A stretch of DNA of 47,865 bases from positions 1 to 47,865 of the forward strand of contig NW_003131561.1 in NCBI RefSeq assembly GCF_000003605.2, read 5' to 3'. The notes below the pieces were generated by a model. The model was not told where the DNA came from. It saw only the letters and a program-made list of their open reading frames with translations, and did no database searches. The position numbers and the translations under genes were made by a program. Source of the stretch: Saccoglossus kowalevskii. Taxonomy: Eukaryota; Hemichordata; Enteropneusta; Harrimaniidae. Below, piece after piece: positions 1 to 47,865 of the stretch; positions within the stretch are counted from its first letter, which is position 1; each line of letters starts with the position of its first letter.

Positions 1-6
1 CACATC

Positions 7-94
7 CCTTCGATATCTCAGTTGGTAGAGCGGAGGACTGTAGTGGTTATTTGCTGTTATCCTTAGGTCGCTGTTTCGAATCCGGCTCGAAGGA
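7..94 (+). pseudogene. tRNA-Tyr copy with G10T and G53T
   Basis: G10T breaks the G10-C25 pair and the A box, and G53T breaks the G53-C61 pair and the B box. Intron base 5 is T (TGGTTATTTG). Probably inactive. Confidence 0.7.
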
Positions 95-369
95 CGTGTC
101 CTGTTTTGCGTAAATTGTACTAGTACTTCATAGTCGATTACGTCATTAATGATTGTTTTCAAATTCGAGTGGCGCAAGTTTTGATTGCGTACTGCATCGT
201 CGATTACGTAATTCAAGAAAGTGTTTTCAATTGAAAATGGCGCATGTTCTGATTGCGTTACTCAATATATGATTGCACAAACGTCAAAACGGTGACATCA
301 TAATGAGACATTCAATGTCAAATGGCATAATTGGAGTCATCATGTTTGACATAATGACTACATGGAATC

Positions 370-455
370 CCTTCTTGATCTCAAATGCTAAACCGCACGA
401 CTGTACTGTCATTTGCTGTTATCCTAAGTCGCTGGTTCGAATCCAGCTCGAAGGA
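370..455 (+). pseudogene. Decayed tRNA-Tyr copy, the most diverged in the window
   Basis: The 5' half is degenerate: the A box reads TGATCTCAAATG, the D arm cannot pair, and the base after the anticodon is C. The 3' exon is nearly intact (ATCCTAAGTCGC, B box kept, G63A). The change is confined to the 5' half, so it is either concentrated decay or a foreign tract. Confidence 0.9.
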
Positions 456-729
456 CGTGTACTGTTTTGTGTAAATTGTACTAGTACTTCGTGGTCGATT
501 ACGTCATTAATGATTGTTTTCAAATTCGAGTTGCGCAAGTTTTGATTGCGTACTGCATCGTCGATTACGTAATTCATGAAAGTGTTTTCAATTTAAAATG
601 GCCATGTTCTGATTGCGATACTCAATATATGATTGCACAAACGTCAAAACGGTGACATCATAATGAGACATTTAATGTCAAAGGGCAGAATTGGACTCAT
701 CATGTTTGACATAATGACTACATGTCATC

Positions 730-817
730 CCTTCGATAGCTCAGTTGGTAGAGCGGAGTACTGTAGTGGTCATTTGCTGTTATCCTTAGGTCGCTGGTTC
801 GAATCCGGCTCGAAGGA
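730..817 (+). tRNA. tRNA-Tyr(GTA) variant G30T
   Basis: G30T opposes C40, giving one mismatch in the anticodon stem next to the splice region. Otherwise consensus. Confidence 0.7.
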
Positions 818-1091
818 CGTGTCCTGTTTTGCGTAAATTGTACTAGTACTACATGGTCGATTACGTCATTATGATTGTTTTCAAATTCGAGTTGCGCAAC
901 GTTTGATTGCCCACTGCATCGTCGATTACGTAACTCATGAAAGTGTTTTCAATTTAAAATGGCGCATGTTCTGATTGCGTTACGCAATATATGATTCCAC
1001 AAACGTCAAAACGGTGACATCAAAATGAGACATTCAATGTCAAAGGGTATAATTGGGGTCATCGTGTTTGATATAATGACTACATGTCATC

Positions 1092-1179
1092 CCATCGATA
1101 GCTCAGTTGGTAGAGCGGAGGACTGTAGTTGTCATTTGCTGTTATCTTTGGGTCGCTGGTTCAAATCCAGCTCGAAGGA
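1092..1179 (+). tRNA. tRNA-Tyr(GTA) variant, six changes
   Basis: T3A (acceptor mismatch with A70), intron base 2 T, C41T (wobble with G29), A44G, G57A (allowed in the B box) and G63A (turns T51-G63 into T51-A63). Confidence 0.65.
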
Positions 1180-1454
1180 CGTGTCCTGTTTTGCGTAAAT
1201 TGTACTAATACTTCACGGTCGATTACGTCATTAATGATTGTTTTCAAATTCGAGTGGCGCAAGTTTTGATTGCATACTGCATCGTCGATTATGTAATTCA
1301 TGAAAGTGTTTTCAATTTAAAATGGCGCATGTTCTGATTGCGTTACTCAATATATGAATGCACAAACGTCAATACGGTGACATCATAATGAGACATTCAA
1401 TGTCAAAGGGCAGAATTGGACTCATCATGTTTGACATAATAACTACATGTCATC

Positions 1455-1542
1455 CATTCGATAGCTCAGTTGGTAGAGCGGAGGACTGTAGTGGTCATTT
1501 GCTGTTATCTTTAGGTCGCTGGTTCTAATCCGGCTCGAAGGA
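1455..1542 (+). tRNA. tRNA-Tyr variant C2A, C41T, G57T
   Basis: C2A mismatches G71, and G57T leaves the B-box consensus (R57). Trailer reads CGAGTCCT. Likely weak or inactive. Confidence 0.6.
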
Positions 1543-1817
1543 CGAGTCCTGTTTTGCGTAAATTGTACTAGTACTTCATGGTCGATTACGTCATTAATGA
1601 TTGTTTTCAAATTCGAGTTGCGCAAGTTTTGAATGCGTACTGCATCGTCGATTACGTAATTCATGAAAGTGTTTTCAATTTAAAATGGCGCATGTTCTGA
1701 TTGCGTTACTCAATATATGATTGCACAAACGTCAAAACGATGACATCAAAATGAGACATTCAATGTCAAAGGGTATAATTGGGGTCATCGTGTTTGATAT
1801 AATAACTATATGTCATC

Positions 1818-1905
1818 CCTTCGATAGCTCAGTTGGTAGAGCGGAGGACTGTAGTGGTTATTTGCTGTTATCCTTAGGTCGCTGGTTCTAATTCGGCTCG
1901 AAGGA
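1818..1905 (+). pseudogene. tRNA-Tyr copy with G57T and C61T
   Basis: Two B-box changes; C61T opposes G53 as a wobble. The intron has the TGGTTATTTG form. Confidence 0.6.
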
Positions 1906-2180
1906 CGTGTCCTGTTTTGCGTAAATTGTACTAGTACTTCATAGTCGATTACGTCATTAATGATTGTTTTCAAATTCGAGTGGCGCAAGTTTTGATTGCG
2001 TACTGCATCGTCGATTACGTAATTCATGAAAGTGTTTTCAATTGACAATGGCGCATGTTCTGATTGCGTTACTCAATATATGATTGCACAAACGTCAAAA
2101 CGGTGACATCATAATGAGACATTCAATGTCAAAGGGCAGAATTGGACTCATCATGTTTGACTTAATGTCTACATGTCATC

Positions 2181-2268
2181 CCTTCGATAGCACAGTTGGT
2201 AGAGCGGAGGACTGTAGTGGTCATTTGCTGTTATCCTTAGGTCGCTGGTTCGAATCCGGCTCGAAGGA
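2181..2268 (+). tRNA. tRNA-Tyr variant T12A
   Basis: T12A opposes A23 in the D stem. Shared with the copy at 5449, exactly 3,268 bp downstream. Confidence 0.7.
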
Positions 2269-2543
2269 CGACTCCTGTTTTGCGTAAATTGTACTAGTAC
2301 TTCATAGTCGATTACGTCATTAATGATTGTTTTCAAATTCGAGTGGCGCAAGTTTTGATTGCATACTGCATCGTCGATTATGTAATTCATGAAAGTGTTT
2401 TCAATTTAAAATGGCGCATGTACTGATTGCGTTACTCAATATATGATTGCACAAACGTCAAAACGGTGACATCATAATGAGACATTCAATGTCAAAGGGC
2501 AGAATTGGACTCATCATGTTTGACATAATGACTACATGTCATC

Positions 2544-2631
2544 CATTCGATAGCTCAGTTGGTAGAACGGAGGTCTGTAGTGGTCATTTGCTGTTATCCT
2601 TAGGTCGCTGGTTCGAATCCGGCTCGAAGAA
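2544..2631 (+). pseudogene. tRNA-Tyr copy with C2A, G24A, A31T, G72A
   Basis: Four mismatches spread over acceptor, D and anticodon stems. All four recur at 5812. Downstream spacer starts with the rare ACATGCAGGTCGG form. Confidence 0.65.
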
Positions 2632-2907
2632 CGTGTCCTGTTTTGCGTAAATTGTACTAATACATGCAGGTCGGTTACGTCATTAATGAATTGTTTTCAA
2701 ATTCAAGTGGCGCAAGTTTTGATTGCGTACTGCATCGTCGATTATGTAATTCATGAAAGTGTTTTCAATTTAAAATGGCGCATGTTCTGATTGCGTTACT
2801 CAATATATGATTGCACAAACGTCAAAACGGTGACATCATAATGAGACATTCAATGTCAAAGGGCAGAATTGGGGTCATCGTGTTTGATATAATGACTACA
2901 TGTCATC

Positions 2908-2995
2908 CCTTCGATAGCTCAGTTGGTAGAGCGGAGGACTGTAGTGGTCATTTGCTGTTATCCTTAGGTCGCTGGTTCGAATACGGCTCGAAGGA
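2908..2995 (+). tRNA. tRNA-Tyr variant C61A
   Basis: C61A breaks the pair with G53 and the last base pair of the T stem. The same change is found at 3996, 6536, 25517, 26968 and 30963. Confidence 0.65.
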
Positions 2996-3269
2996 CGTGT
3001 CCTGTTTTGCGTAAATTGTACTAGTACTTCATGGTCGATTACGTCATTAATGATTGTTTTCAAATTCGAGTTGCGCAAGTTTTGATTGCTTACTGCATCG
3101 TCGATTACGTAATTCATGAAAGTGTTTTCAATATAAAATGGCCATGTTCTGATTGCGTTACTCAATATATGATTGCACAAACGTCAAAACGGTGACATCA
3201 TAATGAGACATTCAATGTCAAAGAGCAGAATTGGACTCATCATGTTTGACATAATGACTACATGTCATC

Positions 3270-3357
3270 CATTCGATAGCTCAGTTGGTAGAACGGAGGT
3301 CTGTAGTGGTCATTTGCTGTTATCCTTAGGTCGCTGGTTCGAATCCGGCTCGAAGGA
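3270..3357 (+). pseudogene. tRNA-Tyr copy with C2A, G24A, A31T
   Basis: Related to 2544, but the 3' acceptor strand is consensus and one C is missing just after A73. Confidence 0.6.
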
Positions 3358-3632
3358 GTGTCCTGTTTTGCGTAAATTGTACTAGTACTTCATGGTCGAT
3401 TACGTCATTAATGAATTGTTTTCAAATTCGAGTTGCGCAAGTTTTGATTGCTTACTGCATCGTCGATTACGTAATTCATGAAAGTGTTTTCAATATAAAA
3501 TGGCGCATGTTCTGATTGCGTTACTCAATATATGATTGCACAAACGTCAAAACGGTGACATCATAATGAGACATTCAATGTCAAAGAGCAGAATTGGACT
3601 CATCATGTTTGACATAATGACTACATGTCATC

Positions 3633-3720
3633 CCTTCGATAGCTCAGTTGGTAGAGCGGAGGACTGTAGTGGTCATTTGCTGTTATCCTTAGGTCGCTGG
3701 TTCGAATCCGGCTCGAAGGA
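3633..3720 (+). tRNA. tRNA-Tyr(GTA), consensus copy
   Basis: Mature sequence and intron identical to consensus. Trailer GTGTCCAG, T4 kept. Confidence 0.93.
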
Positions 3721-3995
3721 CGTGTCCAGTTTTGCGTAAATTGTACTAGTACTTCATGGTCGTTTACGTCATTAATGATTGTTTTCAAATTCGAGTTGCG
3801 CAAGTTTTGATTGCTTACTGCATCGTCGATTACGTAATTCATGAAAGTGTTTTCAATTGACAATGGCGCATGTTCTGATTGCGTTACTCAATATATGATT
3901 GCACAAACGTCAAAACGGTGACATCATAATGAGACATTCAATGTCAAAGGGCAGAATTTGACTCATCATGTTTGATATAATGACTACATGTCATC

Positions 3996-4083
3996 CCTTT
4001 GATAGCTCAGTTGGTAGAGCGGAGGACTGTAGTGGTCATTTGCTGTTATCCTTAGGTCGCTGGTTCGAATACGGCTCGAAGGA
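3996..4083 (+). tRNA. tRNA-Tyr variant C5T, C61A
   Basis: C5T makes a wobble with G68; C61A breaks the T stem. Confidence 0.62.
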
Positions 4084-4358
4084 CGTGTCCTGTTTTGCGT
4101 AAATTGTACTAGTACTTCATGGTCGATTACGTCATTAATGATTGTTTTCAAATTCGAGTTGCGCAAGTTTTGATTGCTTACTGCATCGTCGATTACGTAA
4201 TTCATGAAAGTGTTTTCAATATAAAATGGCGCATGTTCTGATTGCGTTACTCAATATATGATTGCACAAACGTCAAAACGGTGACATCATAATGAGACAT
4301 TCAATGTCAAAGAGCAGAATTGGACTCATCATGTTTGACATAATGACTACAGGTCATC

Positions 4359-4446
4359 CCTTCGATAGCGCAGTTGGTAGAGCGGAGGACTGTAGTGGTC
4401 ATTTGCTGTTATCCTTAGGTCGCTGGTTCGAATCCGGCTCGAAGGA
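4359..4446 (+). tRNA. tRNA-Tyr variant T12G
   Basis: T12G opposes A23 in the D stem. Shared with 26243 and 27330. Confidence 0.7.
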
Positions 4447-4721
4447 CGTGTCCTGTTTTGCGTAAATTGTACTAGTACTTCATAGTCGATTACGTCATTA
4501 ATGATTGTTTTCAAATTCGAGTGGCGCAAGTTTTGATTGCATACTGCATCGTCGATTATGTAATTCATGAAAGTGTTTTCAATTTAAAATGGCGCATGTT
4601 TTGATTGCGTTACTCAATATATGATTGCACAAACGTCAAAACGGTGACATCATAATGAGACATTCAATGTCAAAGGGTATAATTGGGGTCATCGTGTTTG
4701 ATATAATGACTACATGTCATC

Positions 4722-4809
4722 CCTTCGATAGCTCAGTTGGTAGAGCGGAGGACTGTAGTGGTCATTTGCTGTTATCATTAGGTCGCTGGTTCGAATCCGG
4801 CTCGAAGAA
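4722..4809 (+). tRNA. tRNA-Tyr variant C41A, G72A
   Basis: Mismatches at 29-41 (anticodon stem) and 1-72 (acceptor end). Confidence 0.62.
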
Positions 4810-5085
4810 CGTGTCCTGTTTTGCGTAAATTGTACTAATACTGCGTGGTCGGTTACGACATTAATGAATTGTTTTCAAATTCAAGTGGCGCAAGTTTTGA
4901 TTGCGTACTGCATCGTCGATTACGTAATTCATGAAAGTGTTTTCAATTTAAAATGGCGCATGTTCTGATTGCGTTACACAATATATGATTGCACAAACGT
5001 CAAAACGGTGACATCAAAATGAGACATTCAATGTCAAAGGGTATAATTGGGGTCATCGTGTTTGATATAATAACTACATGTCATC

Positions 5086-5173
5086 CCTTCGATAGCTCAG
5101 TTGGTAGAGCGGAGGACTGTAGTGGTTATTTGCTGTTATCCTTAGGTCGCTGGTTCGAATCCGGCTCGAAGGA
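5086..5173 (+). tRNA. tRNA-Tyr(GTA), consensus exons, intron C5T
   Basis: Exons identical to consensus; the intron reads TGGTTATTTGCTGTT and keeps the G needed opposite C32. Confidence 0.92.
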
Positions 5174-5448
5174 CGTGTCCTGTTTTGCGTAAATTGTACT
5201 AGTACTTCATAGTCGATTACGTCATTAATGATTGTTTTCAAATTCGAGTGGCGCAAGTTTTGATTGCGTACTGCATCGTCGATTACGTAATTCATGAAAG
5301 TGTTTTCAATTGACAATGGCGCATGTTCTGATTGCGTTACTCAATATATGATTGCACAAACGTCAAAACGGTGACATCATAATGAGACATTCAATGTCAA
5401 AGGGCAGAATCGGACTCATCATGTTTGACATAATGACTACATGTCATC

Positions 5449-5536
5449 CCTTCGATAGCACAGTTGGTAGAGCGGAGGACTGTAGTGGTCATTTGCTGTT
5501 ATCCTTAGGTCGCTGGTTCGAATCCGGCTCGAAGGA
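5449..5536 (+). tRNA. tRNA-Tyr variant T12A
   Basis: Sister of 2181. Trailer CGAGTCCT, against CGACTCCT at 2181. Confidence 0.7.
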
Positions 5537-5811
5537 CGAGTCCTGTTTTGCGTAAATTGTACTAGTACTTCATAGTCGATTACGTCATTAATGATTGTTT
5601 TCAAATTCGAGTGGCGCAAGTTTTGATTGCATACTGCGTCGTCGATTATGTAATTCATGAAAGTGTTTTCAATTTAAAATGGCGCATGTTCTGATTGCGT
5701 TACTCAATATATGATTGCACAAACGTCAAAACGGTGACATCATAATGAGACATTCAATGTCAAAGGGCAGAATTGGACTCATCATGTTTGACATAATGAC
5801 TACATGTCATC

Positions 5812-5899
5812 CATTCGATAGCTCAGTTGGTAGAACGGAGGTCTGTAGTGGTCATTTGCTGTTATCCTTAGGTCGCTGGTTCGAATCCGGCTCGAAGAA
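5812..5899 (+). pseudogene. tRNA-Tyr copy with C2A, G24A, A31T, G72A
   Basis: Same four changes and same ACATGCAGG spacer start as 2544. Confidence 0.65.
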
Positions 5900-6175
5900 C
5901 GTGTCCTGTTTTGCGTAAATTGTACTAATACATGCAGGTCGGTTACGTCATTAATGAATTGTTTTCAAATTCAAGTGGCGCAAGTTTTGATTGCGTACTG
6001 CATCGTCGATTATGTAATTCATGAAAGTGTTTTCAATTTAAAATGGCGCATGTTCTGATTGCGTTACTCAATATATGATTGCACAAACGTCAAAACGGTG
6101 ACATCATAATGAGACATTCAATGTCAAAGGGCAGAATTGGGGTCATCGTGTTTGATATAATGACTACATGTCATC

Positions 6176-6260
6176 CCTTCGATAGCTCAGTTGGTAGAGC
6201 GGAGGACTGTAGTGGTTATTTGCTGTTATCCTTAGGTCGCTGCGAATCCGGCTCGAAGGA
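6176..6260 (+). pseudogene. tRNA-Tyr copy with 3-nt B-box deletion
   Basis: CGCTGGTTCGAATCC is shortened to CGCTGCGAATCC, destroying the T loop and B box. Identical lesions occur at 9189 and 20441. Confidence 0.88.
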
Positions 6261-6535
6261 CGTGTCCTGTTTTGCGTAAATTGTACTAGTACTTCATAGT
6301 CGATTACGTCATTAATGATTGTTTTCAAATTCGAGTGGCGCAAGTTTTGATTGCGTACTGCATCGTCGATTACGTAATTCATGAAAGTGTTTTCAATTGA
6401 CAATGGCGCATGTTCTGATTGCGTTACTCAATATATGATTGCACAAACGTCAAATCGGTGACATCATAATGAGACATTCAATGTCAAAGGGCAGAATTTG
6501 ACTCATCATGTTTGATATAATGACTACATGTCATC

Positions 6536-6623
6536 CCTTTGATAGCTCAGTTGGTAGAGCGGAGGACTGTAGTGGTCATTTGCTGTTATCCTTAGGTCGC
6601 TGGTTCGAATACGCCTCGAAGGA
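6536..6623 (+). pseudogene. tRNA-Tyr copy with C5T, C61A, G64C
   Basis: Two of five T-stem pairs are broken. Upstream spacer shares GAATTTGACTC with 3996 and 26968. Confidence 0.6.
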
Positions 6624-6897
6624 CGTGTCCTGTTTTGCGTAAATTGTACTAGTACTTCATGGTCGATTACGTCATTAATGATTGTTTTCAAATTCGAGTT
6701 GCGCAAGTTTTGATTGCTTACTGCATCGTCGATTACGTAATTCATGAAAGTGTTTTCAATATAAAATGGCCATGTTCTTATTGCGTTACTCAATATATGA
6801 TTGCACAAACGTCAAAACGGTGACATCATAATGAGACATTCAATGTCAAAGAGCAGAATTGGACTCATCATGTTTGACATAATGACTACATGTCATC

Positions 6898-6985
6898 CAT
6901 TCGATAGCTCAGTTGGTAGAGCGGAGGTCTGTAGTGGTCATTTGCTGTTATCCTTAGGTCGCTGGTTCGAATCCGGCTCGAAGAA
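6898..6985 (+). tRNA. tRNA-Tyr variant C2A, A31T, G72A; terminator reduced
   Basis: Three stem mismatches. The trailer has GTTTAG instead of GTTTTG, so the proximal Pol III stop is only T3. Confidence 0.58.
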
Positions 6986-7261
6986 CGTGTCCTGTTTAGC
7001 GTAAATTGTACTAATACATGCAGGTCGGTTACGTCATTAATGAATTGTTTTCAAATTCAAGTGGCGCAAGTTTTGATTGCGTACTGCATCGTCGATTATG
7101 TAATTCATGAAAGTGTTTTCAATTTAAAATGGCGCATGTTCTGATTGCGTTACTCAATATATGATTGCACAAACGTCAAAACGGTGACATCATAATGGGA
7201 AATTCAATGTCAAAGGGTATAATTGGGGTCATCGTGTTTGATATAATGACTACATGTCATC

Positions 7262-7349
7262 CCTTCGATAGCTCTGTTGGTAGAGCGGAGGACTGTAGTG
7301 GTCATTTGCTGTTATCCTTAGGTCGCTGGTTCAAATCCGGCTCGAAGGA
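7262..7349 (+). tRNA. tRNA-Tyr variant A14T, G57A
   Basis: A14T removes the conserved base that pairs with T8 in the tRNA core and is an A-box position. Confidence 0.62.
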
Positions 7350-7623
7350 CGTGTTCTGTTTTGCGTAAATTGTACTAGTAGTTCATGGTCGATTACGTCA
7401 TTAATGATTGTTTTCAAATTCGAGTGGCGCAAGTTTTGAATGCGTACTGCATCGTCGATTACGTAATTCATGAAAGTGTTTCCAATTTAAAATGGCCATG
7501 TTCTGATTGCGTTACTCAATATATGATTGCACAAACGTCAAAACGGTGACATCAAAATGAGACATTCAATGTCAAAGGGTATAATTGGGGTCATCATGTT
7601 TGATATAATGACTACATGTCATC

Positions 7624-7712
7624 CCTTCGATAGCTCAGTTGGTAGAGCGGAGGACTGTAGTGGTCATTTTGCTGTTATCCTTAGGTCGCTGGTTCGAATC
7701 CGGCTCGAAGGA
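7624..7712 (+). tRNA. tRNA-Tyr(GTA), consensus exons, 16-nt intron
   Basis: One extra T in the intron's T run; exons identical to consensus. Confidence 0.92.
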
Positions 7713-7986
7713 CGTGTTCTGTTTTGCGTAAATTGTACTAGTACTTCATGGTCGATTACGTCATTAATGATTGTTTTCAAATTCGAGTTGCGCAAGTTTT
7801 GATTGCTTACTGCATCGTCGATTACGTAATTCATGAAAGTGTTTTCAATTTAAAATGGCCATGTTCTGATTGCGTTACTCAATATATGCTTGCACAAACG
7901 TCAAAACGGTGACATCAAAATGAGACAATCAATGTCAAAGGGTATAATTGGGGTCATCGTGTTTGATATAATGACTACATGTCATC

Positions 7987-8074
7987 CCTTTGATAGCTCA
8001 GTTGGTAGAGCGGAGGACTGTAGTGGTCATTTGCTGTTATCCTTATGTCGCTGGTTCGAATCCAGCTCGAAGTA
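7987..8074 (+). tRNA. tRNA-Tyr variant C5T, G45T, G63A, G72T
   Basis: Same four changes at 32014, 34613 and 37840. G72T mismatches C1, while G63A improves the T stem. The next spacer has AAAGAGTTTTC for AAAGTGTTTTC. Confidence 0.65.
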
Positions 8075-8307
8075 CGTGTCCTGTTTTGCGTAAATTGTAC
8101 TAGTACTTCATGGTCGATTACGTCATTAATGATTGTTTTCAAATTCGAGTTGCGCAAGTTTTGATTGCTTAATGCATCGTCGATTACGTAATTCATGAAA
8201 GAGTTTTCAATTTAAAATGGCCATGTTCTGATTGCGTAACTCATTATATGATTGCACAAACGTCAAAACGGTGACATCAAAATGAGACAAAATGACTACA
8301 TGTCATC

Positions 8308-8395
8308 CCTTCGATAGCTCAGTTGGTAGAGCGGAGGACTGTAGTGGTCATTTGCTGTTATCCTTAGGTCGCTGGTTCGAATCCGGCTCGAAGGA
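8308..8395 (+). tRNA. tRNA-Tyr(GTA), consensus copy with shortened 5' flank
   Basis: Consensus throughout. A 42-bp deletion upstream removes the region from the GACATTCAATGTC palindrome through the TATA-like stretch, joining GAGACA to AAATGACTACATG. Confidence 0.93.
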
Positions 8396-8600
8396 CGTGT
8401 CCTGTTTTGCGTAAATTGTACTAGTACTTCATAGTCGATTACGTCATTAATGATTGTTTTCAAATTCGAGTGGCGCAAGTTTTGATTGCATACTGCATCG
8501 TCGATTATGTAATTCATGAAAGTGTTTTCAATTTAAAATGGCGCATGTTCTGATTGCGTTACTCAATATATGATTGCACAAACGTCAAAACGGTGACATC

Positions 8601-8755
8601 ATTAATGATTGTTTTCAAATTCGAGTGGCGCAAGTTTTGATTGCGTACTGCATCGTCGATTACGTAATTCATGAAAGTGTTTTCAATTGAAAATGGCGCA
8701 TGTTCTGATTGCGTTACTCAATATATGATTGCACAAACGTCAAAACGGTGACATC
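8601..8755 (+). repeat. 155-bp spacer piece without a tRNA (copy 1)
   Basis: The spacer runs normally to GGTGACATC and then jumps back to ATTAATGATTG at the start of module 1, so modules 1 and 2 occur twice with no tRNA between them. The junction lies in similar words (CATCATAATGA and CGTCATTAATGA), suggesting recombination at microhomology. It creates the 518-bp spacing before 8826. Confidence 0.92.
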
Positions 8756-8825
8756 ATAATGAGACATTCAATGTCAAAGGGTATAATTGGGGTCATCGTG
8801 TTTGATATAATGACTACATGTCATC

Positions 8826-8913
8826 CCTTCGATAGCTCAGTTGGTAGAGCGGAGGACTGTAGTGGTCATTTGCTGTTATCCTTATGTCGCTGGTTCGAAT
8901 CCAGCTCGAAGAA
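8826..8913 (+). tRNA. tRNA-Tyr variant G45T, G63A, G72A
   Basis: Related to the 7987 family, but C5 is intact and base 72 is A. Confidence 0.65.
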
Positions 8914-9188
8914 CGTGTCCTGTTTTGCGTAAATTGTACTAGTACTTCATGGTCGATTACGTCATTAATGATTGTTTTCAAATTCGAGTTGCGCAAGTTT
9001 TTATTGCTTACTGCATCGTCGATTACGTAATTCATGAAAGTGTTTTCAATTGAAAATGGCGCATGTTCTGATTGCGTTACTCAATATATGATTGCACAAA
9101 CGTCAAAACGGTGACATCATAATGAGACATTCAATGTCAAAGGGCAGAATTGGGGTCATCGTGTTTGATATAATGACTACATGTCATC

Positions 9189-9273
9189 CCTTCGATAGCT
9201 CAGTTGGTAGAGCGGAGGACTGTAGTGGTTATTTGCTGTTATCCTTAGGTCGCTGCGAATCCGGCTCGAAGGA
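9189..9273 (+). pseudogene. tRNA-Tyr copy with 3-nt B-box deletion
   Basis: Same lesion as 6176, with the same intron TGGTTATTTG form and the same hybrid upstream spacer. Confidence 0.88.
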
Positions 9274-9548
9274 CGTGTCCTGTTTTGCGTAAATTGTACT
9301 AGTACTTCATAGTCGATTACGTCATTAATGATTGTTTTCAAATTCGAGTGGCGCAAGTTTTGATTGCGTACTGCATCGTCGATTACGTAATTCATGAAAG
9401 TGTTTTCAATTGAAAATGGCGCATGTTCTGATTGCGTTACTCAATATATGATTGCACAAACGTCAAAACGGTGACATCATAATGAGTCATTCAATGTCAA
9501 AGGGCAGAATTGGACTCATCATGTTTGACATAATGACTACATGTCATC

Positions 9549-9636
9549 CCTTCGATAGCTCAGTTGGTAGAGCGGAGGACTGTAGTGGTCATTTGCTGTT
9601 ATCCTTAGGTCGCTGGTTCGAATCCGGCTTGAAGGA
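9549..9636 (+). tRNA. tRNA-Tyr variant C67T
   Basis: C67T leaves a G6-U67 wobble, probably tolerated. Shared with 10636 and 11361. Confidence 0.82.
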
Positions 9637-9910
9637 CGTGTCCTGTTTTGCGTAAATTGTACTAATACTTCACGGTCGATTACGTCATTAATGATTGTTT
9701 TCAAATTCAAGTGGCGCAAGTTTTGATTGCACACTGCATCGTCGATTACGTAATTCATGAAAGTGTTTTCAATTTAAAATGGCCATGTTCTTATTGCGTT
9801 ACTCAATATATGATTGCACAAACGTCAAAACGGTGACATCATAATGAGACATTCAATGTCAAAGGGCAGAATTGGACTCATCATGTTTGACATAATGACT
9901 ACATGTCATC

Positions 9911-9998
9911 CCTTCGATAGCTCAGTTGGTAGAGCGGAGGACTGTAGTGGTCATTTGCTGTTATCCTTAGGTCGCTGGTTCGAATCCGGCTCGAAGGA
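9911..9998 (+). tRNA. tRNA-Tyr(GTA), consensus copy
   Basis: Identical to consensus; type A pre-tRNA spacer, T4 terminator intact. Confidence 0.94.
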
Positions 9999-10272
9999 CG
10001 TGTCCTGTTTTGCGTAAATTGTACTAGTACTTCGTGGTCGATTACGTCATTAACGATTGTTTTCAAATTCGATTTGCGCAAGTTTTGATTGCGTACTGCA
10101 TCGTCGATTACGTAATTCATGAAAGTGTTTTCAATTTAAAATGGCCATGTTCTGATTGTGTTACTCAATATATTATTGAACAAACGTCAAAACGGCGACA
10201 ACAAAATGAGACATTCAATGTCAAAGGGTATAATTGGGGTCATCGTGTTTGATATAATGACTACATGTCATC

Positions 10273-10360
10273 CCTTTGATAGCTCAGTTGGTAGAGCGGA
10301 GGACTGTAGTGGTTATTTGCTGTTATCATTAGGTAGCTGGTTCGAATCCGGCTCGAAGGA
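10273..10360 (+). tRNA. tRNA-Tyr variant C5T, C41A, C48A
   Basis: The 29-41 pair is lost, and C48, which pairs with G15 in the tRNA core, is changed. Intron has the TTAT form. Confidence 0.6.
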
Positions 10361-10635
10361 CGTGTCCTGTTTTGCGTAAATTGTGCTAGTACTTCATGGT
10401 CGATTACGTCATTAATGATTGTTTTCAAATTCAAGGGGCGCAAGTTTTGATTGCGTACTGCATCGTCGATTACGTAATTCATGAAAGTGTTTCCAATTGA
10501 AAATGGCGCATGTTCTGATTGCGTTACTCAATATATGATTGCACAAACGTCAAAACGGTGACATAAAAATGAGACATTCAATGTCAAAGGGCAGAATTGG
10601 GGTCATCGTGTTTGATATAATTACTTAATGTCATA

Positions 10636-10723
10636 CCTTCGATAGCTCAGTTGGTAGAGCGGAGGACTGTAGTGGTCATTTGCTGTTATCCTTAGGTTGC
10701 TGGTTCGAATCCGGCTTGAAGGA
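10636..10723 (+). tRNA. tRNA-Tyr variant C48T, C67T
   Basis: Base -1 is A (CATACC) rather than C. Confidence 0.72.
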
Positions 10724-10998
10724 CGTGTCCTGTTTTGCGTAAATTGTACTAGTACTTCACGGTCGATTACGTCATTAATGATTGTTTTCAAATTCAAGTG
10801 GCGCAAGTTTTGATTGCATACTGCATCGTCGATTACGTAATTCATGAAAGTGTTTTCAATTTAAAATGGCGCATGTTCTGATTGCGTTACTCAATATATG
10901 ATTACACAAACGTCAAAACGGTGACATCAAAATGAGACATTCAATGTCAAAGGGTATAATTGGGGTCATCGTGTTTGATATAATGACTACATGTCATC

Positions 10999-11086
10999 CC
11001 TTCGATAGCTCAGTTGGTAGAGCGGAGGACTGTAGTGGTCATTTGCTGTTATCCTTAGGTCGCTGGTTCGAATCCGGCTCGAAGGA
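10999..11086 (+). tRNA. tRNA-Tyr(GTA), consensus gene lacking its T4 stop
   Basis: The gene is consensus, but the trailer reads GTTGTG at 11095, so the proximal terminator is lost and read-through to the next TTTT is expected. Confidence 0.92.
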
Positions 11087-11360
11087 CGTGTCCTGTTGTG
11101 CGTAAATTGTACTAGTACTTCGTGGTCGATTACGTCATTAATGATTGTTTTCAAATTCGAGTTGCGCAACATTTGACTGCCCACTGCATCGTCGATTACG
11201 TAATTCATGAAAGTGTTTTCAATTTAAAATGGCCATGTTCTGATTGCGTTACTCAATATATGATTGCACAAACGTCAAAACGGTGACATCAAAATGAGAC
11301 ATTCAATGTGAAAGGGTATAATTGGGGTCATCGTGTTTGATATAATGACTACATGTCATC

Positions 11361-11448
11361 CCTTCGATAGCTCAGTTGGTAGAGCGGAGGACTGTAGTGG
11401 TCATTTGCTGTTATCCTTAGGTCGCTGGTTCGAATCCGGCTTGAAGGA
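11361..11448 (+). tRNA. tRNA-Tyr variant C67T
   Basis: Single G6-U67 wobble. Confidence 0.82.
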
Positions 11449-11723
11449 CGTGTCCTGTTTTGCGTAAATTGTACTAGTACTTCACGGTCGATTACGTCAT
11501 TAATGATTGTTTTCAAATTCAAGTGGCGCAAGTTTTGATTGCATACTGCATCGTCGATTACGTAATTCATGAAAGTGTTTTCAATTTAAAATGGCGCATG
11601 TTCTGATTGCGTTACTCAATATATGATTGCACAAACGTCAAAACGGTGACATCAAAATGAGACATTCAATGTCAAAGGGTATAATTGGGGTCATCGTGTT
11701 TGATATAATGACTACATGTCATC

Positions 11724-11811
11724 CCATCGATAGCTCAGTTGGTAGAGCGGAGGACTGTAGTGGTCATTTGCTGTTATCCTTAGGTCGCTGGTTCGAATCC
11801 AGCTCGAAGGA
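11724..11811 (+). tRNA. tRNA-Tyr variant T3A, G63A
   Basis: A3-A70 mismatch plus a T51-A63 pair. Same pair of changes at 38565 and 38927. Confidence 0.72.
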
Positions 11812-12085
11812 CGTGTCCTGTTTTGCGTAAATTGTACTAGTACTTCGTGGTCGATTACGTCATTAATGATTGTTTTCAAATTCGAGTTGCGCAACATTTG
11901 ACTGCCCACTGCATCGTCGATTACGTAATTCATGAAAGTGTTTTCAATTTAAAATGGCCATGTTCTGATTGCGTTACTCAATATATGATTGCACAAACGT
12001 CAAAACGGTGACATCAAAATGAGACATTCAATGTGAAAGGGTATAATTGGGGTCATCGTGTTTGATATAATGACTATATGTCATC

Positions 12086-12173
12086 CCTTCGATAGCTCAG
12101 TTGGTAGAGCGGAGGACTGTAGTGGTCATTTGCTGTTATCCTTAGGTCGCTGGTTCGAATCCGGCTCGAAAGA
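12086..12173 (+). tRNA. tRNA-Tyr variant G71A
   Basis: C2-A71 mismatch. Trailer GTGACC. Confidence 0.72.
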
Positions 12174-12447
12174 CGTGACCTGTTTTGCGTAAATTGTACT
12201 AGTACTGCATGGTCGGTTACGTCATTAATGATTGTTTTCAAATTCGAGTTGCGCAACATTTGATTGCCCACTGCATCGTCGATTACGTAATTCATGAAAG
12301 TGTTTTCAATTTAAAATGGCCATGTTCTGATTGCGTTACTCAATATATGATTGCACAAACGTCAAAACGGTGACATCAAAATGAGACATTCAATGTCAAA
12401 GGGTATAATTGGGGTCATCATGTTTGATATAATGACTACATGTCATC

Positions 12448-12535
12448 CCTTCGATAGCTCAGTTGGTAGAGCGGAGGACTGTAGTGGTCATTTGCTGTTA
12501 TCCTTAGGTCGCTGGTTCGAATCCGGCTCGAAGGA
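12448..12535 (+). tRNA. tRNA-Tyr(GTA), consensus copy
   Basis: Consensus; type B upstream with TATAAT at 12428-12433 (-20 to -15) and a second at 12404-12409. Confidence 0.94.
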
Positions 12536-12818
12536 CGTGACCTGTTTTGCGTAAATTGTACTAGTACTGCATGGTCGGTTACGTCATTAATGAATTGTTT
12601 TCAAATTCAAGTGGCGCAAGTTTTTATTGCGTACTGCATCGTCGATTACGTAATTCATGAAAGTGTTTTCAATTGAAAATGGCGCATGTTCTGATTGCGT
12701 TACTCAATATATGATTGCACAAACGTCAAAACGGTGACATCATAATGAGACATTCAATGTCAAAGGGCAGAATTGGACTCATCATGTTTGACATAATGAC
12801 TACATGTCATCCCTTCGA

Positions 12819-12830
12819 TAGCTCAGTTGG
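12819..12830 (+). promoter_or_regulatory. Pol III A box (reference unit)
   Basis: TAGCTCAGTTGG at tRNA positions 8-19 fits the TRGYNNANNNG A-box consensus. The element is intact in most units. It is damaged at 7 (G10T), 23341 (G19T), 25880 and 31325 (G19C), and 370-455 (degenerate). Confidence 0.9.
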
Positions 12831-12877
12831 TAGAGCGGAGGACTGTAGTGGTCATTTGCTGTTATCCTTAGGTCGCT

Positions 12878-12888
12878 GGTTCGAATCC
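12878..12888 (+). promoter_or_regulatory. Pol III B box (reference unit)
   Basis: GGTTCGAATCC (tRNA positions 52-62) is the TFIIIC-binding B box. It is lost by an identical 3-nt deletion in the copies at 6176, 9189 and 20441. It is altered by C56T or G53 changes at 7, 24066, 36753 and 41673. It remains intact in all four 3'-half copies. Confidence 0.9.
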
Positions 12889-12895
12889 GGCTCGA

Positions 12896-12907
12896 AGGAC
12901 GTGTCCT
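12896..12907 (+). other. Inverted repeat spanning the tRNA 3' end and trailer
   Basis: AGGAC-GT-GTCCT is a perfect inverted repeat that starts inside the acceptor strand (positions 70-73) and ends one base before the T4 run. As RNA it would form a 4-bp stem with a 4-nt loop, in competition with the acceptor stem. Most units keep it; units with the GTGACC trailer have only three pairable bases in each arm. Confidence 0.6.
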
Positions 12908-12908
12908 G

Positions 12909-12912
12909 TTTT
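12909..12912 (+). terminator. Pol III T4 terminator (reference unit)
   Basis: TTTT lies 10-13 nt after the discriminator base, the usual position for Pol III release of a pre-tRNA. It is present in nearly all units. It is reduced to GTTGTG at 11095-11100 and 37211-37216, and to GTTTAG at 6994-6999 and 17992-17997. A second TTTT about 60-70 nt past the tRNA could act as backup. Confidence 0.85.
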
Positions 12913-12942
12913 GCGTAAATTGTACTAGTACTTCGTGGTCGA

Positions 12943-12950
12943 TTACGTCA
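12943..12950 (+). promoter_or_regulatory. CRE/ATF-like TTACGTCA motif (reference unit)
   Basis: TTACGTCA is the reverse complement of TGACGTAA, a known variant of the CREB/ATF site. It recurs about every 363 bp in module 1. Match by sequence only; binding is not shown. Confidence 0.35.
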
Positions 12951-12974
12951 TTAATGATTGTTTTCAAATTCGAG

Positions 12975-12982
12975 TTGCGCAA
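12975..12982 (+). promoter_or_regulatory. C/EBP-like TTGCGCAA palindrome (reference unit)
   Basis: TTGCGCAA is the symmetric core of the C/EBP consensus. It is present in units with GAGTTGCGCAAG and is broken to GGCGCAAG in units with GAGTGGCGCAAG. This is only a sequence match. Confidence 0.3.
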
Positions 12983-12998
12983 GTTTTTATTGCGTACT

Positions 12999-13067
12999 GC
13001 ATCGTCGATTACGTAATTCATGAAAGTGTTTTCAATTGAAAATGGCGCATGTTCTGATTGCGTTACT
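12999..13067 (+). repeat. Spacer module 2 (second half of an internal duplication)
   Basis: This 69-nt block is the diverged sister of module 1. It has TTACGTAA where module 1 has TTACGTCA, and GGCGCATGTT where module 1 has TGCGCAAGTT. It is present in all regular units and in the 155-bp tRNA-less pieces. Confidence 0.75.
13008..13017 (+). promoter_or_regulatory. PAR-bZIP/NFIL3-like ATTACGTAAT palindrome (reference unit)
   Basis: A perfect 10-bp palindrome matching the RTTAYGTAAY core of PAR-bZIP/NFIL3 sites, in module 2. It is broken to ATTATGTAAT in many units, which argues against strict selection. Confidence 0.35.
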
Positions 13068-13111
13068 CAATATATGATTGCACAAACGTCAAAACGGTGA
13101 CATCATAATGA

Positions 13112-13124
13112 GACATTCAATGTC
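13112..13124 (+). other. Inverted repeat GACATT-C-AATGTC in the pre-tRNA spacer
   Basis: Six-base perfect arms around one C, centred about 57 bp upstream of the next tRNA. Most units keep it. Arm changes occur at about 9481 (GTCATTC), 13480 (AATATC) and 18561 (TAAATGTC). Could be a DNA-binding palindrome or chance; no family recognised. Confidence 0.6.
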
Positions 13125-13158
13125 AAAGGACAGAATTGGACTCATCATGTTTGACATA

Positions 13159-13173
13159 ATGACTACATGTCAT
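13159..13173 (+). other. Inverted repeat ATGAC-TACAT-GTCAT abutting the tRNA
   Basis: It occupies -16 to -2 relative to the tRNA at 13175, where the pre-tRNA leader or Pol III start is expected. Arms are kept in units whose loop changed, for example CTTAT before 40378 and TTAAT before 40741. The left arm is broken before 43037, 44401 and 45765 (ATTATTACATGTCAT). Confidence 0.6.
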
Positions 13174-13174
13174 C

Positions 13175-13262
13175 CCTTCGATAGCTCAGTTGGTAGAGCG
13201 GATGACTGTAGTGGTCATTTGCTGTTATCCTTAGGTCGCTGGTTCGAATCCGGCTCGACGGA
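13175..13262 (+). pseudogene. tRNA-Tyr copy with G29T and A70C
   Basis: One mismatch in each of the anticodon and acceptor stems. Identical in 21164 and 21890, where the following unit is duplicated with it. Confidence 0.55.
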
Positions 13263-13536
13263 CGTGTCCTGTTTTGCGTAAATTGTACTAGTACGTCGTG
13301 GTCGATTACGTCATTAATGATTGTTTTCAAATTCGAGTTGCGCAACATTTGATTGCCCACTGCATCGTCGATTATGTAATTCATGAAAGTGTTTTCAATT
13401 TAAAATGGCCATGTTCTGATTGCGTTACTCAATATATGATTGCACAAACGTCAAAACGGTGACATCAAAATGAGACATTCAATATCAAAGGGTATAATTG
13501 GGGTCATCGTGTTTGATTTAATGACCAAATGTCATC

Positions 13537-13624
13537 CCTTCGATAGCTCAGTTGGTAGAGCGGAGGACTGTAGTGGTCATTTGCTGTTATCCTTAGGTCG
13601 CTGGTTCGAATCCGGCTCGAAGGA
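13537..13624 (+). tRNA. tRNA-Tyr(GTA), consensus copy
   Basis: Consensus. Upstream GACATTCAATATC has one altered arm base; trailer GTGACC. Confidence 0.93.
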
Positions 13625-13900
13625 CGTGACCTGTTTTGCGTAAATTGTACTAGTACTGCATGGTCGGTTACGTCATTAATGAATTGTTTTCAAATTCAAG
13701 TGGCGCAAGTTTTTATTGCGTACTGCATCGTCGATTACGTAATTCATGAAAGTGTTTTCAATTGAAAATGGCGCATGTTCTGATTGCGTTACTCAATATA
13801 TGATTGCACAAACGTCAAAACGGTGACATCATAATGAGACATTCAATGTCAAAGGGCAGAATTGGACTCATCATGTTTGACATAATGACTACATGTCATC

Positions 13901-13988
13901 CCTTCGATAGCTCAGTTGGTAGAGCGGAGGACTGTAGTGGTCATTTGCTGTTATCCTTAGGTCGCTGGTTCGAATCCGGCTCGAAGGA
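13901..13988 (+). tRNA. tRNA-Tyr(GTA), consensus copy
   Basis: Identical to the reference gene, type A upstream. Confidence 0.94.
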
Positions 13989-14262
13989 CGTGTCCTGTTT
14001 TGCGTAAATTGTACTAGTACTTCGTGGTCGATTACGTCATTAATGATTGTTTTCAAATTCGAGTTGCGCAACATTTGATTGCCCACTGCATCGTCGATTA
14101 CGTAATTCATGAAAGTGTTTTCAATTTAAAATGGCCATGTTCTGATTGCGTTACTCAATATATGATTGCACAAACGTCAAAACGGTGACATCATAATGAG
14201 ACATTCAATGTCAAAGGGCAGAATTGGACTCATCATGTTTGACTTAATGACTACATGTCATC

Positions 14263-14350
14263 CCTTCGATAGCTCAGTTGGTAAAGCGGAGGACTGTAGT
14301 GGTCATTTGCTGTTATCCTTAGGTCGCTGGTTCGAATCCGGCTCGAAGGA
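14263..14350 (+). tRNA. tRNA-Tyr variant G22A
   Basis: C13-A22 mismatch in the D stem. Confidence 0.7.
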
Positions 14351-14624
14351 CGTGTCCTGTTTTGCGTAAATTGTACTAGTACTTCGTGGTCGATTACGTC
14401 ATTAATGATTGTTTTCAAATTCGAGTTGCGCAAGTTTTGATTGCGTACTGCATTGTCGATTACGTAATTCATGAAAGTGTTTTCAATTTAAAATGGCCAT
14501 GTTCTGATTGCGTTACTCAATATATGATTGCACAAACGTCAAAACGGTGACATCATAATGAGACATTCAATGTCAAAGGGCAGAATTGGACTCATCATGT
14601 TTGACATAATGACTACATGTCATC

Positions 14625-14712
14625 CCTTCGATAGCTCAGTTGGTAGAGCGGAGGACTGTAGTGGTCATTTGCTGTTATCCTTAGGTCGCTGGTTCGAATC
14701 CGGCTCGAAGGA
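14625..14712 (+). tRNA. tRNA-Tyr(GTA), consensus copy
   Basis: Consensus; trailer GTGTACTG breaks the 3'-end inverted repeat but keeps T4. Confidence 0.93.
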
Positions 14713-14987
14713 CGTGTACTGTTTTGCGTAAATTGTACTAGTACTTCATAGTCGATTACGTCATTAATGATTGTTTTCAAATTCGAGTGGCGCAAGTTTT
14801 GATTGCGTACTGCATCGTCGATTACGTAATTCATGAAAGTGTTTTCAATTGAAAATGGCGCATGTTCTGATTGCGTTACTCAATATATGATTGCACAAAC
14901 GTCAAAACGGTGACATCATAATGAGACATTCAATGTCAAATGGTATAATTGGGGTCATCGTGTTTGATATAATGACTACATGTCATC

Positions 14988-15075
14988 CCTTCGATAGTTC
15001 AGTTGGTAGAGCGGAGGACTGTAGAGGTCATTTGCTGTTATCCTTAGGTCGCTGGTTCGAATCCGGCTCGAAGAA
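14988..15075 (+). tRNA. tRNA-Tyr variant C11T, G72A; intron T1A
   Basis: U11-G24 wobble; intron starts AGGTC. The AGGTC intron and G72A recur at 28782, 30235 and 35298. Confidence 0.65.
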
Positions 15076-15351
15076 CGTGTCCTGTTTTGCGTAAATTGTA
15101 CTAATACTGCATGGTCGGTTACGTCATTAATGAATTGTTTTCAAATTCAAGTGGCGCAAGTTTTGATTGCGTACTGCATCGTCGATTACGTAATTCATGA
15201 AAGTGTTTTCAATTTAAAATGGCGCATGTTCTGATTGCGTTACTCAATATATGATTGCACAAACGTCAAAACGGTGACATCAAAATGAGACATTCAATGT
15301 CAAAGGGTATAATTGGGGTCATCGTGTTTGATATAATGACTACATGTCATC

Positions 15352-15439
15352 CCTTCGATAGCTCAGTTGGTAGAGCGGAGGATTGTAGTGGTCATTTGCT
15401 GTTATCCTTAGGTCGCTGGTTCGAATCCGGCTCGAAGGA
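15352..15439 (+). tRNA. tRNA-Tyr variant C32T
   Basis: U32 can still pair as a wobble with the intron G. Same change at 28419 and 35663. Confidence 0.8.
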
Positions 15440-15714
15440 CGTGTCCTGTTTTGCGTAAATTGTACTAGTACTTCATAGTCGATTACGTCATTAATGATTG
15501 TTTTCAAATTCGAGTGGCGCAAGTTTTGATTGCATACTGCATCGTCGATTATGTAATTCATGAAAGTGTTTTCAATTTAAAATGGCGCATGTTTTGATTG
15601 CGTTACTCAATATATGATTGCACAAACGTCAAAACGGTGACATCAAAATGAGACATTCAATGTCAAAGGGTATAATTGGGGTCATCGTGTTTTATATAAG
15701 GACTTAATGTCATA

Positions 15715-15802
15715 CCTTCGATAGCTCAGTTGGTAGGGCGGAGGACTGTAGTGGTCGTTTGCTGTTATCCTTACGTCGCTAGTTCGAATCCGGCTCGAAG
15801 GA
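15715..15802 (+). tRNA. tRNA-Tyr variant A23G, G45C, G52A
   Basis: G52A breaks the pair with C62 and alters the B box. Intron A6G. Base -1 is A and upstream reads TTTATATAAGGAC. Confidence 0.6.
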
Positions 15803-16077
15803 CGTGTCCTGTTTTGCGTAAATTGTACTAGTACTTCATAGTCGATTACGTCATTAATGATTGTTTTCAAATTCGAGTGGCGCAAGTTTTGATTGCGTAC
15901 TGCATCGTCGATTACGTAATTCATGAAAGTGTTTTCAATTGAAAATGGCGCATGTTCTGATTGCGTTACTCAATATATGATTGCACAAACGTCAAAACGG
16001 TGACATCATAATGAGACATTCAATGTCAAAGGGCAGAATTGGGGTCATCGTGTTTTATATAAGGACTTCATATCATA

Positions 16078-16165
16078 CCTTCGATAGCTCAGTTGGTAGG
16101 GCGGAGGACTGTAGTGGTCGTTTTCTGTTATCCTTACGTCGCTAGTTCGAATCCGGCTCGAAGGA
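16078..16165 (+). tRNA. tRNA-Tyr variant A23G, G45C, G52A
   Basis: Neighbouring duplicate of 15715; intron TGGTCGTTTTCTGTT. The upstream spacer differs in type, so the tRNA and spacer have separate histories. Confidence 0.6.
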
Positions 16166-16440
16166 CGTGTCCTGTTTTGCGTAAATTGTACTAGTACTTC
16201 ATAGTCGATTACGTCATTAATGATTGTTTTCAAATTCGAGTGGCGCAAGTTTTGATTGCATACTGCATCGTCGATTATGTAATTCATGAAAGTGTTTTCA
16301 ATTTAAAATGGCGCATGTTTTGATTGCGTTACTCAATATATGATTGCACAAACGTCAAAACGGTGACATCATAATGAGACACTCAATGTCAAAGGGCAGA
16401 ATTGGACTCATCATGTTTGACATAATGACTACATGTCATA

Positions 16441-16528
16441 CCTTCGATAGCTCAGTTGGTAGAGCGGAGGACTGTAGTGGTCATTTGCTGTTATCCTTAG
16501 GTCGCTGGTTCGAATCCGGCTCGAAGGA
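16441..16528 (+). tRNA. tRNA-Tyr(GTA), consensus copy
   Basis: Consensus; base -1 is A. Confidence 0.93.
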
Positions 16529-16803
16529 CGTGTCCTGTTTTGCGTAAATTGTACTAGTACTTCATGGTCGATTACGTCATTAATGATTGTTTTCAAATTC
16601 GAGTGGCGCAAGTTTTGAATGCGTACGGCATCGTCGATTACGTAATTCATGAAAGTGTTTTCAATTGAAAATGGCGCATGTTCTGATTGCGTTACTCAAT
16701 ATATGATTGCACAAACGTCAAAACGGTGACATCAAAATGAGACATTCAATGTCAAAGGGTATAATTGGGGTCATCGTGTTTGATATAATGACTACATGTC
16801 ATC

Positions 16804-16891
16804 CCTTCGATAGCTCAGTTGGTAGAGCGGAGGACTGTAGTGGTCATTTGCTGTTATCCTTAGATCGCTGGTTCGAATCCGGCTCGACGAA
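16804..16891 (+). tRNA. tRNA-Tyr variant G46A, A70C, G72A
   Basis: Two acceptor mismatches. A70C with G72A recurs at 28056 and 29509. Confidence 0.58.
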
Positions 16892-17166
16892 CGTGTCCTG
16901 TTTTGCGTAAATTGTACTAGTAGTTCATGGTCGATTACGTCATTAATGATTGTTTTCAAATTCGAGTGGCGCAAGTTTTGATTGCGTACTGCATCGTCGA
17001 TTACGTAATTCATGAAAGTGTTTTCAATTGAAAATGGTGCATGTTCTGATTGCGTTACTCAATATATGATTGCACAAACGTCAAAACGGTGACATCATAA
17101 TGAGACATTAAATGTCAAAGGGCAGAATTGGACTCATCATGTTTGACATAATGACTACATGTCATC

Positions 17167-17254
17167 CCTTCGATAGCTCAGTTGGTAGAGCGGAGGACTG
17201 TAGTGGTTATTTTCTGTTATCCTTAGGTCGCTGGTTCGAATCCGGCTCGAAGGA
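17167..17254 (+). tRNA. tRNA-Tyr(GTA), consensus exons, intron variant
   Basis: Intron TGGTTATTTTCTGTT; exons consensus. Confidence 0.92.
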
Positions 17255-17532
17255 CGTGTCCTGTTTTGCGTAAATTGTACTAGTACTTCATAGTCGATTA
17301 CGTCATTAATGATTGTTTTCAAATTCGAGTGGCGCAAGTTTTGATTGCGTACTGCATCGTCGATTACGTAATTCATGAAAGTGTTTTCAATTGAAAATTG
17401 GCGCTTGTTCTTGAATTGCGTTACTCAATATATGATTGCACAAACGTCAAAACGGTGACATCATAATGAGACATTCAATGTCAAAGGGCAGAATTGGACT
17501 CATCATGTTTGACATAATGACTACATGTCATC

Positions 17533-17620
17533 CCTTCGATAGCTCAGTTGGTAGAGCGGAGGACTGTAGTGGTCATTTGCTGTTATCCTTAGGTCGCTGG
17601 TTCGAATCCGGCTCGAAGGA
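17533..17620 (+). tRNA. tRNA-Tyr(GTA), consensus copy
   Basis: Consensus; the preceding spacer (about 17395-17420) has several 1-nt insertions. Confidence 0.93.
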
Positions 17621-17895
17621 CGTGTCCTGTTTTGCGTAAATTGTACTAGTACTTCATAGTCGATTACGTCATTAATGATTGTTTTCAAATTCGAGTGGCG
17701 CAAGTTTTGATTGCATACTGCTTCGTCGATTATGTAATTCATGAAAGTGTTTTCAATTTAAAATGGCGCATGTTCTGATTGCGTTACTCAATATATGATT
17801 GCACAAACGTCAAAACGGTGACATCATAATGAGACATTCAATGTCAAAGGGCAGAATTGGACTCATCATGTTTGACATAATAACTATATGTCATC

Positions 17896-17983
17896 CATTC
17901 GATAGCTCAGTTGGTAGAGCGGAGGTCTGTAGTGGTCATTTGCTGTTATCCTTAGGTCGCTGGTTCGAATCCGGCTCGAAGAA
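17896..17983 (+). tRNA. tRNA-Tyr variant C2A, A31T, G72A; terminator reduced
   Basis: Matches 6898, including the GTTTAG trailer. Confidence 0.58.
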
Positions 17984-18259
17984 CGTGTCCTGTTTAGCGT
18001 AAATTGTACTAATACTGCATGGTCGGTTACGTCATTAATGAATTGTTTTCAAATTCAAGTGGCGCAAGTTTTGATTGCGTACTGCATCGTCGATTACGTT
18101 ATTCATGAAAGTGTTTTCAATTGACAATGGCGCATTTTCTCATTGCGTTACTCAATATATGATTGCACAAACGTCAAAACGGTGACATCATAATGGGAAA
18201 TTCAATGTCAAAGGGTATAATTGGGGTCATCGTGTTTGATATAATGACTACATGTCATC

Positions 18260-18347
18260 CCTTCGATAGCTCAGTTGGTAGAGCGGAGGACTGTAGTGGT
18301 CATTTGCTGTTATCCTTAGGTCGCTGGTTCAAATCCGGCTCGAAGGA
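18260..18347 (+). tRNA. tRNA-Tyr variant G57A
   Basis: A57 is allowed in the B box, so the gene is probably functional. Confidence 0.85.
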
Positions 18348-18622
18348 CGTGTCCTGTTTTGCGTAAATTGTACTAGTAGTTCATGGTCGATTACGTCATT
18401 AATGATTGTTTTCAAATTCGAGTGGCGCAAGTTTTGATTGCGTACTGCATCGTCGATTACGTAATTCATGAAAGTGTTTTCAATTGAAAATGGCGCATGT
18501 TCTGATTGCGTTACTCAATATATGATTGCACAAACGTCAAAACGGTGACATCATAATGAGACATTAAATGTCAAAGGGCAGAATTGGACTCATCATGTTT
18601 GACATAATGACTACATGTCATC

Positions 18623-18710
18623 CCTTCGATAGCTCAGTTGGTAGAGCGGAGGACTGTAGTGGTCATTTGCTGTTATCCTTAGGTCGCTGGTTCGAATCCG
18701 GCTCGAAGGA
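18623..18710 (+). tRNA. tRNA-Tyr(GTA), consensus copy
   Basis: Consensus; upstream palindrome altered to GACATTAAATGTC. Confidence 0.94.
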
Positions 18711-18985
18711 CGTGTCCTGTTTTGCGTAAATTGTACTAGTACTTCATAGTCGATTACGTCATTAATGATTGTTTTCAAATTCGAGTGGCGCAAGTTTTGA
18801 TTGCGTACTGCATCGTCGATTACGTAATTCATGAAAGTGTTTTCAATTGAAAATGGCGCATGTTCTGATTGCGTTACTCAATATATGATTGCACAAACGT
18901 CAAAACGGTGACATCATAATGAGACATTCAATGTCAAAAGGCAGAATTGGACTCATCATGTTTGACATAATGACTACATGTCATC

Positions 18986-19073
18986 CCTTCGATAGCTCAG
19001 TTGGTAGAGCGGAGGACTGTAGTGGTCATTTGCTGTTATCCTTAGGTCGCTGGTTCTAATCCGGCTCGAAGGA
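18986..19073 (+). tRNA. tRNA-Tyr variant G57T
   Basis: T57 departs from the B-box purine. Shared with 1455 and 1818. Confidence 0.68.
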
Positions 19074-19348
19074 CGTGTCCTGTTTTGCGTAAATTGTACT
19101 AGTACTTCATGGTCGATTACGTCATTAATGATTGTTTTCAAATTCGAGTTGCGCAAGTTTTGAATGCGTACTGCATCGTCGATTACGTAATTCATGAAAG
19201 TGTTTTCAATTTAAAATGGCGCATGTTCTGATTGCGTTACTCAATATATGATTGCACAAACGTCAAAACGGTGACATCATAATGAGACATTCAATGTCAA
19301 AGGGTATAATTGGGGTCATCGTGTTTGATATAATGACTACATGTCATC

Positions 19349-19436
19349 CCTTCGATAGCTCAGTTGGTAGAGCGGAGGACTGTAGTGGTCATTTGCTGTT
19401 ATCCTTAGGTCGCTGGTTCAAATCCGGCTCGAAGGA
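19349..19436 (+). tRNA. tRNA-Tyr variant G57A
   Basis: As 18260; downstream spacer shares CTAGTAGTTCATGG with it. Confidence 0.85.
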
Positions 19437-19711
19437 CGTGTCCTGTTTTGCGTAAATTGTACTAGTAGTTCATGGTCGATTACGTCATTAATGATTGTTT
19501 TCAAATTCGAGTGGCGCAAGTTTTGATTGCGTACTGCATCGTCGATTACGTAATTCATGAAAGTGTTTTCAATTGAAAATGGCGCATGTTCTGATTGCGT
19601 TACTCAATATATGATTGCACAAACGTCAAAACGATGACATCATAATGAGACATTAAATGTCAAAGGGCAGAATTGGACTCATCATGTTTGACATAATGAC
19701 TACATGTCATC

Positions 19712-19799
19712 CCTTCGATAGCTCAGTTGGTAGAGCGGAGAACTGTAGTGGTCATTTGCTGGTATCCGTAGGTCGCTGGTTCGAATCCGCCTCGAAGGA
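19712..19799 (+). pseudogene. tRNA-Tyr copy with G30A, T42G, G64C; intron T14G
   Basis: Three stem mismatches. Several indels in the following spacer (19855-19960) suggest decay or assembly error. Confidence 0.6.
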
Positions 19800-20076
19800 C
19801 GTGTCCTGTTTTGCGTAAATTTTACTAGTACTTCATAGTCTATTACGTCATTAATGATTGTTTCAAATTCGAGTGGCGCAAAGTTTTGATTGCGTACTGC
19901 ATCGTCGATTACGTAATTCATGAAAGTGTTTTCAATTGAAAATGGGCGCATGTTTCTGATTGCGTTACTCAATATATGATTGCACAAACGTCAAAACGGT
20001 GACATCATAATGAGACATTCAATGTCAAAGGGCAGAATTGGACTCATCATGTTTGACATAATAACTATATGTCATC

Positions 20077-20164
20077 CATTCGATAGCTTAGTTGGTAGAG
20101 CGGAGGTCTGTAGTGGTCATTTGCTGTTATCCTTAGGTCGCTGGTTCGAATCCGGCTCGAAGAA
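20077..20164 (+). pseudogene. tRNA-Tyr copy with C2A, C13T, A31T, G72A
   Basis: Member of the 2544/5812 group, with G24 intact. Confidence 0.6.
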
Positions 20165-20440
20165 CGTGTCCTGTTTTGCGTAAATTGTACTAATACATGC
20201 AGGTCGGTTACGTCATTAATGAATTGTTTTCAAATTCAAGTGGCGCAAGTTTTGATTGCGTACTTCATCGTCGATTATGTAATTCATGAAAGTATTTTCA
20301 ATTTAAAATGGCACATGTTCTGATTGCGTTACTCAATATATGATTGCACAAACGTCAAAACGGTGACATCATAATGAGACATTCAATGTCAAAGGGCAGA
20401 ATTGGGGTCATCGTGTTTGATATAATGACTACATGTCATC

Positions 20441-20525
20441 CCTTCGATAGCTCAGTTGGTAGAGCGGAGGACTGTAGTGGTTATTTGCTGTTATCCTTAG
20501 GTCGCTGCGAATCCGGCTCGAAGGA
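20441..20525 (+). pseudogene. tRNA-Tyr copy with 3-nt B-box deletion
   Basis: Third copy of the lesion seen at 6176 and 9189. Confidence 0.88.
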
Positions 20526-20800
20526 CGTGTCCTGTTTTGCGTAAATTGTACTAGTACTTCATAGTCGATTACGTCATTAATGATTGTTTTCAAATTCGAG
20601 TGGCGCAAGTTTTGATTGCGTACTGCATCGTCGATTACGTAATTCATTAAAGTGTTTTCAATTGAAAATGGCGCATGTTCTGATTGCGTTACTCAATATA
20701 TGATTGCACAAACGTCAAAACGGTGACATCATAATGAGACATTCAATGTCAAAGGGCAGAATTGGACTCATCATGTTTGACATAATGACTACATGTCATC

Positions 20801-20888
20801 CCTTCGATAGCTCAGTTGGTAGAGCGGAGGACTGTAGTGGTCATTTGCTGTTATCCTTAGGTCGCTGGTTCGAATCCGGCTCGAAGGA
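20801..20888 (+). tRNA. tRNA-Tyr(GTA), consensus copy
   Basis: Consensus gene with intact T4. Confidence 0.94.
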
Positions 20889-21163
20889 CGTGTCCTGTTT
20901 TGCGTAAATTGTACTAGTACTTCGTGGTCGATTACGTCATTAATGATTGTTTTCAAATTCGAGTTGCGCAAGTTTTGAATGCGTACTGCATCGTCGATTA
21001 CGTAATTCATGAAAGTGTTTTCAATTTAAAATGGCGCATGTTCTGATTGCGTTACTCAATATATGATTGCACAAACGTCAAAACGGTGACATCATAATGA
21101 GACATTCAATGTCAAAGGACAGAATTGGACTCATCATGTTTGACATAATGACTACATGTCATC

Positions 21164-21251
21164 CCTTCGATAGCTCAGTTGGTAGAGCGGATGACTGTAG
21201 TGGTCATTTGCTGTTATCCTTAGGTCGCTGGTTCGAATCCGGCTCGACGGA
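21164..21251 (+). pseudogene. tRNA-Tyr copy with G29T and A70C
   Basis: First member of the first 726-bp dimer at 21-22 kb; matches 13175. Confidence 0.55.
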
Positions 21252-21525
21252 CGTGTCCTGTTTTGCGTAAATTGTACTAGTACGTCGTGGTCGATTACGT
21301 CATTAATGATTGTTTTCAAATTCGAGTTGCGCAACATTTGATTGCCCACTGCATCGTCGATTATGTAATTCATGAAAGTGTTTTCAATTTAAAATGGCCA
21401 TGTTCTGATTGCGTTACTCAATATATGATTGCACAAACGTCAAAACGGTGACATCAAAATGAGACATTCAATATCAAAGGGTATAATTGGGGTCATCGTG
21501 TTTGATATAATGACTATATGTCATC

Positions 21526-21613
21526 CCTTCGATAGCTCAGTTGGTAGAGCGGAGGACTGTAGTGGTCATTTGCTGTTATCCTTAGGTCGCTGGTTCGAAT
21601 CCGGCTCGAAGGA
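21526..21613 (+). tRNA. tRNA-Tyr(GTA), consensus copy
   Basis: Second member of the first dimer; trailer GTGACC. Confidence 0.93.
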
Positions 21614-21889
21614 CGTGACCTGTTTTGCGTAAATTGTACTAGTACTGCATGGTCGGTTACGTCATTAATGAATTGTTTTCAAATTCAAGTGGCGCAAGTT
21701 TTTATTGCGTACTGCATCGTCGATTACGTAATTCATGAAAGTGTTTTCAATTTAAAATGGCGCATGTTCTGATTGCGTTACTCAATATATGATTGCACAA
21801 ACGTCAAAACGGTGACATCATAATGAGACATTCAATGTCAAAGGACAGAATTGGACTCATCATGTTTGACATAATGACTACATGTCATC

Positions 21890-21977
21890 CCTTCGATAGC
21901 TCAGTTGGTAGAGCGGATGACTGTAGTGGTCATTTGCTGTTATCCTTAGGTCGCTGGTTCGAATCCGGCTCGACGGA
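21890..21977 (+). pseudogene. tRNA-Tyr copy with G29T and A70C
   Basis: First member of the second dimer. Confidence 0.55.
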
Positions 21978-22251
21978 CGTGTCCTGTTTTGCGTAAATTG
22001 TACTAGTACGTCGTGGTCGATTACGTCATTAATGATTGTTTTCAAATTCGAGTTGCGCAACATTTGATTGCCCACTGCATCGTCGATTATGTAATTCATG
22101 AAAGTGTTTTCAATTTAAAATGGCCATGTTCTGATTGCGTTACTCAATATATGATTGCACAAACGTCAAAACGGTGACATCAAAATGAGACATTCAATAT
22201 CAAAGGGTATAATTGGGGTCATCGTGTTTGATATAATGACTATATGTCATC

Positions 22252-22339
22252 CCTTCGATAGCTCAGTTGGTAGAGCGGAGGACTGTAGTGGTCATTTGCT
22301 GTTATCCTTAGGTCGCTGGTTCGAATCCGGCTCGAAGGA
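22252..22339 (+). tRNA. tRNA-Tyr(GTA), consensus copy
   Basis: Second member of the second dimer. Confidence 0.93.
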
Positions 22340-22613
22340 CGTGACCTGTTTTGCGTAAATTGTACTAGTACTGCATGGTCGGTTACGTCATTAATGAATT
22401 GTTTTCAAATTCAAGTGGCGCAAGTTTTTATTGCGTACTGCATCGTCGATTACGTAATTCATTAAAGTGTTTTCAATTGAAAATGGCGCATGTTCTGATT
22501 GCGTTACTCAATATATGATTGCACAAACGTCAAACGTGACATAAAAATGAGACATTCAATGTCAAAGGGCAGAATTGGGGTCATCGTGTTTGATATAATG
22601 ACTTAATGTCATA

Positions 22614-22701
22614 CCTTCGATAGCTCAGTTGGTAGAGCGGAGGACTGTAGTGGTCATTTGCTGTTATCTTAATTCGCTGGGTTCGAATCCGGCTCGAAGG
22701 A
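22614..22701 (+). pseudogene. tRNA-Tyr copy with compensating indels in the 3' exon
   Basis: One C is lost from the anticodon stem (ATCTTAATTCGC) and one G gained before the T loop (CTGGGTTCG); G45A and G46T are shared with 29872. Length stays 88 nt but the fold is damaged. Confidence 0.65.
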
Positions 22702-22976
22702 CGTGTCCTGTTTTGCGTAAATTGTACTAATACTTCATGGTCGATTACGTCAATAATGAATTGTTTTCAAATTCGAGTTTCGCAAGTTTTGATTGCGTAC
22801 TGCATAGTCGATTACGTAATTCATGAAAGTGTTTTCAATTTAAAATGGCCATGTTCTGATTGCGTTACTCAATATATGATTGCACAAACGTCAAAACGGT
22901 GACATCATAATTAGACATTCAATGTCAAATGGCAGAATTGGACTCATCATGTTTGACATAATGACTACATGTCATC

Positions 22977-23064
22977 CCTTCGATAGCTCAGTTGGTAGAG
23001 TGGAGGACTGTAGTGGTCATTTGCTGTTATCCTTAGGTCGCTGGTTCGAATCCGGCTCGAAGGA
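22977..23064 (+). tRNA. tRNA-Tyr variant C25T
   Basis: G10-U25 wobble. The trailer spacer reads GCGTACATAGTAC, shared with 24429. Confidence 0.78.
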
Positions 23065-23340
23065 CGTGTCCTGTTTTGCGTACATAGTACTAGTACTTCA
23101 TGGTCGATTACGTCATTAATGATTGTTTTCAAATTCGAGTGGCGCAAGTTTTGATTTGCGTACTGCATCGTCGATTACGTAATTCATGAAAGTGTTTTCA
23201 ATTTAAAATGGCGCATGTTCTGATTGCGTTACTCAATATATGATTGCACAAACGTCAAAACGGTGACATCAAAATGAGACATTCAATGTCAAAGGGTATA
23301 ATTGGGGTCATCGTGTTTGATATAATGACTACATGTCATC

Positions 23341-23428
23341 CCTTCGATAGCTCAGTTGTTAGAGTGGAGGACTGTAGTGGTCATTTGCTGTTATCCTTAG
23401 GTCGCTGGTTCGAATCCGGCTCGAAGGA
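23341..23428 (+). pseudogene. tRNA-Tyr copy with G19T, C25T
   Basis: G19T removes the G19-C56 elbow pair and the last A-box G. Confidence 0.6.
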
Positions 23429-23703
23429 CGTGTCTTGTTTTGCGTAAATTGTACTAGTACTTCATAGTCGATTACGTCATTAATGATTGTTTTCAAATTC
23501 GAGTGGCGCAAGTTTTGATTGCATACTGCATCGTCGATTATGTAATTCATGAAAGTGTTTTCAATTTAATATGGCGCATGTTTTGATTGCGTTACTCAAT
23601 ATATGATTGCACAAACGTCAAAACGGTGACATCATAATGAGACATTCAATGTCAAAGGGCAGAATTGGACTCATCATGTTTGACATAATGACTACATGTC
23701 ATC

Positions 23704-23791
23704 CCTTCGATAGCTCAGTTGGTAGAGCGGAGGACTGTAGTGGTCATTTGCTGTTATCCTTAGGTCGCTGGTTCGAATCCGGCTCGAAGGA
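23704..23791 (+). tRNA. tRNA-Tyr(GTA), consensus copy
   Basis: Consensus; type A upstream. Confidence 0.94.
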
Positions 23792-24065
23792 CGTGTCCTG
23801 TTTTGCGTAAATTGTACTAGTACTTCATGGTCGATTACGTCATTAATGATTGTTTTCAAATTCGAGTGGCGCAAGTTTTGATTGCATACTGCATCGTCGA
23901 TTATGTAATTCATGAAAGTGTTTTCAATTTAAAATGGCCATGTTCTGATTGCGTTACTCAATATATGATTGCACAAACGTCAAAACGGTGACATCAAAAT
24001 GGGACATTCAATGTCAAAGGGTAGAATTGGGGTCATCATGTTCGATATAATGACTTCATGTCATC

Positions 24066-24153
24066 CCTTCGATAGCTCAGTTGGTAGAGCGGAGGACTGT
24101 AGTGGTCATTTGCTGTTATCCTTAGGTCGCTGATTTGAATCCGGCTCGAAGGA
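24066..24153 (+). pseudogene. tRNA-Tyr copy with G53A, C56T
   Basis: B box reads GATTTGAATCC, losing two key TFIIIC contacts and the G19-C56 pair. Confidence 0.7.
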
Positions 24154-24428
24154 CGTGTCCTGTTTTGCGTAAATTGTACTAATACTGCATGGTCGGTTAC
24201 GTCATTAATGATTGTTTTCAAATTCAAGTGGCACAAGTTTTGATTGCTTACTGCATCGTCGATTTCGTAATTCATGAAAGAGTTTTCAATTGAAAATGGC
24301 GTATGTTCTGATTGCGTTACTCAATATATGATTGCACAAACGTCAAAACGGTGACATCATAATTAGACATTCAATGTCAAATGGCAGAATTGGACTCATC
24401 ATGTTTGACATAATGACTACATGTCATC

Positions 24429-24516
24429 CCTTCGATAGCTCAGTTGGTAGAGCGGAGGACTGTAGTGGTCATTTGCTGTTATCCTTAGGTCGCTGGTTCG
24501 AATCCGGCTCGAAGGA
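24429..24516 (+). tRNA. tRNA-Tyr(GTA), consensus copy
   Basis: Consensus gene; upstream reads AATTAGACATTC as before 22977. Confidence 0.94.
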
Positions 24517-24790
24517 CGTGTCCTGTTTTGCGTACATAGTACTAGTACTTCATGGTCGATTACGTCATTAATGATTGTTTTCAAATTCGAGTTGCGCAAG
24601 TTTTGATTGCTTACTGCATCGTCGATTACGTAATTCATGAAAGTGTTTTCAATATAAAATGGCCATGTTCTGATTGCGTTACTCAATATATGATTGCACA
24701 AACGTCAAAACGGTGACATCATAATGAGACATTCAATGTCAAAGAGCAGAATTGGACTCATCATGTTTGACATAATGACTACATGTCATC

Positions 24791-24878
24791 CCTTCGATAG
24801 CTCAGTTGGTAGAGCGGAGGACTGTAGTGGTCATTTGCTGTTATCCTTAGGTCGCTGGTTCGAATCCGGCTCGAAGGA
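24791..24878 (+). tRNA. tRNA-Tyr(GTA), consensus copy
   Basis: Consensus; trailer GTGTCCAG as at 3633. Confidence 0.93.
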
Positions 24879-25153
24879 CGTGTCCAGTTTTGCGTAAATT
24901 ATACTAGTACTTCATGGTCGATTACGTCATTAATGATTGTTTTCAAATTCAAGTGGCGCAAGTTTTGATTGCGTACTGCATCGTCGATTATGTAATTCAT
25001 GAAAGTGTTTTCAATTGAAAATGGCGCATGTTCTGATTGCGTTACTCAATATATGATTGCACAAACGTCAAAATGGTGACATCATAATGAGACATTCAAT
25101 GTCAAAGGGCAGAATTGGACTCAACATGTTTGACATAATGACTAAATGTCATC

Positions 25154-25241
25154 CCTTCGATAGCTCAGTTGGTAGAGCGGAGGACTGTAGTGGTCATTTG
25201 CTGTTATCCTTAGGTCGCTGGTTCGAATCCGGCTCGAAGGA
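25154..25241 (+). tRNA. tRNA-Tyr(GTA), consensus copy
   Basis: Consensus; leader reads ATGACTAAATGTCAT with both arms kept. Confidence 0.94.
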
Positions 25242-25516
25242 CGTGTCCTGTTTTGCGTAAATTGTACTAGTACTTCATGGTCGATTACGTCATTAATGAT
25301 TGTTTTCAAATTCGAGTTGCGCAAGTTTTGAATGCGTACTGCATCGTCGATTACGTAATTCATGAAAGTGTTTTCAATTTAAAATGGCGCATGTTCTGAT
25401 TGCGTTACTCAATATATGATTGCACAAACGTCAAAACGTTGACATCATAATGAGACATTCAATGTCAAAGGGCAGAATTGGGGTCATCGTGTTTGATATA
25501 ATGACTACATGTCATC

Positions 25517-25605
25517 CCTTTGATAGCTCAGTTGGTAGAGTGGAGGACTGTAGTGGTAATTTGCTGTTATCCTTAGGTCGCTGGTTCGAATACGGCTCGA
25601 AAGGA
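25517..25605 (+). pseudogene. tRNA-Tyr copy with C5T, C25T, C61A and an extra A in the acceptor
   Basis: TCGAAAGGA carries one inserted A, shifting the acceptor pairing; the T stem is also broken. Confidence 0.7.
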
Positions 25606-25879
25606 CGTGTCCTGTTTTGCGTACATTGTACTAGTACTTCATGGTCGATTACGTCATTAATGATTGTTTTCAAATTCGAGTTGCGCAAGTTTTGATTGCT
25701 TACTGCATCGTCGATTACGTAATTCATGAAAGTGTTTTCAATATAAAATGGCCATGTTCTGATTGCGTTACTCAATATATGATTGCACAAACGTCAAAAC
25801 GGTGACATCATAATGAGACATTCAATGTCAAAGAGCAGAATTGGACTCATCATGTTTGACATAATGACTACATGTCATC

Positions 25880-25967
25880 CCTTCGATAGCTCAGTTGCTA
25901 GAGCGGAGGACTGTAGTGGTCATCTGCTGTTATCCTTAGGTCGCTGGTTCGAATCCGGCTCGAAGGA
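25880..25967 (+). tRNA. tRNA-Tyr variant G19C; intron T8C
   Basis: G19C removes the conserved D-loop G that pairs with C56. Shared with 31325, intron change included. Confidence 0.58.
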
Positions 25968-26242
25968 CGTGTCCAGTTTTGCGTAAATTGTACTAGTACT
26001 TCATGGTCGTTTACGTCATTAATGATTGTTTTCAAATTCGAGTTGCGCAAGTTTTGATTGCTTACTGCATCGTCGATTACGTAATTCATGAAAGTGTTTT
26101 CAATTTAAAATGGCGCATGTTCTGATTGCGTTACTCAATATATGATTGCACAAACGTCAAAACGGTGACATCAAAATGAGACATTCAATGTCAAAGGGTA
26201 TAATTAGGGTCATCGTGTTTGATATAATGACTACATGTCATC

Positions 26243-26330
26243 CCTTCGATAGCGCAGTTGGTAGAGCGGAGGACTGTAATGGTCATTTGCTGTTATCCTT
26301 AGGTCGCTGGTTCGAATCCGGCTCGAAGGA
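26243..26330 (+). tRNA. tRNA-Tyr variant T12G, G37A
   Basis: D-stem mismatch plus a change of the base next to the anticodon and the 5' splice site. Confidence 0.6.
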
Positions 26331-26605
26331 CGTGTCCTGTTTTGCGTAAATTGTACTAGTACTTCATGGTCGATTACGTCATTAATGATTGTTTTCAAAT
26401 TCGAGTTGCGCAAGTTTTTATTGCTTACTGCATCGTCGATTACGTAATTCATGAAAGTGTTTTCAATTGAAAATGGCGCATGTTCTGATTGCGTTACTCA
26501 ATATATGATTGCACAAACGTCAAAACGGTGACATCATAATGAGACATTCAATGTCAAAGGGCAGAATTGGACTCATCATGTTTGACATAATGACTACATG
26601 TCATC

Positions 26606-26691
26606 CCTTCGATAGCTCAGTTGGTAGCGGAGGACTGTAGTGGTCATTTGCTGTTATCCTTAGGTCGCTGGTTCGAATCCGGCTCGAAGAA
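26606..26691 (+). pseudogene. tRNA-Tyr copy with 2-nt D-arm deletion and G72A
   Basis: GGTAGAGCGG is reduced to GGTAGCGG, destroying the 3' strand of the D stem. Confidence 0.85.
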
Positions 26692-26967
26692 CGTGTCCTG
26701 TTTTGCGTAAATTGTACTAATACATGCAGGTCGGTTACGTCATTAATGAATTGTTTTCAAATTCAAGTGGCGCAAGTTTTGATTGCGTACTGCATCGTCG
26801 ATTACGTAATTCATGAAAGTGTTTTCAATTGACAATGGCGCATGTTCTGATTGCGTTACTCAATATATGATTGCACAAACGTCAAATCGGTGACATCATA
26901 ATGAGACATTCAATGTCAAAGGGCAGAATTTGACTCATCATGTTTGATATAATGACTACATGTCATC

Positions 26968-27055
26968 CCTTTGATAGCTCAGTTGGTAGAGCGGAGGACT
27001 GTAATGGTCATTTGCTGTTATCCTTAGGTCGCTGGTTCGAATACGGCTCGAAGGA
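26968..27055 (+). tRNA. tRNA-Tyr variant C5T, G37A, C61A
   Basis: Related to 3996 and 6536, with G37A in addition. Confidence 0.58.
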
Positions 27056-27329
27056 CGTGTCCTGTTTTGCGTAAATTGTACTAGTACTTCATGGTCGATT
27101 ACGTCATTAATGATTGTTTTCAAATTCGAGTTGCGCAAGTTTTGATTGCTTACTGCATCGTCGATTACGTAATTCATGAAAGTGTTTTCAATATAAAATG
27201 GCCATGTTCTGATTGCGTTACTCAATATATGATTGCACAAACGTCAAAACGGTGACATCATAATGAGACATTCAATGTCAAAGAGCAGAATTGGACTCAT
27301 CATGTTTGACATAATGACTACAGGTCATC

Positions 27330-27417
27330 CCTTCGATAGCGCAGTTGGTAGAGCGGAGGACTGTAGTGGTCATTTGCTGTTATCCTTAGGTCGCTGGTTC
27401 GAATCCGGCTCGAAGGA
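27330..27417 (+). tRNA. tRNA-Tyr variant T12G
   Basis: As 4359, with the same ACTACAGGTCAT leader. Confidence 0.7.
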
Positions 27418-27692
27418 CGTGTCCAGTTTTGCGTAAATTGTACTAGTACTTCATGGTCGTTTACGTCATTAATGATTGTTTTCAAATTCGAGTTGCGCAA
27501 GTTTTGATTGCTTACTGCATCGTCGATTACGTAATTCATGAAAGTGTTTTCAATTTAAAATGGCGCATGTTCTGATTGCGTTACTCAATATATGATTGCA
27601 CAAACGTCAAAACGGTGACATCCAAATGAGACATTCAATGTCAAAGGGTATAATTAGGGTCATCGTGTTTGATATAATGACTACATGTCATC

Positions 27693-27780
27693 CCTTCGAT
27701 AGCTCAGTTGGTAGAGCGGAGGACTGTAATGGTCATTTGCTGTTATCCTTAGGTCGCTGGTTCGAATCCGGCTCGAAGAA
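27693..27780 (+). tRNA. tRNA-Tyr variant G37A, G72A
   Basis: Upstream has CATCCAAATGAG, a private change. Confidence 0.62.
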
Positions 27781-28055
27781 CGTGTCCTGTTTTGCGTAAA
27801 TTGTACTAGTACGTCATGGTCGATTACGTCATTAATGATTGTTTTCAAATTCGAGTTGCGCAAGTTTTTATTGCTTACTGCATCGTCGATTACGTAATTC
27901 ATGAAAGTGTTTTCAATTGAAAATGGCGCATGTTCTGATTGCGTTACTCAATATATGATTGCACAAACGTCAAAACGGTGACATCAAAATGAGACATTCA
28001 ATGTCAAAGGGTATAATTGGGGTCATCGTGTTTGATATAATGACTACATGTCATC

Positions 28056-28143
28056 CCTTCGATAGCTCAGTTGGTAGAGCGGAGGACTGTAGTGGTCATT
28101 TGCTGTTATCCTTAGGTCGCTGGTTCGAATCCGGCTCGACGAA
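28056..28143 (+). tRNA. tRNA-Tyr variant A70C, G72A
   Basis: Two acceptor mismatches; duplicated at 29509. Confidence 0.6.
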
Positions 28144-28418
28144 CGTGTCCTGTTTTGCGTAAATTGTACTAGTACTTCATGGTCGATTACGTCATTAATG
28201 ATTGTTTTCAAATTCGAGTGGCGCAAGTTTTGATTGCGTACTGCATCGTCGATTACGTAATTCATGAAAGTGTTTTCAATTGAAAATGGTGCATGTTCTG
28301 ATTGCGTTACTCAATATATGATTGCACAAACGTCAAAACGGTGACATCATAATGAGACATTAAATGTCAAAGGGCAGAATTGGACTCATCATGTTTGACA
28401 TAATGACTACATGTCATC

Positions 28419-28506
28419 CCTTCGATAGCTCAGTTGGTAGAGCGGAGGATTGTAGTGGTCATTTGCTGTTATCCTTAGGTCGCTGGTTCGAATCCGGCTC
28501 GAAGGA
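28419..28506 (+). tRNA. tRNA-Tyr variant C32T
   Basis: As 15352. Confidence 0.8.
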
Positions 28507-28781
28507 CGTGTCCTGTTTTGCGTAAATTGTACTAGTACTTCATAGTCGATTACGTCATTAATGATTGTTTTCAAATTCGAGTGGCGCAAGTTTTGATTGC
28601 ATACTGCATCGTCGATTATGTAATTCATGAAAGTGTTTTCAATTGAAAATGGCGCATGTTCTGATTGCGTTACTCAATATATGATTGCACAAACGTCAAA
28701 ACGGTGACATCATAATTAGACATTCAATGTCAAATGGTATAATTGGGGTCATCGTGTTTGATATAATGACTACATGTCATC

Positions 28782-28869
28782 CCTTCGATAGCTCAGTTGG
28801 TAGAGCGGAGGACTGTAGAGGTCATTTGCTGTTATCCTTAGGTCGCTGGTTCGAATCCGGCTCGAAGAA
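28782..28869 (+). tRNA. tRNA-Tyr variant G72A; intron T1A
   Basis: C1-A72 mismatch; intron begins AGGTC. Confidence 0.68.
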
Positions 28870-29145
28870 CGTGTCCTGTTTTGCGTAAATTGTACTAATA
28901 CTGCATGGTCGGTTACGTCATTAATGAATTGTTTTCAAATTCAAGTGGCGCAAGTTTTGATTGCGTACTGCATCGTCGATTACGTAATTCATGAAAGTGT
29001 TTTCAATTTAAAATGGCGCATATTCTGATTGCGTTACTCAATATATGATTGCACAAACGTCAAAACGGTGACATCAAAATGAGACATTCAATGTCAAAGG
29101 GTATAATTGGGGTCATCGTGTTTGATATAAAGACTACATGTCATC

Positions 29146-29233
29146 CCTTCGATAGCTCAGTTGGTAGAGCGGAGGACTGTAGTGGTCATTTGCTGTTATC
29201 CTTAGCTCGCTGGTTCGAATCCGGCTCGAAGGA
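29146..29233 (+). tRNA. tRNA-Tyr variant G46C
   Basis: Only a variable-loop change; probably folds normally. Confidence 0.82.
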
Positions 29234-29508
29234 CGTGTCCTGTTTTGCGTAAATTGTACTAGTACTTCATAGTCGATTACGTCATTAATGATTGTTTTCA
29301 AATTCGAGTGGCGCAAGTTTTGAATGCGTACGGCATCGTCGATTACGTAATTCATGAAAGTGTTTTCAATTGAAAATGGCGCATGTTCTGATTGCGTTAC
29401 TCAATATATGATTGCACAAACGTCAAAACGGTGACATCAAAATGAGACATTCAATGTCAAAGGGTATAATTGGGGTCATCGTGTTTGATATAATGACTAC
29501 ATGTCATC

Positions 29509-29596
29509 CCTTCGATAGCTCAGTTGGTAGAGCGGAGGACTGTAGTGGTCATTTGCTGTTATCCTTAGGTCGCTGGTTCGAATCCGGCTCGACGAA
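29509..29596 (+). tRNA. tRNA-Tyr variant A70C, G72A
   Basis: Duplicate of 28056, 1,453 bp (four units) downstream. Confidence 0.6.
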
Positions 29597-29871
29597 CGTG
29601 TCCTGTTTTGCGTAAATTGTACTAGTACTTCATGGTCGATTACGTCATTAATGATTGTTTTCAAATTCGAGTGGCGCAAGTTTTGATTGCGTACTGCATC
29701 GTCGATTACGTAATTCATGAAAGTGTTTTCAATTGAAAATGGTGCATGTTCTGATTGCGTTACTCAATATATGATTGCACAAACGTCAAAACGGTGACAT
29801 CATAATGAGACATTAAATGTCAAAGGGCAGAATTGGACTCATCATGTTTGACATAATGACTACATGTCATC

Positions 29872-29959
29872 CCTTCGATAGCTCAGTTGGTAGAGCGGAG
29901 GACTGTAGTGGTCATTTGCTGTTATCCTTAATTCGCTGGTTCGAATCCGGCTCGAAGGA
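29872..29959 (+). tRNA. tRNA-Tyr variant G45A, G46T
   Basis: Variable-loop changes only; looks like the parent form of the damaged copy at 22614. Confidence 0.75.
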
Positions 29960-30234
29960 CGTGTCCTGTTTTGCGTAAATTGTACTAATACTTCATGGTC
30001 GATTACGTCAATAATGAATTGTTTTCAAATTCGAGTTTCGCAAGTTTTGATTGCGTACTGCATCGTCGATTACGTAATTCATGAAAGTGTTTTCAATTTA
30101 AAATGGCCATGTTCTGATTGCGTTACTCAATATATGATTGCACAAACGTCAAAACGGTGACATAAAAATGAGACATTCAATGTCAAAGGGCAGAATTGGG
30201 GTCATCGTGTTTGATATAATGACTAAATGTCATC

Positions 30235-30322
30235 CGTTCGATAGCTCAGTTGGTAGAGCGGAGGACTGTAGAGGTCATTTGCTGTTATCCTTAGGTCGCT
30301 GGTTCGAATCCGGCTCGAAGAA
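30235..30322 (+). tRNA. tRNA-Tyr variant C2G, G72A; intron T1A
   Basis: Both outer acceptor pairs are lost. Confidence 0.6.
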
Positions 30323-30599
30323 CGTGTCCTGTTTTGCGTAAATTGTACTAATACTGCATGGTCGGTTACGTCATTAATGAATTGTTTTCAAATTCAAGTG
30401 GCGCAAGTTTTGATTGCGTACTGCATCGTCGATTACGTAATTCATGAAAGTGTTTTCAATTTAAAATGGCGCATGTTCTGATTGCGTTACTCAATATATG
30501 ATTGCACAAACGTCAAAACGGTGACATCAAAATGAGACATTCAATGTCAAAGGGCAGAATTGGGGTCATCGTGTTTGATATAATGACTACCATGTCATC

Positions 30600-30687
30600 C
30601 CTTCGATAGCTCAGTTGGTAGAGCGGAGGACTGTAGTGGTCATTTGCTGTTATCCTTAGGTCGCTGGTTCGAATCCGGCTCGAAGGA
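30600..30687 (+). tRNA. tRNA-Tyr(GTA), consensus copy
   Basis: Consensus; one extra C in the leader (GACTACCATGTC). Confidence 0.93.
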
Positions 30688-30962
30688 CGTGTCCTGTTTT
30701 GCGTAAATTGTACTAGTACTTCATGGTCGATTACGTCATTAATGATTGTTTTCAAATTCGAGTGGCGCAAGTTTTGAATGCGTACTGCATCGTCGATTAC
30801 GTAATTCATGAAAGTGTTTTCAATTTAAAATGGCGCATGTTCTGATTGCGTTACTCAATATATGATTGCACAAACGTCAAAACGGTGACATCATAATGAG
30901 ACATTCAATGCCAAAGGGCAGAATTGGGGTCATCGTGTTTGATATAATGACTACATGTCATC

Positions 30963-31050
30963 CCTTCGATAGCTCAGTTGGTAGAGCGGAGGACTGTAGT
31001 GGTTATTTGCTGTTATCCTTAGGTCGCTGGTTCGAATACGGCTCGAAGGA
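30963..31050 (+). tRNA. tRNA-Tyr variant C61A; intron C5T
   Basis: T-stem mismatch at 53-61. Confidence 0.65.
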
Positions 31051-31324
31051 CGTGTCCTGTTTTGCGTAAATTGTACTAGTACTTCATGGTCGATTACGTC
31101 ATTAATGATTGTTTTCATATTCGAGTTGCGCAAGTTTTGATTGCTTACTGCATCGTCGATTACGTAATTCATGAAAGTGTTTTCAATATAAAATGGCCAT
31201 GTTCTGATTGCGTTACTCAATATATGATTGCACAAACGTCAAAACGGTGACATCATAATGAGACATTCAATGTCAAAGAGCAGAATTGGACTCATCATGT
31301 TTGACATAATGACTACATATCATC

Positions 31325-31412
31325 CCTTCGATAGCTCAGTTGCTAGAGCGGAGGACTGTAGTGGTCATCTGCTGTTATCCTTAGGTCGCTGGTTCGAATC
31401 CGGCTCGAAGGA
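31325..31412 (+). tRNA. tRNA-Tyr variant G19C; intron T8C
   Basis: Sister of 25880. Confidence 0.58.
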
Positions 31413-31687
31413 CGTGTCCTGTTTTGCGTAAATTGTACAAGTACTTCATGGTCGATTACGTCATTAATGATTGTTTTTAAATTCGAGTTGCGCAAGTTTT
31501 GATTGCGTACTGCATCGTCGATTACGTAATTCATGAAAGTGTTTTCAATTGACAATGGCGCATTTTCTGATTGCGTTACTCAATATATGATTGCACAAAC
31601 GTCAAAACGGTGACATCATAATGGGACATTCAATGTCAAAGGGTATAATTGGGGTCATCGTGTTTGATATAATGACTACATGTCATC

Positions 31688-31775
31688 CCTTCGATAGCTC
31701 AGTTGGTAGAGCGGAGGACTGTAGTGGTCATTTGCTGTTATCCTTAGGTCGCTGGTTCAAATCCGGCTCGAAGAA
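31688..31775 (+). tRNA. tRNA-Tyr variant G57A, G72A
   Basis: Acceptor end mismatch 1-72. The following spacer carries many homopolymer insertions. Confidence 0.65.
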
Positions 31776-32013
31776 CGTGTCCTGTTTTGCGTAAATTGTA
31801 CTAGTACTTCATGGTCGATTACGTCATTAATGATTGTTTTCAAATTCGAGTTGCGCAAGTTTTTATTGCTTACTGCATCGTCGATTACGTAAATCAAGAA
31901 AGAGTTTTCAAATTTAAAAATGGCCATGTTTTTGATTGCGTAACTCCATATATGATTGCACAAAATGTCAAAAACGGTGACATCAAAATGAGACAAAATG
32001 AATACATGTCATC

Positions 32014-32101
32014 CCTTTGATAGCTCAGTTGGTAGAGCGGAGGACTGTAGTGGTCATTTGCTGTTATCCTTATGTCGCTGGTTCGAATCCAGCTCGAAGT
32101 A
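32014..32101 (+). tRNA. tRNA-Tyr variant C5T, G45T, G63A, G72T; shortened 5' flank
   Basis: 7987-type gene behind the same 42-bp upstream deletion seen before 8308. Confidence 0.62.
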
Positions 32102-32334
32102 CGTGTCCTGTTTTGCGTAAATTGTACTAGTACTTCATGGTCGATTACGTCATTAATGATTGTTTTCAAATTCGAGTTGCGCAAGTTTTGATTGCTTACT
32201 GCATCGTCGATTACGTAATTCATGAAAGAGTTTTCAATTTAAAATGGCCATGTTCTGATTGCGTAACTCCATATATGATTGCACAAATGTCAAAACGGTG
32301 ACATCAAAATGAGACAAAATGAATACATGTCATC

Positions 32335-32422
32335 CCTTCGATAGCTCAGTTGGTAGAGCGGAGGACTGTAGTGGTCATTTGCTGTTATCCTTAGGTCGCT
32401 GGTTCGAATCCGGCTCGAAGGA
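32335..32422 (+). tRNA. tRNA-Tyr(GTA), consensus copy with shortened 5' flank
   Basis: Consensus gene; leader GAATACATG after the 42-bp deletion. Confidence 0.93.
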
Positions 32423-32627
32423 CGTGTCCTGTTTTGCGTAAATTGTACTAGTACTTCACAGTCGATTACGTCATTAATGATTGTTTTCAAATTCGAGTGG
32501 CGCAAGTTTTGATTGCATACTGCATCGTCGATTATGTAATTCATGAAAGTGTTTTCAATTTAAAATGGCGCATGTTCTGATTGCGTTACTCAATATATGA
32601 TTGCACAAACGTCAAAACGGTGACATC

Positions 32628-32782
32628 ATTAATGATTGTTTTCAAATTCGAGTGGCGCAAGTTTTGATTGCGTACTGCATCGTCGATTACGTAATTCATG
32701 AAAGTGTTTTCAATTGAAAATGGCGCATGTTCTGATTGCGTTACTCAATATATGATTGCACAAACGTCAAAACGGTGACATC
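32628..32782 (+). repeat. 155-bp spacer piece without a tRNA (copy 2)
   Basis: Same junction and length as 8601-8755; gives the 518-bp spacing 32335 to 32853. Confidence 0.92.
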
Positions 32783-32852
32783 ATAATGAGACATTCAATG
32801 TCAAAGGGCAGAATTGGACTCATCATGTTTGACATACTGACTATATGTCATC

Positions 32853-32940
32853 CCTTCGATAGCTCAGTTGGTAGAGCGGAGGACTGTAGTGGTCATTTGC
32901 TGTTATCCTTAGGTCGCTGGTTCGAATCCGGCTCGAAAGA
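32853..32940 (+). tRNA. tRNA-Tyr variant G71A
   Basis: C2-A71 mismatch; upstream GACATACTGACTATATG is shared with 33733 and 34251. Confidence 0.7.
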
Positions 32941-33214
32941 CGTGTTCTGTTTTGCGTAAATTGTACTAGTACTTCATGGTCGATTACGTCATTAATGATT
33001 GTTTTCAAATTCGAGTTGCGCAAGTTTTGATTGCTTACTGCATCGTCGATTACGTAATTCATGAAAGTGTTTTCAATTTAAAATGGCCATGTTCTGATTG
33101 CGTTACTCAATATATGATTGCACAAACGTCAAAACGGTGACATCAAAATGAAACATTCAATGTCAAAGGGTATAATTGGGGTCATCGTGTTTGATATAAT
33201 GACTACATGTCATC

Positions 33215-33302
33215 CCTTTGATAGCTCAGTTGGTAGAGCGGAGGACTGTAGTGGTCATTTGCTGTTATCCTTAGGTCGCTGGTTCGAATCCGGCTCGAAG
33301 GA
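33215..33302 (+). tRNA. tRNA-Tyr variant C5T
   Basis: U5-G68 wobble only. Confidence 0.83.
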
Positions 33303-33507
33303 CGTGTCCTGTTTTGCGTAAATTGTACTAGTACTTCATAGTCGATTACGTCATTAATGATTGTTTTCAAATTCGAGTGGCGCAAGTTTTGATTGCATAC
33401 TGCATCGTCGATTATGTAATTCATGAAAGTGTTTTCAATTTAAAATGGCGCATGTTCTGATTGCGTTACTCAATATATGATTGCACAAACGTCAAAACGG
33501 TGACATC

Positions 33508-33662
33508 ATTAATGATTGTTTTCAAATTCGAGTGGCGCAAGTTTTGATTGCGTACTGCATCGTCGATTACGTAATTCATGAAAGTGTTTTCAATTGAAAA
33601 TGGCGCATGTTCTGATTGCGTTACTCAATATATGATTGCACAAACGACAAAACGGTGACATC
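33508..33662 (+). repeat. 155-bp spacer piece without a tRNA (copy 3)
   Basis: Identical junction; CAAACGACAAAACGG just before its end is shared only with copy 4. Confidence 0.92.
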
Positions 33663-33732
33663 ATAATGAGACATTCAATGTCAAAGGGCAGAATTGGACT
33701 CATCATGTTTGACATACTGACTATATGTCATC

Positions 33733-33820
33733 CCTTCGATAGCTCAGTTGGTAGAGCGGAGGACTGTAGTGGTCATTTGCTGTTATCCTTAGGTCGCTGG
33801 TTCGAATCCGGCTCGAAGGA
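33733..33820 (+). tRNA. tRNA-Tyr(GTA), consensus copy
   Basis: Consensus gene in the 518-bp repeat. Confidence 0.94.
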
Positions 33821-34025
33821 CGTGTCCTGTTTTGCGTAAATTGTACTAGTACTTCATAGTCGATTACGTCATTAATGATTGTTTTCAAATTCGAGTGGCG
33901 CAAGCTTTGATTGCATACTGCATCGTCGATTATGTAATTCATGAAAGTGTTTTCAATTTAAAATGGCGCATGTTCTGATTGCGTTACTCAATATATGATT
34001 GCACAAACGTCAAAACGGTGACATC

Positions 34026-34180
34026 ATTAATGATTGTTTTCAAATTCGAGTGGCGCAAGTTTTGATTGCGTACTGCATCGTCGATTACGTAATTCATGAA
34101 AGTGTTTTCAATTGAAAATGGCGCATGTTCTGATTGCGTTACTCAATATATGATTGCACAAACGACAAAACGGTGACATC
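34026..34180 (+). repeat. 155-bp spacer piece without a tRNA (copy 4)
   Basis: Tandem duplicate of copy 3, exactly 518 bp downstream. Confidence 0.92.
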
Positions 34181-34250
34181 ATAATGAGACATTCAATGTC
34201 AAAGGGCAGAATTGGACTCATCATGTTTGACATACTGACTATATGTCATC

Positions 34251-34338
34251 CCTTCGATAGCTCAGTTGGTAGAGCGGAGGACTGTAGTGGTCATTTGCTG
34301 TTATCCTTAGGTCGCTGGTTCGAATCCGGCTCGAAGGA
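34251..34338 (+). tRNA. tRNA-Tyr(GTA), consensus copy
   Basis: Consensus; trailer GTGTTCTG. Confidence 0.94.
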
Positions 34339-34612
34339 CGTGTTCTGTTTTGCGTAAATTGTACTAGTACTTCATGGTCGATTACGTCATTAATGATTGT
34401 TTTCAAATTCGAGTTGCGCAAGTTTTGATTGCTTACTGCATCGTCAATTACGTAATTCATGAAAGTGTTTTCAATTTAAAATGGCCATGTTCTGATTGCG
34501 TTACTCAATATATGCTTGCACAAACGTCAAAACGATGACATCAAAATGAGACAATCAATGTCAAAGGGTATAATTGGGGTCATCGTGTTTGATATAATGA
34601 CTACATGTCATC

Positions 34613-34700
34613 CCTTTGATAGCTCAGTTGGTAGAGCGGAGGACTGTAGTGGTCATTTGCTGTTATCCTTATGTCGCTGGTTCGAATCCAGCTCGAAGTA
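34613..34700 (+). tRNA. tRNA-Tyr variant C5T, G45T, G63A, G72T
   Basis: Same as 7987, 26,626 bp downstream of it. Confidence 0.65.
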
Positions 34701-34933
34701 CGTGTCCTGTTTTGCGTAAATTGTACTAGTACTTCATGGTCGATTACGTCATTAATGATTGTTTTCAAATTCGAGTTGCGCAAGTTTTGATTGCTTAATG
34801 CATCGTCGATTACGTAATTCATGAAAGAGTTTTCAATTTAAAATGGCCATGTTCTGATTGCGTAACTCAATATATGATTGCACAAACGTCAAAACGGTGA
34901 CATCAAAATGAGACAAAATGACTACATGTCATC

Positions 34934-35021
34934 CCTTCGATAGCTCAGTTGGTAGAGCGGAGGACTGTAGTGGTCATTTGCTGTTATCCTTAGGTCGCTG
35001 GTTCGAATCCGGCTCGAAGGA
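34934..35021 (+). tRNA. tRNA-Tyr(GTA), consensus copy with shortened 5' flank
   Basis: Counterpart of 8308, also 26,626 bp away, with the same 42-bp deletion. Confidence 0.93.
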
Positions 35022-35297
35022 CGTGTCCTGTTTTGCGTAAATTGTACTAGTACTTCATAGTCGATTACGTCATTAATGATTGTTTTCAAATTCGAGTGGC
35101 GCAAGTTTTGATTGCATACTGCATCGTCGATTATGTAATTCATGAAAGTGTTTTCAATTTAAAATGGCGCATGTTCTGATTGCGTTACTCAATATATGAT
35201 TGCACAAACGTCAAAACGGTGACATCATTAATGAGACATTCAATGTCAAATGGTATAATTGGGGTCATCGTGTTTGATATAATGACTACATGTCATC

Positions 35298-35386
35298 CCT
35301 TTCGATAGCTCAGTTGGTAGAGCGGAGGACTGTAGAGGTCATTTGCTGTTATCCTTAGGTCGCTGGTTCGAATCCGGCTCGAAGAA
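35298..35386 (+). pseudogene. tRNA-Tyr copy with inserted T in the acceptor; G72A; intron T1A
   Basis: Start reads CCTTTCGATAG, adding a base to the 5' acceptor strand. If the first C is taken as leader the stem could partly re-form. Confidence 0.6.
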
Positions 35387-35662
35387 CGTGTCCTGTTTTG
35401 CGTAAATTGTACTAATACTGCATGGTCGGTTACGTCATTAATGAATTGTTTTCAAATTCAAGTGGCGCAAGTTTTGATTGCGTACTGCATCGTCGATTAC
35501 GTAATTCATGAAAGTGTTTTCAATTTAAAATGGCGCATGTTCTGATTGCGTTACTCAATATATGATTGCACAAACGTCAAAACGGTGACATCAAAATGAG
35601 ACATTCAATGTCAAAGGGTATAATTGGGGTCATCGTGTTTGATATAATGACTACATGTCATC

Positions 35663-35750
35663 CCTTCGATAGCTCAGTTGGTAGAGCGGAGGATTGTAGT
35701 GGTCATTTGCTGTTATCCTTAGGTCGCTGGTTCGAATCCGGCTCGAAGGA
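35663..35750 (+). tRNA. tRNA-Tyr variant C32T
   Basis: As 15352 and 28419. Confidence 0.8.
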
Positions 35751-36025
35751 CGTGTCCTGTTTTGCGTAAATTGTACTAGTACTTCATAGTCGATTACGTC
35801 ATTAATGATTGTTTTCAAATTCGAGTGGCGCAAGTTTTGATTGCATACTGCATCGTCGATTATGTAATTCATGAAAGTGTTTTCAATTTAAAATGGCGCA
35901 TGTTTTGATTGCGTTACTCAATATATGATTGCACAAACGTCAAAACGGTGACATCATAATGAGACATTCAATGTCAAAGGGTATAATTGGGGTCATCGTG
36001 TTTGATATAATGACTACATGTCATC

Positions 36026-36113
36026 CCTTCGATAGCTCAGTTGGTAGAGCGGAGGACTGTAGTGGTCATTTGCTGTTATCCTTAGGTCGCTGGTTCGAAT
36101 CCGGCTCGAAGGA
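36026..36113 (+). tRNA. tRNA-Tyr(GTA), consensus copy
   Basis: Consensus; trailer GTGACC. Confidence 0.94.
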
Positions 36114-36389
36114 CGTGACCTGTTTTGCGTAAATTGTACTAGTACTGCATGGTCGATTACGTCATTAATGAATTGTTTTCAAATTCAAGTGGCGCAAGTT
36201 TTGAATGCGTACTGCATCGTCGATTACGTAATTCATTAAAGTGTTTTCAATTGAAAATGGCGCATGTTCTGATTGCGTTACTCAATATATGATTGCACAA
36301 ACGTCAAAACGGTGACATCATAATGAGACATTCAATGTCAAAGGGCAGAATTGGACTCATCATGTTTGACATAATGACTACATGTCATC

Positions 36390-36477
36390 CCTTCGATAGC
36401 TCAGTTGGTAGAGCGGAGGACTGTAGTGGTCATTTGCTGTTATCCTTAGGTCGCTGGTTCGAATCCGGCTCGAAGGA
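36390..36477 (+). tRNA. tRNA-Tyr(GTA), consensus copy
   Basis: Consensus; type A upstream. Confidence 0.94.
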
Positions 36478-36752
36478 CGTGTCCTGTTTTGCGTAAATTG
36501 TACTAGTACTTCACGGTCGATTACGTCATTAATGATTGTTTTCAAATTCAAGTGGCGCAAGTTTTGATTGCATACTGCATCGTCGATTACGTAATTCATG
36601 AAAGTGTTTTCAATTTAAAATGGCGCATGTTCTGATTGCGTTACTCAATATATGATTGCACAAACGTCAAAACGGTGACATCAAAATGAGACATTCAATG
36701 TCAAAGGGTATAATTGGGGTCATCGTGTTTGATATAATGACTACATGTCATC

Positions 36753-36840
36753 CCATCGATAGCTCAGTTGGTAGAGCGGAGGACTGTAGTGGTCATTTGC
36801 TGTTATCCTTAGGTCGCTGGTTTGAATCCAGCTCGAAGGA
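36753..36840 (+). tRNA. tRNA-Tyr variant T3A, C56T, G63A
   Basis: C56T hits the B box and the G19-C56 pair. Confidence 0.58.
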
Positions 36841-37114
36841 CGTGTCCTGTTTTGCGTAAATTGTACTAGTACTGCGTGGTCGATTACGTCATTAATGATT
36901 GTTTTCAAATTCGAGTTGCGCAAGTTTTGATTGCGTAATGCATCGTCGATTACGTAATTCATGAAAGTGTTTTCAATTTAAAATGGGCATGTTCTGATTG
37001 CGTTATACAATATATGATTGCACAAACGTCAAAACGGTGACATCATAATGAGACATTCAATGTCAAAGGGCAGAATTGGACTCATCATGTTTGACATAAT
37101 GACTACATGTCATC

Positions 37115-37202
37115 CCTTCGATAGCTCAGTTGGTAGAGCGGAGGACTGTAGTGGTCATTTGCTGTTATCCTTAGGTCGCTGGTTCGAATCCGGCTCGAAG
37201 GA
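37115..37202 (+). tRNA. tRNA-Tyr(GTA), consensus gene lacking its T4 stop
   Basis: Trailer GTTGTG at 37211, as after 10999. Confidence 0.92.
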
Positions 37203-37476
37203 CGTGTCCTGTTGTGCGTAAATTGTACTAGTACTTCGTGGTCGATTACGTCATTAATGATTGTTTTCAAATTCGAGTTGCGCAACATTTGACTGCCCAC
37301 TGCATCGTCGATTACGTAATTCATGAAAGTGTTTTCAATTTAAAATGGCCATGTTCTGATTGCGTTACTCAATATATGATTGCACAAACGTCAAAGCGGT
37401 GACATCAAAATGAGACATTCAATGTGAAAGGGTATAATTGGGGTCATCATGTTTGATATAATGGCTATATGTCATC

Positions 37477-37564
37477 CCTTCGATAGCTCAGTTGGTAGAG
37501 CGGAGGACTGTAGTGGTCATTTGCTGTTATCCTTAGGTCGCTGGTTCGAATCCGGCTCGAAGGA
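37477..37564 (+). tRNA. tRNA-Tyr(GTA), consensus copy
   Basis: Consensus; leader ATGGCTATATGTCAT. Confidence 0.94.
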
Positions 37565-37839
37565 CGTGACCTGTTTTGCGTAAATTGTACTAGTACTGCA
37601 TGGTCGGTTACGTCATTAATGATTGTTTTCAAATTCGAGTTGCGCAACATTTGATTGCCCACTGCATCGTCGATTACGTAATTCATGAAAGTGTTTTCAA
37701 TTGACAATGGCGCGTGTTCTGATTGCGTTACTCAATATATGCTTGCACAAACGTCAAAACGATGACATCAAAATGAGACAATCAATGTCAAAGGGTATAA
37801 TTGGGGTCATCGTGTTTGATATAATGACTACATGTCATC

Positions 37840-37927
37840 CCTTTGATAGCTCAGTTGGTAGAGCGGAGGACTGTAGTGGTCATTTGCTGTTATCCTTATG
37901 TCGCTGGTTCGAATCCAGCTCGAAGTA
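37840..37927 (+). tRNA. tRNA-Tyr variant C5T, G45T, G63A, G72T
   Basis: Fourth member of the 7987 family. Confidence 0.65.
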
Positions 37928-38201
37928 CGTGTCCTGTTTTGCGTAAATTGTACTAGTACTTCATGGTCGATTACGTCATTAATGATTGTTTTCAAATTCG
38001 AGTTGCGCAAGTTTTGATTGCTTAATGCATCGTCGATTACGTAATTCATGAAAGAGTTTTCAATTTAAAATGGCCATGTTCTGATTGCGTAACTCAATAT
38101 ATGATTGCACAAACGTCAAAACGGTGACATCAAAATGAGACATTCAATGTCAAAGGGTATAATTGGGGTCATCGTGTTTGATATAATGACTACATGTCAT
38201 C

Positions 38202-38289
38202 CCTTCGATAGCTCAGTTGGTAGAGCGGAGGACTGTAGTGGTCATTTGCTGTTATCCTTAGGTCGCTGGTTCGAATCCGGCTCGAAGGA
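38202..38289 (+). tRNA. tRNA-Tyr(GTA), consensus copy
   Basis: Consensus; trailer GTGACC. Confidence 0.94.
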
Positions 38290-38564
38290 CGTGACCTGTT
38301 TTGCGTAAATTGTACTAGTACTTCACGGTCGATTACGTCATTAATGATTGTTTTCAAATTCAAGTGGCGCAAGTTTTGATTGCATACTGCATCGTCGATT
38401 ACGTAATTCATGAAAGTGTTTTCAATTTAAAATGGCGCATGTTCTGATTGCGTTACTCAATATATGATTGCACAAACGTCAAAACGGTGACATCAAAATG
38501 AGACATTCAATGTCAAAGGGTATAATTGGGGTCATCGTGTTTGATATAATGACTACATGTCATC

Positions 38565-38652
38565 CCATCGATAGCTCAGTTGGTAGAGCGGAGGACTGTA
38601 GTGGTCATTTGCTGTTATCCTTAGGTCGCTGGTTCGAATCCAGCTCGAAGGA
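38565..38652 (+). tRNA. tRNA-Tyr variant T3A, G63A
   Basis: Adjacent near-identical twin at 38927. Confidence 0.72.
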
Positions 38653-38926
38653 CGTGTCCTGTTTTGCGTAAATTGTACTAGTACTTCGTGGTCGATTACG
38701 TCATTAATGATTGTTTTCAAATTCGAGTTGCGCAACATTTGACTGCCCACTGCATCGTCGATTACGTAATTCATGAAAGTGTTTTCAATTTAAAATGGCC
38801 ATGTTCTGATTGCGTTACTCAATATATGATTGCACAAACGTCAAAACGGTGACATCAAAATGAGACATTCAATGTCAAAGGGTATAATTGGGGTCATCGT
38901 GTTTGATATAATGACTACATGTCATC

Positions 38927-39014
38927 CCATCGATAGCTCAGTTGGTAGAGCGGAGGACTGTAGTGGTCATTTGCTGTTATCCTTAGGTCGCTGGTTCGAA
39001 TCCAGCTCGAAGGA
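38927..39014 (+). tRNA. tRNA-Tyr variant T3A, G63A
   Basis: Twin of 38565, evidence of a single-unit duplication. Confidence 0.72.
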
Positions 39015-39288
39015 CGTGTCCTGTTTTGCGTAAATTGTACTAGTACTTCGTGGTCGATTACGTCATTAATGATTGTTTTCAAATTCGAGTTGCGCAACAT
39101 TTGACTGCCCACTGCATCGTCGATTACGTAATTCATGAAAGTGTTTTCAATTTAAAATGGCCATGTTCTGATTGCGTTACTCAATATATGATTGCACAAA
39201 CGTCAAAGCGGTGACATCAAAATGAGACATTCAATGTGAAAGGGTATAATTGGGGTCATCATGTTTGATATAATGGCTATATGTCATC

Positions 39289-39376
39289 CCTTCGATAGCT
39301 CAGTTGGTAGAGCGGAGGACTGTAGTGGTCATTTGCTGTTATCCTTAGGTCGCTGGTTCGAATCCGGCTCGAAGGA
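39289..39376 (+). tRNA. tRNA-Tyr(GTA), consensus copy
   Basis: Consensus; its upstream matches that of 37477. Confidence 0.94.
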
Positions 39377-39650
39377 CGTGACCTGTTTTGCGTAAATTGT
39401 ACTAGTACTGCATGGTCGGTTACGTCATTAATGATTGTTTTCAAATTCGAGTTGCGCAACATTTGATTGCCCACTGCATCGTCGATTACGTAATTCATGA
39501 AAGTGTTTTCAATTTAAAATGGCCATGTTCTGATTGCGTTACTCAATATATGATTGCACAAACGTCAAAACGGTGACATCAAAATGAGACATTCAATGTC
39601 AAAGGGTATAATTGGGGTCATCGTGTTTGATATAATGACTACATGTCATC

Positions 39651-39738
39651 CCTTCGATAGCTCAGTTGGTAGAGCGGAGGACTGTAGTGGTCATTTGCTG
39701 TTATCCTTAGGTCGCTGGTTCGAATCCGGCTCGAAGGA
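39651..39738 (+). tRNA. tRNA-Tyr(GTA), consensus copy
   Basis: Consensus; last regular unit before the diverged right-hand subfamily. Confidence 0.94.
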
Positions 39739-40014
39739 CGTGTCCTGTTTTGCGTAAATTGTACTAGTACTGCATGGTCGGTTACGTCATTAAGGAATTG
39801 TTTTCAAATTCAAGTGGCGCAAGTTTTTATTGCGTACTGCATCGTCGATTACGTAATTCATGAAAGTGTTTTCAATTGAAAATGGCGCAAGTTCTCATTG
39901 CGTTACTCAATATATGATTGCACAAACGTCAAAACGGTGACATCAATATGACACATTCAATGTCAAAGGGCAGAAATGGACTCATCATGTTTGACTTAAT
40001 GACTACATGTCATC

Positions 40015-40102
40015 CCTTCGATAGCTCAGTTGGTAGAGCGGAGGACTGTAGTGGTCATTTGTTGTTATCCTTAGGTCGCTGGTTCGAATCCGGCTGGAAA
40101 CA
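40015..40102 (+). pseudogene. tRNA-Tyr copy with altered 3' acceptor (C67G, G71A, G72C)
   Basis: The 3' acceptor strand reads TGGAAAC with no matching change in CCTTCGA, so three of seven pairs fail. Intron C11T. First of five such copies. Confidence 0.75.
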
Positions 40103-40377
40103 CGTGTCCTGTTTTGTGCAAATTCTACTAATACTTCATGGTCGATTACGTCATTAATGATTGTTTTCAAATTCAAATGGCGCAAGTTTTGATTGCGTAC
40201 TGCATCGTCGATTACGTAATTCATGGGAGTGTTTTCAATTTAAAATGGCGCATTTTCTGATTGCGTTACTCAATATATAATTGCACAAACGTCAAAACGG
40301 TGACATCAATATGACACATTCAATGTCAAAGGTCAGAATTGGGCTCATCATGTTTGATATAATGACCTTATGTCATC

Positions 40378-40465
40378 CCTTCGATAGCTCAGTTGGTAGA
40401 GCGGAGGACTGTAGTGGTCATTTGTTGTTATCCTTAGGTCGCTGGTTCGAATCCGGCTGGAAACA
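40378..40465 (+). pseudogene. tRNA-Tyr copy with altered 3' acceptor
   Basis: Same TGGAAAC acceptor and intron as 40015; leader ATGACCTTATGTCAT. Confidence 0.75.
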
Positions 40466-40740
40466 CGTGTCCTGTTTTGTGCAAATTCTACTAATACTTC
40501 ATGGTCGATTACGTCATTAATGATTGTTTTCAAATTCGAGTTGCGCAAGTTTTGATTGCATACTGCATCGTCGATTACGTAATTCATGACAGTGTTTTCA
40601 ATTTAAAATGGCGCATGTTCTGATTGCGTTACTCAATATATGATTGCACAAACGTCAAAACGGTGACATAAAAATGAGACAGTCAATGTCAAAGGGCAGA
40701 ATTAGGGTCATGGTGTTTGATATAATGACTTAATGTCATA

Positions 40741-40828
40741 TCTTCGATAGCTCAGTTGGTAGAGCGGAGGACTGTAGTGGTCATTTGCTGTTATCCTTAG
40801 GTCGCTGGTTCGAATCCGGCTCGAAGGA
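40741..40828 (+). tRNA. tRNA-Tyr variant C1T
   Basis: U1-G72 wobble; base -1 is A. A regular unit embedded among acceptor mutants. Confidence 0.75.
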
Positions 40829-41103
40829 CGTGTCCTGTTTTGCGTAAATTTTACTAGTACTTCATGGTCGATTACGTCATTAATGATTGTTTTCAAATTC
40901 AAATGGCGCAAGTTTTGATTGCGTACTGCATCGTCGATTACGTAATTCATGGGAGTGTTTTCAATTTAAAATGGCGCATTTTCTGATTGCGTTACTCAAT
41001 ATATAATTGCACAAACGTCAAAACGGTGACATCAATATGACACATTCAATGTCAAAGGTCAGAATTGGGCTCATCATGTTTGATATAATGACCTTATGTC
41101 ATC

Positions 41104-41191
41104 CCTTCGATAGCTCAGTTGGTTGAGCGGAGGACTGTAGTGGTCATTTGTTGTTATCCTTAGGTCGCTGGTTCGAATCCGGCTGGAAACA
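41104..41191 (+). pseudogene. tRNA-Tyr copy with altered 3' acceptor and A21T
   Basis: TGGAAAC acceptor plus loss of the conserved A21. Confidence 0.75.
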
Positions 41192-41390
41192 CGTGTCCTG
41201 TTTTGTGCAAATTTTACTAATACTTCATGGTCGATTACGTCATTAATGATTGTTTTCAAATTCGAGTTGCGCAAGTTTTGATTGCATACTGCATCGTCGA
41301 TTACGTAATTCATGGCAGTGTTTTCAATTTAAAATGGCGCATGTTCTGATTGCGTTACTCAATATATGATTGCACAAACGTCAAAACGGT

Positions 41391-41399
41391 GACAACGGT
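41391..41399 (+). repeat. 9-bp duplication ACGGTGACA
   Basis: ACGGTGACA occurs twice in direct succession, lengthening this unit to 372 bp. The same duplication occurs before 46414. Exact placement within the repeat is arbitrary. Confidence 0.8.
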
Positions 41400-41475
41400 G
41401 ACATCAAAATGAGACATTCAATGTCAAAGGGCATAATTGGGGTCATCGTGTTTGATATAATGACTACATGTCATC

Positions 41476-41563
41476 CCTTCGATAGCTCAGTTGGTAGAGC
41501 GGAGGACTGTAGTGGTCATTTGCTGTTATCCTTAGGTCGCTGGTTCGAATCCGGCTCGAAGGA
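41476..41563 (+). tRNA. tRNA-Tyr(GTA), consensus copy
   Basis: Consensus gene followed by a spacer cut to 109 nt: module 1 joins directly to TCAAAGGTCAG at an ATTAATG word, losing module 2. Confidence 0.93.
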
Positions 41564-41672
41564 CGTGTCCTGTTTTGCGTAAATTTTACTAGTACTTCAT
41601 GGTCGATTACGTCATTAATGTCAAAGGTCAGAATTTGGCTCATCATGTTTGATATAATGACCTTATGTCATC

Positions 41673-41760
41673 CCTTCGATAGCTCAGTTGGTAGAGCGGA
41701 GGACTGTAGTGGTCATTTGTTGTTATCCTTAGGTCGCTGATTCGAATCCGGCTGGAAACA
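41673..41760 (+). pseudogene. tRNA-Tyr copy with altered 3' acceptor and G53A
   Basis: TGGAAAC acceptor and a broken B box (GATTCGAATCC). Confidence 0.78.
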
Positions 41761-41904
41761 CGTGTCCTGTTTTGTGCAAATTCTACTAATACTGCATGGT
41801 CGTTTATGTCATTAATGAATTGTTTTCAAAATCAAGTGGCGCCAGTTTTGATTGCGTTTTTCATCGTCGCTTACGTAATTCAAAGAATTGTTTTCAATTT
41901 AAAA

Positions 41905-41952
41905 TCATTTGCTGTTATCCTTAGGTCGCTGGTTCGAATCCGGCTCGAAGAA
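41905..41952 (+). pseudogene. 3'-half tRNA-Tyr (intron remnant plus 3' exon), copy 1
   Basis: The last 12 intron bases and all 36 bases of the 3' exon (G72A) are fused to spacer ending ATTTAAAA; there is no 5' exon, anticodon or A box. The B box is intact and TTTT follows. Confidence 0.9.
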
Positions 41953-42012
41953 CGTCTCCTGTTTTGTGCAATTGTTTTCAATTTAAAATGGCGCATGTTC
42001 TGACTGCGTTAC

Positions 42013-42037
42013 TCGAAGGACGTGAAGGCTGGAAACA
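42013..42037 (+). other. Two tRNA 3'-end fragments in tandem (scrambled segment, copy 1)
   Basis: TCGAAGGA (42013-42020) is followed within a few bases by GGCTGGAAACA (42027-42037), the ends of a normal and an acceptor-mutant tRNA. Part of module 2 lies between these and the half tRNA. Copies 2-4 follow the other half tRNAs. Confidence 0.75.
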
Positions 42038-42312
42038 CGTGTCCTGTTTTGTGCAAATTCTACTAATACTTCATGGTCGATTACGTCATTAATGATTGTT
42101 TTCAAATTCGAGTTGCGCAAGTTTTGATTGCATACTGCATCGTCGATTACGTAATTCATGACAGTGTTTTCAATTTAAAATGGCGCATGTTCTGATTGCG
42201 TTACTCAATATATGATTGCACAAACGTCAAAACGGTGACATCAAAATGAGACATTCAATGTCAAAGGGCATAATTGGGGTCATCGTGTTTGATATAATGA
42301 CTACATGTCATC

Positions 42313-42400
42313 CCTTCGATAGCTCAGTTGGTAGAGCGGAGGACTGTAGTGGTCATTTGCTGTTATCCTTAGGTCGCTGGTTCGAATCCGGCTCGAAGGA
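42313..42400 (+). tRNA. tRNA-Tyr(GTA), consensus copy
   Basis: First gene of the 1,364-bp repeat; trailer CCTCTTTTG. Confidence 0.94.
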
Positions 42401-42675
42401 CGTGTCCTCTTTTGCGTAAATTGTACTAGTACTTCGTGGTCGATTACGTCATTAATGATTGTTTTCAAATTCGAGTTGCGCAAGTTTTGATTGCGTACTG
42501 CATCGTCGATTACGTAATTCATGAAAGTGTTTTCAATTGAAAATGGCGCATGTTCTGATTGCGTTACTCAATATATGATTGCACAAACGTCAAAACGGTG
42601 ACATCAAAATGAGATATTTAATGTCAAAGGGCAGAATTGGACTCATCATGTTTGACATAATGACTACATGTCATC

Positions 42676-42760
42676 CCTTCGATAGCTCAGTTGGTAGAGC
42701 GGAGGACTGTAGTGGTCTGCTCTTATCCTTAGGTCGCTGGTTCGAATCCGGCTCGAAGGA
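42676..42760 (+). tRNA. tRNA-Tyr(GTA), consensus exons, 12-nt intron
   Basis: Intron TGGTCTGCTCTT. The base three from its end is C, so the pair with C32 used in splicing is lost here, unlike at 44040. Confidence 0.85.
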
Positions 42761-43036
42761 CGTGTCCTATTTTGCTCAAATTCTACTAATACTGCATGGT
42801 CGTTTTCGTCATTAATGAATTGTTTTCAAATTCACGTGACGCCAGTTTTGATTGCGTTCTGCATCGTCGATTACGTAATTCATGGGAGTGTTTTCAATTT
42901 AAAATGGCGCATTTTCTGATTGCGTTACTCAATATATAATTGCACAAACGTCAAAACGGTGACATCAATACGAGACATTTAATGTCAAAAGGCAGAATTA
43001 GACTCATCATGTTTGACATAATTATTACATGTCATC

Positions 43037-43124
43037 CCTTCGATAGCTCAGTTGGTAGAGCGAACGACTGTAGTGGTCATTTGCTGTTATCCTTAAGTTG
43101 CTGGTTCGAATCCGGCTCGAAAGA
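43037..43124 (+). pseudogene. tRNA-Tyr copy with G27A, G29C, G45A, C48T, G71A
   Basis: C29-C41 and C2-A71 mismatches; A27-T43 becomes a proper pair. Same set at 44401 and 45765. Confidence 0.6.
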
Positions 43125-43268
43125 CGTCTCATGTTTTGTGCAAATTCTACTAATACTGCATGGTCGTTTATGTCATTAATGAATTGTTTTCAAAATCAAG
43201 TGGCGCCAGTTTTGATTGCGTTTTTCATCGTCGCTTACGTAATTCAAAGAATTGTTTTCAATTTAAAA

Positions 43269-43316
43269 TCATTTGCTGTTATCCTTAGGTCGCTGGTTCG
43301 AATCCGGCTCGAAGAA
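43269..43316 (+). pseudogene. 3'-half tRNA-Tyr, copy 2
   Basis: As 41905-41952, 1,364 bp downstream. Confidence 0.9.
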
Positions 43317-43676
43317 CGTCTCCTGTTTTGTGCAATTGTTTTCAATTTAAAATGGCGCATGTTCTGACTGCGTTACTCGAAGGACGTGAAGGCTGGAAAC
43401 ACGTGTCCTGTTTTGTGCAAATTCTACTAATACTTCATGGTCGATTACGTCATTAATGATTGTTTTCAAATTCGAGTTGCGCAAGTTTTGATTGCATACT
43501 GCATCGTCGATTACGTAATTCATGACAGTGTTTTCAATTTAAAATGGCGCATGTTCTGATTGCGTTACTCAATATATGATTGCACAAACGTCAAAACGGT
43601 GACATCAAAATGAGACATTCAATGTCAAAGGGCATAATTGGGGTCATCGTGTTTGATATAATGACTACACGTCATC

Positions 43677-43764
43677 CCTTCGATAGCTCAGTTGGTAGAG
43701 CGGAGGACTGTAGTGGTCATTTGCTGTTATCCTTAGGTCGCTGGTTCGAATCCGGCTCGAAGGA
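43677..43764 (+). tRNA. tRNA-Tyr(GTA), consensus copy
   Basis: Leader altered to CTACACGTCAT; trailer CCTCTTTTG. Confidence 0.93.
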
Positions 43765-44039
43765 CGTGTCCTCTTTTGCGTAAATTGTACAAGTACTTCG
43801 TGGTCGATTACGTCATTAATGATTGTTTTCAAATTCGAGTTGCGCAAGTTTTGATTGCGTACTGCATCGTCGATTACGTAATTCATGAAAGTGTTTTCAA
43901 TTGAAAATGGCGCATGTTCTGATTGCGTTACTCAATATATGATTGCACAAACGTCAAAACGGTGACATCAAAATGAGATATTTAATGTCAAAGGGCAGAA
44001 TTGGACTCATCATGTTTGACATAATGACTACATGTCATC

Positions 44040-44124
44040 CCTTCGATAGCTCAGTTGGTAGAGCGGAGGACTGTAGTGGTCTGCTGTTATCCTTAGGTCG
44101 CTGGTTCGAATCCGGCTCGAAGGA
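44040..44124 (+). tRNA. tRNA-Tyr(GTA), consensus exons, 12-nt intron
   Basis: Intron TGGTCTGCTGTT keeps the G opposite C32. Confidence 0.9.
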
Positions 44125-44400
44125 CGTGTCCTATTTTGCTCAAATTCTACTAATACTGCATGGTCGTTTTCGTCATTAATGAATTGTTTTCAAATTCACG
44201 TGACGCCAGTTTTGATTGCGTTCTGCATCGTCGATTACGTAATTCATGGGAGTGTTTTCAATTTAAAATGGCGCATTTTCTGATTGCGTTACTCAATATA
44301 TAATTGCACAAACGTCAAAACGGTGACATCAATATGAGACATTTAATGTCAAAAGGCAGAATTAGACTCATCATGTTTGACATAATTATTACATGTCATC

Positions 44401-44488
44401 CCTTCGATAGCTCAGTTGGTAGAGCGAACGACTGTAGTGGTCATTTGCTGTTATCCTTAAGTTGCTGGTTCGAATCCGGCTCGAAAGA
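44401..44488 (+). pseudogene. tRNA-Tyr copy with G27A, G29C, G45A, C48T, G71A
   Basis: Second copy of the 43037 form. Confidence 0.6.
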
Positions 44489-44632
44489 CGTCTCATGTTT
44501 TGTGCAAATTCTACTAATACTGCATGGTCGTTTATGTCATTAATGAATTGTTTTCAAAATCAAGTGGCGCCAGTTTTGATTGCGTTTTTCAACGTCGCTT
44601 ACGTAATTCAAAGAATTGTTTTCAATTTAAAA

Positions 44633-44680
44633 TCATTTGCTGTTATCCTTAGGTCGCTGGTTCGAATCCGGCTCGAAGAA
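44633..44680 (+). pseudogene. 3'-half tRNA-Tyr, copy 3
   Basis: Same fusion point and trailer as copies 1 and 2. Confidence 0.9.
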
Positions 44681-45040
44681 CGTCTCCTGTTTTGTGCAAT
44701 TGTTTTCAATTTAAAATGGCGCATGTTCTGACTGCGTTACTCGAAGGACGTGAAGGCTGGAAACACGTGTCCTGTTTTGTGCAAATTCTACTAATACTTC
44801 ATGGTCGATTACGTCATTAATGATTGTTTTCAAATTCGAGTTGCGCAAGTTTTGATTGCATACTGCATCGTCGATTACGTAATTCATGACAGTGTTTTCA
44901 ATTTAAAATGGCGCATGTTCTGATTGCGTTACTCAATATATGATTGCACAAACGTCAAAACGGTGACATCAAAATGAGACATTCAATGTCAAAGGGCATA
45001 ATTGGGGTCATCGTGTTTGACATAATGACTACATGTCATC

Positions 45041-45128
45041 CCTTCGATAGCTCAGTTGGTAGAGCGGAGGACTGTAATGGTCATTTGCTGTTATCCTTAG
45101 GTCGCTGGTTCGAATCCGGCTCGAAGGA
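45041..45128 (+). tRNA. tRNA-Tyr variant G37A
   Basis: Only change is G37A beside the anticodon and splice site. Confidence 0.72.
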
Positions 45129-45403
45129 CGTGTCCTCTTTTGCGTAAATTGTACTAGTACTTCGTGGTCGATTACGTCATTAATGATTGTTTTCAAATTC
45201 GAGTTGCGCAAGTTTTGATTGCGTACTGCATCGTCGATTACGTAATTCATGAAAGTGTTTTCAATTGAAAATGGCGCATGTTCTGATTGCGTTACTCAAT
45301 ATATGATTGCACAAACGTCAAAACGGTGACATCAAAATGAGATATTTAATGTCAAAGGGCAGAATTGGACTCATCATGTTTGACATAATGACTACATGTC
45401 ATC

Positions 45404-45488
45404 CCTTCGATAGCTCAGTTGGTAGAGCGGAGGACTGTAGTGGTCTGCTGTTATCCTTATGTCGCTGGTTCGAATCCGGCTCGAAGGA
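45404..45488 (+). tRNA. tRNA-Tyr variant G45T, 12-nt intron
   Basis: Variable-loop change; intron as at 44040. Confidence 0.82.
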
Positions 45489-45764
45489 CGTGTCCTATTT
45501 TGCTCAAATTCTACTAATACTGCATAGTCGTTTTCGTCATTAATGAATTGTTTTCAAATTCACGTGACGCCAGTTTTGATTGCGTTCTGCATCGTCGATT
45601 ACGTAATTCATGGGAGTGTTTTCAATTTAAAATGGCGCATTTTCTGATTGCGTTACTCAATATATAATTGCACAAACGTCAAAACGGTGACATCAATATG
45701 AGACATTTAATGTCAAAAGGCAGAATTAGACTCATCATGTTTGACATAATTATTACATGTCATC

Positions 45765-45852
45765 CCTTCGATAGCTCAGTTGGTAGAGCGAACGACTGTA
45801 GTGGTCATTTGCTGTTATCCTTAAGTTGCTGGTTCGAATCCGGCTCGAAAGA
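45765..45852 (+). pseudogene. tRNA-Tyr copy with G27A, G29C, G45A, C48T, G71A
   Basis: Third copy of the 43037 form. Confidence 0.6.
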
Positions 45853-45996
45853 CGTCTCATGTTTTGTGCAAATTCTACTAATACTGCATGGTCGTTTATG
45901 TCATTAATGAATTGTTTTCAAAATCAAGTGGCGCCAGTTTTGATTGCGTTTTTCATCGTCGCTTACGTAATTCAAAGAATTGTTTTCAATTTAAAA

Positions 45997-46044
45997 TCAT
46001 TTGCTGTTATCCTTAGGTCGCTGGTTCGAATCCGGCTCGAAGAA
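45997..46044 (+). pseudogene. 3'-half tRNA-Tyr, copy 4
   Basis: Last half copy, followed by the scrambled segment and a unit with the 9-bp duplication. Confidence 0.9.
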
Positions 46045-46413
46045 CGTCTCCTGTTTTGTGCAATTGTTTTCAATTTAAAATGGCGCATGTTCTGACTGCG
46101 TTACTCGAAGGACGTGAAGGCTGGAAACACGTGTCCTGTTTTGTGCAAATTCTACTAATACTTCATGGTCGATTACGTCATTAATGATTGTTTTCAAATT
46201 CGAGTTGCGCAAGTTTTGATTGCATACTGCATCGTCGATTACGTAATTCATGGCAGTGTTTTCAATTTAAAATGGCGCATGTTCTGATTGCGTTACTCAA
46301 TATATGATTGCACAAACGTCAAAACGGTGACAACGGTGACATCAAAATGAGACATTCAATGTCAAAGGGCATAATTGGGGTCATCGTGTTTGATATAATG
46401 ACTACATGTCATC

Positions 46414-46501
46414 CCTTCGATAGCTCAGTTGGTAGAGCGGAGGACTGTAGTGGTCATTTGCTGTTATCCTTAGGTCGCTGGTTCGAATCCGGCTCGAAGG
46501 A
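46414..46501 (+). tRNA. tRNA-Tyr(GTA), consensus copy
   Basis: Consensus; unit matches 41476 in its upstream ACGGTGACA duplication. Confidence 0.94.
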
Positions 46502-46776
46502 CGTGTCCTGTTTTGCGTAAATTTTACTAGTACTTCATGGTCGATTACGTCATTAATGATTATTTTCAAATTCAAATGGCGCAAGTTTTGATTGCGTACT
46601 GCATCGTCGATTACGTAATTCATGGGAGTGTTTTCAATTTAAAATGGCGCATTTTCTGATTGCGTTACTCAATATATAATTGCACAAACGTCAAAACGGT
46701 GACATCAATATGAGACATTTAATGTCAAAGGTCAGAATTGGGCTCATCATGTTTGATATAATGACCTTATGTCATC

Positions 46777-46864
46777 CCTTCGATAGCTCAGTTGGTAGAG
46801 CGGAGGACTGTAGTGGTCATTTGTTGTTATCCTTAGGTCGCTGGTTCGAATCCGGCTGGAAACA
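46777..46864 (+). pseudogene. tRNA-Tyr copy with altered 3' acceptor
   Basis: TGGAAAC acceptor; matches 40378. Confidence 0.75.
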
Positions 46865-47139
46865 CGTGTCCTGTTTTGTGCAAATTCTACTAATACTTCA
46901 TGGTCGATTACGTCATTAATGATTGTTTTCAAATTCGAGTTGCGCAAGTTTTGATTGCATACTGCATCGTCGATTACGTAATTCATGACAGTGTTTTCAA
47001 TTTAAAATGGCGCATGTTCTGATTGCGTTACTCAATATATGATTGCACAAACGTCAAAACGGTGACATCAAAATGAGACATTCAATGTCAAAGGGCATAA
47101 TTGGGGTCATCGTGTTTGATATAATGACTACATGTCATC

Positions 47140-47227
47140 CCTTCGATAGCTCATTTGGTAGAGCGGAGGACTGTAGTGGTCATTTGCTGTTATCCTTAGG
47201 TCGCTGGTTCGAATCCGGCTCGAAGGA
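47140..47227 (+). tRNA. tRNA-Tyr variant G15T
   Basis: G15T removes the G15-C48 core pair and an A-box base. Confidence 0.65.
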
Positions 47228-47502
47228 CGTGTCCTGTTTTGCGTAAATTGTGCTAGTACTTCGTGGTCGATTACGTCATTAATGATTGTTTTCAAATTCG
47301 AGTTGCGCAAGTTTTGATTGCGTACTGCATCGTCGATTACGTAATTCATGAAAGTGTTTTCAATTGAAAATGGCGCATGTTCTGATTGCGTTACTCAATA
47401 TATGATTGCACAAACGTCAAAACGGTGACATCAAAATGAGATATTTAATGTCAAAGGGCAGAATTGGACTCATCATGTTTGACATAATGACTACATGTCA
47501 TC

Positions 47503-47587
47503 CCTTCGATAGCTCAGTTGGTAGAGCGGAGGACTGTAGTGGTCTTCTGTTATCCTTAGGTCGCTGGTTCAAATCCGGCTCGAAGGA
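47503..47587 (+). tRNA. tRNA-Tyr variant G57A, 12-nt intron
   Basis: Intron TGGTCTTCTGTT; A57 is tolerated in the B box. The next tRNA begins at the last base of the window. Confidence 0.8.
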
Positions 47588-47865
47588 CGTGTCCTGTTTT
47601 GCTCAAATTCTACTAATACTGCATGGTCGTTTTCGTCATTAATGAATTGTTTTCAAATTCACGTGACGCCAGTTTTGATTGCGTTCTGCATCGTCGATTA
47701 CGTAATTCATGGGAGTGTTTTCAATTTAAAATGGCGCATTTTCTGATTGCGTTACTCAATATATAATTGCACAAACGTCAAAACGGTGACATCAATATGA
47801 GACATTTAATGTCAAAAGGCAGAATTAGACTCATCATGTTTGACATAATTATTAACATGTCATCC

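Follow-up and report, generated by a model that had tools for sequence, protein, structure and literature searches.

The window analysed here is a whole contig (C2326, 47,865 bp) within the 572-Mb genome of the hemichordate Saccoglossus kowalevskii, and it is filled end to end by a tandem array of tRNA-Tyr(GTA) genes (1..47865, plus strand). A blastn search of the window with the 88-nt consensus gave 132 matches, all on the plus strand, 128 of them near full length and four consisting of the 3' half only. Units range in length from 197 to 649 bp, the commonest length being 363 bp (60/128). All of this bears out the preliminary description, which had reported 128 copies on a single strand, one about every 363 bp, running off both ends of the sequence. 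The array has the organization expected of tandem tRNA genes: its units follow one another head-to-tail without change of strand, and intact copies are mixed with broken ones.

Departures from the regular unit are local. There are four units of 518 bp, as at 8308..8825 (plus strand), that carry an extra 155-bp spacer repeat, and a 68-bp sub-repeat occurs twice within units, in diverged form. Close to the right end lie three consecutive blocks of 1,364 bp containing decayed units (42037..46129, plus strand). The four half-copies found by blastn are at 41905..41950, 43269..43314, 44633..44678 and 45997..46042, also on the plus strand. When mean difference between units is considered against distance, no regular higher-order repeat extends over the array, only the local one of 1,364 bp at the right end.

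A perfect copy, identical to the 88-nt consensus, may be seen at 3633..3720 (plus strand). It is preceded by the TATA-like element TTGACATAAT (3609..3618), interrupted after tRNA position 37 by an intron of 15 nt (3670..3684), and followed by a spacer (3721..3995) in which a run of four Ts (3730..3733) lies 10 nt past the gene. These features are general. The anticodon is GTA in 128/128 copies, and with the cloverleaf and the 15-nt intron after position 37 they have what is expected of a eukaryotic nuclear tRNA-Tyr. TATAAT or CATAAT occurs no more than 40 nt upstream in 113/128 copies, and T4, likely a Pol III terminator, no more than 30 nt downstream in 124/128. The Rfam gathering score for tRNA is passed by 127/128 copies, the sole failure being a heavily decayed copy at 370..455 (plus strand), which has 15 mature differences and nonetheless retains GTA. 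ARAGORN, run without introns, found 98 genes and called most of them Leu and some His, Thr, Asp or unknown, miscalls that I attribute to the intron not having been allowed for.

The copies are far from uniform. There are 62 distinct mature sequences among the 128. The consensus mature sequence without insertion is found in 39 and a fortieth has one inserted base, close to the 40 or so first reported; 35 copies are identical with the intron included. All stem pairs are intact, with no indel, in 62/128. In the remaining 66/128 a stem pair is broken or an indel is present, a figure that counts against the explanation I favor below.

Units of normal length differ from each other by 5.5% on average (115 units), and near-identical units and duplicated blocks recur at many distances along the array, sharing variants. 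Differences from the consensus amount to 1.67% in the mature gene, 1.64% in the intron, and 1.55% in the spacer (114 units), figures obtained after dropping the columns with widely shared variants, 1 of 73 in the mature gene and 20 of 275 in the spacer. Retaining those columns gives 1.90%, 1.64%, and 3.69%, and on this count the spacer is the more different. Since gene, intron, and spacer vary alike, at about 1.6%, single copies behave like the units of a satellite, and constraint on any one of them is not detectable. It might even be thought that the gene is more mutable than the spacer, with 0.96 changes per site against 0.66 (115 units, the counts of constraint omitting the 13/128 units of unusual length), but the value is inflated by the decayed copy at 370. 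Without that copy (114 units) the gene has 0.84 changes per site and the spacer 0.66. An excess as great is matched by 66/362 circular shifts of the unit (24/362 for single-occurrence changes, 48/362 for rare changes), and so the claim is limited to this: the gene is not less variable than the spacer.

Neither can it be claimed that selection is absent. Perfect copies number 40, against 26.9 expected under a Poisson distribution (n = 127), and stem pairs are kept in 12/41 cases, against about 20% expected. This excess, the kept pairs, and the invariant anticodon could reflect weak selection or recent duplication, so that a lack of selection is unproven. The outer parts of the array may be more divergent than its core (Mann-Whitney P = 0.012), and identical copies make up 31/86 in the core and 9/42 outside it (Fisher P = 0.11), both comparisons using limits chosen after the data had been seen. 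In sum, the array behaves like a satellite in being long, composed of similar units that evolve in concert, and without detectable constraint on its single units, with an excess of perfect copies that leaves room for weak selection. The suggestion that a tRNA gene had here become satellite DNA therefore stands insofar as the gene is no more constrained than the spacer. That the satellite is dead is not established, because about a third of the copies are perfect genes with flanking signals like those of Pol III.

Could the array be an artefact of assembly? The contigs that contain it are small and, save for one observed edge, end inside it. The same array is found on two further contigs, however, and one of these, C4039, provides the edge: a junction to the 3' end of a LINE. 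The parts of C4039 and of the other contig, C2836, that were compared with the window match it at best by about 95-97%, so the contigs are not duplicates of one another in those parts. Such matches, the 5.5% difference between units, and the 62 mature sequences mean that the assembler did not create the array by copying a single unit, and I regard an artefact as highly improbable.

A tandem, tRNA-derived mobile element akin to a SINE has in its favor a tRNA body and Pol III signals in many copies, and yet it almost certainly is not what lies here. A 25-mer from the spacer has 144 matches on the plus strand of the genome, and all 144 fall within two array contigs, C2326 and C2836; no dispersed single copies of the spacer were found on that strand, whereas single copies dispersed with a non-tRNA part are the mark of a tRNA-derived SINE. 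Of the 81 matches on the reverse strand, at least 20 are in the compared parts of C4039. Units of constant length, head-to-tail, also argue against such an element. Searches of IMG/VR and GTDB contigs gave no match to the array patterns.

Arrays of this sort are not confined to tyrosine: other tRNAs of the genome, even the rare tRNA-Sec, are arranged likewise. The genome-wide picture, drawn from the matches listed and from small contig pieces, includes at least arrays of Arg-TCG, Cys-GCA, Ser-AGA, Leu-AAG, Pro-TGG, Gly-GCC, and Sec-TCA, and one in which Met alternates with an intron-bearing tRNA (Met+Leu). Trp-CCA (two adjoining genes) and Ile-AAT (three genes within 1.6 kb) are probably arrayed as well. 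The Pro-TGG array has 94 B-box matches on a single contig of 70.9 kb, longer than that of Tyr. In changes per site, gene against spacer, small samples of five of these arrays give 0.49 and 0.59 for Cys (28 units), 0.07 and 0.05 for Arg (7), 0.22 and 0.11 for Ser (4), 0.16 and 0.18 for Leu (5), and 0.01 and 0.03 for Met (4). By mean pairwise difference the gene is less variable than the spacer in 5/5 of these samples. The tRNA-Sec array consists of ten genes in tandem. A Sec word has eight exact matches in the genome, all inside that one array and none in a Sec gene standing alone, which suggests that the tRNA-Sec array, at least, is the working locus.

I propose, as the likely explanation, that several tRNA families in this hemichordate are kept, in the manner of 5S rDNA, as head-to-tail arrays, mostly with one tRNA per array, and that the window is part of one of them. 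Copies would be turned over, and variants spread, by unequal exchange and gene conversion. Individual copies would drift freely while the array overall retains a stock of perfect genes. Every gene would bring a promoter and a terminator of its own, and gene number would be buffered with no selection on any one copy. Pol III would transcribe some of the copies.

Other views must be set beside this one. The preliminary description considered a dedicated, high-output locus serving, for example, the synthesis of tyrosine-rich secreted proteins. The copy number is certainly high, and loss of the Arabidopsis SYY cluster alters a root-cap protein rich in Ser, Tyr, and Pro, according to the excerpts of that study (PMC12308677). 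Nonetheless, demand for tyrosine is very unlikely to be the cause, as many other tRNAs are arrayed in the same genome, the very finding that had been named in advance as the one to make tyrosine unremarkable. The Pro array contig is the longer, and Sec is among those arrayed. Selenocysteine requires little tRNA, and its tandem array therefore speaks against demand as a general cause.

Alternatively, the unit may have been amplified by recombination alone, the Tyr array lying silent while lone genes do the work. A lone tRNA-Tyr gene, with an intron unlike the array's, indeed exists on contig C1497, and in about half of the array copies a stem pair is broken or an indel is present. Gene, intron, and spacer are similarly variable, and in Arabidopsis most tissues do not express the SYY cluster, as stated in excerpts of the same study (PMC12308677). 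An inert satellite does not sit well, however, with 39 perfect copies, with TATA-like and T4 signals kept by most copies, or with the confinement of 8/8 exact Sec matches to an array, and I consider it rather unlikely.

There is also a lone tRNA-Arg gene, on contig C3484. The lone Tyr and Arg genes could do the work, an observation that counts against my proposal. Each differs from the consensus of its array, in the mature part, at both sides of one stem pair, with pairing kept: at 49-65 the Tyr array has G49-C65 and the lone gene A49-T65, and at 5-68 the Arg array has C5-G68 and the lone gene G5-T68. In Xenopus, tRNA-Tyr genes form an oocyte-type set in tandem and a separate somatic set. One may speculate that here too there are two sets for many isoacceptors, the arrays, Sec included, serving eggs and early embryos, the dispersed genes, drifted by pair-preserving changes, serving the soma. 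Such a maternal supply would be a special case of the proposed 5S-like arrays, compatible with them. Several isotypes are arrayed, and both lone genes compared show the pair-preserving change, but they are two genes only and none of the exact Sec matches belongs to a lone gene, so the idea is a doubtful one.

Tandem tRNA arrays are themselves of a known kind. The 3.18-kb tRNA repeat of Xenopus laevis, which includes oocyte-type tRNA-Tyr, resembles the window in that an animal has some tRNA genes in tandem and others dispersed, but its unit is longer and contains several tRNAs, and developmental regulation is known for it. Also close is the Arabidopsis SYY cluster, where, in the excerpts describing it (PMC12308677), 54 Tyr genes are clustered and 13 give tRNA-like RNAs. 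Like the window it has tandem, intron-bearing tRNA-Tyr genes of a major mature type along with variants and broken copies, and in both genomes Tyr genes whose introns differ lie dispersed, apart from the tandem set. In the cluster the major type is commoner in the core and the flanks are more variable, as may also hold for the window, given the post hoc limits used there. The cluster differs in being of a plant, in its Ser-Tyr-Tyr unit and fewer copies, and in having been tested by expression and deletion. Large tDNA clusters, of fifty and more members, occur in Nematostella, zebrafish, and stickleback, animals in whose genomes the majority of tDNAs are clustered, 89% of them in Nematostella (PMC2888827, excerpts). 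Those differ from the present case, a hemichordate with short units and mostly one tRNA per array, and the excerpts do not mention arrays of tyrosine or Sec tRNA. The arrays of Entamoeba histolytica (same excerpts, PMC2888827) resemble those here in that tandem organization is a habit of the genome, but the organism is a protist. At human 1q23.3 there is a tandem tRNA repeat, again in an animal, whose unit differs in being 7.3 kb long, with 9-43 units per allele (PMC4041453, excerpts). No paper on hemichordate tRNA arrays was found among the best full-text matches listed. Elsewhere in the assembly, a 4.3-kb mitochondrial piece (C4830) has cox1 inverted, AUA as Ile, AAA as Lys, tRNA-Lys UUU, and AGA as Ser or Gly; its gene order and code, compared by description, fit features published for S. 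kowalevskii (PMC3121625, excerpts). The inverted cox1 also pointed to a lancelet, a candidate rejected once ATA and AAA proved to fit Ile and Lys and the order described for Saccoglossus agreed.

A genome with many arrays like those of 5S genes, tRNA-Sec included, offers a natural case in which to test why some lineages have their tRNA genes in arrays, whether from demand, for maternal supply, or through recombination free of selection. For Tyr and Arg, the array genes differ from the lone genes at known mature positions, and tRNA sequencing could therefore separate their products. In such genomes, tRNA copy number is a poor proxy for codon demand.

The window is one entire contig (C2326; other C-numbers are contigs of the same assembly) of the 572 Mb and 4,830 contigs searched, and tRNA-Tyr(GTA) genes, arrayed head to tail, take up the whole of it. 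The preliminary description had counted 128 copies on one strand, about one per 363 bp, with some 40 carrying the consensus mature sequence. blastn of the 88-nt consensus against the window bears this out: there are 132 matches, all on the plus strand, 128 near-full and four with the 3' half only, the most frequent unit length is 363 bp (60/128), and the mature sequence is exactly consensus in 39/128 copies (35/128 if the intron is included). In a 363-bp unit, exons of 37 and 36 nt flank a 15-nt intron, and the other 275 bp are spacer, within which a 68-bp sub-repeat is present as two diverged copies. Of the 128 near-full copies, 127 pass the Rfam tRNA model, all retain the GTA anticodon, and 62 have every stem pair intact and no indel. 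In 124/128 copies a run of four T's occurs no more than 30 nt from the gene, and in 113/128 TATAAT or CATAAT is present within 40 nt upstream. The upstream element (e.g. 3609-3618) has two frequent forms, TTGATATAAT (62 copies) and TTGACATAAT (48 copies), associated with other linked variants and interspersed along the array.

Units of normal length (115) differ by 5.5% on average. Those that are nearly identical are a few units apart or are parts of larger duplicated blocks, for example 68-74 units distant, and a 1,364-bp block is repeated near the array's right end. Gain or loss of spacer sequence in some units has produced lengths of 321 and 518 bp. When columns with widely shared variants are excluded, the difference from consensus (114 units) is 1.67% in the mature gene, 1.64% in the intron, and 1.55% in the spacer; when they are included, the spacer is higher, 3.69% vs 1.90% in the mature gene. 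A standard pair is kept in 12 of 41 distinct stem-pair changes (neutral expectation about 20%), two-sided compensatory stem changes were looked for in the 128 window copies and none was found, and there are 40 perfect copies vs 26.9 expected by a Poisson model (n = 127). Judged by these stem-pair and perfect-copy counts, and because variation is alike in gene, intron, and spacer, there is no clear selection on single Tyr copies, though weak selection may be present. The idea that the gene is more variable than the spacer was rejected, as the effect came from one decayed copy (370-455).

A 25-mer from the start of the gene has 174 exact matches in the genome vs none in a reversed control. The plus strand has 108 (among those listed, 84 in the window, 22 in C2836, and one in C1497) and the other strand 66, at least 16 of them in C4039, of which 9,786 of 34,286 bases were read. 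All 11 reverse-strand matches to a longer pattern are in C4039. A spacer 25-mer has 144 plus-strand matches, 112 in the window and 32 in C2836 with none left over, and 81 on the other strand. The best identity of the other array contigs to the window is about 95-97% in the parts compared, and these parts are therefore not copies of it. An array edge is visible on C4039, where decayed units adjoin the 3' end of a LINE, about 0.6 kb long and with an A-rich tail (positions 1-610 of the piece read; Pfam zf-RVT, E = 1.8e-7).

A genome search with the Rfam tRNA model, in which 63 of 25,204 loose candidates were scored, found the majority of the 63 clustered as runs on few contigs. The small contig pieces read contain arrays of Arg-TCG (C237, C1937, C3006) and Cys-GCA (C926, C682, C4368), two adjacent Trp-CCA genes (C4826), and, on C4103 and C3484, one lone tRNA gene each. 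The Arg arrays on C237 and C1937 have a unit of about 568 bp, with a second, decayed Arg-like copy in the spacer. The B-box word GGTTCGAATCC matches the genome 2,112 times vs 25 in the reversed control. The matches were listed by contig, so the first 100 do not sample the genome at random; three small contigs account for 87 of them, and 12 others share the remaining 13. One of the three holds Ser-AGA genes and another Leu-AAG genes. In the third, C341 (piece 1-3400), tRNA-Met takes turns with a longer, 127-nt tRNA that contains an intron and was read as Leu-CAA; the unit is about 603 bp, and this is the sole two-gene array observed. GGTTCAAATCC has 733 matches vs 61 in the control, and 94 of the first 100 listed are in C117 (70.9 kb), where 2.6 kb read holds six Pro-TGG genes. 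GGTTCGATTCC, with 190 matches vs 46, led to runs of Gly-GCC (C925, C2245, C2549), three Ile-AAT genes in 1.6 kb (C550), and C1591; many matches outside these runs stand singly. C2647 has at least six GGTTCGATTCC matches, on a single strand and unevenly spaced across about 48 kb.

For the S. kowalevskii mitochondrion, passages of one paper give AUA = Ile, AAA = Lys, AGA = Ser, a tRNA-Lys with UUU, an inverted COX1, and a relocated ND1 or ND2 (PMC3121625). In the one 4.3-kb piece read of the mitochondrial contig C4830, cox1 is encoded on one strand and nad1 and cox2 on the other, the tRNA-Lys anticodon is TTT, AAA codons occur at Lys sites, and nad1 has two AGA/AGG codons for which Ser or Gly is possible. 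ATA codons in cox1 fall at sites that are presumably Ile in other animals. On these features the host is probably the acorn worm S. kowalevskii or a species close to it.

The window array belongs to a known class, that of tandem tRNA arrays, of which Xenopus has an example. The Arabidopsis SYY cluster is another: the portions of the source consulted describe 54 clustered Tyr genes, 13 of which yield tRNA-like RNAs, and separate dispersed Tyr genes (PMC12308677). A second source names Nematostella, stickleback, and zebrafish as having tRNA clusters and Entamoeba as having tRNA arrays (PMC2888827). Among the best-ranked results of full-text literature searches, none reported tRNA arrays in hemichordates.

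Ten selenocysteine tRNA genes stand in tandem on C1591 (11,244 bp; three in piece 1-2100, seven in piece 1-9144), about 1,300 or 518 bp apart. All ten exceed the gathering score of the Rfam tRNA-Sec model, five are identical to the query copy, and one common TATA-like stretch lies upstream of each. Animals typically have a single tRNA-Sec gene. It is because of this array that amplification by demand is unlikely. That the arrays are purely silent also seems unlikely, since the eight exact genome matches to a 27-base Sec word are all in C1591 and none was seen outside it; a divergent lone Sec gene may exist elsewhere in the genome. I propose that the Tyr array is most likely a gene reservoir resembling 5S rDNA, in which many units, each with its own predicted promoter and terminator, would be held similar by exchange, and in which perfect copies would be numerous enough for tRNA supply.

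Then there are the lone genes, two of which have an array of their own kind for comparison. The tRNA-Tyr gene on C1497 has an intron unlike the array's, and the contig outside it has no match to the array unit; its mature part departs from the array consensus at just two positions, 49 and 65, where A-T replaces a G-C pair. The tRNA-Arg(TCG) gene on C3484 (positions 670-742 of the piece) differs only at 5 and 68, C-G becoming G-T with pairing kept. One stem pair is thus changed on both sides and still paired in both, which suggests that these lone genes are constrained and form a set separate from the array genes. A less likely reading is that array genes would serve the egg and early embryo and lone genes the soma, and the mature differences between array and lone genes (49-65 in Tyr, 5-68 in Arg) make this maternal supply testable.
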